Below are positions 1 to 64,000 of a DNA stretch of 64,000 nucleotides, one piece after another. Each line of letters starts with the position of its first letter. The stretch's first letter is position 1. The notes below the pieces were generated by a model. That model made no database searches. It was given only the letters and a program-made list of their open reading frames with translations, and was not told the origin of the DNA. Origin of the DNA: Vitis vinifera (lineage: Eukaryota > Streptophyta > Magnoliopsida > Vitales > Vitaceae); the NCBI RefSeq assembly GCF_030704535.1, contig NC_081818.1, positions 25,521,001 through 25,585,000 on the forward strand, given 5' to 3'. Position numbers and translations under genes: made by a program.

Positions 1-1620
1 ATTAAAAATGACGAAATAATTGCAAATTTACAAATATAACCCTCCACATATTTTAGCTAATAAATTAATAACCTATTTTTGGCAAAAATACCTCTTATTT
101 TTTTAAAAAAGAAAATAAGAATTTAAACCATATTTGAGGTATTTTGTTAAAGGAACAACATGACATCTACGACATCATAAAAAAAAGCTAGAAGCAACAA
201 ATGTTTGAAAGAGTGTCTAGATCTGCTATTTTTGGCCACAGTCAAGAAACCAACGAATAAATATTCAAAATATATATTTTATACACGTATATATATGGTA
301 TATAGGTCAAGAGGATATAAAGGACAATTCTCTATCCCGTGGCGGCGAGTTGTCACGCGCAAAATATGTGGCTGAGACGTTAGCCGAAATGGTCCAGGTA
401 CTTTGAACTTCATCTCTTTTATTAAAGAAACAACTTCCAAATTGGTGTAGACAGACGAGATTTTGAGGCCGATAATGACCATTCTCTTATAGTCATGTTT
501 CAAGCCGCCTCGATTATTGTGCAATAATGTCTCATTTTGGAATTTGGAGGCTCGACTCCTACTGCCGGTGCGGAATGTTAAAGGACGGATCTTCGATGAA
601 TCAACTTATCCTTCGAAGTGAAAAAAAAAAAAATTACTTAAAAATTGTGTTTGATAGTAATAATTTTAAATTAATTAACACTAAATATTATCTAACATTT
701 GTTGAAATTCCCGGGTTTATGTTTGTTTTTTTACTTGATTCTAAATATAATTTTAATATTTAACAGTTTTAAATATTAAATTGTTTGTTATTATAATATT
801 TTATTTTTATCAAACATTAAAAAATAAAAAATAAAATCAACATAATATTTTTTTTGTTGAGCAAAAAATTTATAATAAGTCATAAAAAGGTAAAAAAAAA
901 AAAAATGATTTAAAGTCTAAAAATAAAATGCTTTCAACAAAATGTTAAAAAAAAATAAACATCCTTTAATAAACAAGATTTGCTAAAAACTTAGAAAAAC
1001 ACATTTAATAAATTTTAAAGTTTTTAATTTTTTATTATATCTTTATTCTTTTACAAGATCAAAATTTTTACTATTAAATTTTTTTTATATTAAAATTTAC
1101 CTCAAAATTGTTATTATTAATTATTAACATAATATAATTAAAATTCTAAAAAGTTTAATTTTGTTCATTTGTGGATACTATATTAATTCAAATTATGCTT
1201 TAATTGATTTTGGTTGAAATTTAATTTTTTTTATAAATAAAATATTTTCTCTTAAATTTTTTAATATAATAAAAATAAATTATATTTACTTGATTTATAA
1301 AATCATATTTTTGTTAGATAATTATTAAAAAAAATTACTTATTTTGAACTAGTTATGTATATAAGATTTCTTTCTTTCTTTTTGGAAAATTGAGATAAGA
1401 TATAAACAAATGAAAATATTTGAAAAAATACTATTGATTTTTCATTTTTTTAATCTAAAATATTAAAATGCATTTTATTTCATATAAGAGAATAATTAAT
1501 ATTTTTAATACAATACCTAAAATACCCTTATTTTAAATATTTTTTAAAATTTCAAAATAATTGGGATTAGTGTTCTATACATAAAAAAAAATTATATGTT
1601 TTTATATCAAGGATATGTTT
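1..1620. other. AT-rich intergenic DNA, no gene seen
   Basis: About 80% A/T with many homopolymer runs. The short open frames here (for example 279-524 on the minus strand) have no recognisable domain, and I see no splice-supported continuation. A slightly less AT-rich patch at 300-600 could be the remnant of an older element or gene, but nothing in it is diagnostic. Confidence 0.5.
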
Positions 1621-1624
1621 GGTC

Positions 1625-1840
1625 CTGCCAGTAGCCCAATCTCAGGTCCAACTTGGTGAAGTATGAAGCTTTTGACAGTCTATCAAATAGCTCGACAGCC
1701 AAGTTGGACCTGAGATCGGGCTACTAGCAGGTGCGAATTGCAGCAGGAGATGAGGGGAAGACCACTTGTGTAACTCGGTATGGATCATACGAGTTTCTGG
1801 TAATGCCCTTTGGACTGACTAATGTCCCTACTTTTATGAG
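1625..1840 (+). mobile_element. Ty3/gypsy reverse-transcriptase fragment with fold-back
   Basis: Around 1,699-1,838 the plus strand encodes part of a Ty3/gypsy reverse transcriptase, recognised by the conserved words [15 protein letters not shown] and, just before, KLDLRSGY. A 32-bp inverted copy of the start of this segment lies at 1,625-1,656 (partner 1,699-1,730), so the DNA can fold into a hairpin with a ~42-base loop. This is a broken fossil of about 0.2 kb with no LTRs seen nearby. Confidence 0.75.
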
Positions 1841-1841
1841 G

Positions 1842-1996
1842 AAAAGAAAAGTGAAAAGAAAGAAAAACTAAAAGAAAATATAAAATAGATTTAAACCCAA
1901 TAAATTATTTTTATATGCTTCTTCAAATTTATTTGACTTATTTCCCACTATTATATAAAGATTAAATAATTTAAAAATATATAAAATCTTTACAAA

Positions 1997-2028
<32 letters not shown>

Positions 2029-2110
2029 TGTATTTTTTTACCATAAAACCAAATATGAGAAAACTATTTTTCTTAACATTTTTTTATTTCCTTAATACTT
2101 TTCATGAACA
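1842..2110. repeat. AT-rich dispersed repeat, copy 1
   Basis: It shares the words AATAAATTATTTTTATAT and AAGATTAAATAATTTAAAA, plus a run of A/G-rich sequence, with 11,545-11,790 (same orientation). It also matches 44,930-45,320, partly in inverted orientation (CCATAAAACCAAATATGAGA here against ATATTTGGTTTTACTATAAA there). Probably a non-autonomous DNA element (MITE-like). Ends and target duplication could not be fixed because of the low complexity. Confidence 0.45.
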
Positions 2111-5100
2111 AAACATAACCTAAATTAATTGTCTCATTAATTTATCATATTTACTATATTCCCTCGTTCTTTAAGAGATCTCATCAATACAAATAATGAA
2201 GTATAAAAAAAAATTAATTTCTCAATATTATCATTAATATAAATGTGAAAAAATAAGAATTCATTGTTTAATTTAATTCAGTCATAATCACGTTTTATAT
2301 CTTATGATCTCATTATTCTCATTGCGCTTTCGTACAAATACCCATTTGTACCCAACATGCTTTACATCTTCAGGTGTTTGGGTTATAGGTCCAAAAACTT
2401 CTCGCTTTGTTAATGAGTTTAACTCTGCCTGCATAGCTTTTTTCCATTTTGGCCAATCATTTCTATGTTGGCATTATTCCACATTTCATGGTTCAATATC
2501 TTCATCATTTCTTATGATATTGGAGGCCACTTGGAAAGCAAAAATATTGTTAATAACAATATTATTTTGATCTCATTTTTCTCCCGTGTGTACATAACTT
2601 ACTGAGATTTCACAATTTTTAGGCATTTGTGCCTTTTTAAGGGTTTCTCATTCAATATGTGCCTCTTTAAAAGCTTTTTGTTCAATATGTGCCTTTTCAG
2701 GGGCTTTCTACATTATTTGTGCCTTTTATGGGGCTATAGATTTATCAATTTTAAACTAATTAGTCATTTTGATGGCCTCTTTTAGAGTGTCGAGTTTTTC
2801 ATGGGTTTGCTTCTTCTGAAGAGTTACATCATTTGAGCCAACAAGTCTACCACGCTTTAGGTGTATCTTAGATTCATTTATTAATTATCCTACAAGGACA
2901 TCAATTCATGTTGGAGTATTTGCAGTCAAGATATATGACTTTGTCACTTTCTTTGTATCAATGAATGCATCTGGTAATTGATTTGCAAGATTTTGCAAAT
3001 AAATGATTCTTTGAACTTCTAGTTCACATTGATTTGTACAAGGATTAAGATAGGTCATAGTAGATACCTTCCAACTAATTTCTTACCGTTCTTTAGGAAT
3101 TGACTTCTCTCCCCCTAATAATGGGAAAACACTCTCATTAAAATGACAATCCGCAAACCAGGCTGTAAAAACATTGTATGTAAAAGGTTTAAGATATCTT
3201 TTCATAAATCCCAAGTCTTCGTTGGGGACTCATTTTAGTGCATTATGTAGGTACAATTGGTACATATACTGCACAACCAAAGATTCGTGAGTCAGAGATA
3301 TTTGGTTGTTTTCCAAGCACAAGTTGTGAATGAGAGTATTCATGGAAAGTTGTAGGTTGAATATGGATTAAAGTTGCAGCATGCATAATAGCATGTCCCC
3401 AGGCGGTTTTAGGTAATTTAGTATTCATTAGTAATGGTCGAGCTATTAATTAGAGACGTTTGATGAAGGATTCTACTAAACCATTTTGGGTATGAGTATG
3501 AGCAACAAGATGCTCAATATTTATCTCTACTGACTTGCAATAGTCAATGAATGTTTGATAAGTAAATTCGTTAGCATTACCAAGATGTATTGTCTTAATT
3601 GGATAATCTGGAAATTTTGTTTGTCATTTGATTATTTGTGCAAGGAGTCTAGCCAAAGCAACATTACATGTAGAAAGGAGACAAACATGTGACCATCTGG
3701 TAGAAGCATCTATTAAGATCATAAAATAATGGAATGGTCCACATGGTGGATGAATAGACTCACATATGTCCTTATGTATTCTTTCTAAAAAGACTGATGA
3801 CTCAAATATGAATTTAGTAAAAAATGGTTTGACTATCAATTTACTTTGTGAGTAAGTAGCACATGAGTATTCATTAGGCAAAAGAATCTTTTGGTTCTTT
3901 AGTGGATACCCATGTGAGTGTTCGATTATTCGACGCATCATTGAAGACCCTGGGTGACCTACTCTATCATGCCAAAGGACAAAAACTTGTGGGTCGTTGA
4001 ACTTCTAGTTCACAACAACATATGATTCAATAGGCTTTATAGTTGTATGATACAACCCAGATGAAAAAGCTGGTAGTTTTTCCATTATAAGCTTCTGGCC
4101 AAATATTAATGGAAGTAATGTAAAGATATTCTATATTATCTTCATTCATAGTTACAATATGATATCTATTTATACGAATATCTTTAAAACTAAGCAAATT
4201 TATTTTGGATTTGCTAGAATGTAGAGCGTCATTTATATGGAATCTAGATTCATTTGGTAGCTTTATGTTTGCTTTTCCAAAGCCTTCAACTAAGTTTGTA
4301 ATACCAGATATGGTACTTACATTAGCTTTTATTAATGTCAATTTGAGGAAATATCTTTTATTTCGAAGAATTGTGTGCGTGGTTGCACAGTTTGCGAGAC
4401 ATACACACCATCCTCATTCATATTGAGACCAAATAACACATGGATTTCAAATATAACTAATTGTAGACCCTGTTTGCAAACCAAGTGCTATTAGTTTTTT
4501 TATTGCTTTTATTAATAGCATTAAAGGGATATTTTCTTACCACCTGGAGGAGTTGGCAGCACCTTGGACGAGTGGGGGACCGACTTCCATGAAGCTTCAT
4601 GCATGAGACGTATAGCCTTGGACGTGACCACCTCGCCATGGTGGTGGTTGAAGCTTCAGATGATAACGGTTAGAGCAGTGGAGCGGGTAGCAACTTGCGG
4701 GAGAAAGAAGAAACAGGGGAGAGGCGAAAAACTTAAAATGGAGCAAGAGAGGTTGAAGATGGGTTCAGAGAAAAATTGGAGATAGCTTGAGGAAGAGAGG
4801 TCGAGAGCAAGAAGGAAAAGGAAGGATGGCTTGTGGAGCTCTTGCAGATCTTGAGGAGAGAACACAACTTACCCGAAGCTAAGCCAACACTGCTTGAGAA
4901 AAGTCATTCCAGGTAAAGCTATCGTGAGTTTCCGGTTCATTTCAACTATCATACTTTGCTTTTGTCTATTCTACTAGTTTTTCTTTGGATATTGTTTTGT
5001 TGTTTGCTGTGGACATCAATGGCCATAGAAGTGTTTAGCTGAATCCGGTTTGTTTGCATATAATGCTCTGTTTTAGTTTTGTTTTTAGTATTTTTTATTT

Positions 5101-5410
5101 CTCTTGTAAAGATATGATGCTTTTCCCCTTCCCTAAACATGATGTGCTAAGCTCATGTTCTTATTTTCTCTAAATCCTACTAACTTCAAGCTCTTTGACA
5201 ATCCATGACATAAAACTCAGTTCATGCTATGTTTTTTTTTATATTTTTTTCTCTTTCTTCTCCTTTCTTACTCTGTTTCTTGCTGAGTGTTGGAGATGCA
5301 TTAGGAAAGCTTGCTTGTGAACCTGTACAAACTTGGTTTGAGAGTCACTCTCAGGCTCTTCTTTCTTATCCCCTTTCCTTCTTTCAACTTTTCCACTTTC
5401 TCTCCCCAAA

Positions 5411-5940
5411 ATGGCGTCTCTGACTCCCCCTCACTACTCAATCACCGCCACTGAGATTCGCTACTGCCACCTCCACCACCGAAGAGGCCTTACGCCACGC
5501 CATTCGCTTCGCCTTCGATGGTAAGGGGATTGATTCAATGCTTCTCAAATTCTAGTCTAGGTTGTGTGAATCCGACGATTACACCTTCTTGCTTTGAGAG
5601 CTTGGCAAGTGAGAGGAGCGAGCGAGGGTCATTCAATGTTTTGAATTTGCTGTGCAGCGGGAGCAAAAGCACAACGAGCAAGGTAAATGGGTTAGTGCTA
5701 TGATTAGTATTCTAAGTAGATTAGGCCAAGTTGAACTAGCAAAAGAATGTGTTTGAAACCTCTTTAAATGAGATATATGGAAATACAGTCTACAAATTTT
5801 CGGCTCTAATTAGTGCATATGGGCGAATTGGATATTATGATGAGGCAATCAAGGTATTTGAGACTTTGAAAAGTTCGGAGTTGAAGCCAAATTTAGTTGC
5901 TTATAATGCTGTAATTGATGCGTGTAGAAAATGGGTTTGA
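5411..5940 (+). pseudogene. GUN1: GUN1 (PPR-SMR protein) gene fragment, decayed
   Basis: GUN1 is a plastid pentatricopeptide-repeat protein acting in plastid-to-nucleus signalling. The fragment opens with MASLTPPHYS, like the GUN1 start. After loss of most of the low-complexity N-terminal part it continues in another frame with EEALRHAIRF, ESDDYTFLL, FEFAVQREQKHNEQGKWV and [17 protein letters not shown]. Then follows a clean first PPR unit, [16 protein letters not shown]...[13 protein letters not shown], and homology stops at about 5,937. Several in-frame stops and at least one frame change show that it is non-functional. It covers only the N-terminal quarter or less of the usual ~860-920 residues. 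The protein match is from memory of Arabidopsis GUN1. It lies inside element E1 in plus orientation and includes a 5'-leader-like CT-rich stretch (about 5,340-5,410), so capture from genomic DNA or from an unspliced transcript are both possible. Confidence 0.82.
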
Positions 5941-6224
5941 TGCCTCCATGCATGGTTACACTAGTTATGGGACTCTTAATGGTTATGGTGGTGAGAATGG
6001 CGGTTGGGTGATGAGGTAGCAGTATGTGGCATTTGTTTTCCATCTTGTAAAAAATGGTTTTGTGGTGCTCTCTGGTAGTACATGGAGTGGGTTGAGAGTG
6101 CTAGTAGTACATGGAATGAATTTGGTTGGAACAATCTCTTGCATGGCATACATGAATGGTGGGCCACTCTTAAAATTCATGTGTCTCTTTCCTCATCCAT
6201 CTTCATGCATACTTTTTTAAAAAA

Positions 6225-7200
6225 TTGGTTTTCAAAAAAAAAAAAAAAGTTGTTTTGACTCCACAATTTTTCATCTTTAGAATTTTTAGGACCCAAATTC
6301 CATTTTCCAATAATTTTCCAAAAAATCCAATTCTTAAATTTAATTTTCAACTCCAATTTTCATTTAATTTCCAAAACTCCAATTCCCAAATAATTTTCAA
6401 AATTTCAATTTCTTTCAAATTTAACTTCCAAAATTTCAATCCTTAAACTTAAATTTTCGGATTCTCAAATAATTTTCAAAATCCCAATTTCTTTCAAAAT
6501 TAATTTCCAAAATTCCAATTTCTTTCAAATTTAATCTCTAAAATTCCAATTTCTTTCAAATTTAATTCTCAAAACTCCAATTCTTAAATTTATTTTTCAT
6601 AGTTCCGATTCTCAAATAATTTTCAAGATTCCAATTTTCATAATTTAATTTTCAAAACTCCAATTTCTTTCAAATTTAATTTAAAAAACTCCAATTCTCA
6701 ATTAATTTCCAAAATTCCAATTCTCAAACCTCCAATTCTCAAATTTAATTCCCAAAATTCCAACTTTCTAATAATTTTCAAAATTCTAATTTCTTTCAAA
6801 TTTAATTTCCAAAACTCTAGTTCTTAAATTTAATTTTTAAAACTCCAAACTGTTAAATAATTTTTGAAATTCCAATTTCTTTCAAATTTAATTTCCAAAA
6901 TTCCAATTCTTAAATTAATTTTCAAAACTCCAATTCTCAAATAATTTTTCAAACTTCCATTTTCTTTCAAAATTAATTTCCAAAACTCCAATTCTTAAAT
7001 TTAATTTTCAAAACTCTAATTCTCAAATAATTTTCAAAATTCCAGTTTCTTTCAAATTTAATTTTCAAGATTCCAATTCTCAAAATTTCAATTTTCAAAT
7101 AATTTTCCAAAATTCAAAGTTTCAAATTTAATTTTCAAAACTCTAGTTTTCTTTCAAATAATTTTAATTCCACTCCAATTTTCAAATATTTTTTCTTACA
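6225..7200. repeat. Degenerate CAATTYTCAAAT tract of element E1
   Basis: Nearly 1 kb built from loosely repeated words of the type CCAATTTCTTTCAAATTTAA and TTTTCAAAACTCCAATTCTC, with a 20-35 base periodicity and strong strand bias (C on the plus strand, few G). A related tract lies at 23,480-24,000 in element E2, so it is a family feature and not random AT-rich DNA. Confidence 0.75.
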
Positions 7201-9368
7201 ACTTTTCATCCTTTATTAGGGTTTTAAGTTGCCAAAAATCATAATTTTAATAGATTTGCTGCCATTCTCATTTTGGTATGCACTTGTACAATTTTTCTTC
7301 GATTTTTAAATTTTTTTTTTTTGTTTTCCTTGATTTTTAGTAAGCGTGAATGAATTTTTGTAACTCCAGAAACAATGGAATTTATGAGACTAATTCATGC
7401 AAGATAAATTGGGCTTTGGTGGGGACCCTACATACGAGTTTTCTGTTCTGATTGTCAACTGTTATGCTTAGAGAATATTGTTTGATTTTTGTCTTGATCT
7501 TTGATACACATGTGATATATTTTGTATTTATTTTTGTGCATTAATGTTGTTTCCATGATAGTGTATTATTATTTGCTGCCAAGGTACGATCTTACTTGCA
7601 CTTTGCTTATTCTGATGCATGATTCGCTTTATTATTTGACTATTTCATTAGTATCCATTGATTTCCTTATCCATTGTCATGTTTGCTTCACCTTACTTAG
7701 TATATACCATTTTGGGGGGCTTAGAGGTGTGATACGGTCTTTACTGTACCTTCCTAATAAATAACCTGACCCCCAAACCCAAGTTTGGTTTTTCACAAAC
7801 CGTTTTTTTCAAATGAGGAGTCACACTTAGAGTTTTCTTTCTTATTTTGTTTTCCCTTAAAAAAATAAAACAAAAAATAAGTTGCGACCTCAAGTCTTTT
7901 TCTAAAAATCATATTTTCACCGAATAAATAAAAAGTGAGTCGCACCATCAAGTAGGAACGCATCGAGCAAAATACAGGGTCCACACTAATATTAAAACAA
8001 AAAAAACAAGGCATAATGTAAATAACAAAAGAAAATCAAATGTAAATATAAAACATAATAATATATTATTTGATATATAAAGTAACATCAATCGATGTAA
8101 ATCTTCTCATCATTTATTAAATGATATGTTTTTTCACTGGGACCTCCAAAGAAATCAATGTCATAATAGGTTAGGTCCAATCCATCACTATCAATAAAGT
8201 TAATCTCTATTTCTTTTCCTTTTACTTTTATTGATGTTTTGTAAAGGTCGACCAAATGTTTGAGCGTACGACAAGTACATGACCAATGCCCCTTCATACC
8301 ATATCTATAATAAATTATTCTTATGGTTCTTAGGAGGCTTATCTTGTAAACACTTTTCATTTTCTTGTTTTACCTCAATATTGCTCCATTTTTTGTGGTG
8401 CAATGAGGCTTTCCTTTTCCGAAAATTTGATGAATTATTATCATAAGAACCATGGTATCGAGGATTTCTTCCATGACCATGACCACATTCTCGTCTTCGT
8501 CCACGTCTATGAGTTTGGAACGATATTGCATTCACTTCAAGAAATTATTCAGATCCAGTTGGACGAGATTGATGATTTCTCATCAAAAGCTCATTATTTT
8601 GTTTAGCAACAAGAAGACATGAGATTAATTCAAAATATTTTGTAAATCTAAGTTCTCGATATTGTTACTGCAATAACACATTTAAGACATGAAATGTAGT
8701 AAAAGTTTTCTCTAACATGTCTTTTTCTGTGATTTTTTTCTCCACACAACTTTAATTGAGAGCTAATTTTGAAAAGTGTGAAGTTATATTTACTAATAGT
8801 TTTAAAATCTTGCAACCTCAGGTGTATTTAATCATATCGAGCTTTTAGGAGAATCACAGTTTTCTGGTGGTCATATCTTTCCTTCAAATTACTCTATAAA
8901 GTAAAAGGATCATTTACCATAAAATACTCATTTTTTAAACCTTCATGGAGGTGATGGCGAAGGAAAATCAGTGCTTTTGCACAATCCTACAGTGATGCTT
9001 TATTTCCTTCTTTGATTGTAGCTCCAAGATTCATTGCATCAAGTTGTATTTTAGCATCAAGGATCCAAGAAAAATAGTTCTTTCCCGAAATGTCAAGTGT
9101 CACAATTTCGAGTTTTTGTGAGATTCGACATTGTCAAATAACTTCATATATATGACAAAACAATATTATTAGAATCAGTTATAATAAATTGATAGCATTG
9201 ATATAACTTTGATTATAAACAAAATCAAATAATTTGCTTATAAATTTTAAAAATATATAACAAAACAAAATCAAGAATAATATAAATATATAAAATTTTA
9301 TTCTATATAAATAACTTCAAGTTTAAGATACAAGAATTACCCTCAAAGCAATTCGTGCAGATAACGTG

Positions 9369-9753
9369 TTGGAAAATAAGAATAAATACAATGTAAATAA
9401 AGTAGTAGAGATAAATTATATATTACTTTGATAATAATATATAATAGGGAAGAAGAAATCACAAAAGAAAATTGAGAAAGTTGAGATAATGAAAGACATA
9501 AAGAATGAGAGAAAGTAAGAAACTTCTTTATTACTTAGGGATTCATATTATAGGGGATTGGAAGCCCTTTTATAAGCTTTTCAAATGACTTCCATTAATA
9601 TTCTCATTAATAAATACTAATGTTAATAAATATTAATGGAACTCATAAATAACATTAATAAGTTCCATTAATGAGTATTAATGGAAGTCATAAATAATAT
9701 TTAATTAATATTTATTATAATTAATATGGTGACATTCACTACTTCAGTCATAA
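9369..9753 (-). repeat. 5' LTR of the Ty1/copia fossil
   Basis: On the minus strand this 385-bp block starts TGTTATGACTGAAGTAGTG and ends CTTATTTTCCAACA, that is TG...CA. It directly adjoins the gag-bearing internal region. It contains a purine-rich leader and short repeated words (TTAATGGAA / TTCCATTAA). A matching 3' LTR was not found; only a TTCAGTCATAA-like word near 2,277 recalls its end, and that could be chance. Confidence 0.65.
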
Positions 9754-11544
9754 CACTTTTCAAATTTTAATTAAGAAAATAATTATATATATATATATAA
9801 AATAAAATATCAACTTTCCAAAAATTTATTTAGAAAAAAAAGAATTTTCTTAAAAAATAAAATCTCAAAATTTTCAAAAATTAATGAAAACATTTTAGTT
9901 CAATTTTAAAACTTCAAATTCAATTCTATTTTATTAAAAAAATTAATTTACTTTTAACAAATCTTTTTAAACTTACATGTGACAACTCAGATAAATGAAC
10001 AATAATCTCAAGTCTTCAATGGAGAATAAGTTATCATCTAAAAAGATTCTAAATCATTATAAAAAATAAAATAAAATTTTTAATATATAAAAATGTATTA
10101 ACATAATCAATCATACTTTCAAGGAACAATGGTTTGAAAGATCTTCTAATATCAATCTTAAGACTTGAATTTGAACAAAACTTCAAAATCAAAGCCCACC
10201 TCATTTATTTTATTTATTCATGGTTGGTCCATTATCATTCACCATGGCGCAGCCGCATAATCCACCGTAAAGACACGGCTCCTCATGGATGAAAAGGCCA
10301 TGGATTGGATTGAAAAAAAAAAAAAAAACAGCTCTTTAAATTTTGGTAAAAAAAGAGGAATTTATTTTTTTCAATCAACAAATGATTTAAGGAAAACAAA
10401 AACTTGGTAGAAACAAACAAGTTCTTAAAAGAATTCATTTTTTGCTTGTAAAATTATCAAGATTTTCTACTCTTCATCACTATTCTTTATGTGATTTTCA
10501 TACAATTTACGGAGCTTTTGGTCGTCGGACCTCACTCCAAGCCTATTTGTCCTAACTCTTCCTATATTCAACTTTTTCTGAAATCAAGTCTCGTCATTTC
10601 TCTTCAAATTGATAAATGATAGTTTTTTCATTAATAATTTTTTTTCATTCGTTCATGTATAGAGTATATATAGAGGGTAATCGTCATTCTAAAAATGGGA
10701 AAGAATGATATAAGGAAATAACAACTAATATCTCAATATCTCAACTTTCCTAATATCTCAATATTCCTAATATCTCAACTTTCCTAATATTTAAGCATTC
10801 CTAATATCTCAACACTAAATGATATAAGGAAAGAATGATATAAGGAAAGCATTCCTAATATCTCAACAATTTCGAGCGGAAACGCATGTGAAAGATCCAT
10901 ATTTCTTTATTTGAAGAAATTTATGTCCACGGTTTGATATTTTTTTTAGAAAATATTAATAACAAATTTTTATAAAAGAAATAAAATGTTAACATATGTT
11001 TTCAAAGTTTTATTTTCTATAAGGTAGAAGTAAAACTATAGGAAAGAATTTGTTGTCCTAATAAAATTCACTTCATAATTATCATCATCTCATAGAAATA
11101 AAACTGATTTGATTTACAAGGTGTCTAAATTGAAGTATCCAAAGAGGCACGGATTGTTTTTTTTTTTTTCCTAAAAAATAAAAATAATATAACTTTTTTT
11201 TCTTAATAAACTTTTTAGAATATTTTGAACAACGTGATAAATACTTCTAAAATTTTTATATTATATATAAATATAGAATACCCTTATTGAAAATTAAAAA
11301 GAGAATTACTTTTTATATTTAACTTTCTAAACATAATTTTATCCTTAAAAATAATTATTTTTAAGAAATATTGTCAAAAAAAAAATTTTAGGATTGTCAT
11401 AAAAAATATATACTAAATATGGCCATTTTTCTCATTTTAATTTTCATAACTTAAATTTCCATCACCATAAGTTTATTGTAATTAAGAATTCCTTTTAAGA
11501 AATACATTTTTTTTTTTTTGCCATTCCTCTTAATTAAATTGTTA

Positions 11545-11790
11545 GAATAGGGGAAATAAGAGAAAAAAAAATAAAGAAAAAAAATAGAAGGAAAGGAAAA
11601 AAAAAAATTAAATTAAATAAATTATTTTTATATATTATTTCAAAAAAATTATTTTTTTATTTAATTCTTTTATATAAAGATTAAATAATTTAAAATTATA
11701 CTAATCTTTTAATAATTTTAATTATATTTAATTTTCTTTCACATTTTTAAAAAAAAAAACTAAAAATGACAAATTCTTTTCTTGGGCAAT
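11545..11790. repeat. AT-rich dispersed repeat, copy 2
   Basis: Same orientation as 1,842-2,110. Both run from an A/G-rich stretch through AATAAATTATTTTTATAT to ATAAAGATTAAATAATTTAAA and TTTTAATTATAT. Low complexity makes exact ends uncertain. Confidence 0.45.
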
Positions 11791-11970
11791 TTATTTTCCT
11801 TTCCCGATACGTTTCGGTTATCATTTAGCTTAAAAGAAATACTTGTGAATGCGTTTTGTTTATTTTTTTAGAACTATTATAAGTTACATTACGAAATAGC
11901 CGTATCAATAATTAGATTCATTCCCGCATATGGAATGAAAAAGGAAAATGTTATTTTTTAAATGAGGAAA

Positions 11971-11978
<8 letters not shown>

Positions 11979-12012
<34 letters not shown>
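11979..12012. repeat. (AT)n microsatellite
   Basis: A pure AT dinucleotide run of about 17 units, ~260 bp upstream of the ALS start codon. Similar (AT)n runs occur at about 2,008-2,029, 26,263-26,306, 34,473-34,505 and 34,664-34,682. Confidence 0.9.
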
Positions 12013-12016
<4 letters not shown>

Positions 12017-12207
12017 GACAAACAGAGATGTGAATATGGGAAAGCATCTCGTGAAAAGTGACGTGGTTCGTTTATATTCTTGAATCAAAGCTTTACATGG
12101 GCGGGCGGATCTCTGAGGCAACAACTTACGGTGTTATTTTCTACCCAAACCAAAAGGAAAGGTCCATGGGCTGTTTTGTAATTTTAGGCTTCCATATGCT
12201 GTAAGCC

Positions 12208-12273
12208 TATAAGACGACGTCTTTCACTCCAGAAAACCCTGCTAACTGAACTCTCCCCATCTACAATTCAACA
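12208..12273 (+). promoter_or_regulatory. Putative ALS core promoter and short leader
   Basis: A weak TATA-like TATAAG lies at 12,208-12,213, overlapping GACGACGTC (12,213-12,221). A CT-rich leader then runs to the ATG at 12,274. The TATA assignment is tentative because the leader would be only about 30-40 bases. Confidence 0.35.
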
Positions 12274-14268
12274 ATGGCGTCTACCGCCGCCAGCGCCGCT
12301 GCAAATCTCTCCATCTCCAAACCCTCTCCGACGCTTTCCTTCCAGTCGCTGACATCCCATTCCAGGCTTATCCTTCCCGGTTCTAAGGCAAAAATCACTG
12401 TCTCTGTCGCTCACCGCATCACGGCCTCTCTCTCTGATCCCAAACCCAAACCCTCATCTGCCGTTTCTGCCTCCATCTCCACCGCCGCCCCTGTGGCCAC
12501 ATCGTCGGAGACCTTCATTTCCAGATTTGCCCCCGACGAGCCCCGGAAGGGCTGCGATGTTCTCGTGGAAGCTCTCGAGCGGGAGGGCGTGAAACACGTA
12601 TTCGCATATCCAGGTGGCGCCTCCATGGAGATCCATCAAGCCTTGACTCGCTCCAACATCATCCGAAATGTGTTGCCGAGACACGAGCAAGGCGGCGTCT
12701 TTGCCGCTGAAGGCTACGCCCGCGCGTCCGGTCGTCCTGGGGTTTGCATCGCCACCTCTGGACCTGGCGCCACCAATCTCGTGAGCGGCCTCGCGGATGC
12801 ATTGCTTGATAGCATCCCAATCGTGGCGATTACTGGTCAGGTCCCTCGAAGGATGATTGGTACCGATGCTTTTCAAGAGACCCCAATTGTGGAGGTAACT
12901 CGATCGATTACGAAGCACAATTATTTGGTTCTTGATGTTGAAGACATTCCTCACATTGTGAGAGAAGCGTTTTTCCTTGCAACTTCAGGCCGACCAGGTC
13001 CAGTTTTGATTGATGTACCCAAAGATATACAACAGCAGCTCGTGGTTCCGAATTGGAACAAGGGACTTCGGCTGCCCGGGTACACATTTAGACTTCCCAA
13101 GTCGCCTGAAAAGGCCCATTTAGAACAGATTGTGCGGTTAATTTCAGAGTCAAAGAGGCCGGTTCTGTATGTTGGTGGAGGCTGTATGAACTCAAGTGAA
13201 GAGTTAAAGCGGTTTGTTGATCTTACTGGTATACCAGTGGCGAGTACTTTAATGGGTCTTGGTGCGTTCCCTTGCACAGACAAACTATCTCTTCAAATGC
13301 TCGGTATGCACGGGACTATGTATGCCAATTATGCTGTGGACAGGTCCGATTTGTTGCTGGCATTTGGTGTCAGGTTTGATGATCGTGTGACTGGTAAAAT
13401 TGAAGCTTTTGCCAGCAGAGCTAAGATTGTTCATATCGACATTGATCCAGCCGAGATTGGGAAGAACAAGCAACCCCATGTTTCAGTTTGCGCGGATGTG
13501 AAGCAGGCGTTAACAGGGATGAACAGCTTATTGGAGGAGACTGGAGCAAAGTCTAAGTACGATTTCTCATCCTGGAGGGACGAACTTAATGAGCAGAAAG
13601 CAAAATATCCATTAAGTTTTAAAACATTTGGAGAAGCCATTCCTCCACAGTATGCTATCCAAGTTTTGGATGAACTGACCGATGGTAATGCAATAATTAG
13701 CAGTGGTGTTGGGCAACATCAGATGTGGGCTGCCCAATTTTACAAGTATAGGGGACCTCGTCAGTGGCTGTCCTCCAGCGGATTAGGTGCTATGGGTTTT
13801 GGGCTGCCTGCTGCCATGGGTGCTGCAGTTGCCAAACCTGATGCAGTTGTAGTTGACATTGATGGCGACGGAAGCTTTATAATGAATGTCCAGGAGTTGG
13901 CTACTATTCGGGTGGAAAATCTTCCAGTTAAGATTATGTTATTGAATAACCAGCATCTGGGTATGGTTGTTCAGTGGGAGGATCGGTTCTATAAGGCTAA
14001 CAGGGCTCACACATATTTGGGGAACCCCTCTAATGAGGCTGAAATATTTCCCAACATGTTGAAGTTTGCTGAAGCCTGTGATATACCTGCTGCAAGAGTG
14101 ACGAAGAAGTCGGAGGTTAGAGAGGCAATCAAAAAGATGTTGGAGACTCCAGGACCATACTTGCTGGATGTGATTGTACCTCATCAAGAGCATGTGCTGC
14201 CTATGATTCCGAGCGGTGGGGCTTTCAAAGATGCGATCAATGAGGGTGATGGAAGAGAAGCATACTGA
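12274..14268 (+). CDS. ALS: Acetolactate synthase (acetohydroxyacid synthase), catalytic subunit, plastid
   Basis: It makes 2-acetolactate or 2-aceto-2-hydroxybutyrate from pyruvate (plus 2-oxobutyrate), the first common step of valine, leucine and isoleucine synthesis, in plastids, with TPP, FAD and Mg2+. The 664-residue protein is full length (Arabidopsis 670) and intronless, as usual for plant ALS. Residues 1 to about 80 are a Ser/Ala-rich transit peptide. The TPP-binding N domain follows ([14 protein letters not shown], catalytic Glu138 in RHEQGG), then the central domain, then the TPP pyrophosphate domain with GDGSFIMN...LLNN. The positions where herbicide resistance arises are all the sensitive type: Ala116, Pro191, Ala199, Asp370, Arg371, Trp568, Ser647, Gly648 (Arabidopsis 122, 197, 205, 376, 377, 574, 653, 654). 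The start is the first ATG after the CT-rich leader and gives the complete transit peptide. Confidence 0.98.
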
Positions 14269-17200
14269 TGATCTTGTTGCATCCAATGTGTTAGCATAAT
14301 AGTACTGGTTCTATGTATATGTAGTGCATTTGCAGCTGAGGCAATGTAGTTTTCTTGGTTGGTTCTTTTACTAGGTACGAGTTGCTACTCTGGTAGACTG
14401 TACTAGGTATTTATATTTCTCTTTATCTGTTTAAAATTTGGTTTTGAAGGTTTTTAGACTTCAGAAGCTATTTCGCCTTATTTTTTGTTTCATCGATAGC
14501 AACTTATAATTTCTTAGATTCATGTGGATCTTAAACGCATTGTTCTGCATCATTCCTCTATGATTGATGTCCCTCTAGTACCCTACCTTCGAAGATGCAC
14601 ACATTTAAAGTTGTGGGGGGTGTGAGAAGAATTTAAAATAGGTCTGTTTGGTAAATCAAGTAGAAAAAGAACTTCCCCTTGATTTCTTCCAGGGTACTAG
14701 AGCCAACTTAAGAGCATGGAAGAGTTCTTCCAGGGTAGGCTGTTTCAAGGCTAAAAGGCTGATAGAAAGGATGTGAACTGCGAAGGTGGAAAAGCACTTG
14801 TCGGATGAGATAGGAGCCCTTGTGCAGGACCACACATGTTGGTGCGATACTTATAGGCCACACATATTGTTGCTGCAGCAATGATACAACCAAAATTTCA
14901 TGGTAGAGATTAAGCAGTGTCAGCTATTATCTGCTTTGCAAATTGGATGGGACCGACAAGTGGCTACAGTGCTAGCGGCCATAATGGACTCTGAAATATG
15001 TATCTTTTTTTGTTGTATTAGATGAATCCTGGATGGAGCTACCGGCCAGGCCCATGGATAGGACATAGTTGCAGCCCAAAAATAGATAGCTCCCAAGCTC
15101 GACATCTAAGCCTAGGCAAGCACTCGGGCTGGATCCAGGTCCTTCAGGGCTCGGGCTAGGCTGGAGATTCAATCCTCAGCTTAGTCCCAAGAATTTAGCA
15201 CAATCTGATTATTTTGTTTCATAAAACATGCGGCAATGCATTACATGCATCGTAACTTTCGAACGTACAAAATTTGAAGGAGCTATGTTTTACTTTTAGG
15301 GATCTTGTCTCGAGCTAGCTTTTGGATCGGGAATGGGCTTTGGCACGAAATTGTCCGGGCAAGATGGGCTGGGTCAGGCTGGGATTCTGTCTGAATTTCT
15401 CAGGTTACAACCCTAATAAACCTGTGGGCCTGGCCAGACTCAAATCTGGACACTACCAGTAGCCTGTTTTGTAACAATTTGAAGGATTAGTTTTAGTTTT
15501 AGTTTTAAACCTTTTAGTCGAGTGAATATGAATATTTTCAGCTGTTCTTTCTGACGCGTAGTGTCGGTTAAGGACGCTCTGTGCAACACTGAATCTACAT
15601 TTACTAATCCGACAATTTCAATTTCAAATCATGCCAAGTTGAAAACATAAGGATGGTCTCTAATTCAATGAGACCTCATTTAAAACTCACGTTTCCAGGA
15701 AAGCAAAGCTTTATTTCCTTTATTTTGTTGCAAGGATTTGAAAGACATGGTATGGTTACAGTTGAGCTTTGCTGATCCAGTTTGGTGCCTTAATTTGCAG
15801 AATGAATCCTCTATTATTTAACTTTTTTGTTATGGTTCAATTAAATTCAGAAGCTCATGGTAATATAACAGAATTTGGGTTCACAATTAACACATTACTG
15901 TCATACAATGATGAAATTGTTATATAAAAATCTTTAAAGTTACAAGTAATAAAATGAAAATCAAGATCGTACCTTCAATCATGGCAATCAGATTCACACA
16001 AAATATGGATTAATTGGTTAGTCCTTAAAAGACCTTATGTTCATGCATCGATGATACTCACAAATTTATTCTTATAAACCAGAGATCATTTTTTTTCGAT
16101 AGATATTCTCTTTTTTTTCTTCTTTCCATAAGACATAGGATAGTTTTCAACTTATGTCTTTATAAACATGAGTGGTTACTCCATAAGAGATGTAATCCTA
16201 CGTTTCATTTATTTTAGGAAAAATAATATTTAAATTGATACAATTTAAAAAAAAAATTATTTTATTTTATTTTATTAAAATACAAAATGGTTTGGAACAA
16301 AAATATGTACAGAAGGATTGGACTGAATCAAATGTTTGTTTAGGTAGATTGACAAGAAATTGTCTATTTTGATTTTTAAAAATTACATAATTCTCTATCC
16401 CATTAGCTAGGTTAAAATTCCTACGAAATTAGAAGCCAATTATTCTATGATAAGAAAAGGATAGGCACGTATCCTTTTAATTCCCCTTCACGACGTCTTG
16501 CTTTTACACTACATGACATTCTTATTAGACTATGGTTATTGGCTACCAAAAGGCTCGTGCCCTTTTTCTGTAGCATCACCCACAACTCTAGGAAGAACAG
16601 GCCATGTGTCATTCCTTTATTCACGTACATAAGTGTCACCGTGCGGCTAATAATGATATTCCCATTAATTTGTGGTGCCTTAACGAAGAAAGCCCACCAC
16701 CATGATTAACAGGGGCGCCATGATGAAAGCGACTGCTGCGGGTTAACGTTTAGTGCAATGTGGGATTGGAGATGAAGATTTCTAGAATGAGCCCAATGTG
16801 CTCAAAGAGCTGTTTGAGTTGGACACATTGTCTTGTCTCTACAAGAGCTATTGTGACGCCAGAATCCTTTGCACAGCATTGCAAGAGCTTGTCGTAGCTA
16901 ACAAGGCGTATCTTTTCTGATGAACCTCTTCGCTCGTCTGATAAGATATCCATGACAAAAAAATTCTGACATTATATAGGTTTGAATTTCTGATAAGTTT
17001 AAAGTCGCGAGCATCCCATTGGCTTGGGCTCTGAACGGATAATATCTGAATAATGTTTGCTGTACTTTTCCATCAAAGGTTTCACATGTAGAATTGATCC
17101 ACTTTTAGGCCACAAAACTAGCACTCGCCTGCAAATTACGTAGGAGGAAGTTGTTGTCAGCTGAGGCATTTCAGATCGCAACCCAGCATCTGAAACTCAA

Positions 17201-18640
17201 AAGGGCCTCTCCCACGCTCAACACCCAAGCTACAAAGACCTTCTAACTTTGATGTTCACTGAAGAACCGAGCAAAAAAAAAAAGGCAATGCATTCCCTTG
17301 GATGAGATCTATATGATCATGGTTTAGTCCCTTTAGAACAAAGTCCATGTGTTGGTGGGCCATTTTGTTGGGTCTGGGAGGGAACTCACCCACCATAACC
17401 AAATTACTTTCCCACCTTTCCTTCACATTTTCTAGGTGAAAAAAGAGGGAAAAGAGCCCTACAATTTGATTCTCTGCCATTTTAGAGAAATAAAAAATTC
17501 AAATTTCTAAAATGAAATGCACACTCAAATTCTAATAAAGAAAGAAAAAGAGGGAATCAGCTAGATTAGTCTTCCAAACTTTACCTGGCCCATTGAGGAC
17601 AGACATCAAACTATTGAAACATAAATGCACAACAACATTTGTGGAATGCCAAAAGGAGAATCTTTGTATAGAAAAGCATTTTTCATCTCAACAATCAGTG
17701 AGAATTTGGATTGTTTAGGACTTAACCAACACTTGGACCATGACATTATCCCTTCTTGTTAGTTGTTCTTCTTCCCAGTAGAATATATTCCAATCTCTCG
17801 TGGCACCAAAACCAAGCTGAGAACAATTGGTTTAGTGATGGATGAGACATTTTTTAATCATCATGGACAATTATAAATCCTTCTTGTATTAAAAAAATCC
17901 CATGTCGTTTTGTCGTCTTGGCATTTTAGCTCAGGCGATGGCAAGATGACAAGTCGCAACGTTTGAAATGATCATCAGAATGAGTGATATGACCAAAAGA
18001 CATGCCCTGCGTTTGACCACTTCCTTCTCTGATTTATATATAGGAAAATAGTAATAAATTTTTTGAAAGAAATTGAAATACCCAGAAGTTGCAACTTGTA
18101 AAACAAATCTTTTTAAAGAATGGATTCAATAAATGTCACAAAATCCAACTTTGTAAAAGAAGTAGAAAGATGCAGAATGGCCCCATAGCAGGGGTGAAAG
18201 AACAGAGCAGAAAGTCCCATTAAGGACATGTAATGGCACCAATGGCCATCCTGATATTATACAGAGAGGATGCTGCAACAATTGCGGTGGGTGACATGGC
18301 TGTTGCAGATGGTGAAGACATCTGCAGGTACTAGGGCAATTAATGGTACAGGCTAATTCAATCTCACACCCAGTCATTCTTAGAAATTTAATAGGAAAAA
18401 ATTACAATTATAGAAAAAGTTGAATTTATACAAATTATTTAGGAAATCACTATCATTGTCTTTTATAATAAAAATCATCCAAAAATAAATAAAAAATTGT
18501 GCTATCTTTCTATATCCACGTAGATATTATTTATCCAATTTTGTTTAATAATTAATTTTATATTTTGATTTTAGCGGAAAATAAGGGAGATTACATTTTA
18601 TTATTTTGACAAAGTAGAAGGAGAGAGATTCTTAGGAAGC
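14269..18640. other. Intergenic region between ALS and GXM
   Basis: The ALS 3' region comes first, then mixed sequence with no convincing gene. A patch at about 15,050-15,450 is rich in GGGCT/CAGGC words and looks repeat-derived. Several 60-75 residue open frames on the minus strand at 16,445-17,480 are the best gene-like signals, but none has a recognised domain or a clear exon chain. Confidence 0.45.
16750..16953 (-). CDS. Unassigned 67-residue open frame (doubtful gene fragment)
   Basis: The frame starts MDILSDERRG and contains KLLQCCAKDSGVTIALVE and LKQLFEHIGLILEI, which reads like real, mildly amphipathic protein and not low-complexity translation. Neighbouring minus-strand frames (16,999-17,181 with RRVLVLWPKSGSILHV, after a good ...TTTGCAG acceptor-like word; 17,256-17,480 starting MAENQIVGLF) might be other exons, but I cannot join them with confidence. 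No family recognised. It may be a decayed gene or chance. Confidence 0.2.
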   Translation of the reverse strand: MDILSDERRGSSEKIRLVSYDKLLQCCAKDSGVTIALVETRQCVQLKQLFEHIGLILEIFISNPTLH

Positions 18641-18652
18641 CATTTGAGAGGG

Positions 18653-18660
18653 TGACGTCA
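18653..18660. promoter_or_regulatory. TGACGTCA palindrome upstream of GXM
   Basis: A perfect bZIP-type (CRE/C-box-like) palindrome ~190 bp upstream of the GXM start codon. Its function is inferred only from the motif. A TATA-rich stretch (about 18,735-18,765) and a GA-repeat leader (about 18,823-18,846) lie between it and the ATG. Confidence 0.4.
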
Positions 18661-18846
18661 TCTAATCACAATTATAATTTGAAACTGTAGTTTACAAGAG
18701 GGTGGTCCACTCTAATTAGGGATTATTATCTCTTTCTATTATTATATATCTAAATATTTTATATTAACACCCCCAAAGACTAAAAGATTTGGAGATTTCT
18801 CTTATTCTCATCTCTACAGTTTTGAGAGAGAGAGAAAGAGGGAGAG

Positions 18847-19695
18847 ATGAAGAATCGCCGAGTTCTTTTCGAGAGGCCGTGGCTACTCACCGTAGTGATT
18901 GGCGGTATGATCGGCGCGGCTATTCTCATCAACAGCTTCGGCCGAACGTCCAGCAACTCTCTCTTGTGTTCCTTCTCCGGCGCTTATACGAGACCCGACC
19001 ACTCCGATGACTCAGTGGCGCAGACGCAGCTCATCGCCATTCTCCATTACGCAACATCTAGAGTGGTTCCGCAGCAATCTCTGGCGGAGATCAGAGTCTC
19101 GTTCGACGTCCTCCAATCTCTCGCTCCCTGCAACTTCTTGGTCTACGGGCTCGGCCACGATTCTGTTATGTGGTCCTCCTTCAACCCAAAAGGCACCACC
19201 ATCTTCCTCGAAGAAGATCCCAAGTGGGTTCAGACTGTACTAAAACAAGCCCCTAACTTGCTAGCCCACACCGTCCGCTATCGTACGCACCTCTCCGAGG
19301 CGGATCAGCTTCTCCGCTCCTACAAATCGGAACCCGCTTGCTTGCCCCCTGACGTCCGCCTCCGCGACAACACTGCGTGTAGGTTAGCGCTGACCGGTTT
19401 GCCGGAGGAGGTGTACGATACGGAGTGGGATTTGATAATGATAGATGCGCCGAGGGGATATTTTCCCGAGGCGCCTGGGCGGATGGGAGCGATCTTCACG
19501 GCGGCGGTTATGGCGAGGGCGAGAAAACGCCAGGGCGTAACTCACGTATTTCTTCACGACGTTAACAGGAGGATCGAGAAGGTGTATGCTGAAGAGTTTC
19601 TGTGTAAAAAGAATTTGGTGAAGGCTGAAGGGAGGCTTTGGCACTTTGCGATTCCGTCGGCGGCCAATGATACGATGAACTCCGCCTTTTGCTAA
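18847..19695 (+). CDS. GXM: Glucuronoxylan 4-O-methyltransferase (DUF579 family)
   Basis: It transfers a methyl group from S-adenosylmethionine to O-4 of glucuronic acid side chains of xylan in the Golgi during secondary-wall formation. The 282-residue intronless protein is of normal family length. It is a type II membrane protein: a short basic N-terminus, one membrane segment (about residues 12-31), a stem, then the DUF579 domain. Family motifs visible are NFLVYGLGHDSVMWSSFNPKG (97-116, SAM-binding loop), IFLEED (119-124), WDLIMIDAPRGYFPEAPGRM (194-213) and HVFLHDVNRRIE (233-244). It resembles GXM1-3 more than IRX15, which is usually longer. An ATG 58 bases upstream lies in another frame and gives nonsense, so 18,847 is the start. 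The leader is a GA repeat. Confidence 0.9.
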   Translation: MKNRRVLFERPWLLTVVIGGMIGAAILINSFGRTSSNSLLCSFSGAYTRPDHSDDSVAQTQLIAILHYATSRVVPQQSLAEIRVSFDVLQSLAPCNFLVYGLGHDSVMWSSFNPKGTTIFLEEDPKWVQTVLKQAPNLLAHTVRYRTHLSEADQLLRSYKSEPACLPPDVRLRDNTACRLALTGLPEEVYDTEWDLIMIDAPRGYFPEAPGRMGAIFTAAVMARARKRQGVTHVFLHDVNRRIEKVYAEEFLCKKNLVKAEGRLWHFAIPSAANDTMNSAFC

Positions 19696-20037
19696 AGATG
19701 TTTCTGACTAAATCTAGTACTTTTTATTTTTCTTTTTCTTTTTTAATTTAAAAATTCTTAGATAGTTTTTTTTTTTTTTTTAATTTCAAAAGTTTTTTTT
19801 TAATTTTACATTGGAGATGTTAGTTGATATAAAGAATAAAGTTTTGTGAATTTCTAATTTTTATTTTATATAAAAGGAGTGAAATGAATGGCTTATAGAT
19901 GCAATTCTGGGCAATTCCCTTATTTTGGAAAGGAATGGGTAGTAGGAAGAGTCCCCGTATGAATTTGTCTACAAACTTCTGAAAAGGAGTGAGGTGTAGG
20001 TGAATATCCCAAACCCCTACAACCAATTAAAGTATGA

Positions 20038-20499
20038 GTTTGGGGTGCATGCTTTGCTATTCAACAGACGGCCCTACCATTCAATGATAAAAAAATTTAT
20101 TTCTTATGTAACAAGATATGTACAAAAATCCAAATACATACCAAGCTTGAAGTATTCGGTACGGATTCTTACAAGCTTCTATTTAAAATTATGCCAAATT
20201 TGAAAAAATTACCGAAGGATTTTTAATAAAAATTTTAAATATCACGTTGGAATTTATGCCTAAAATCAAGCTTCTCACATTTTCCTTTTATTTTTTGTTT
20301 TTTTTTTTAATTTTAATAAGTGAAGCATTTTCTACCTCACCCGTTATTTGATTAAAATGGTTATTGAAAATTCAAAATTTAAAATTTAACCCTTCATGAT
20401 ATTTTGACATCATTTGGACAAAAATACTTTTATTATTTTCTTATAAAAATAATCAACTCTTTTAAATCTTACATATAAATACTAAATATAGAAGAGTTA
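20038..20499 (+). repeat. 0.5-kb duplicated segment, copy A
   Basis: From GTTTGGGGTGCATGCTTTGC to GAAGAGTTA this segment is repeated, in the same orientation, at 24,053-24,598. Most of the first 200 bases are identical. Small insertions in copy B (for example a doubled AAAATTATCAAAGGATTAT word) account for the length difference. No coding frame. Copy A ends exactly at the MITE at 20,500. Confidence 0.85.
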
Positions 20500-20776
20500 G
20501 GTGGTGTTTGTTTTTTTGGCTTTTTGCTGAAAACCATTTAGTTTTAGAATTTAAGTTGTTTGTTTTTTTACTTTTTCATGACTTATTATAAACTTTTTAC
20601 TAAATAGAAAAAGCCAAAATATGTGGCTTTTTCTAAATAGAAAAAATAACACAATGGTTTTTTTTACTTTTTAATACTTAATAGAAATAAAATACTACAA
20701 AAACAAACAACCTAATATTTAATACTATTAAGTATTAAGGTTCTATTTAGAATTAAGTAAAAAAACAAACACCACC
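20500..20776. mobile_element. Tourist-like (PIF/Harbinger) MITE, TTA target duplication
   Basis: 277 bp with terminal inverted repeats starting GGTGGTGTTTG and ending CAAACACCACC, flanked by TTA on both sides (20,497-20,499 and 20,777-20,779). This matches Tourist MITEs, which duplicate TWA trinucleotides. The interior has further inverted words (GGCTTTTT / AAAAAGCC) and no coding capacity. Same family as 22,305-22,525. Confidence 0.88.
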
Positions 20777-22131
20777 TTAGTGTATACCCCTTTTTTTTTA
20801 CAAACCAAAGGTTCTTAGTTTTTTTATTATTGTTTTGCTGGCTTTCCTTAAGAAGCCGGGGAGCATTTTCAGTGAGGGTGGGGGGGACCTCCCATAGAGC
20901 TCCATGCAAGGACGTGTGGTGATCCTTCAGCAGCCGGCCCATGACGGTGGTTGAGGATGGAGATTGATGAGGGGTGCACAGGAAAGCAGGTAGAAGGCTG
21001 ACAGGAGAAAGATATTTTTTCGGAGGGGGAGTTTCTGGTGGGGGGCAGGAGATATTGAGAGTTGGAGAAGAACAGGAAAATGGAGGAAAAGGAAAAAAAC
21101 GAGTAAGGAAGTTGTTGATGGCAAAATTCTGACGTAGCAATTGCAGCTACCAGAAACGGAGTTTGGATCAACGCATGAATAAATCCTTCCTTCCTCCTGC
21201 AAAAAAGATGTCCGGACGGGTTGTCCGGGCATCTCCTCCGATGCCTCAGTTAGTATTTAGGAAGTTGTTTGAAAGCAATTGCGGGAGTGTTCCTCCACGA
21301 TGTTTCTATTGCTTACCTCCTGAGAATTACCTTCAAGCTTATATATAAGGCAGAGAAGGTGTATTTGCTGGGCTAGCAGGTCCCATCGTCATGATTACGG
21401 CTCATAAGGTGGCGAAGTAATCATGACGTTTTTGGTGCGAGATGGCAGTTGTCAGGAGGATATTTAGGCGGTTCCACCGCCTCAATAAATATCGGGGATG
21501 TGTCAAGAGACCTGAGAAGACTTGGGAATGTTTTGTCGAATGTATCTTGCATTGAATATGCGTGACAGTTCAGAAGACTTGGTCGTCAGTGTTGTCAGAG
21601 TTATCTTTTTTATTGTGGGCCGAAATGGATCCGACGAATCGCGAGTGTCTGACGAGCCAAGCTGTCCGGTTAAGCGTTACTGGAGGATCCGTACATGTCT
21701 GTCCGGGGAAGTTGAATCGTCATCCTCTCCCATTCGGCGACAGGCGCCGGATGTGAGATATCCGAATAGGGTAGAACGTTGGCCGGATAGAATGGCGGAG
21801 GTGAAACATCCGGGTGGAATGAGCGATGACTTCCGTCCGGGTGGAACGAGTTATGTCACGCGTCGCAAGACGGACGTCTGCGTGTCCAAGAGAGAGGAAG
21901 CCACGTGGCAGTTTTTAGGGAGGATCCCACAGAAGTAAGCGAGGAGCCTGAGGGGATTGGACCAGAGGGGAGAGCTTTTACAGAGAGAACGAGGGACAGA
22001 GGAGAGTTTGCTGGAAGCCAAGCCACTTTTGCTCGAAGGGAATCACTCAGGCAACAACCAGTACCTCCAGTCTGAAATCACTTTTGCTTTCTGATCGAAG
22101 GGGAAGGCTTACGTCACAGCGCCTTCCATTA

Positions 22132-22277
22132 CGCTTAAAGGTTTCTTGTGCTGCAAAACCAGAGACGGTGGAGAAGGTGTGCCATTGTCAAGAAACAACT
22201 TGCATTACCAGAGGACTCTGCAATTATTGGTGAATAAAAAATTTGCAGCGCTTGGAACTGATTCTCTTGATACGGTA
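22132..22277 (+). pseudogene. ACP: Plastid acyl carrier protein (ACP) gene fragment, decayed
   Basis: ACP carries growing acyl chains in plastid fatty-acid synthesis. The plus strand reads RLKVSCAAKPETVEKVC, then in a shifted frame IVKKQLALPEDSAIIGE and, after an in-frame stop, KFAALGTDSLDTV. That is the mature N-terminus up to and including the DSL motif whose serine bears phosphopantetheine. About 45 of the usual ~80-residue mature protein remain. One frameshift after KVC and one stop before KFAAL make it non-coding. Sequence beyond DSLDT reads GTATTTG, which could be an intron donor, so the piece may come from genomic DNA and not from mRNA; that depends on the donor gene's intron position, which I cannot check. 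Confidence 0.82.
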
Positions 22278-22304
22278 TTTGACAATTATCCATAAGTACA
22301 CTAA

Positions 22305-22525
22305 GGTGGTGTTTGTTTTTTGGCTGAATAGAAAAAACCAAATATTTTGGCTTTTTCTATTCAGCTAAAAGTAACTTATTGACATCAACCAACATCATTG
22401 AACTAAACTTATTGATAATAAGCTCACTTTATCTATGTTGGATAGTTTTAACAAGTTACTTTTAGCTGAATAACAAAAACCAAAATATTTAATTTTTTCT
22501 ATTAAGCCAAAAAAAAAACACCACC
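22305..22525. mobile_element. Tourist-like (PIF/Harbinger) MITE, TAA target duplication
   Basis: 221 bp with ends GGTGGTGTTTGTTTTTTGGCT and ...AGCCAAAAAAAAAACACCACC, flanked by TAA (22,302-22,304 and 22,526-22,528). Long inverted arms (for example TTTAGCTGAATA against TATTCAGCTAAA) make it nearly one hairpin. It lies inside element E2, just after the ACP fragment. Confidence 0.88.
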
Positions 22526-22871
22526 TAACTGTTTTCCTTGAGCTATTTTCTATGAAACATCCATCCTTATGTAATCATGATGGTTCTTTCTCTGGCTGGT
22601 TGAATGAAATGTATTACCCACTATTTTTTATTTTTTATTTTTTGCCATGTCTATTGTCAAATTCATACTGTCAATTGCTTCCTCTTGATTTTTTTAAGCA
22701 ACAATGTGAGGTAGTCAAGAAGAAATAGGAAGACTGGATTTTCTAATTCACTTTGTTGCTCCTCCAAAATAGCATATCTTAACCATTAAAACAGTTTGGC
22801 TTTCTTCTCTCTAGAAATTGCTGGCATGCACGTGCTATTCCAAATTTTCAGTTTAGTGGATCTTCAAGGAA

Positions 22872-22980
22872 GCAATGGTCTTTATTGACTTACAAAAGGT
22901 ATATTATAGGTTATTTAAGCACATTGGTGTGGATGTGCTCCAGAAACGTGGAGTACTAGTTGAGTTATATCTTGAGGCTT
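22872..22980 (+). mobile_element. LINE reverse-transcriptase scrap
   Basis: The plus strand encodes MVFIDLQKVYYRL followed by VLQKRGVLVELY. This matches the plant LINE reverse-transcriptase signature (vFiDLeKAYDrv ... VLxKkGv) with the catalytic-region Asp of the DLxKAYD word replaced in part. Only ~35 residues are left. It is short, so confidence is moderate. Confidence 0.5.
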
Positions 22981-23479
22981 TTAGTGGAAGCTAGCTACCT
23001 AATGGCTAAAGCTTTTGGATTAAAATGGTAGTTTAATTTTGGTATTAAAGCCTTCATGTGTGATAGGAAGCTACGTGTAAAAAAATGTTAGGATATTAGC
23101 CTAATTGTTGGTTGGCTTAATATATACTTTGTTTATTGATTATAGGCTTTTAGGTCAAAATGGTAGTTTTAACATTAAAATTTAATTTCCAATCACGATA
23201 CATTTTCACATTTTCACTGTATAGTTGTTTATGCTTCCTGTCAATCAATATATAGTTAATTGTGCTTATATTAGAAGTGATTTCAAGGCTTAGGGAGATG
23301 CTTGTGCCTCAGTATTAAAAGGTTTCAGAAATGCATTATATTGTCCTTTAAAAAAAAAACAAAAAAACTTTGTGGTGCCTTTATTTTTTTTTATTTGTTT
23401 ATTCCTTAAATGACATGCTATACACGTTGCCAGGCCATTTCTTCTTTTTATTATTTTCTTAGTTCTCTCCAACTTTTAA

Positions 23480-24000
23480 TGCCAAAGACTTCATTTTCAA
23501 AACTTTAATTGTAAACTCCAATTTTAATTTGATTTTTCAAAGCTACAATTTTAATTTAATTTTTCAAAAACTCCCATTTTTAAAAATTCAATTTTTAAAA
23601 CATTGACTTCCCAAATTTTAATTATTTTCAAATTTTATTTTTAAAAATCTCAATCATTAAAATTCAATTTTTCAAAAATCTGACTTTTGAATTTAATTTT
23701 CAATCTCAAAAATTTCACTATTCACGTTCATTCATTTAAACATTATTTTTGTTATTATTATTATTATTATTTTATATTTATTTATTTATTTATTTTAAAA
23801 ATTCAAATCATTAAAGTTCAATTCTTGAAAAATCTGACTTTCGAATTTAATTTTCAATCTAAAAAATTCCACTATTCACGTTCATTCGTTTAAATATTAT
23901 TTTCATTATTATTATTATTATTATTCTATTCATTTATTTTACAAATTCCAATAATTAAAGTTCAATTTTTCAAAATTCCGTTTTTCAAATTTAATTTAAT
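23480..24000. repeat. Degenerate CAATTTTCAAA tract of element E2
   Basis: Words such as CTCCAATTTTAATTTGATTTTTCAAA recur, with an internal ~140-base duplication (CTGACTTTTGAATTTAATTTTCAATC at about 23,681 against CTGACTTTCGAATTTAATTTTCAATC at about 23,836). It is the counterpart of 6,225-7,200 and contains TTA trinucleotide runs. Confidence 0.7.
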
Positions 24001-24052
24001 TATCCCAATGTAAAAGAGTTGAATAATTTAATTATCAAAAGCATAGACGTCG

Positions 24053-24598
24053 GTTTGGGGTGCATGCTTTGCTATTCAACAGACGGCCCTACCATTCAAT
24101 GATAAAAAAAAAATTATTTCTTATGTAACAAGATATATACAAAAATCCAAATACATACCAAGCTTGAAGTATTCAGTACGGATTCTTGATGTTACAACTT
24201 ACAAGCTTCTGTTTAAAATTATGCCATATTTGAAAAAATTATCAAAGGATTATTAATATAAAATTTGAAAAAATTATCAAAGGATTATCAATAAGAATTT
24301 TAAATATCACGTTGGTATTTATTCCTAAAATCAAGCTTCTCACATTTTCCTTTTATCTTTTTTTTTCTATTTTAATAAGTAAAGCATTTACTACTTCATC
24401 CGTTATTTGATTAAAATGGCTATTGAAAATTTAAAATTTAAAATTTAACCTTTTATTGACAAAAATACTTTTATTATTTTTTTATAAAAATAATCATTTC
24501 TTTTATATTTTACATATAAATACTTAAAATAGTAAAATATATTTATTTTAATAAAAAATTGGTTATTTTTCAAGTAAAAACATTAGAAGAGTTAGGTT
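24053..24598 (+). repeat. 0.5-kb duplicated segment, copy B
   Basis: Counterpart of 20,038-20,499. It ends GAAGAGTTAG and continues into unrelated AT-rich DNA (GGTTCACAAATCG). Copies A and B flank element E2. Confidence 0.85.
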
Positions 24599-24984
24599 CA
24601 CAAATCGAGGTATCATTTAATCATTTTTATCAAATTAATTCTTTTAATTACTATTTTTTTTGGTTTTTTATTTCTTTTTTATGAATATTATCCAATGAAT
24701 TTAAGAAGTTAACAATTTTTTAATAAATAAATTAAAATTAATCCAAAATAAGGAAATTAAAATGAAGATTTAAAAATAAATTATTTAATAGAAATATATT
24801 GAAAGACTTTACAAACTTGTAAAAGGTGTTAGAAAGATTTTAAAAAGATATTTTTTATGGAAAATTTGTTGAAATAAGAAGGGCTCGCCAGAAAATGTAG
24901 ATAGTTGAATTTGAACAAACTTAATATAAAAAAATAAGAAGATAAAAAATAAAAAAAATAAAAAAAGGGTCAAATTTGAGCAAC

Positions 24985-25560
24985 TTGATAATGGGCTGCC
25001 GCCATACATGACTTAAGTATGGTTAATAATGGGCTATCCGCCAATGAAATGTTAGCCACTTAGTAATGGGCTACCCACCACTCATTGTCTACGTTGACTC
25101 AAGGTGCGTTGGTAGTGACCCCCTACCAATATAAGTAAATTCAAAGCCTCTTCACAGTGGGCTGACCACAATACATTGACTTACACGGCTATGCCACGCC
25201 CTCTAATGGGCTGGATCAATCCCAACTTAAAAATAGGAAAAAAGGCTGACCATAATGCATTGACTTAAGCCATACCCTCTGATGGGCTGAATCGATCTCA
25301 AATTGAAAATAGGGAAAAAGGCTCACCACATTACATTGACATTGATTCAAGGTACACGTGCAATGGCTGTCTACCAATGCAAGTAAATCCGAGCTCCTTC
25401 ATAGTGGGTTGACCACGATACATTGGCTCAAGCCACACCTACTAATGGGCTATAAAAAACAAACAAATAAATAAATGGGCTGCACACAATACATTGGCTC
25501 AAGTCACACCTACTGGGTAACAAAAAATAAATCAAGCCCACATTGGCTTCAACCAGACCT
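24985..25560. repeat. Degenerate tandem array of GGGCTGACCACAATACATTGACT units
   Basis: At least eight imperfect units recur with spacing of roughly 40-110 bases. Each has the form (TAAT)GGGCTGACCACAATACATTG ACTTAAGCCA(C/T)ACC(C/T)(A/T)CT. Further units flank the tRNA gene on the other side (about 25,730-25,795). No coding frame. The unit resembles nothing I can name. Confidence 0.75.
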
Positions 25561-25580
25561 ATTAATGGATAGTAAATATA

Positions 25581-25661
25581 TGTGGAGAGTGGGATTTGAA
25601 CCCACGCCCTTTCGGACAAGAACCTTAATCTGGCGCCTTAGACCAACTCGGCCATCTCCAC
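25581..25661 (-). tRNA. tRNA-Leu (anticodon AAG)
   Basis: 81 bases folding into the standard type-II cloverleaf: acceptor stem GTGGAGA/TCTCCAC with discriminator A, A-box-like GGCCGAGTTGGTCTAAGGC, anticodon loop TTAAGGT (anticodon AAG), a long variable arm (GTCCGAAAGGGC) and B-box GGTTCAAATCC. The anticodon stem CCAGA/TCTTG has one mismatch (second pair, C-U), where plant tRNA-Leu usually has TCTGG. A CAA word lies just upstream, as in plant tRNA genes, but there is no clear run of four T downstream on the minus strand. Probably functional, but decay has perhaps begun. Confidence 0.85.
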
Positions 25662-25795
25662 ATTTGACATGATAATTTGTTTGCGAGTAAAAACCGTTCT
25701 ATTGAAAATAAAAAAAAAATGAAAAAAGAGTGGGCTGACCACAATACACCCGCTAATGGAAACAAAAGGCCGGAATGGGCTGGATCAATCCGAAC

Positions 25796-25861
25796 TTGAG
25801 CCCACGCCCTTTTGGACCAGAACCTTAATCTGGCTCCTTGGACCAACTCGGCCATCTCCAC
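25796..25861 (-). pseudogene. Truncated tRNA-Leu(AAG) copy
   Basis: It matches the 5' four-fifths of the neighbouring tRNA-Leu (acceptor 5' strand, D arm, anticodon arm, variable arm, start of the T arm). It then runs into array sequence (CCGATTGATCCAGCCCATT on the minus strand), so the 3' acceptor strand is lost. Unlike the full copy its anticodon stem is perfectly paired (CCAGA/TCTGG). Confidence 0.85.
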
Positions 25862-26261
25862 GATCAACATCATACTCTGTTCGTATATCCTTTTTAACCT
25901 AATATTGAGTTGAAACACAATGAATAAACCTACAGTGATATTATGATGTATGTGACTATCACCTGAATAGATGTTATGTTCATTTTAAAATCGCGATCCT
26001 TGATTGAAAGAAAACATACTGACCACCAGTTCAAATTCCAATACCCTTGAAAACCATTCCAATTTCGAATCTTTTTTACAGTTAGACTACAGAGTGGGCA
26101 CACCATTACCTCGTGTTTCACAAAGGCTCAGAATCGCCAAGGTTGCTGCCCAATCAGAGAGAGCAGTGAAAAGAAAATTTTCAAGTACCCGCTCCGTCCT
26201 AACGGGATTCAAAAGGGCATAAACGAGTTAAAAGGAGTTAGATTTGAGATTTTTTATAAAA

Positions 26262-26262
<1 letters not shown>

Positions 26263-26306
<44 letters not shown>
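26263..26306. repeat. (AT)n microsatellite
   Basis: About 22 uninterrupted AT units in the intergenic region before the next gene. Between 25,862 and 27,039 I see no gene; the 130-residue plus-strand frame at 26,540-26,932 has no domain and lies in the likely 3' region of the minus-strand gene that follows. Confidence 0.9.
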
Positions 26307-26307
<1 letters not shown>

Positions 26308-27039
26308 CCCAATGCAATTCTCCACCTTTTTCCTTTTGTGTTGTTCATTAGCATGAGCTTGGAAATTTCAGGGAGCCCTGGACTTCCAATACAAATGGAG
26401 AATCCATTCCACACGGTTTACATGCTATTTAAAAGCACAGGTCATCATCTAGAATGGACAATACAAGACTGAGAATTTGGAAAATATTGAAGCGTAGCTC
26501 ATCTTTTCGCATAATTCATATAAAGAACAATTATAGCTTGTGATTCGTTCCAGATACCAGGGAGGGGTTCCTCTGGAAATTTTCCAAAAGAGCCCAAGAA
26601 AAAGATTAATGTCTACCTCCTTTAGACAGTTCTTTCATTTTTTCAGAAAACTTTCCCTCAAATTTCCCTATCTTCTGCAACTCCGCAGCAAAGCATTGTC
26701 ATATTTCTTGGTGTTGCGCTACCTGCTTCTAAACCTGATGGCTGCGGTATGTATATATTTCCATGAATTCCCTATTCCCCTTTGGATCAACAGAAGAAAC
26801 CGAAAGGAAAACTGGCTAAAAGCCAACATCTCACTAAAAGTACAGCCTCTAGCAGCTTTAATGTACCAACCAACATATCGGATGGGTTTCTCTCTTCCAA
26901 ATCATGGAAGAGTGTATACATTTAGATTTTAGTTCACATATGACAAGTAATGACTACAGTAAACTACCACTACGTCATGGGGGGAAAGATTAGATAGAGC
27001 TAGCTAGAATTGAAAACAAAGAAATCAAGTGAACCCATT

Positions 27040-30000
27040 CTACCTTGGCATAAACAAAGGTGATACCCTCCTTCGAACAATCTCCTGAATCTGTTCTGAT
27101 GACAAAATTGATGGTTCACTCTCAAAATTGGCTTTTTCCATCTGCTGACGCAACTGGAAGAACACAAGATACAACTGAAAACTATGAGTGTAACAAAACT
27201 CTAGTGCATAAATGTTCTTACAATCAGCTGTAAATCTTTAATTGATTAATGCTGCTAAAAATTTCCATTAGGCCCTTAAAATAGTGAAACAAACACACAT
27301 GATCATGGCAAACCATCAACACCATGGTTCTTATAGAATTGAATCCCAAAGGACCCTATTGAGTGATCTAAATCACAAAAAAGATGCACCAAAGCCATAT
27401 AAATTGCCTCGATACAATTCATAAAAATGTTTCACTTCTTATTAAGCCATATAATCCAAATGGCAACTAGAATTTCAAATGGCGATGAAATAAAAACAAC
27501 AAAAGCTGAGTCATGTTTTCTTCTATATGAGGTTTCATAAATCAAGATAAAATCATCCTATGTCTGAGGCTTCAAACTGATATTCTATGTGGGGGAACAA
27601 GCATACATAGGCAGGTACCTTTTCAAGGATTACAGATTGATCATCCAGGTGAAATTTGCGCATGTGCTTTAGCATCTCTAGTTGCTGCAAAACAGTTCAC
27701 CTTCTACCTGTTAGCAATACCTACTTCCAACATTTTTTTAAACAAGTTTAAATAAATTTCACCTGTTCCTGTAGCTTGTGTTGAGCATGTATTCTTTCAG
27801 CAAATTCATCTGGTCCAAGTTCGGCTTCTTCACATGCCACCTCCTCCCTATCGTTTCCATATGATAAAAACTCAACCAGAATAATTTACCATCAATGTCA
27901 AACAAAACCAAAGAAAGCAGGACTATATAGATTGATTCTTCCCAGCAAAAAAGAACGAAGCCAAAGGATAATGAACTTTTTTTCTCCTGGAGCAAAATTA
28001 AAGAGCATGATATATATTGTAAACCAAATCCTACAAGTTTAAGCTTTTAAGGAAAATTGGTAATTCAGCAATTATATTTTGGGTTAGAAATTTTAAACAT
28101 ATTTTGAACTTCAAACCTAAGTTGGTTTTAATTAAAAACAAATTGGACTTAACACCTAATTAACTTGCATCTCACCAATCATCTAAACCAAACCAAATTT
28201 ACCTTAAACAAGTTTGGTTTGGTTTGGTTTGGTTTTGATTTAAACATAGACCGACCACATCAGTTTGGTTAATTTTTCTTGTTTCTGACCACCAATAGGT
28301 TGAGTGTAGGCTTCCCTGTTTCTGACCTTTTTTTAATGCATTTAACTCAGCTGCTCTGCCTTTTTTAGCTTCATTTTGCAATCATTAGGACTCCTTTTTT
28401 CCTTCTATATTTAAGGGTTTTTGGCATATTTTGTGAATAGAGAACACCATTAGAGAGCTCATGGCCTACCAAATGTTATTCAATGGAATTTAAGAGGATT
28501 TATGCTCTTGGATAAGGTCGAATGCATTCAAAACCCATAAATCCTATATACTGTGTGAGTGCATTGTGTGTGATTGGTGCACAACACAAGGGTTGAACTG
28601 CTCAGGCTTGGGGTGGAAGAGCATTGAAGAATGCTTGGTTTATGGATGTATTCATCAGTGATTGTTCAAGGGGAGTAGCCTCTTTTCTCATTCATTTCCT
28701 TGTATTTTGTAATTGTACCTAGGAGTTCTTAGTTGGGGTTTGTAACCCCAAATTTGGTATGTGAGGCTTTGTCCTCCTTGTTGTGTGTAATAGTTTTGGG
28801 TTAACCATGGAAACCCTTGTGGGATTAATACTGGTGAGAGTGTAGAAAGTTGGGAGGGAATGTAGGTGAAAGGCTAAACCACTATAAATCTTAGCATTTT
28901 GAGTTTGACATCCTTACTCATTTACTCATCACATTCCATTACATTTATCTTACAATGTTAGATTCAACTATTTTGTTATCATTTGCTTACCTTACTCATA
29001 TCTTTTGTTAAAATTGCTCAATTGAAAATCAATTTTGTAGGTAGTCTTATTCAACATCCCCCTTAAAGGATTATAGTGAACCTCCTGGGGAGCTTATTTC
29101 ATTTTTAAATTGCCATCTTCACTGATTAGAACTAAAACAGAATATAGTTTTATTGTCCCTAAAAATTCCATGCAATCCAAAATGGAACTTTCATTTCCAT
29201 GAGACACCAAAATGCCGACCTGGGAGAGTTCCAAGAAGAGGTTTCCCAGGATTAAAGGAAGAGGGCAACAAGCACTGTAGTATATTAAACTCTCAGTAGA
29301 TTCACTGGACAATAAACATAGACTATATCCAAGCTAGTCATATCCTCTGATGGCACATAGGTCTGAATCTCATAACAAAAGAATAAATTCTCATATTGGA
29401 GATTAGAGATTCATCCTTTTCAAAATCAAAATCAAAATTGTTGAACTCTTCAACCCTGTATCATCATCCAGGTAGATTCTCCTGTAAAGATCCTTAGGAT
29501 AGGGTCTAAATAAAGTAATAAACCCACTTGTTTAGATGCAATGTCTTAAATTTGGCCTTCAATAACTTATCAATATGGGTTGGAACTATAAACCACCATG
29601 GGAGAGAGACAGAGGAAGAGAGAGAGAGAGCTTACTTTGCAACAAATTTATAAAAGCGAAGCATCAAATCCTGATCATTCTCATAAACCATATTGACTTT
29701 CCCCAGGCAAGCTATACCAAACCTTGGATCTATAGCAGAAGGAAAAAAACAATGTTATACCACATTAATATGTTGCAACATACATTCTACCTTATGTATT
29801 TCATTTTCGAGAGAGAAGAAATTGTAAACAACCCACAAAAAACTCTAGGGAGCAATTATTTTTTACCAAAATAATTCATTTGTGCTCTCCAAATTCAACT
29901 TTACTACCAAAGCTTATATTGATTCATAACTAAGGGCTCCACAGCTGAATGCACAAAATAACTTGCATCAATATCTATTACTTATAGTGTTTGGAGTAAG

Positions 30001-31641
30001 ACAAGTCACATCTTTGGCCTTTCCAAGAAAAAGAACATGGCAACATAATCAACTCAGCCAAAGTGAGGTCCTTCAAGTTTACCTGCTATTGAACCAAGGA
30101 AAACATTATCTCAAGCAACTTACTAAACTACTTCAGCTTTTAAACCATAATTATATGAAAACATGAAGTACTTTCTATTTCTTTCTTCGCATTTGAGGTG
30201 GGTTCATCAGAACCATAGTAATTCCACTGGAGAAGAATGGTGCAAGGAGTCCACAGAGAGAATTGCAAATTGTAATATGATGGCTTGTCAGTTCAGTAGA
30301 GGCAGTATAATGTACCTCATAAAGCTCCCTAAATTCTTTTCATAGGTAAATAGAATTAAAATAAGAAGCACCTAAAATCCGGCATTCAGGCTGTGTAAAG
30401 CTCCTCAAATCGATGATACTTAAAGAAAACTATTGAGTCAATGATCCCCAGGTGAATGACAAGATCTAAAAGCTAAAATCAGTTGAATAGCTTCAGATGA
30501 TTCACAAAAGTGCATGCCCAGACCAATTAATGTATAAACATAAAGAACTGATAAAAACATCCTTGGAAACAAAAGGCAACAACTTATAGTTGGAAATTCC
30601 AATAAACAAATCTATTTCCAGTGGTAGGCCATGGAACTATATAGCAAGCCAGCACCTCCGATCTTCACTTTAGGAACGTAAACAATGAGCATATACAGAA
30701 ACTAATCCTAGTAAATGAACTTATTTCATCAAATAGGAAGAATTTACCAATTCCCATCTCCGAAAAGATCTCTTCTTGAATTGCAGTGGTTACAGCAACA
30801 GCTTCCTAAACAATGAACAATTGAAATTTCAGAAAAAAAAAAAAGGTTTAAGAAATAATAATTCCTACAAAGGAATACTGATAATGAGGCCGGTTGTCCT
30901 TTAGCAGGGCAGTTCATGAATCATATGCCCCAAATCCTTCAGTGTTAGTTTTCAATTAACACTGTAACACAGTGTTCCCTGCAGTACGGCAGTTCATATG
31001 TGTTTTACACATCATGTGTGGTGGCCTTCTTTCTGTTGGGCGTGGGTAACCTTTAACCCCACAACTCAGTTGGATCATACAGTAGTTTACAGTAAAGAAG
31101 TTCAGATTTCGATCTGAATCACCGATCAATGAAAATAAACCAAATCATTATAAAAATAGACATAACCGTAAACTATTGAACTAAATAGACACTTTTCCTT
31201 TTGATAGGTGTTGAACTAAATAGACACTTGAACACTTCATCCACATTCATGACAGAATCAAACTCAAATAGTTTCACGCACTCCCTCAAATTCATTTTCC
31301 TTCATTCTAGAAAGCAGATAACTAAACTAAGTAAAACCTCTACCATGGGGTTAAAAGGATCACACCACGTTAAATTTTAGAAAATACAAGAACAAAATCG
31401 AGAAAATTCCAGTCACCTGTTTATCCTCCACAGCGTCCGCAATCCGTTTCTTCACATCTGAAAATTAAAAATAAAATAAAAATAAAAATAAGTGAAGAAA
31501 ATAGCAAAATCCAAAACCAGAAAAGAAAAGGTTGGGGAGTAGGAAATGACCAGGCTGAGAAGTGAGGAAGGAGAAGCGGTTGAAGAGATGAAGCAGCTGG
31601 TCTCTTGAGAGCATTCCAGAGTTCTGAGAAGTGGAAGACAT
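27040..31641 (-). CDS. Conserved-looking 182-residue protein of unknown function, 7 exons
   Basis: I do not recognise the family. Exons (high to low): 31,551-31,641; 31,417-31,457; 30,748-30,805; 29,636-29,729; 27,763-27,847; 27,619-27,684; 27,040-27,153. All introns have GT-AG ends, phases match, and the total is 549 bases with one stop. The protein starts MSSTSQNSGMLSRDQLLHLF, then DVKKRIADAVEDKQEAVAVT, EEIFSEMGIDPRFGIACLGK, NDQDLMLRFYKFVAKEE, a charged helical part (FAERIHAQHKLQEQQLEML, LRQQMEKANFE) that may form a coiled coil, and ends SEQIQEIVRRRVSPLFMPR. There is no signal peptide or membrane segment, so it is probably soluble and intracellular. The start follows the CTTACA leader at 31,641; an upstream in-frame extension is not supported. 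The large introns hold repeat debris. Confidence 0.8.
28380..28900. mobile_element. Possible LTR-derived fragment in an intron
   Basis: Within the 1.8-kb intron between exons 4 and 5 of the unknown gene, the plus strand has a GTACCTAGGAGTTCTTAG ... GGTTTGTAACCCC ... CTTGTGGGATTAATACTGG arrangement. It resembles the R-U5 region of plant copia LTRs. No ends or target duplication could be fixed. A (TTTGG)n run precedes it (about 28,210-28,235). Confidence 0.3.
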
Positions 31642-32123
31642 TGTAAGGCGCTTGTCCACCACGACGCTCCCCGGCACCCCAGAGTTATCAAAATTCAAGA
31701 TGAGCCACACCCTAAAACGACGTCACTTTTCTTTTCCTTTTAATTCATATAAAAGGCCCTTTTGACGGTCCACATGCCTGTTGGTACTGGCCGCGCCCAA
31801 TAAAGGCTTAAAGGACCTTTTATACCGTACTATGTAAAGTGAATCCCAGATTGATTCATAAATTAATTATTTTCCCAACAGAAAAGGCAATTAAAAATAC
31901 AACATCGCCCATTTCTCTTTTGATTATTTCATGGACAAAATCCAGGTAACTAATAAAAAAAACAATTCAACGACTATACAGCCTCGAGATCCATAGCCAT
32001 ATGAACCGGTTAAATAAGAAGTCACGAAATCTTATACTTCAATATAATTTCTCGAAAGAAATTTGAAAAAACAAACTAAAGTAACCCCCAAGGTTACATA
32101 AACAAGTCAACAACAACCCTAGA

Positions 32124-33113
32124 TCAGAAATCTTCATCCATCTTGAAGACGTGGGTATCTCCGTCACCGTTCAAGCTTGACATCACTGAAGCCTTCTGAT
32201 ACTCCCCAACCCTCTTCTCGAAGAAGTTGGTCTTTCCCTGTAAAGAGATTAGCTCCATCCAGTCGAACGGATTCGAAACGTTGTACATCTTCCCGTAACC
32301 CAAGGCGCCGAGCAGGCGATCGGCAACGAATTCGATGTATTGGCTCATTAGAGCACTGTTCATCCCCACTAGAGCGCACGGCAACGCGTCGCAGACGAAC
32401 TCTCTTTCTATATCCACCGAGTCGGCGACGATTGCCTTCACTCTCTCCTCGCTCAGTTTATTCCTAAGTAGGCTGTAGAGCAAGCACGCGAAGTCGCAGT
32501 GTAAGCCCTCGTCTCGCGAGATTAACTCATTTGAGAAAGTTAATCCCGGCATGAGACCGCGTTTCTTTAGCCAGAATATCGAGCAGAAGCTTCCGGAGAA
32601 GAAGATGCCTTCCACGCAGGCGAATGCGAGCAGGCGTTCGGCAAAGGTTTCGGAGCCGTCGATCCATCGGAGAGCCCACTGGGCTTTCTTCGCTACACAG
32701 GGGATGGTATCGATTGCGTGAAAGAGCCTGTTTTTCTCCTTTGGATCCTTGATATACGATTCTAACAACAGACTGTACATCTCGGAGTGGATGTTTTCAA
32801 TGGCAATCTGAAATCCATAGAAGGCACGAGCCTCGGCGACCTGGACCTCCTTCATGAACCTTCCGGCGAGGTTTTCGAGGACGATTCCGTCAGAAGCGGC
32901 GAAGAAGGCAAGGATATGACTGATGAAGTGCTTCTCGTCGCTGGTGAGGTTTTCCCATTGACGCTGGTCCTGAGAGAGGTCGACTTCCTCGGCTGTCCAA
33001 AACGACGCCTCGGCCTTCTTGTACATTTCCCAGACTTCAGGGTACTGAATCGGGAACATACAGAACCGATCTGGGTTAGGAGCGAGCAAGGGCTCTTCAG
33101 GAATCGAAGGCAT
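32124..33113 (-). CDS. TSO2: Ribonucleoside-diphosphate reductase small subunit (R2)
   Basis: It holds the di-iron/tyrosyl radical cofactor that the R1 subunit needs to reduce ribonucleotides to deoxyribonucleotides. It acts in the cytosol, mainly in S phase and after DNA damage. The 329-residue intronless protein is of normal length. All metal ligands and the radical residue are present: Asp75 (AASDG), Glu106 and His109 (ENIHSEMY), radical Tyr113, Glu168 (VEGIFF), Glu202 and His205 (SRDEGLH). The C-terminus FKMDEDF is the R1-binding tail (usually FTLDEDF in plants). A TATA box (TTATAAAA on the minus strand, 33,189-33,195) lies ~80 bp upstream, so this ATG fits. The identity within the family (TSO2 or RNR2A/B-like) is less sure than the function. 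Confidence 0.97.
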
Positions 33114-33188
33114 TTCTAATTGGAGGACTGGGCAGTTTGAAGAGAAAATTGGTAGTGGGTTGCTGAGAGATTGGCAGGGCTATGTGGA

Positions 33189-33195
33189 TTTTATA
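33189..33195 (-). promoter_or_regulatory. TATA box of the R2 gene
   Basis: TATAAAA on the minus strand, ~76-82 bp upstream of the R2 start codon, which leaves a leader of ~50 bases. A CCAAT word on the same strand lies further up at about 33,378-33,382. Confidence 0.6.
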
Positions 33196-33719
33196 AGGAG
33201 GAAGAGAGGGTATAACAGGATAGTTTCAAGTTTGAAATCTGAGCGGGTGATTTGAATTATTTTTTCTTTTCTGAGAAGCTTGCGGAAGAATGAACCCAAG
33301 GGGTAAGGGCCGTTTCGCACTTTTGTTTGGAGAGAAGGCCTTAAACCGTCCTTCATAATGTGACATGGCGGAATTTCATTGGGTGATAGAGTTTACTGGG
33401 CCCCGGTGGCTTAGTCGCCGCTAGCGGACAGTGACCCTTAAGGGCGTGACAGTAGATTTAAATTTTTATGTGATTACCAATAAATTCTTCTTTTGAATTC
33501 GCCATTAGACAGTAGATGGTAAAAGAGAAACGTAAATTTAAGATAAATGCCTGGTTTTATTGGAAATTCAGGGAAACCTTAAAAGATTGCCGCGGAAGTT
33601 GAGGGGTATTGAATTTTTTTGAAAATTTGTCCAAATGTAACCTATAAATATTTGGGAGGCGAAGCTTGGGAGGGAAGCCAAAGGCATTTGATTTTGGAGG
33701 GTTATCTAGAAGTTCAGAA

Positions 33720-33730
33720 TTTGGCGGGAA
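33720..33730. promoter_or_regulatory. E2F-type site upstream of the R2 gene
   Basis: TTTGGCGGGAA matches the E2F/DP consensus (TTTSGCGSS) and lies ~610 bp upstream of the R2 start. Plant R2 genes are known to be driven by E2F sites at G1/S; use of this particular site is inferred. Confidence 0.5.
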
Positions 33731-33739
33731 CCAGGTTGG

Positions 33740-34465
33740 CGTCGTCGTTCTTTTTGCCTTTTTGTTCCTTCGGCCTTAAAAGGTAACACGGTCGCAACGT
33801 GCTGTCGTCCTGATCACTCGTCAGGCGCTGCACCAAATGCCATTATGAACAAATCGCAATTAGTCATTTCTATTTTTGGATTAACAATACCGTAATTGTG
33901 AGTTGCATTGCGAGTCGTAGTTCTAGAAACCTAACTCGTGAATGCGTTTCTATTTATTAATACTAGAGTTGATTAATATTGGAGTGTTCAAATTTTGAAA
34001 ATAAAATATTTGAAAATTTAAAAAAAAATGACAAAAAAAATTAATAGAATAATTGACAAATAAACTAATAAATAAATTGAACAATAAAAAATAAATAGAA
34101 AAAACCTAGTAAAAATTCACATAACTCTCTTCAATTTTTTAAATCATTGGGTATTAGACGAAAGTCATAGGCTTGAGTTATAGGAGTTCCACATACGAGA
34201 AGGTATTATTAGGGTGGAATCGATAGAGGAAGGATTGGTGTTTTTTCAAGAAAAAAAAAATACTTTTACTAAAAAAAAGACAAATATGGTTTGTTTTAAC
34301 TCATATACGAAGTTCTACTAATAACTAAAACCACAATTATGAATGGTAGTTTAGTTATTAATAAAAGTGCAGTCTTAAGTTTGCAACTTTATTAGTAACT
34401 AGGACCGCAATACAAAACTATGGTTATGTTTTTAATTAAAACCTCATGGTTATAATTTTATATTA

Positions 34466-34509
<44 letters not shown>

Positions 34510-37500
34510 TAATCTTGTACACTTTATAATAACTCAAAAAATTTACTATCCATCATAAAAATATCAATTATTCATTTATTGATAAATATGATATGATAAA
34601 ATTATTTAAAATATATATTATAAAATTGGTAAAATAAAACAATTTAATTTAATCTAATAGGTCATATATATATATATATATATTAATATAAAATTATAAC
34701 CATGAGGTTTTAATTAAAAACATAACCATAGTTTTGTATTGCGGTCCTAGTTACTAATAAAGTTGCAAACTTAAGATTGCACTTTTATTAATAACTAAAC
34801 TACAATTCATAATTGTGGTTTTAGTTATTAGTAGAACTTCGTTTATGAGTTAAAACAAACCATATTTATCTTTTTTTTTAGCAAAAGTATTTTTTTTTTT
34901 CTTGAAAACACCAATCCTTCCTCTATCGATTCCACCCTAATAATACCTTCTCCTATGTGGAACTCCTATAACTCAAGCCTATGACTTTCGTCTAATACCC
35001 AATGATTTAAAAACCACACTGAATTGGTTGATTTAATCAATTTAGTCATCAATTGATGCTCTCTTCAATTAAGGTCGAACAAAGTTGGTGGACTAGCAGC
35101 AATTAGCTAAGTAATCTTTTATATGAATTTGATCCGTATCAATTTTGTATTGGTTGATTATATAGCCTAGAAACCTTCTGTTAAATTCTAAACACACATG
35201 TTTTTAGGCTTAATTTCATTCAATTCTGGAGCAATGTATTAAAAGTAACCTACAAGTCCTCACAATGCGCTTATCTTTTCTTTTCATTAGAATTGCATCC
35301 ATTTAAGCTTCCATACTTTTCCTTAGCAGTCCCTCAAACATTTTAGAGAACAAGTCATTCATAAGCTACTCTAGCATCCCACATGGCATAACCAAATAAT
35401 AGTATATTCTCTTATTTGTGATAAAGATAGTCTTTTCAATATGGAGGGGATTCATTTTAATTATATCTTGAATATGCATCTATTAAAGACAACTTTTAAA
35501 ATCCAGCATTAACAATTGCATCCCATAGTAACATCCACACCTTATTAAGACATGGTCCATAAATACTCTCCACTTCCCATTGTTCTTAGGATGTTATATA
35601 TTAGATGTCCATAAAACCTAGGAGTTTGATTGACAACTTTCTAGAGTCTTTGGTTGTCGTCTTTGCTTTTCTAGACAAACCAAAGTTTTGAAGAGATGCC
35701 ACCTAGTTGGCATACTTGTAGGCTTTGGTAAACATTTCCTTGACACTAGATGACTTCTTATGCAATGATCATAACAAATCTAAATTTATCGACAATCATT
35801 GTTTAAAGGAAATCTTTGTAACACCATCATAGCCCTCTACTTATACTAGAGTCATATTGAACCACTTGGCATGCTTTTGTATATTTTCACCTTCTATCAT
35901 ACAAATATTAAGGAGAGAATTTGAGTGTCCTTTTAGTTGGGAGGGTAATACATAATTTTAAGAAAGAATATATAAATTCTATAAAGAGATTGTAAAACCA
36001 AACAATTGTTGGTCCCTAAAAACTTATTGTAAATGTTTTTCAAAGAAATGCAATATTTTCATGCATTAGGATAGCGAAGATGATGCAGGTGATGGACAAA
36101 ATGCTTAAATTTGTATAAGTAATGAAATTGGGACAATAACAAATTAAAAAATGGATCAAATAGTTATTTCATACTATCATGTGAATTTGGTTATGAGCAT
36201 GTCAAATGAACTAGAAGCCAAGATGCTATGAGGGGCTTAGGAATATGTTTGAAACAATTTCACATGCCCATGTGAAATTTTAGCATCAATTCTCTTTAAT
36301 TCAAATTATAAACTTTCATTTAGAGTATTTGATTATGAGATAATGTTATAAATGGTCTTTAGGATGGTGTCAAATGTCCACTTAACCTTGGTTTGTAAAT
36401 AGGAGTTTAAAACTCTCATTTAAATCTTTTATTTTAAACATTTTCATCTTTTAATTTTTCTTTTTTTTTAAATATTTGCAAAAAAAATTGTAATAAAATT
36501 TTCTTACATTTTTATTTATTTTCCTTCTTTTTCTCATTAGATCGCAAATATAAGTAATTAGATTTCGTTTGTCAGAGAGAAAAAAAAAGATTTAGAGTCA
36601 AGGTCCATGGTAAATTAATCACTTGAAGCTAATTGAATAAGTGGATGTTAAATATTGGATTAGTGAAATTGTGTAGTTTAATTATAAGACTTATTGGAAA
36701 GTAATTAAAGATGAATTGAGCTTAATTGTGAATAATGAATCAAAGCATTTCAAATTCCTAATAAGAGAATTAATTGGATCTAAATTTAAATCTAAATCAA
36801 ATATCGACTTAGGTAAAATTTTAAAGTTTGCAACCGAACTTGATAAATAATAGATCTTGATGACCTTTTCACCGTAAAAATTAATTTACAATGAATTTGG
36901 AATCCGATAGTTTTTTTAATGATAGATTTTATTCTAATTTTGGTTAATTTCATTTATTCATTTAAATAAAATTTTCTTAATTTTTATTTATAATATTTCA
37001 TTATCTCACATTTTGATCATCATCGTCTCAATTCACACTATTTTCTCTCTTGATTATCAAACACACTCACTATTTGTATGATACCTATAATCACTATGCT
37101 ATCATAGATTTTGTTAATGTTCTTTTGATTGGGCAAAAGCTACTTTGTAATTGTAGAATCACGTTACAAATTTTGCTTTGATATCATAAATTCCACGATC
37201 AGTGTTTGACTGGATCACCCATGCCACAATATGGATGGTATTTTGGGAACAAAAACCTGGTTGGTAGCTACAATTTTATTTTATTTTCAATAATCAGCCT
37301 TTTTTATTCCCTTGGAATAATTTGATCGATCGGCAGGTCATGGGGTCACAGTTCCAAGCCCATAGGAAACACCAAAGCCGGAAAGCCCATCATGATGGAG
37401 ACCGGAAGACCGCTGATATCCACTGTGGAAAACGGTCGCTCCCATCACAAACTCTATCCATCTGATCTGTGGACTTCCAGTTAAGTCAAAATCACAAAGA

Positions 37501-37590
37501 ACCAATCAGAAGCGGGCTCTAATGTCTGCGACGCAGAAAAGCTTCAACCGCTGAAACGAAATATCACCCAAAACACACTTCATTTTCCCG
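33740..37590. other. Intergenic region with a long-hairpin element, otherwise no gene
   Basis: It contains the giant inverted repeat at 34,136-35,013. From 35,050 to about 36,500 the sequence is less AT-rich with CTTGGCATGCTTTTGT-like words and could be old retroelement debris, but no motif is certain. From 36,500 to 37,300 it is plain AT-rich DNA. I see no exon that I would defend. Confidence 0.45.
34136..35013. mobile_element. Giant fold-back element with ~345-bp inverted arms
   Basis: The left arm (34,136 to about 34,485) and right arm (about 34,660 to 35,013) are near-perfect inverted copies, running inward from TTTTTAAATCATTGGGTATTA. They enclose a ~170-base AT-rich loop with (AT)n runs. 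No coding capacity. The outermost arm bases are TTAA followed by ATCATTGGG; because TTAA is its own complement it may be part of the arm or a TTAA target duplication. The arms differ by only a few substitutions and indels, so the element is young or its transcripts or hairpin are homogenised. Confidence 0.85.
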
Positions 37591-37632
37591 CATTATTGTG
37601 CAACCAAGAAGAAGCCTCGAAACAATTCAGCA

Positions 37633-38715
37633 ATGGCGACCTCTCTCCTCTTCTCCCTCATCCTCCTCTCCCTCTCTATATCATCCTCCTCCGCTCTTTT
37701 ATTCTCCGAAACCGTCGTCGACGCCGCCGACGTCCTCTCCGACTCCGGCTACCTCTCTATGGCTCTTAATCTCCAAACCGTCTTCCAAACCCTCCTCCTC
37801 CAATCCCCCACTGCTACCGTCTTCGCTCCTTCCGATTCGGCTTTCGTTCGATCAGGTCAGCCTCCTCTTTTTCTGTTACAATACCACACGTTGCCACAGA
37901 GACTCTCCCTTGAGGACCTCAAAGCTCTGCCCTACGGCACAAGCATACCGACGATGCTGTTGAACCGCTCGTTGATTGTCACTACTTCGGATGTCGATGC
38001 TCTGTTGTCGATCAACAATGTTACAGTCAATGAATTGACTGTCTACGATGCAGGATCAGTGGTTATATATGGAGTGGATGAGTTCTTCGATCCTTCTTTC
38101 AGGATTTATTCGAATTCTGTTCCTGAACAGTGCCCTGGACGCAATGATTTCTTCGAGCAAGAAACGTCTAGTTTTGAGGATGTCGACTGTTTTGGCGAAG
38201 CTTCGGATCTGTTGAGGTCCAGGGGCTATTCGAAAATGGCAGCATTTATGGATATGCAACTGACAGGGTTTGGAGATGGGACGAGTGTGACGATCTTTGC
38301 GCCTGTTGATGAATCAATCGAGGAACACGCTAAGAATTTCAGTGATTACTCGGTGATGTTTCGGCAACACGTTGTTCCTGGTTGGCTGCCATGGAAGGTA
38401 ATGTCTGGGCTCGAAGCTGGAGCAATGTTGCCCACATTTTCAGAAGATTTTAGAATCAAAATCACTAGGTTTGGTGATATCCTTGCGCTCAATGGCGTTC
38501 CGATCCTCTTTATGGACATGTTTTGTTGCAATTGGCTTGTCGTCCATGGCCTAGATCAGTTGGTTACCTCGTCAATAAAGCAAGACTTGAAGGAAGGTTC
38601 CTTCTTTGCATTCAACGACAATGTTGACGAGAATGCCAAGGAGGGTTCCTTCTTTGCATTCGATGACAATGTTGAAGAGAATGCACCTGACTATGGTGAA
38701 AACTCAATACCATGA
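37633..38715 (+). CDS. FLA20: Fasciclin-like arabinogalactan protein (FLA20-like)
   Basis: A secreted cell-surface protein with FAS1 domains; the family acts in cell adhesion and wall organisation. The 360-residue protein is intronless. It has a signal peptide (about 1-22, MATSLLFSLILLSLSISSSS), a first FAS1 domain (about 25-150, with TATVFAPSDSAF and a YHTLPQRLS word like the H2 motif), and a second FAS1 domain (about 180-315, with TSVTIFAPVDESI). N-glycosylation sites include NRS, NNV(T) and NFS. It lacks the Ala/Pro/Ser/Thr-rich AGP segments and a hydrophobic C-terminal GPI signal, as in the divergent FLA19-21 group. Instead the C-terminus is an acidic tail with a 16-residue tandem duplication (KEGSFFAF-DNV-ENA). 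In Arabidopsis FLA20 lies next to an R2 gene and TOM20-4 (from memory), matching this neighbourhood. The ATG at 37,633 is the one that gives the signal peptide. Confidence 0.85.
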   Translation: MATSLLFSLILLSLSISSSSALLFSETVVDAADVLSDSGYLSMALNLQTVFQTLLLQSPTATVFAPSDSAFVRSGQPPLFLLQYHTLPQRLSLEDLKALPYGTSIPTMLLNRSLIVTTSDVDALLSINNVTVNELTVYDAGSVVIYGVDEFFDPSFRIYSNSVPEQCPGRNDFFEQETSSFEDVDCFGEASDLLRSRGYSKMAAFMDMQLTGFGDGTSVTIFAPVDESIEEHAKNFSDYSVMFRQHVVPGWLPWKVMSGLEAGAMLPTFSEDFRIKITRFGDILALNGVPILFMDMFCCNWLVVHGLDQLVTSSIKQDLKEGSFFAFNDNVDENAKEGSFFAFDDNVEENAPDYGENSIP

Positions 38716-39181
38716 ACGATCACAACTTTTCTATGTATCAGCATCAGGTACTGAAAGCATGGCCTTCATCTTGCAAGCCATGAGTTCTTTTCTGAACATA
38801 AAGTTTAGTCAAGCATCAACATACAATCGTAAATGGATAGATTCAGAGCAGTTTTATCATCTGAAAATGGATGTCTAGAACTCGTTGCTCTTTGTGCTTG
38901 ATAGTGAGACTTGAGAAGCAGATTTTAGTTCCAGGTTGAGGCATTTTTTGTTTAATTTCTTTAATTCTTTTTGGGGATTGTGAATTTGTGTTTTCTGTTT
39001 CTCTGTTAGAGGAAGAAAACTTGGTCCATCTGGAAAACTAGCTTCATTAGTCACATGGATAAAGCTGGAATAGCGGACTGAAAAATTAAGATGATTATCA
39101 GAAGTTGTAATGCGTGTCTAGGAGAACAAAAAAAATGTATTAGGATAACCCCGAAAGCTACGTGCCCTACAAATTTATACA

Positions 39182-42100
39182 TCAGAGTCTGCCTTTCCAA
39201 AAGGAGGGTTGAGATAAAGAAGCTTCTCCTGAGAAACACTGCAGTTTAGGGGCATAGCTTGTACTGCCTTCCTCACCCTTTGGATTTCCTGAGAAACTAG
39301 CCCTCGCCAACTCCCTTAGCTTCCTCATCTCACTCTTTGATTCCAATTTAACTCCCTTTGGCTGTTTACCTTCTGCTCTCTGCCCATTGAGGATTGTATC
39401 TGCAGCTGTAGAAGCTATTGTTTGATTAGCGTTAAAGGGTGAACCAGGACTGAGAACAGGGACAACTGTTGCAGTCATGCAACTTAATGGCTCAGCTGGG
39501 CCCGTTTTAGGTTGGGAAGATAGAGGTATTATTGTCCACCAATGCTTTCTTGGGAGGAAGGGCAGGACAAGACCCTGAGCAGCACATTTCAACCCAAGCT
39601 TGAACGAATTCTTTTGAGGCTGTGAGAGTCTCAGAAGGCATTTCATCAGAGCATACCATTCATTGACAAGCTGAGAAGAGAAGGTAAGGAAAAGGAGAGC
39701 CAACATCACAAATCCCACAGTCCTTTCCTGATTTGGATTTGAGCCAACCATGCTGAAAGATAAGCCAAAGATGCCTGCCTCACACAAGAGGGAGACACTC
39801 TCCGCTATGTGGACTCCCCTTCTGATATATGGTTTAAGAGTAAACAGATACAGGAACTGTGCCAAGGTGATTGACAATGCAATGAGGCTTTGGCTTGATC
39901 CATGCGATGAGTAAGCTCCAGATATTATGCCAAGTGTAACTCTCCTTAAAAGATCGAAAATGATATAGGAGGATCTGGCGCATCCCAAGAGCCTCTTTGA
40001 CATGGGAATTTTGGTTTCTTCATTGCTGTCATCTGAACTCAGAGCTCTCATTCTTCCAATCCCACTTTGCCCGCTTTCAGTCCACTTAGGTAAGCTGCTC
40101 AGGTCATTCTGATCCACCAAGACAAGCAGTGGAGGACCCTTCCGACTCTCAAACAGAATCCCAAATCGCTGGAGGAAAGTCGAAGGCAGTCCTTCCCTAT
40201 AAAACCACTTTCCAGTGGTGGACCTCCCAGCGATAGAGACCCATAGTTTACTACACCATCCTTCTTCCTTTGTGCCTGTATGCCTAACCTCTTTATACTG
40301 AGCAAAACTGCCAGAGAAGATTGCAACTATAAGAAAGAGGCACACTGAGAAAATAAGGGCAGCAGGGATTGCTAGTAAAAGAGCCCCAACAATTATTCCC
40401 CCTGTTGTACCACCTGCAAATTATAGTAGTTTTGAGTTCACAAAACCTTGAAGTAAATTGATTAAAATCTTTAAAAAAAAAAAAGGCATAAAAATAATTT
40501 CTTACCTCTGATGACAAATGCTGAAGATTGAGATATACAAGGCAGCATAAGAATTAGAAGAAAGAGCTCAAACCTGGGTACAGAAAGTATCCCATGAGCT
40601 GATGTTCCAGTCCTCCATCTTAGGAAAATTAATATCAGAATATGGATTATAATTAAACTCCCTCCTCCAACACCAAGCCAGAACAAGTTCATCTCCAAGT
40701 CTTCCCACCTGTTGAGAGAATAATTTAGACTAGTTCTATCACTAAATTACAGATTATTTAAAGGACATTAGCTCTTGTTTCTTATTGTTCATAGTGTCCA
40801 GCAATCAGGGGAGAGATTTCATTTGAACATTCAAACTCTAAACCACAGAAGGGGAAAGTAGAGCCACCCTTTGTAATTCTCCATTCTTTTGACAACATTG
40901 TTAGCTGACAATGGTTCTCCTCTCTGCAAGAAACATGATTCAGCCATACTGAAGCCCGTATAATTCATTGAAATAGAGCATTATCCGTATTGAGGAAATA
41001 CTCACCAGGAAATAAATCAAATATTCGCTGAAATTTAGTGGTGATCCATAAGCTATATTCTCCATGCTTATATTGTGCTCTCTGAACCAACTGGCCTTGG
41101 GACCAGTCCTAGCCGGAAATTGCAAGTTGGTTAAGTTAAAGTCAACTGAATGGTAAGCCCTTTCAGGAGAAGGAAGTGCAACAGAGAAGCTACTAAATTC
41201 CATTGCAAGCTTCTTTTCAGCCAAGAAAAAATGATTTGGCCAGATTGAAGGGTTTTCCTTTTTCCATGGAAGCTTTTCACGAGGTATAAGCCACCTAAGA
41301 CCTTTTGTTGTCTCAGAATATTCAATTGGCAGACCAACTGAGAACCAGTCTGAGAGGACAAACACTTGTAGATGCCCCACCATCCCCTGTCATGGAAGAT
41401 TTTCAGGTACTGAAACTGAACTAGAATGATTGCAAGGGAAAGGATTTCGACCATCCCAAATTTGAATGTCATGCAGAGCAAATGATATCAATTTCAGAGG
41501 ACATAAAATATGTGGTGCACAGAAAATGTAGAACTTGGTTTCTTGGGTTTTTTGGGATACTTAGCCTGTGAATCTTACATGTAGGTTCATTGATGGATTG
41601 GAAACAATAATATTGGTACTCCCAGTGGCAAGAGTGCCTACTGCTCCAAGATTTGCAGAGGAGAGCGAAAGAACAGCAGCTGCCAGTGATGTTGCTAATA
41701 CTCCGGCAGTCACAAAGGAGTGGAATGCAATTGATATTTCAGGCACCAAGTCTGTATTAGCCAAAGAATTAGAAGCAAGGAACCAAGCAGCTATACAAAT
41801 TGGTATGTACACTGGCCACTTTCTTAATTCCTTTTTGAAGACAAAATATTGTCAATAAAATTTAGCATGCTATCAACATTTTTCTAAAAGAAAACATTTT
41901 CCATTTCCCAACCATAAAAATTTGAAATCCAGCTAGATAAAAATAATTAACATGTTGGCGAGGAGTAATTATAATATCTGAAAAAGGGGAAAGAAATTGT
42001 GCCCGCACAATGCTTCACTTCAAGCCTGTTAGAAGCTAAATTTCGATTTCCTGAAATGTCATTTACTTTTCCTGCAGGGATGGTAACTGACACTTCATTG

Positions 42101-44501
42101 TGTGATAATGACAAAACTGTCAAAGAGTATAGAGCTCTTGAAAGTTCCTTAAACCTACACAAACACAAACAAAAGCCATGACCCACAAATATAATTGTTG
42201 ATCAACAAGGAAATGACTAAGAGAATAAAAAAAAAAAATCTTCAGATATTTTTCATTAGAATTTCTCCTCGTTTCTCCTACGTTTATATCACAAGCTAAT
42301 GTGATGTTATTATCAGTAATAGTACAAATTTTTCAGTAGATTAGGAGTTGTTCTATGCACCTGCCTTGTAACTCTCCCACCTTCCACTTTTACTATGGAG
42401 GCCTCAAATCCAAAAACTGGTTTTGTGAACTCAACTATCACATTGATGTAGGACTGCTTTGTAACCATTGGTGAGTTTGTACTTAGCCCTACAGCAGGCT
42501 CTGTGGAATCTAGGAGACAAAACCATCAATTAGCTCCAACAAGAAAGAAGAAATGGGATATGTTTGAGAGCATAAATTCTGGAAGAACATACCATAGAGA
42601 AATGTAACTGGGGCAGCAGCAGAGACAGGAGCGCCTGTCCTGCCAATTATTGAGTTAGCCCGTAGTTCAATTGTGATAATTTCAGTCCTCATAATATTCT
42701 TGAGCTACAGTATGAAATGTAGATCTCATAAATATAAAGTTATGTGCATAAATATTGTTAACAAAGTTGAAGCTTGGTGCTTACTTTAAAAACAAATCGG
42801 CGATTTCCACCACTTTTATCATGATCAGCTATGAGGTTACCCGAATTCACATGCAATGCCTTTAGGATCTGTTCTGTTGAATTTAGAACAGGTTTGCTGA
42901 AGTCCAAGAAAATATTCAAGTCCTCAATTTTGTTGGTTGCAAGAATAGTTCTAGGGACCCCATTGATCTCCAACATGTAGGATGGAGCAGACATCCACAG
43001 ATCTACCTCCACCGATCTTCTATCTAAGCATCCAATGAAATACAAAGAAGAGGTGTCACAAAAGGTCGGTTTGATATCAACACTCCAAGGAAAAAGTGGC
43101 TCCAGTATGTCTCACCTATGTGAATAACTACAACTGAACCATTTGTTCTTGTAAAATGGTTCCCAGCCTGATCTGTACAAAAATTCACGGCCATTTCAAT
43201 TATCAAGCGGGCATATATACTTCTTGGTGAGAGAATAATATCAAGGCTATATTTGATTTTCGGTTTAATGATACGCAGTGAAGATGCATTTATAGAGGCA
43301 GGACCATTGACGATGACCTACAAAAGAGAACTGCACTTTATTGAAGCGATAAAATTCAATTTGTATCATCCTATAACTACCATACAGAACATGATGACAA
43401 ATAAATTGCTGAGCCAGAGACCAACTTACATCACAATTAGATGAGTTCACACACTTGAAGCCACCCTGTCCTGGACATGCTTCACTGAATATAACATCAA
43501 TGGGTATTTTTTGTGCATTCATGTAATTCTGATGGCTAAATATCGTTGCAGTTGGAGGTATTGTGTCTGTTAGATATGAAACAAACATGGTTTTAGACTC
43601 TAGCAACATGTTTGATAAAATTGTCTCGGTTTTTTTTTTTTTCTTTTTTGCATGATCATGTCTATGTCTTTCAGGCAACATTATACTTCATAACCCAGCT
43701 ACTCTGAGGCTGACAAAGGTGTTTTGCAGGGATGAATGTGCAAAAGGGACACCAGTGCTTACCGATGAACCATGAATATGCTGATGAATTTCTCTCCCTG
43801 TCTGGGGTTGTGATGTTGAGAAGGAACTTATGTTCACGATTTACGGTCAAGTTTTTCAGTGCTATGGTATCAGCAGGGCATGGTCTCAATGTTTGGCCAT
43901 CAAGCTGTCCAAGTTCAAATTTTCAATGGATCAGTAAGGAAGAATTAAGGTAAGTTTGTAAACCTCAGAGAAGATACTATTTTCGCAACTAATAGCTGAT
44001 AAAATAGAAATTGGATGTGCGATTGGGATAAATCTAGAACAAATCCAAAATTCTCAGCAGTTTCAATGTGCCCACCTTGCAGAAATCAAAGGAGAAATAA
44101 AGAAATTGCAAGCTAAACATTTTCAGTGAGGGTGTAGTAGAAACCCACTAACAGATGCAAGATATAAAGGTGTGCATTTCAGAATGAACTGCACAACAAA
44201 TAAATATTAACACCACCCACATATTACCATTCTCCCCTCAGGAAGAGAAAAAGATCAAAAGCAAACCCACCTCACAGTAGATAGAACACCCATTATTCCT
44301 ACATGCATTAGAACCATCTGACCTCTCCACAGAGTAGCGAAAAACAGCAGTGGAGAACCTTGATCTAGCCGGAGGAGCTTGATCAAAGCGAATGACAAGA
44401 GTCGACTCTGCTGGTTTTAATGTACCTACAACCATCACTGCAATACAAAGATGGAGTTGAAGAAGAAGGCGGAGTAGACCCATTGTGGAATTGCTAGGCA
44501 T
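39182..44501 (-). CDS. Large Ig-like multi-pass membrane protein, 13 exons, function unknown
   Basis: Exons (high to low): 44,271-44,501; 43,763-43,904; 43,430-43,566; 43,116-43,317; 42,785-43,023; 42,593-42,704; 42,365-42,509; 41,952-42,154; 41,579-41,751; 41,006-41,386; 40,868-40,923; 40,506-40,708; 39,182-40,413. Phases match throughout; the total is 3,456 bases (1,151 residues). The intron at 42,155-42,364 needs a GC donor. Domains: signal peptide (about 1-33, LLRLLLQLHLCIAVMVV); an extracellular Cys-containing region with Ig-like strands (SNACRNNGCSIYCE, TIPPTATIF, SEACPGQGGFKC, DSTEPAVGLSTNSP, VEFTKPVFGFEASIV); a first hydrophobic segment (FVTAGVLATSLAAAVLSL); then, after ~200 residues, about six more membrane segments (LGVGGGSLIIIHILILIFL, FELFLLILMLPC, VGALLLAIPAALIFSV, SLIALSITLAQFLYLF, LLCEAGIFGLSFSMV, VGFVMLALLFLTF); and a basic cytosolic tail. 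The layout recalls bacterial-type Ig-like repeats fused to a TRP-like transmembrane unit; that is inference. I recall plant proteins like this but not a named function. Confidence 0.8.
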
Positions 44502-44929
44502 TTCCCTCGCATTAAAGCAAGATGAAGAGAGAAAGAAGGGAGAAAAGACAGGAGAGAGGGTTGTTGGGAAGCATTAAGCAGAAGTTTGAGAGTGATATTA
44601 TATAGCCATTGTGGTGTATTCATGGCTGTTACTAGAAAAACCAGAGAAAAGAGTAAGGGCAACCACCACTACCTCATTGGTGTCAGCCTCATAACTGCTT
44701 GTTCAAAGTAGTTCACATTCCTCATTAACTGCCCTTCCTTCAGCTGAAGCTTGAATGCAGTTTGGGTATTTATTATAGAGGCCTGTTGTTTCGCACTCCT
44801 TTTCTTCTTTTTTTCTATGAGTTGGCACCCATTTGCTGTCCTTTTTGTTCAACGGCCTTCACATTCGGCTCAAATTTCCCAGTCCATTACATCCATGATA
44901 TAGTAGACACTTTTCCTTCCAAGAGAGTA

Positions 44930-45320
44930 AGATGAAAGAAAGTTAAAAAAAGTCTTATATTTGGTTTTACTATAAAAAAATAAATAAAATTAAAATATGT
45001 TTAAATTATTTAATATTTATATACAAGTGAATTAAAATAATTGTAAAATAATATATTAGATTTAAATTTAAATTTTTATTTTTTTTCTAGCATTTTCTCT
45101 TCAATTTTTCAAAACCAAATATTGTCTGAAAATTTTGAGAGAAAATTTAAAAAAAAAAAAGTAAAAGGAAATTAAAAAAAAAAATTTAACTTAATAAATT
45201 ATTTTTATATATTATTTCAAAATAAGCAAATTTATGACTGATTTTATTTTATATTTTTCATTATACCTCCAAAAAGAAAATCATTTTCTTAATTTTTTTT
45301 TTTCTCTCATCTTTTTTTAA
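44930..45320. repeat. AT-rich dispersed repeat, copy 3 (partly inverted)
   Basis: The left part (CTTATATTTGGTTTTACTAT ... TTTAAATTATTTAATATTTATATA) is the reverse complement of 1,920-2,060. The right part (TTAATAAATTATTTTTATAT ATTATTTCAAAATAAG) is in the same orientation as copies 1 and 2. It lies upstream of the Ig-like gene. Confidence 0.45.
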
Positions 45321-47100
45321 TTACTTTTCAAGAATCTCACATTACCTAAACAGTATGTAATAATTAGGAGTAACCAAAATTTGAGGGTGAGAGTATTTTC
45401 TCAAAAGCTACTTTCATCATATTTGAAGAAATACTTTTTTGAGTGCCGTTTTTTAAAAAATTTCCTGAAAGCATTATTGTAATTGGTAAAAATCCTCACA
45501 CGTGATGTGTTAATGCTACCAGCACCAGAGCGGAGGAAGAAGCGAAATGAAAATTGAAAAACAATTGGTTGGAGTTCTTGAAATTGGATGTACTAGGTCC
45601 ATGTGTACGTGTACAGCAGAGAGAAAGGAAATGATGGTTGATTTAATAAAAAATTTATGGCAGAGTCAGAGAGGGCAGTGAAGGAGGAAGAAGAGTAAAA
45701 GGGTAGATAGTTGAGTTTCACAAGACATCAGCCCTGGTGCCGTTGCACCTCCGCCACGACCCTGCAACTGTGTGGTCCACAGATGCTATTTGTAACGGAA
45801 CCCGCACCCCCTAACCTAAAAAAAGTTGTCATTGAATTAACTGCTCACCAAACGCATAGAGCAGAGAATGAGGAGGAGAGGCTGGTTGAATTCAAGGAGC
45901 AATGAATGTGGTTCATCGTTCATGTGCAATCGGGTTGGTCAATGCTCGAATACAATAAGGAACGTTAGACCGCCTGCACTCGGCTGCTTACCTCAAAAGT
46001 TGATACTTTGAAACCATGCTTAAAAAAAGATGGATGGGTGTGTTATTAATTCACCTTGCAAACCCAGATCTCCGGTTTTAATGCAGATGTTGGAAGGTGG
46101 GTGGGAAAAGAAAACAAAAAGATAAAAGATATTATTATCCCTCTAGTGCTTCTATTAGTCGCTGAAGCAAAATTCATTGCCGGCGGCACTATGTCAAAGT
46201 TGTTTTCCCTTCAAACCTATGGCGTCTTCCATGTATGAGTAGAGATTTACAATTGTATGTATGTTTTTGTGTCTTTCTAATAGCATATTGACTATTACGG
46301 TGTTACTTTATGTTTATTTTAGGTGGAAATTTTGAATCAGCATGGTATGCCCTTCCCTTTTGGAAATTACAATATTCTGCTTCTTCCCTGCTTTACCTAA
46401 TGCTGCTATAAATTTAAATTCCATACAGAATCTAATAACCATTGTGTATACGTAACCAAAGTTGGATTAGTATCATTTCTATTAGACATCCAATTTACAT
46501 CATTAAACCCCCGTCGAGCTCAATTTTCTCATCACTGATGAAGGATTTTAAGTATTTCAGATCATTTTATTAACGTAGGTTAAAAAAGAGCGATTCACAT
46601 ATAACACAAACTTGTAATCTTATTTATGAAACATGTCTCTAAAAGTTAGTGATACATCAAAATAGGTTCATTCTCATGCCATTTTGTGATTGTGAGAGAA
46701 TGGTTTTTCATGGCCAATTTTATTCAGTATGGGATTCAATCATTAAATCAGAAAAGAGACACATCCACCATTGGAATTCTCATTAGAATTCTAATGAGAA
46801 TTCAGTATGTGCTCCATAAATATGTTATGGAGCACATATCCACACAATTTGTAAACTTGAGAAGAACTGCACCATTAGAATTCTTACTATGGAGCTTCGC
46901 CTATAAGTTGCATACCATCACAAACCAGAACGGTATATGCAAAAAAATAATAATTTCCATTGCACCATTTCTCAAGTAAGCATTTACATAACATACACCT
47001 ATCTCTTTCTATTTCAGTACTGCTCAAAACAAAAACAAGAAAAGTGAAAGCAATCCAAACCAATTATACAATTCAAAAATAACCAATCACTTATCTGTAC
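45321..47100. other. Intergenic region, no gene recognised
   Basis: Mixed AT-rich sequence. Open frames of 60-97 residues on the plus strand (45,711-45,905; 46,686-46,979) show no domain. The notable structure is the pair of palindromes at 46,774-46,838. Confidence 0.45.
46774..46838. repeat. Two adjacent perfect palindromes
   Basis: 46,774-46,803 is a perfect 30-bp palindrome (half GAATTCTCATTAGAA). Two bases later, 46,806-46,838 is a perfect 14-bp inverted repeat (TATGTGCTCCATAA) around a 5-base loop. Neither forms part of a recognised terminator or gene. Confidence 0.9.
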
Positions 47101-47119
47101 AGGGTTGCCCTAGACGTAC

Positions 47120-48736
47120 TTAGGTTGCATAAGGGATTAACCCATTCTCTCCATTGATAGCAAAATCTGTATCTGATTCTGATACCATCCAGGGTTGTTT
47201 AGGTCCCTGCCATGATAAACAGCAAAAGGTACAAGTCAGATTCAACAAGAACAGGACTTGAATAAGCGATTCCCCTCAGAACATGATGCATCCCATCCAT
47301 GCATCCCCGGATGCTGGTAAAATATTTTCTCCATAACATGTAAATGTTTAGAAAATGAACCAGACTAAAAGGTGCAGTGCCAGAGGTGCATCCTAAATTG
47401 GAGGAAACCAATTTACTTCATTTTATTCTTTTTTACACTTTCTTTTTTGTCTTTACATTGCATCAATTATTTTATCCATCTTGATGGTCACAAAGTATTC
47501 ATTTTCCTTTACTCATCTCTCATATTTTTTTGATCATGCATGATGTGTCATGACATCCTAATTTACTATTTTTCTGTATGGGTTAGAAAAGAAAGTCATT
47601 TTAATTCCTCGTGTCATGTCATGGCTTTGTGCATCATAATATTTATTAACATGTTACATGTATTGCTTTTATGGACAATGTACATGCAACAAAATCTACC
47701 TTCCCTTGCCGTATGATTTTCGGAGTTCTCCCAGTCATATCTACTACAGTGGATGGGTCAGCCACTCTGACACCCCCATCAACAACAAAATCAAGACCCT
47801 GATAAATCAAACAGAGCAATCAGGAGAGCTAGAATATGAAAAGAGGATGATTCACAAAATAGGATAGGAAAACTCTGATTGGAAGGCATGTATTTACTAA
47901 AAGCTTTTGAAGCTAAACAACCCAAGAATAGTCATATTCCACCTCAATAAGAATTCAGACCTCTTAAGTGCATATAGGTGTCTTTCTTTGTGAAGCAGAC
48001 AACAAAAGGGGAAGGGAGTGTAGTTTGAATATCACATGAAACAGGCTAATTCAAATTTGCTTTGTCTTGTGAAGCTACCAACCCCATATTTTCAATGAAG
48101 CCATCAAATTGTCAAGAAGAAAAACTGAGGTTGTTAACAAAGATGGAATTAAAAATAAAAAAAATAGTAACTACTATAATTTCTTCAAATCCTAAAAAAT
48201 TGTTAAGCATAACATAAGGTAGAAGATTATGAAATAAATAAATGTCACTATTCATTAACAAAGATGGAATTAAAAAAAAAAAATGGAACTACTGAAATTT
48301 CTTCAAATCCTAAAAAATTGTTGAGCATAACATATGGTAGAAGATCATGAAATAAATAAATCTCATTAATGTTATTTCTTCAAATCCTAAAAATACGTTA
48401 AGCATAACATACAGTAGAGGATGATAGAATAAGTAAATAAATAAAAGAAGTTTATTCCAAATGACAGATAGAGTGTACAATATGTTAGAACACCCAAATT
48501 GAACTATTTTCTGTTAGCTAGAAACTGGAGGTGAAATTCACAATCGATAATGTTGTTAAAATAATCTAAAGCAGTCATCATAAAAAATGACTCATACCTC
48601 TGGTCCATATACATCAGCTATTGTAATCGGATCCAACATCCATTCATTTTCCTTTGGCGACTTGACACTAAGACAGGCATTAGGAAAATGATCAATCATA
48701 AAAATATGATTGAGATTCTTGAAAATAAATAAATTA

Positions 48737-48782
<46 letters not shown>

Positions 48783-51211
48783 AGAACCTTGTGGCTATTA
48801 ACGGTGCATCCATCATCTGTAAAATTGCTTTGCAGATGGCATCGTCAGGCATGCGGACACCTACATTTTTCCTTGATGCGTATTTTGCAGTTGTAGTCCC
48901 ATACCTTGTACACTGTTTGGGTAATTCTTTGCTTGCGGTTAAGATGAAAGTATACTGTTACAAAGTATAGTTCTGTCATGTTTCCAAATTCCTCAATGTA
49001 GTCTGAGGAACCTACCATACCCAAACACATCCAGTACATAAAATTTCCACTGGCAACATAGTATGATACAAATACCATGGCGAGATTATGCAGCTCTTAG
49101 ACTGTTTTAGGATGAGATTAATGGGTATTTTAGATTTCCTCCTATGGCATAAGATAAGATCAATTATTATTCTTACAGGTCCGGGTAAGCAATGCTTGAC
49201 AGCTCGAAAAATGTTTGTTTGACCTTGGCCAATACCACAAGGGAACCCCGTTGTATATGTATCTATGTCCCTTAAGGAGCGGCATAAAATACTGAGGGGC
49301 TGCATAAGTGATACTGAAACATCAGAAAACATAAATGGAAAGAGTTGTAGCCTGAAACATTTTAAATGCAGAATACTCAATAAATGAATAATGACTTTGT
49401 GCATGTTGTGAGGATGCACCATCTAGCCAAAAGGCAATAAGTATCTAAGAACAATCCAATGCTGACTTAATTCCATAGAGGACAATATCCTTAAGCATAT
49501 GCTAGTGGTGGATAGGGAAGAACAAATTTCCTTGCCTTTGAAGCTTCTATATCTTTTATTCTGCAAATGCAAAGACATGAGACTGCTGTCAGTAATCACC
49601 AAAGGAGAGAAAAATGGCATACATGAGTTCAGATAGTAGAGGCTGATACAAGAAAGCAAGACCATCTACCTTCGAAGGCGTTCAATGGCTGAGTGGCTTC
49701 TTAGGTGACAAACTATTGCATAACTGTTACAAAGGAAGCATTTGGATTCAGTAGAACAGAAAATGTATCACATTGGATCGTAATAAAACATATTAAGTTA
49801 AATGCATAAATAATCATCATGAGAACAACTCCTCATGTTCAATTCACAACAAAAATAAGTTGTGAGGAGTGACGAATGAAAATCCCTTTTGCGCATTCTG
49901 TTCTGTTGTTGAGAAAACATAGGAAGAGAATGAAATAAAACCATCAAGTCATATTTTTTCTATACGACCCCACTCATTGAACAAGGGTGAAACCCAACCC
50001 ATTCACTTCTTGTAGACTTAAAAATCACAATTCAAGCTCCCTTTGCCTCTTGGAAGCAAGAGAATAATAAGCTGCCATACAGAACCAAAACCTCAACTTA
50101 GCTGAGCTTTTTTCAATTATTAGTTGTAATATTGCTATAGACATGATTCAAGTATACTTGCTGTGCAGATGGATTGTGACCCATTTGATACCTTTTGTCC
50201 TGTGTCCAATATCTATAAAAAAAACATGATTTAAGCTTTGTTGTGTTCTTCATTTTTGGAACGGAGAGAAAAAAGAGAACATATGGTTCAATTTTTTTTG
50301 CATTATTTCCTTTCCCTCCAATTTCTAATCAATCAAAAATAAGATTAGTCTTATAAATCATTTCCTAGAAGAGGAATATCTAAGATTGCTTACAGGGAAA
50401 AAGAAAACAAAAAGGGAAAAATCTCCTCAAATGTATCCTCCCAAGATGTTCATAACTGGCATGCAAACTCATGATCACATCCAATTGACAAGTACCATAG
50501 CAGGTGATGCGCATAACATGGTCTACATCAAGGACCAGCACAGAATTGTGACAAAAAGAATGATATATGAAATATTATAGTCTCCCAACCATTCCAAAGG
50601 TAAAGCTCTCCTTTTAGACTGACACTTAAAAATTGAAAAATAATTAAAAGGGGAAAAACATACACAGTGTCCGTAGGAATGACTCCCACAGCTCCCTCTT
50701 TCAGAAGGTCCGCAACTGGTTCCAACTTCCAACTGTCCGTGCCTGATGGATCCGCTTCCACATAGAGCAATCCATCCTCCTGATCACATTTCCACATGCT
50801 ATTTCATCTATTCTGAATTCTACATGCAATTTCATAATGATCGTCCGAGGGATTAAGAATTACAAATTCCCACAAACTTGAACACTAGAGATGAATTGAA
50901 CAAGAAACTGCTAAAATTAAGCGTAATTACTATAAACTGAAATCAAACAAATACAGAAAATGAAACTTGTTGAATATTTCAGCATGAGGAGAAGGAGGAT
51001 GAGTGATTGAATAAAAAGAATGGAATGAGACCTTGGAAAAGCGAGGAGCGGAGTATTTGAGGCGTTTAGGGCTTCTCTTGGCTGCCAAAGCTACGAAGCG
51101 GAACCGTGGAAATTCCACTTTATCCAATGGAGTGAGACGATGCACATCCTGAGAACGATGGAAGGCGCCAACGCCATGACTCCAGGGCTGGGTTTTCACT
51201 TCTAACAGCAT
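47120..51211 (-). CDS. YRDC: YrdC/Sua5-domain protein (threonylcarbamoyl-AMP synthase-like), organellar, 9 exons
   Basis: YrdC/Sua5 enzymes make L-threonylcarbamoyladenylate from threonine, bicarbonate and ATP for the t6A37 modification of ANN-reading tRNAs. Exons (high to low): 51,032-51,211; 50,664-50,779; 49,670-49,723; 49,536-49,560; 49,177-49,299; 48,788-48,954; 48,598-48,667; 47,700-47,798; 47,120-47,206. All phases match (921 bases, 306 residues). The intron after exon 4 has a GC donor (AAG|GCAAGG). Residues 1 to about 60 are basic and Ser-rich, fitting a transit peptide. The YrdC domain shows LLKEGAVGVIPTDTVYAIVC, IERLRRIKDIEASKPLSILC, PGPYTFILTASKELP and YASRKNVGVRMPDD. The usual STSAN word is replaced by ATSVKSP. 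An in-frame ATG at 51,319 would add 36 residues (LIARNGVVSLTPRFLAASS), which also looks like targeting sequence; which start is used is open. Confidence 0.9.
48134..48440. repeat. ~115-bp tandem repeat in a YrdC-gene intron
   Basis: About 2.5 copies of a unit containing AAAGATGGAATTAAAA, TTTCTTCAAATCCTAAAAA, TTAAGCATAACATA and ATGAAATAAATAAAT, in the intron between exons 7 and 8. Confidence 0.85.
48738..48783. repeat. Compound (TG)n(AG)n microsatellite beside a splice donor
   Basis: About 12 TG units followed by about 11 AG units. On the gene's strand this is a CT/CA repeat starting a few bases after the donor of YrdC exon 6 (AAG|GTTCTTTC). Confidence 0.95.
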
Positions 51212-51271
51212 TCTTCGCTCCGTCACACTGAAAGGCCAGAGAGAGGAGGCAGCTAAAAAACGAGGAGTTAA

Positions 51272-51289
51272 CGAAACGACGCCGTTTCG
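51272..51289. promoter_or_regulatory. CGAAACGACGCCGTTTCG palindrome near the YrdC start
   Basis: An 18-base near-palindrome lying ~60 bp upstream of the likely ATG (and inside the longer alternative coding frame). It resembles the AAACGACGYCGTTT word seen near plant transcription starts. Related GACGACGTC words occur before ALS (12,213) and before the 182-residue protein gene (31,714-31,725). Confidence 0.35.
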
Positions 51290-51329
51290 GGCAATAAGAT
51301 GGTGCCTGGTTTGATGCACATTTTCACTA

Positions 51330-52660
51330 CGGTCATTTCAAAACGACTTACCATTTATATTTATTAGGTCTCTCCAGTAAATTGAAAAAAATATATGAAT
51401 AACTTGTTTATTATGTTTGGATTAATTTTACCATTTTACTCACCTTCTTATAATCCCATTGATAAATAAAAATAACAGTTAATGTTTCATTTTTCTATTA
51501 AATAAAAATAAAAATACGAAACCTCAAGAAAGGAAACGTATATGCATAGCTAACTACAGAAGACCAAACCTGTTACGTATTAGATAAGGCGCCCATATCT
51601 ATCAAGCAATCCGCGATATTTTACTTGTCTATATTCGTATACTTATTATTAAAGCCAAGTTTATAGCTTCCCTCTACTCCAAGGCTAGGGGCTTTTGTGA
51701 AGCAGTTTAACAGCATATGAACATAATATGGGATCGCAAAATTTTCATCCTTACGCCTGAACGTAAGTAGCAGATGCTCACTGAAAGGAAGATGTTCGAG
51801 AAGGGTTTGGCATTCGATCCTTCTTTTTCGACCTGCATCCCCTGACGGCTAATTCAGGATTTTTGTTCGAGCTATAATCCCCATTTCATTCCTTCCAGTG
51901 ACCATATGCGAGGGAAGTGTAATTGGCATATACAACTTGGGTATTAAACCAACCAAGCACCCCAAAAACCAAAGAGCAACATGTCCCGCAGCTCCCACCG
52001 AACAGACCCGCCAGCTACCAAAAGAACTATAAACTTAAAGCGCACAAATAGCCTGAATGGATGAAAAAGGCTAGCCACGCATTGGTACAACCGAGTCAAC
52101 AAGCAAACCAATTGAAGCAGTTGGAAGCAACACACCCGTGCAACGATGGATGGATTTAAGTCAACAAGCAGTACAATCAGTGATGGAGGCAACGCTCCAA
52201 TTGAAACTGCACAAAATCACAATAGATTATCTGGATTTCATTTTTTTATTTTTCCTTTTTCTTCCATCCGGTCAAGAGTGTAACTATCAATTAGATAAAC
52301 AATGGGCTCATATCACAAGCACAACTTCTAATTTTGTAGTTCATTGGTTTACCAGGCAGTGAATCTCAGCCTTAACTACATCCTCTAAAATGTGGTAATG
52401 AAAAAGAAACAAGGCTGTACCACAACAATGACACATGGCAAACATAAAATTTGAAAAACCTAAAGCTTCTCAGCCAATATTCACTAAGATTAAAAATTAA
52501 TATTTCATATGGATGACAGCTACTTATTAATCAGTTTACATTTGGAAAACACGACTTCATTAAAAAATTAACTTGTACATGGAATAACCCATGTAGTTCT
52601 CAATCTTCTCGAACCTCTGATGGTTGTTTCATCTCCAAAGTACCTGATATACAAACCAAC
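51330..52660. other. Intergenic region between the YrdC and TOM20 genes
   Basis: No gene recognised. The first part is the YrdC upstream region, the last part the TOM20 3' region. Short frames at 51,944-52,192 and 52,138-52,362 are unremarkable. Confidence 0.5.
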
Positions 52661-52665
52661 ACTGC

Positions 52666-55600
52666 TTATCTTGGAGGAGGTGGTGGCACATGGGATTTAG
52701 CAAAGCCTACCCATGCAACAATGCCAACAGCAAGGATTATCCATCCAAATATGTCATACTTGAGATCGCTACTCTTCTTTTTCTTCGAAGTCTGAAAGAG
52801 ATGAATCAAAAATCCAACTTAAGATATACTTATCAGCTGATAAAAAATAAATATAAGCAATTCAAGAGTGAGACCGTGCTGTCAAGCATAAAGCGTGAGC
52901 ACAGAGTTTGTGTAAAGTACAATTTTCACAAAAGAAACAAAGTCATCTTTGACGCTATGTGAATTAAAAACCTCTCTCATAAAAATATTCACTAGTCTAG
53001 GACCCAAAACCAGTATTATCCATTCCTTACCCAACTTCATTGCTAGCTGAATACCAGTTGCTAACAGAACACACATTTCATTGCAGAAATTGATGAAAGA
53101 TGTTTCCCCAATGAAATATTACATCCAAGGTTCCTGAGGGATACAATTAACAGAGATATCCCTTTGTTTGTGGAAGCTCATGTAAGGTTGGTCATTGGTC
53201 TAAACTTTCACCAAATCCTAGTGCACAAATCCAACTGTTTGTATCGAGTTTACATAAAGTGCCTTTGGAAGGGCAATCCAACAAGGATCTTCATCAACTG
53301 GAACATTTGCCCCTTCCATTCCTGATTCTAACGATGTTGCTGTGTCCTTCCCCATATCTATATCCGTGTTTTTGCATTGGTAGATGCAAATGTAGGTATG
53401 CAGCATGACTTACAAGAGGTAAATGATTATTAATCTATCGATAGAACCATGATTCGAGTATATGTATGTGAGCAGGAAGGCTGCAAATGCAAAAGAAAAG
53501 GCTGTAATTGAACCATGCTCATATGCAACCCTTGAACTACTAATAGTGTCTATATAATCCATGAACAAACATGTCAAGCCTGTGGGTCAACCAAATCATT
53601 GGGCCAAGAGTGTAATGTAAACCCTTATTCATTCTCTTTACTTCCCAATCAGCAGTAGTCCAAACTCCTCCATCTATTCTAAAGAGTATGATACTTAATT
53701 GAGTAGTGCAGAAAGAAATAAGATAGCAATATATTTATATAACAGCATCATTCCAATGATAACCACAAACTAACAGGAAAAGGGAGTCTTAGAAGATCAC
53801 CTTTGTACCAGTAGAAGTAGAGGACCCTGCACCCATCGCCTGTTGACTAAAACCTTGTTTATGGATCTCCATGTGTAGTTCAGGAGCCTAAGGACACAGT
53901 ACATATTAATTTTAGAAAAAGATTCAAACATCATATCAATCGGGTATAGAGAAGAGTAGTCCAAGAACAAATTTTTGATAAAATGATGAGGTAAAAGAAA
54001 ACCTCTCTCAGCAAATAATTCTTTGAAAATGCCTATACAGTTCTATCATCACAACAATGACTCATCAGTTACAGCTCATGCATTATCACCAACAGAAATA
54101 CTCTTTATCATTTCCACAGTTTTAGAAGACATGAAATTAATTTAGAAAGGTGGAACACCCACCTAAGCTTTATCAAATTCTTAACAAGCCCAGCACTTGG
54201 GCGTTAGGATCCCTAGACTGCTTGACACTTGAAAGTTGGGTGCCAACAATAGCAAGTTAGGTGCCCATCATGTGCTTCAAGTCGGCTCCTAAGATTACTT
54301 TTTCCCTCAAATCATCAATAGCAATACTCTTATCAACAGAAATACTAGAAGACATGAAATTAATTTAGAAAGGTGGAACACCCACCTAAGCCTTATCAAA
54401 TTCTTTACTAGTCCAACACTTGCCCGTTAGAATCCCTAGACTGCTTGACACTTGAACGTTGGGTGCCAACAATGGAAAGTTAGGTGTCCATCATGTGCTT
54501 CAAGTGGGCTCCTAAGATTACTTTTTCTCTCAAAAGCATTGTCACTTGGGTTGTTAGATTGATGATTATAACATAAGCAACAAGTATGTATGACTTGATA
54601 TCATGAAATAACTAAAGGTTGTAAAAAAATTCAGCAGCCAACAGCTTGAGCTCCCATAAGCATGAATGTTTTATATCATTTTCCTTTAAGATAATAGAAA
54701 GCTAAGCATAAGATTCTAGCTATCAAATTGCTCCTTTGAGTTTACAAAGGAGGTGACAACCATAAAACATATATAAACTTGTACAAACAAGCAGTTGGTA
54801 GTCTTATTCTCTTACTTGGCTAATTAATATCTATCCAGCTCCTGACCAAAGCAAACCATTCCACTCTTTGATCAAATGAGAATCTAATCTTGCATGCGAA
54901 ACTAACGACAATCTAACTTCTAAATACAATTCATACACAGATAGCCCAAAGCAAACATGTTTTTAATATCTAGATAGCGGCATAATTTGGGTATCATATC
55001 AAATTTTCCATGCTACGCGATATGATTTATGCAGCTACCACATCACAAACTCTTTGTGTGGTAAAGCTCCTAATACATAACCATGTAATCTGATCTTTGT
55101 GAAAACCTGGTTTGACAATAAAGGAGAATCTCATGAACACAAGGGGACACCGCAGGGGGGACCTAACTGTGAAAAGACTACCAAAATTAAAACCACAGAT
55201 CATGTAACAGCTGGTCGTGAGAAAAGAACCAAGGCTTCACCTAAATAAGGTAAGAAACTCCAAGCAGAACCAAGTTGGATTGCACTAATAGAAACCATGC
55301 TACAGAGGTTTAATTTCTAATGAGAAAGACCAAGAAAAAGGAGCCAATTCACATCACTCAGACAGCATAAAGCAAAATTATATTTCCACGGGGTCATAAG
55401 GATGAATACCTTAGCTGCCACTTCTAAAGACTTGCGATAAAGATCATTCCCTGGATCCTACAGGTAAGAGAACCACTTTTATCAGAATTCTGCAAGAATA
55501 AAACAGAGATATCTACTGTATTCATAATTTCATATTACTACATTGTGGTTTTGGCAGAGAAGTTACCTCATCAACAGCTTGCTGAAAGTATTGAGATGCC

Positions 55601-56274
55601 TTGTCAAAATAATCCCTGGCCTCATCCTGATCAGGAGTCAGAAACGCATGAGAAGTGTGAGCATTTCCCAGGCACCAAAGGGTGTCGTGTTTATTGGGAT
55701 TCAGCATCAACGCCTCCTCCAGCTTCGAGATCGCGTCTGCATAATCAAACTACTGAGCCATCGAAACTAGGGTTCTTACGATTTTCACCCCTCTTTTGCC
55801 CCAAAACTTCATTATTAGGAAGAGGGATCCATACCTTGAATCATCTTCTTTGAATCGGGCACGCTCTGGAACTGAGATAACTCAAGCAGCGCTCCTCCCC
55901 ACCTCGTCAAGTTCTGACAAAGAAAAAAAGAAAAACAATAAATTGAAACTTTCGTTATCGAACAAATCCAATGTTTGGTTTCCGAGAAATCGTGCGGAAA
56001 AATAAAATAAACTCGGAATCTCAAAGCAGGCATTCCAATCCCAGCCTATGACACTATCAGATTTCGATTTTCCATTTATTTTCCTAGGACTTCTCATGAA
56101 CCAAACAGAGCGATAGGCATGAGAATAAACAATCTCGGATAAAAACAAGAGATTCAAGGATAAGGAGATGATACGAACATCGGCATCCTGAGGGTTCTTG
56201 GCGTAGGTTGCTTCAGCTGTCTTGCGAGCGTGCTCGAAGAAGAGGAGCCGATCGAAGTCGCTCTGCATATCCAT
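52666..56274 (-). CDS. TOM20: Mitochondrial import receptor subunit TOM20, 6 exons
   Basis: A receptor of the outer-membrane TOM complex that binds mitochondrial presequences. The plant form is tail-anchored at its C-terminus, unlike animal and fungal TOM20. Exons (high to low): 56,179-56,274; 55,835-55,913; 55,567-55,736; 55,410-55,457; 53,801-53,887; 52,666-52,791. GT-AG ends and phases agree; the total is 606 bases, 201 residues, the normal length. The protein starts [20 protein letters not shown], has TPR-like helices ([59 protein letters not shown]), then a basic stretch ([12 protein letters not shown]) and one C-terminal membrane anchor ([16 protein letters not shown]), ending [10 protein letters not shown]. 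Intron 4 (1.5 kb) holds a duplicated segment. Confidence 0.96.
54125..54535. repeat. ~190-bp direct duplication in TOM20 intron 4
   Basis: The segment beginning AGAAGACATGAAATTAATTT and ending near CTAAGATTACTTTTTC occurs at about 54,125-54,312 and again at about 54,345-54,535 with ~95% identity, separated by a short CAATAGCAATACTC-containing spacer. Confidence 0.88.
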
Positions 56275-56339
56275 GGCTACCGATACTAAGCTTCCGTACG
56301 AAAAATATCTATAGCTATGTAATGTATATTTCCTCTTGG

Positions 56340-59300
56340 ATTCTAGGGTTCGAAGAGGTGAGGCGGGCCTTTGAATAGAGTGAACGGCGAAGACGGCCCA
56401 GTAGGGCTGTTTACAAATGGGAGAAAAGGTCGTTTAACAGGCCCATTCGCGTTTAAGCGCGTGCTAGTAAACGACTCCCTGTTCTTCTTTGTGGAGTTTG
56501 AGCCACGCGCTCTGTGGAAATTGAGAGGGTATTTCAGTTTTCTAGCATGCGTGTCTTCGAATTAAGGTAGCCCAAGGCACACGCGGACGCCTAAGTTTAT
56601 GACACCTGGGAATCTACTAGACATTTAGTCTCGTTCTCTCTGACGTGTCCCTGTATTAGTATTGTCGAGTTATCTTAAACAAGCTCCACATAAGTATTTA
56701 ATCGTTTTGTGGTGTAATTTTTTTATTGTGTCTATAACTAGCTTAAAATAAAATTGCCGTACGATACTTAGGACGTGACAGTGGTTTTATAAACGAAAAT
56801 CCCCTTATTAAAACATCTAGTCGTTCACCGTATAATCATCTAACAAAGGCTAAATGCTCGTATTGGTAGATCGTTGTATTATGTTAAAATTTAAATACTT
56901 GAATAAATATGTCAATACAGACGTAAATAATAATGAGTTTAAAATAAAAACTTAAATACGATTTAATTATTAAATAACATGTGGTATAACTCGTTTAATA
57001 ATAAGGTTTTATTTCACTTTTATTACTCAACTGATATATTTAATAAAAATCAAATATTAAATGAGTATAAGTGTGGTCTATTATTAAGTTAGTAAGTATA
57101 ATTATTAAACAGGTTAACTTGAGTTAAATTCATTCATTCTATACTAATTGACCCAAAAACAATCTTGTTAATTAAATTGATTGTGCAAATCCAACATAAA
57201 TTTGATCAAAATACAATTACATTCAATTCAAATTAATGAAAAATATTTTTGTTTTGAGTTTATTAGCTAATCATATCAAATTTGGTCGGTCACATTTGAT
57301 TAAAAAATGTTAAACATTAACTTACTTTTATTCAAAATTTGAAAATCTTATAAATAAGTTAAAAAAGGTTTGAGTATAGACAAGTTAGTCTTTTTTTTTT
57401 TTTTTTTTGGTAAAGTAGGGTTGAATTAAATTTTTAAATTTAAACTAAAATATCTTAATTGATTTGGAAAGAATTTTAAATTTCAAATTGAGAATTCAAA
57501 AATATATATTTTTTCAAATAATGAAAATAATTTGGAAATAAATTTTTAATTGATGATTTTAAATAGAGAAATTAAAAAATAAAATTTTTTCAAATCTTTT
57601 AAGAAATTTGGAAAACATATTTGAAAAAAAAAATTAAGAATTCAAAAACAAACATTTTTTCAAATCTTTTTTAATTTAAAATACAAAATATTTTCAAATC
57701 CTTTTAAAATTATTAAGTTAAATTTATAATTTAAAAAAACTAATAAGGAGAATCTTTCCAAATCTTTTAAGAATTTAAAAAAAAATTGAAAAATGATTTA
57801 AAATTATTTAAATTGAGAATGAATTTTTTTCAAATCTTTTTTAATTTAAAATATGATTTTTAAATTAATTTGAACTCGATTAGATTTTCTCTCATAAATA
57901 TCTTACTTAAATGTGTTTTAGGGTTGAATGCTTTAAGAGAATCAATACTAACTAATTTACTCTATGATTTCAAAACGCTTTTCATAGATCAAATTTTTTG
58001 TTATTGAAAAGACTTGTATCCACTCAGAGGTTATAATGAATCTGTTAGAGTATTAAAGGTGTTGCTATTTCAATATCATGTAGTTGTTTATTTGAATACT
58101 ATATGTTTAATAATTGTATCATAATGACTTGATACATAAATAAGTGAGTCCAATAACTATCTTGCCTTGTGGCTTGGTGATCAAGCAAATTCACGTACTC
58201 CATTAAAATGAACTCCTACATAGAAGAACACTCGAGCACTTTCCGACTATACTCTAATGTTCAAGTTAATATAATGGCTCACATGAAACAAATGATTAGC
58301 TCAAATGATGATTCAATTGTAATACCAAATGTAGAATTTGTGTATGTGAAGTGAAGTGAATTAAGGCAATAGGGAATACAAACAAGTTGCCTCTTGATGA
58401 AGTTAAGGGTTTCATATGTTTATGTCGTTTCCTTAACTAGAGTTAGTTGATCATGGTTAAGTTAACCATCTTCTCTCATGATTATGGAAACAAAGTTAGA
58501 TTGTTAATAGTTAGATCAATCATGCTCTTGTAAAGAGCATAATGGTTGTTGTTTGAGTATCAAAGTCTATTCATACGATGGTAAATAAATGATTGAAATA
58601 ATTCATGTTAATTGGACATATCAACATTTTGACTAATGCTTGACATAACAGCTTCAAAGGTTCATCCAAGTCACTAGATATATCATGGTGAGGGCATGTT
58701 ATGTTTTTTCACCATGACAACATACTACAATCGAGTGCTAACTCATAAAACATTTCTTATTGAGTCAATCATTACTTTTACATGTGTAACAAAATAATGA
58801 TGTGCAACTCAAATAGGTTTCTAATTTGTGATAGTCTGAAACATATCAGGACTCGTTTAACAAATTAGGTTCCTTCATATGCCATATTTAGAAGATTAAT
58901 GACGATTGAGTTAAAGAAGATCCCTTTGATATATTTGTACTCAATTATCAGTTATTATGTGAGCAAGTAGAAGAGAGAAAACACGATGAAAACACACATA
59001 AATGTAACACCATCCTTCAACATTTTAGCCCACAAGTGCATGACAAACGTAGAAGAAACTACCGTTGACATTACAAATTCTCTTACAGCGAATGCATCAC
59101 CCCACATAGGATAGTTGGATTTGCAAGCAAAGTCCAAAAGTTTACTTGGGCATCATTCAAATAAAAGGTAGCCAGAATGATAACATGCGTATTAAATTTA
59201 ATCATAAAATTGTAAGAATAAAATCCACAAATCATGATATGTGGGCCCTAAATATCACTTAAATTACGCAAAAGAAATAGAAGAGGGCAATGATAGAGAA

Positions 59301-60050
59301 AACGTGCTAGGGGCAGTCAAGAAATCGAGACATCTAGAAATGGGGGCAAAGGAAATTGAAACGGGCATCCACTCCGAATTGGTGGTTGATGTTCCCAAAT
59401 TGGCCACCATCCATCCCCTTAAAAAAAGAAAGATGACTCCGAAAACGTATGGGAGTTCCATTTGATGCAGATTCCACAACCATCAACGTTACACCGCAAC
59501 CCAATCCCACCAACTACTTTAAAAATGATAAAAAGAGAACCCATCATATGAAGATGATTACAAACTTATGCCATTTAATAACGTCATGGTCTGCAGTTCA
59601 CGGGACACTCCAAGTCCCTCATTGGCTTTTTCTCTCTTCTTTCTTTTGGTTATGGAACAAGTTGGGTTGCCAGAACAGTAGAATTATAAAGCTCTCTCCC
59701 CTTGCACCAATGGATGCAGACCCAATAGCTTCAAGATAGTGAGCTGCCACCTAATTTTAGACCCAAGAACAGTCCTTTAATCGAAAAAATAAATAAAAAA
59801 TTTTGTACACATTTGTTCTAGATTGTTTTAAAAAAATGGGTAGTTCATAGTTGCCATGGGCAAAATAGACATTGTTTAGATCATGTGAGGTGTCTATTTG
59901 CCTCGCCTTTGCATATTTATAAATTTTTAGTTGGTCGGTGATAGAATTTTGGGTCTTATTGTAATATCGAGTACTTAACTCTCATTAATTTATATTTTAA
60001 TATTTTAATATTATTTATTTTAAATGATTCATATCTAATCGTATAAATAT
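56340..60050. other. AT-rich intergenic region, no gene recognised
   Basis: The first ~250 bases are the TOM20 upstream region. 57,380-57,900 is built of loose TTTTTCAAATCTTTTAA words. At 59,220-59,470 the plus strand has a 74-residue frame (EIEEGNDRENVLGAVKKSRH ... PLKKRKMTPKTYGSSI) with a charged, coding-like composition that might be a fragment of an old element; no family recognised. Confidence 0.45.
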
Positions 60051-60052
60051 CG

Positions 60053-60275
60053 TTCTTCGTTATTAGTTCAACGAGATTATAAAACCCTTACCACTTATGT
60101 AAATACGATTCTTTTTTATATCTTACAAAATTATGGAGTCAAATAAATAAATATGATAAAATTGATTCGTTATTAGTTCAACGAGATTATGAGAGCCTTA
60201 CTACTTATGTAAATACGATTTTTTTTTTTATCTTACAAAATTATGGGGTCAAATAAATAAATATGCTAAAATTAA
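60053..60275. repeat. ~110-bp tandem duplication
   Basis: TTCGTTATTAGTTCAACGAG ... TTACAAAATTATGGAGTCAA ... ATATGATAAAATT occurs twice in a row (about 60,057-60,164 and 60,167-60,273), in the far upstream region of the DCD gene. Confidence 0.88.
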
Positions 60276-60518
60276 ATATCAATTATGATCTCATTTATAA
60301 TGGCTCCTGTCGAATCAATTGACTAGATATTATTTATAGTAAACCCAAATTTAATTCGCGTGGAAAACTAAGAAGAACTCGAAAGTGATAATATTTAAAA
60401 ATGATTATTAAATAATAATAATAATAATGGTCTATGCAACTTTACGAACGTAACAAACGGATAAAATTCAATTGGGTGGAAGTAAAAGCAGAAAGAGGAG
60501 GAGGCACGGGCGGAGAAA

Positions 60519-60534
60519 CACGTGCATGACGTCA
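60519..60534. promoter_or_regulatory. G-box plus TGACGTCA pair upstream of the DCD gene
   Basis: CACGTG (60,519-60,524) and TGACGTCA (60,527-60,534) lie two bases apart, ~580 bp upstream of the inferred transcription start. Both are bZIP-type sites. A role in stress induction of this gene is plausible for the family but only inferred here. Confidence 0.4.
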
Positions 60535-61081
60535 TGTCATACAACATCAACTTTGATCCAACGGTTCGAAATATCTTTTGCCGACAGCACTTAATTTAAT
60601 CACCTGCTTAAAAAGCACAGTATGACACAAGACCCCTCATCATCTCACCACCATCCAAACCAACCGCATCAATAGCTCGTGTTCCAACTTCTCTTTAAAT
60701 CATATCACATTCACTTATAAATAAAATTTCCTCAATTTTATAATAATGCCCTAATCATTTTTATATCTAAAGCATTATGATAAGTTTCAAATTATTTTGT
60801 AAAGTTTTAAAAGCATATGTAATGGAAAAATAGAAAATTTCATATACTTATAGTTATTTCTAAATAATTATAAAATTAAAAATAATTTTTTTGCCTGATT
60901 TTAAAGAATTCTCTAGTGACATGTGAGCTGTGACTGTGAGCCCGTGAGTATATAGTAGCTCCCACGCAGCCTACAAGCGCGTGGTATCATAAATAATTTA
61001 CAGCAGTTGGAAAGTTTCGAACGAGAGTGGTAGTGATGTAATTGTGTGATCTTGTAGGAGCATTTTCGTCACAGTCTCTTC

Positions 61082-61160
61082 TATAAATACCAAAATATCG
61101 CCCTCCCCCGGACCCCCACTCTGTCGAGTCTTCAAGCTTTCACAGGCGAAGAAGATAAAG
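61082..61160 (+). promoter_or_regulatory. TATA box and non-coding first exon of the DCD gene
   Basis: TATAAAT at 61,082-61,088 is followed by a CT-rich leader that ends GAAGATAAAG|GTGAGTTC at 61,160. A 1.05-kb leader intron then ends TTTGTACAG at 62,215, with the coding exon following. An intron in the leader is common in highly expressed plant genes. Confidence 0.55.
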
Positions 61161-62253
61161 GTGAGTTCTTTCGCTCTTTGTATTTTCGATCCCGAAATCT
61201 AGGGTAATTTCTTGAATAATAGCCATGCAGATCCGTTAGATCAACCCTAAATTTTCGCATTCAAGACTAATAATCAAGGTTTCCTTTGCGTATTGCATTA
61301 GGTCAGTGAAGTTTTTACCTTTCAGTTATCGTATTATGCAATAGTGCATGTTTTTAAGGTGTTCGATTTCAGTGTCTTTCTTTTCTCTCTTTCGTTGATG
61401 ATTCGAGGAAATGTGCTCACATTGGAGTCAGATACGGGGGAAATTGGAGGAATTATTTTATGGTCTGGTTTTTTGGGGATTTTTGTTTGCTAAGAAATTG
61501 GTGGAAACAGAAGAATTTGAAAATTTTGAATCTGGGTTTTTATGTGATCCTTTTTTCCATTGCCTAGGCCTTCCCTTTTTTTTTGTCACTGGTGTTGGAT
61601 CGAGGCAGTCCAATTACCTCGAAGTTATTTCATCTTTGCTTGGAATTAGCACTGAAGTGAAATGTTTTAGTTAGAAATTGAAAGATAAGCTGTTTGTTTC
61701 TTCTGCAGAATTATAGGGAGGAAGGAAAATGCTTTGAATCAGATTCTTTATCTGCTTTCCTTCACTTATCTTCTTTCAAAAACGAAGTTTTTATTAATAT
61801 GATAGATATCAGTTCTTGGTTTCTCGGCCTCAAAGTTGTTTCTCTCTTTTAGTTGAATGGATATCTTATATAAATCTGTTTCTTCTTTGGGTTTGATGTT
61901 TGAATGTTATTGAATTGTTCAGAATGAACATTTTGGAGAAGTAATAGAGCATATGATATCATCAGATGCCTATTTGTGGTACTTAGTTTTGCATCACGGT
62001 GTTTGATTGAATAATGAGATCCATCCCTTGAAGGCATTCATATGCATTTGACTGGTGTAATGATGATGATGGAGGCAGTGATTTTGTTTGTTTACTACAT
62101 ACACATATACACTTTATTGGCATTGCTTTAAGATACTGCTTAATTTGATGAGCTAATGGTCTCTTTTGTGTCTATACTCATTCAGTTCTCCTTTTGCAAT
62201 TAAATTTTGTACAGGATCTGTTGTTGGTCTGTGATTTCATTAGGCTTTGCAAG

Positions 62254-64000
62254 ATGGAGAGCATGAATAGCTTTTGGCAATTGGGCGATGAACTCCGAGG
62301 ACAATCAAAGGTCTCTGAGGATCACAAGTGGCTGATGGTTGCTTCTAAATTGGCTGAGCAGACAAGGTCAAAGGGGGAACGGTTCAATAACCTTGATCTA
62401 TCCAAAGGTCCATCTGAAATAAGGCCAAGGGATAGAAATGTGTTTCAGGAAGATAATAAATTTGAAAACCTTAACTTCAACATGTTGAACTTGGAACCCA
62501 AAGTGACTGACAACATGAACAAAAGTAATTTCAGGAATGGTCTTTACAACATGAATGCAGCATACCCGAAAAGTAATGCCAATGTTATGGGAAATGTGAA
62601 TGTTAACAAGCATAATGGCAATCACAACAACAAAGAGCTAAGCAGCAATAGCAATAACAGTAATACCAATAATGAGAACACCGGTGGCAACAGTGCAATG
62701 GACAAAAGGTTCAAGACCTTGCCTGCTTCAGAGACACTCCCTCGAAATGAGGTTCTTGGAGGGTACATCTTTGTGTGTAACAATGATACCATGCAGGAAG
62801 ATTTGAAGCGACAACTATTTGGTAATAGTGATTTTCTTGCTTTATATTCTCCTCATTTAACTTATGTACTTTGCTGGGAACAGTTCAGGCATTTTACACT
62901 CATTAACTCATATAATATGTGGGAAGCAGTTTGCCCTTCAAAAATATTTTTGCATTATTTTCAATGAATATTCTGAGAACAAGAAGATCTTGAGACCATG
63001 CACTTCTGCCGGAACATCAAGTAACAGTAGTTAGTTTGAATGCATCTTTATAACACATCTGTTTCTGATATCAAATTATATGGATAATGTGATGTATTTA
63101 TTTTCCTTCAATAAATCCTTTTGTGTTGATTATCGTGCTCATTTGTTAGGTCTACCTCCAAGATATAGAGACTCTGTTCGGGCTATAACACCAGGCTTAC
63201 CTTTGTTTCTCTATAACTACACTACTCACCAATTGCATGGTATTTTTGAGGTTTGTACTTCCATACACTTTACTACTACAATTCTTATTGGTTTATTCTG
63301 CAGTGTTTGAAGCTTTAGTATCAGGAAACTTGAAAATGGTTATTTCCTCTTTCTTTTGTTTGATAACCTTGCTTATGGAAGCCCTGATTTTGTTGAACCA
63401 GGTCCAGGATCCAGTAACTTGAAAATTCTTTTTTTCCTCACTCATCTATGTGAATTTGGGGCAAAAGATTTATCATTTTAAAGTTTCTTTCTTGGTTTAC
63501 AAGTTTGGGAAGATGGGCTCCCTTCCCATTTGACTGATTGAATCTCTGGAAGATGGGCCCTGATTTTGTTGAACCAGGATCCAGTTACTTGAAAATTCCT
63601 TTTTTCCTCACGCATCTATGTGAATTTGGGGTAAAAGATTTATCATTTTAAAATTTCTTTCTTGGTTTACAAGTTTGGGAAGATGGGCTTCCTTCCCATT
63701 TGACTGATTGAATCTTCTGGAAGAGATTTTTTTCTTTTTAGCTGTTTTAAAACTGAGCTTATGTCAGTAGATCTAGGACGTGAATGGGCATGAGGACTTG
63801 TCGAAATTGATGGAGTGTTTTGTCATTAATAAAATCTTAAGGTTTTATACATTTATGGTTAGTTTTGCGCATGAAAGATATTATTATTATTTTGAATTCT
63901 TAATAGTTCTATAATTTGTTTCTTTTACAGGCAGCTAGTTTTGGGGGCTCTAACATTGATCCAACCGCATGGGAAGACAAAAAATGCAAAGGCGAATCGA
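62254..64000 (+). CDS. NRP: DCD-domain N-rich protein (NRP), 5' part, runs off the window
   Basis: The NRP/DCD (Development and Cell Death) family is induced by ER and osmotic stress and promotes cell-death signalling. Coding exons: 62,254-62,821; 63,150-63,250; 63,931 to beyond 64,000 (GT-AG, phases 1, 0). The protein starts MESMNSFWQLGDELRGQSKV, has a conserved EDHKWLMVASKLAEQTRSKG stretch, then a low-complexity Asn-rich part (about residues 85-145: NVNKHNGNHNNKE, NSNNSNTNNENTGGN). The DCD domain begins LPRNEVLGGYIFVCNNDTMQ and continues GLPPRYRDSVRAITPGLPLF, YNYTTHQLHGIFEAASFGGS, NIDPTAWEDKKCKGES. The start at 62,254 is chosen because family members begin ME-MNSFWQLGD; the upstream in-frame ATG (62,194) lies before the acceptor at 62,215 and is intronic. 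The C-terminal end of the DCD domain is outside the window. Confidence 0.95.
63382..63722. repeat. ~170-bp tandem duplication in a DCD-gene intron
   Basis: CCCTGATTTTGTTGAACCAG ... TTTGACTGATTGAATCTCTGG occurs at about 63,382-63,552 and again at about 63,558-63,722, ~95% identical, inside the intron before the third coding exon. Confidence 0.9.

Follow-up and report, generated by a model that had tools for sequence, protein, structure and literature searches.

Host gene pieces in the variable middle of the long terminal repeats of a grapevine retrotransposon family

The window, a 64,000-nucleotide stretch of Vitis vinifera DNA, contains two related repeat units, E1 and E2, each holding a piece of a nuclear gene. 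E1 (4462..7985, plus strand, as are its internal parts described here) is a solo long terminal repeat (LTR) of 3524 bp that runs from TGTAGACCCTG to CAGGGTCCACA and has relatives adjoining PBS- or PPT-like sites. Its ends are TG...CA and the target site duplication (TSD) CTAAT lies on each side, at 4457..4461 and 7986..7990; LTR-type ends with a 5-bp duplication had been proposed in a preliminary description of this DNA. The first segment, 4462..4800, is recognised by its host-genome matches as a 5' end common to the family, and is followed by a splice-donor-like site, CAG/GTAAAG, at 4910..4915, with a putative exon end at 4912 (4912/4913). Post-donor sequence at 4991..5314 is matched elsewhere in the genome; because, with 40 of 80 candidates scored, parts of 4800-5314 have matches of 68-85% in at least 38 further places, this is LTR-family sequence and not GUN1. 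The gene piece itself (5342..5935) is matched by Pfam PPR models and comes from a gene that we take to be GUN1; its DNA is 89-93% identical to that of a parent gene on contig C7, and it comprises 5'UTR, start codon and N-terminal coding sequence, with some 280 bp of the parent absent inside. Downstream lie genome-recurrent sequence (5985..6270), a degenerate CAATTTTCAAA tract (6295..7195) and an LTR 3' end, U5-like by position (7222..7985), which is matched in other copies and was found in 16 of 20 stretches fetched from the genome.

E2 (20781..24052, plus strand) is the 5' part of an LTR related to E1; the 3' end of E1 was not found in it when the window was compared with itself, and its own 3' end, which was not found, has presumably been lost. 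A hybrid junction at 22050..22051 (plus strand) joins an LTR exon to an acyl carrier protein (ACP) exon. The ACP sequence continues in the same orientation with exon 2 (22051..22152), exon 3 (22153..22274), the parental intron between them being absent, and the next intron, which is retained (22275..23338); this numbering assumes the known structure of ACP genes. The degenerate tract of E2 follows at 23480..24050 on the plus strand. Three later insertions complicate the locus: a MITE adjoining the 5' end (20500..20776, TTA on each side), a second MITE that interrupts the retained intron (22305..22525), and an 819-bp solo LTR with the TSD GAAGT (21113..21931) that is missing from the sibling copy L043. 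The ACP piece is 89-92% identical to a gene on contig C14, one exon of which has a PDB match to chloroplast ACP (E 1.1e-8), whereas one frame of the piece itself gave no meaningful match there. No LTR relic was detected upstream of the ACP piece in 2.5 kb of either strand.

Much of what the preliminary description had read from these two units is borne out. Homology between E1 and E2 over their first ~330 bases is confirmed by a local alignment score of 129 against 39.9 +/- 7.5 (maximum 71) for 300 dinucleotide shuffles; the degenerate tract is common to both, and the GUN1 and ACP pieces are both in the plus orientation. A GAAGC-AAGCC block cited as a further link is weak alone (cross score 28, a value that L023 equals), but it directly precedes a splice junction. 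E1 had been taken for a complete non-autonomous element lacking gag and pol. Both are indeed missing from E1 and E2, but for the reason that the unit is only an LTR, solo in E1 and partial in E2.

The genome search that the description had proposed was run with the 5' end of E1. Scoring of 40 of 212 candidates gave at least 41 matches including E1 itself, thus at least 40 non-self matches; 20 of 40 non-self matches were fetched. Both ends of these LTRs are common to the copies and the middles mostly differ. Some relatives are 5' LTRs, with an adjoining PBS-like site, and others 3' LTRs, with an adjoining PPT-like site (labels that we assign by assumption), at distances of 13.6 kb and 21 kb; the two-LTR elements with such sites are L021/L022 and L030/L029. 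The same PPT-like flank precedes five copies and a PBS-like flank follows two. In ten units measured the LTR is 2.6-5.4 kb long, and of ten scored at both ends six have a perfect 5-bp TSD, L035 and L037 agree at four of five bases, and L025 and L031 have none. The 26 internal ORFs gave a single match to Retrotrans_gag (E 3.1e-5) and a single one to Gag_p24_C (E 0.004); reverse transcriptase and integrase were not found among sense ORFs of at least 60 aa in ~12.5 kb of internal sequence, and seven longer internal ORFs had no match. A scan of IMG/VR with a degenerate LTR-end pattern returned no matches. E1 and E2 are LTRs of a retrotransposon family, probably of Ty3 type and possibly of the Tat/Ogre lineage to judge from the LTR end. 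The LTR is modular: between a common 5' end and a common tract with a U5-like 3' end lies a middle that is hypervariable and, by position, would belong to U3.

This middle is where host gene pieces are found. We scanned 18 insertions (16 of those fetched together with E1 and E2, leaving out L032 and L035), and ten carry recognisable host genes, 12 genes in all and every one in sense, in agreement with the earlier proposal of a family whose members hold differing host gene pieces. The remaining eight have no host domain in ORFs of at least 44 aa. Among 146 of the 155 listed sense ORFs, 14 Pfam models correspond to ten host genes, while all 130 listed antisense ORFs gave one match, to plastid psaA/psaB, in L040, a copy in which the 3' LTR end was not found. 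The matches to GDA1_CD39, Auxin_inducible and Polyketide_cyc2 fall just below the curated cut-off, and the RFC piece has only a weak AAA match (E 0.0051); the RFC and PYL pieces are confirmed by PDB matches, and the ACP piece by its parent. The plastid-gene theme suggested by GUN1 and ACP does not extend to the family, other LTRs of which hold cyclin, homeodomain, ABA-receptor and RFC pieces. L027 and L029 each contain pieces of two host genes within one LTR. A glycosyltransferase-like piece in L044, seen by eye only and empty in Pfam, was not counted. None of 40 scored candidates turned out to be the RFC parent, and the locus C8:3701938, considered for that role, proved to be another LTR.

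Comparison with parent genes indicates the form in which these pieces were acquired. Eight canonical introns are absent from four captures (one from ACP, two from DHHC, three from homeodomain and two from ACCA), with six of the intron-loss junctions exact and two compatible; one of the DHHC introns is 98 bp with a common GTG assigned. Thus, as read from the sequences, capture is at the RNA level. Only for PYL do a parent and a capture-free relative together give both junctions. With the PYL-free relative L051 as reference, both fall within microhomologies of 7-8 nt, the 5' junction in AACCCCAC, which starts 28 nt downstream of where a TATA-like box identified by eye begins, and the 3' junction in GCCAACA, and the PYL piece substitutes for ~296 bp of LTR between them. 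RFC-bearing and RFC-free LTRs, compared only with each other, diverge in an ACC repeat.

The ACP junction in E2 is of a different kind. The piece begins at what appears from sequence to be an exon acceptor of the parent, and the LTR/ACP hybrid junction is present in E2, L043 and L049, which are siblings and represent one event; since CAG occurs on both sides, the junction can be resolved no more finely than 3 nt. Of the four ACP-free relatives, three (L045, L047 and L048) have GT at this position, and the fourth, L046, lacks it and departs at the same place into a different sequence. Donor-like sites scoring at least 9 at LTR positions 300-500, an interval picked after inspection and scored with hand-entered weights, number eight in 18 copies against 0.39 expected, with one in antisense.

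We consider it likely that, in this family of long-LTR retrotransposons, the LTR middle is a capture slot that template switching fills, with splicing from an LTR donor contributing in E2. What is observed is that the units are LTRs, that every recognised piece is in sense, that four captures have lost introns, that each of two elements has the same piece in its two LTRs, that both PYL junctions show microhomology, and that E2 has the hybrid junction. Host transcript pieces would be taken into the middle as reverse transcription proceeds: the polymerase would depart from the element RNA at a short microhomology, copy a host transcript, presumably packaged with it, in sense and often towards the transcript's 5' end, and then go back to the element RNA, so that the piece would be copied into both LTRs and inherited. 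By a second route, that of E2, the element transcript would be spliced from a donor near the LTR 5' end to a host exon acceptor, and a switch would then be required on the 3' side only. The order of these steps, and that the donor is kept because it is used, are our inference. Retroviral oncogene capture is similar in that readthrough or splicing gives a chimeric RNA joined on one side and an illegitimate switch completes the other, but here the element is a plant retrotransposon and the piece lies in the LTR.

Template switching alone, with the donor-like site simply belonging to an LTR intron and E2 being a single accident, may well suffice, though we lean slightly away from it. The PYL, DHHC and GUN1 pieces begin in or near the 5'UTR rather than at an exon acceptor, the hybrid splice junction was seen once, and in only nine of 19 copies does the interval contain a donor-like site with a score of at least 7.5, about half being without one. 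Against this stand the ten donor-like sites in 18 copies at threshold 8, where 1.8 are expected, and the departure of L046 from the LTR at the same place for another sequence. A bolder proposal, possible but on balance doubtful, is that the LTR is an evolved exon trap whose recurrent donor splices 3'-LTR transcripts into neighbouring host genes, repeatedly renewing the regulatory region with host exons and 5'UTRs; if true, such renewal would perhaps allow escape from homology-based silencing.

Capture at the DNA level, by a Pack-MULE- or Helitron-like process or by gap repair or gene conversion inside LTRs, is very improbable. One ACP intron is kept in E2 and many LTR middles are unexplained, but the units have LTR ends, 5-bp TSDs and PBS- and PPT-like neighbours, canonical introns have been lost relative to all four multi-exon parents read across introns, and the pieces share a single orientation. 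The likeness to Pack-MULEs drawn in the preliminary description thus holds for the outcome and not for the route, which is RNA-based here, and the 5-bp TSDs and LTR context dispose of a Pack-MULE, with Mutator TIRs and a 9-bp TSD, or other TIR element as the carrier. About as improbable are processed pseudogenes, LINE-type retrocopies inserted into the LTRs afterwards: four captures lack introns, but the recognised pieces are all sense, the PYL piece replaces LTR sequence and is no simple insertion, the same pieces occupy both LTRs in two of two elements checked (apyrase in one, HSP70 and lysine-methyltransferase in the other), and the ACP, GUN1, RFC, DHHC, homeodomain, HSP70, cyclin and ACCA pieces recur elsewhere together with adjoining LTR sequence.

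Gene capture by LTR elements is already known. LTR-mediated retroposition by microsimilarity-guided template switching (Tan et al. 2016, as presented in the available parts of PMC5408686 and PMC8232201) likewise yields intronless host mRNA pieces with short-similarity junctions; here intron removal is seen in four captures, with one ACP intron retained, and junction microsimilarity at PYL only. In contrast to those accounts, the pieces described here are enclosed in the LTR and flanked by its conserved ends, are present in many members of a single family, and are in part accompanied by a splice-donor-like site. Bs1 of maize is an LTR retrotransposon with three host gene pieces (PMC2774510), and it and other maize elements carry such pieces as our family does; placement in the LTRs is not stated in the accessible portions of these sources (PMC2774510, PMC13317346), whereas here it is inside the LTR. 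According to the part available of the maize survey, no LTR element combines pieces from two or more standard nuclear genes (PMC13317346), unlike L027 and L029. BARE-2, as excerpted in the same source, similarly has an LTR altered by abnormal template switching, but the incoming sequence is another retrotransposon and no host gene (PMC13317346). Gene-carrying TRIM elements share intronless exons, a 5-bp TSD and further copies of the capturing element, but those are complete elements, 1,172-1,449 bp long, whose internal region holds the piece (PMC4717578). A TRIM, at ~1.5 kb or less, does not fit a family with LTRs alone of 2.6-5.4 kb. In the literature searched, we saw no capture that lies inside an LTR and involves a recurrent splice donor.

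Reports of host genes captured by LTR elements mostly describe scattered cases, whereas in this single family the LTRs contain pieces from at least 12 host genes. A piece captured in an LTR is doubled in the new element and can persist as a solo LTR, and these pieces sit, by position, in the element's regulatory region. As a single genome offers capture-free relatives, parents and junctions together, it allows the stages of RNA capture to be followed directly and the role of splicing to be tested. Elsewhere in this genome, stretches of L026 and L029 match C18:2521856 and C18:18413573, respectively.

The E1-like units are long terminal repeats (LTRs). E1, which carries a piece of a GUN1-like PPR gene, spans 4462-7985 (3524 bp) between TGTAGACCCTG and CAGGGTCCACA with CTAAT at either side, bearing out the LTR-type ends and 5-bp target site duplication (TSD) of the preliminary description. 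That description took E1 for a complete element, a reading we abandon, as its relatives adjoin PPT-like or PBS-like sequence. The same PPT-like sequence, ending gggcatatt, precedes five host-genome copies (L022, L028, L029, L032 and L038), and two (L021 and L030) are followed by a PBS-like site that reads AAATGGCGACTCC or differs from it slightly. Two pairs are read as two-LTR elements: L021/L022, separated by 13.6 kb (K2P 0.073), and L030/L029, separated by 21 kb (K2P 0.089 across the initial 2.5 kb). Retrotrans_gag was matched in one of 26 internal ORFs and Gag_p24_C, weakly, in one; neither reverse transcriptase nor integrase was seen among the 26, and seven longer ones gave no match. An open frame ~2.7 kb into the L038 element resembles, by eye, a Ty1/copia reverse transcriptase, perhaps of a nested element. 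Among ten units scored, the TSD is perfect in six (E1, L023, L026, L027, L039 and L043), retains four of five bases in L035 and L037, and is absent from L025 and L031.

The genome search proposed earlier, run against the host assembly (495.6 Mb, 21 contigs) with the first 339 bp of E1, gave at least 41 matches, E1 included, a lower bound because 40 of 212 candidates were scored. In 20 of the 40 non-self matches, fetched for comparison, similarity to the E1 5' end covers 142-355 bp (at least 190 bp in 19), and the last 764 bp of E1 is matched in 16. About 1.1-1.8 kb of the E1 3' part is common to 14 of these copies, L037 and L039 have only 0.3-0.4 kb of it, and L029, L034, L038 and L040 have none. 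Between the shared ends the middles are mostly unique, copy by copy. Middles are alike in the LTR pairs of one element (L021/L022, L029/L030) and in the siblings L028/L035; L031 and L033 share 1 kb at 95%, and shorter stretches are common to L021/L022/L034, L026/L031, L026/L034 and L027/L040.

E2, the related unit starting at 20781 with an acyl carrier protein (ACP) piece, shares its first ~330 bp with E1 far above chance, as had been claimed (score 129; shuffles 39.9 +/- 7.5, maximum 71, n=300); self-comparison of the window found no counterpart in E2 of the E1 3' end. Its sibling L043, itself a 2.6-kb solo LTR flanked by the TSD GGTAC, lacks two later insertions within E2, a solo LTR (21113-21931, TSD GAAGT) and a MITE (22305-22525). 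Direct duplicates at 80% lie either side of E2 (20038-20491 and 24053-24532); the right one, reading AGAAGAGTTAG then GTTCAC at 24585, looks like an E2 empty site.

Gene content was scanned in 18 insertions: E1, E2 and all fetched insertions but L032 and L035 (16 of 18), L022 and L030 being second LTRs of elements and so not separate insertions. The scan took in 146 of 155 sense ORFs of at least 44 aa (omitting 5 from L033, 2 from E2 and a single ORF from each of L021 and L025) and all 130 antisense ORFs. Sense ORFs matched the Pfam models DHHC, GDA1_CD39, homeodomain models, ACCA, PPR models, HSP70, Methyltransf_16, Auxin_inducible, Polyketide_cyc2 (PYL) and Cyclin_N, with GDA1_CD39, Auxin_inducible and Polyketide_cyc2 just under Pfam's own cut-offs. 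PDB searches confirmed the RFC piece (E 6.8e-7; Pfam AAA weak at 0.0051) and the PYL piece, as PYL5 (E 3.2e-30), and the ACP and methyltransferase pieces were confirmed via their parent genes, the latter on host contig C4. Copies with the same ends hold different gene pieces, as predicted: 12 host genes (PPR gene, ACP, apyrase, DHHC, SAUR, RFC, cyclin, ACCA, HSP70, methyltransferase, PYL and homeodomain), all 12 in sense orientation, across 10 of the 18 insertions. The other eight showed no host domain in ORFs of at least 44 aa, a scan that short or UTR pieces would escape. No 3' LTR end was found in L034, L038 and L040, so that their scanned part may extend beyond the LTR. Both LTRs of one element contain the apyrase piece, and both LTRs of another the HSP70 and methyltransferase pieces. 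The antisense ORFs gave only plastid psaA/psaB, at L040:2661-2999 (E 2.5e-29), in a stretch without a detected 3' LTR end. In a further stretch, L044, the GUN1 piece is followed by the degenerate LTR tract and a piece that is glycosyltransferase-like by eye, for which Pfam gave no support.

The LTR middle, we conclude, serves as a capture slot that template switching fills at the RNA level. Where sequence matches and GT-AG borders are used to infer the parent exons and introns, L023 lacks two DHHC introns (98 bp and 2.67 kb), L037 three homeodomain introns and L027 two ACCA introns; E2 has lost the intron between two ACP exons and kept the next. Six exon-exon junctions are exact, and one each in L037 and L027 deviates through substitutions among the final three bases. 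Within L023 there is a further jump where a 9-nt repeat occurs, and ~280 bp of the parent is missing inside the GUN1 piece of E1.

The PYL piece, present in L036 and absent from its relative L051, has its 5' junction within AACCCCAC, which is common to LTR and gene and starts 28 nt past the start of a by-eye TATA-like box, and its 3' junction within GCCAACA. RFC-bearing and RFC-free LTRs, compared with each other alone, diverge in an ACC repeat. Upstream of the GUN1 piece E1 is LTR-family sequence: parts of 4800-5314 are matched at 38 or more other places (40 of 80 candidates scored), and none of these 38 runs on into GUN1. The GUN1, PYL and DHHC pieces start in or near the putative 5'UTR, as expected if a polymerase ran toward the mRNA 5' end, and the homeodomain piece starts upstream of its matched coding part.

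For E2 we conclude that an LTR donor was spliced to a host exon and that the template then switched back. E2, L043 and the relative L049 read CTCAG before GCAACAAC, where the ACP parent reads GAGCAG; the CAG common to LTR and parent places the join within 3 nt, and the three copies, being siblings, represent one ACP capture event. At the junction the ACP-free relatives L045 and L048 continue with GTTTAAC and L047 with GTATGACC; a fourth, L046, diverges into another sequence, possibly another spliced host exon, that has no Pfam match. In the 300-500 bp interval of 18 LTR copies (E2, L022, L030 and L035 left out), eight donor-like sites score at least 9, against 0.39 expected and one in antisense, and ten reach 8, against 1.8 expected and two in antisense, with approximate score weights and an interval picked after inspection. 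A donor-like site occurs in 9 of 19 copies at a threshold of 7.5 or 8. On host contig C18, 15 same-strand matches to one LTR donor-intron segment lie at 18.89-19.90 Mb in a tandem-array-like arrangement.

Packaging of host mRNA, the order of steps and the label U3, given by position, are inferences. LTR elements have already been reported to capture genes (PMC13317346, PMC2774510, PMC8232201, PMC5408686, PMC4717578). In the parts consulted of the open-licence literature on LTR gene capture, these papers included, we found no description of captures inside the LTRs of one family or of a recurrent LTR splice donor for capture, which does not prove absence.

Elsewhere, the window holds a palindrome at 34136-35013 (~880 bp, matching its reverse complement at 89% identity) and an open frame at 12250-14268 that by eye resembles acetolactate synthase.
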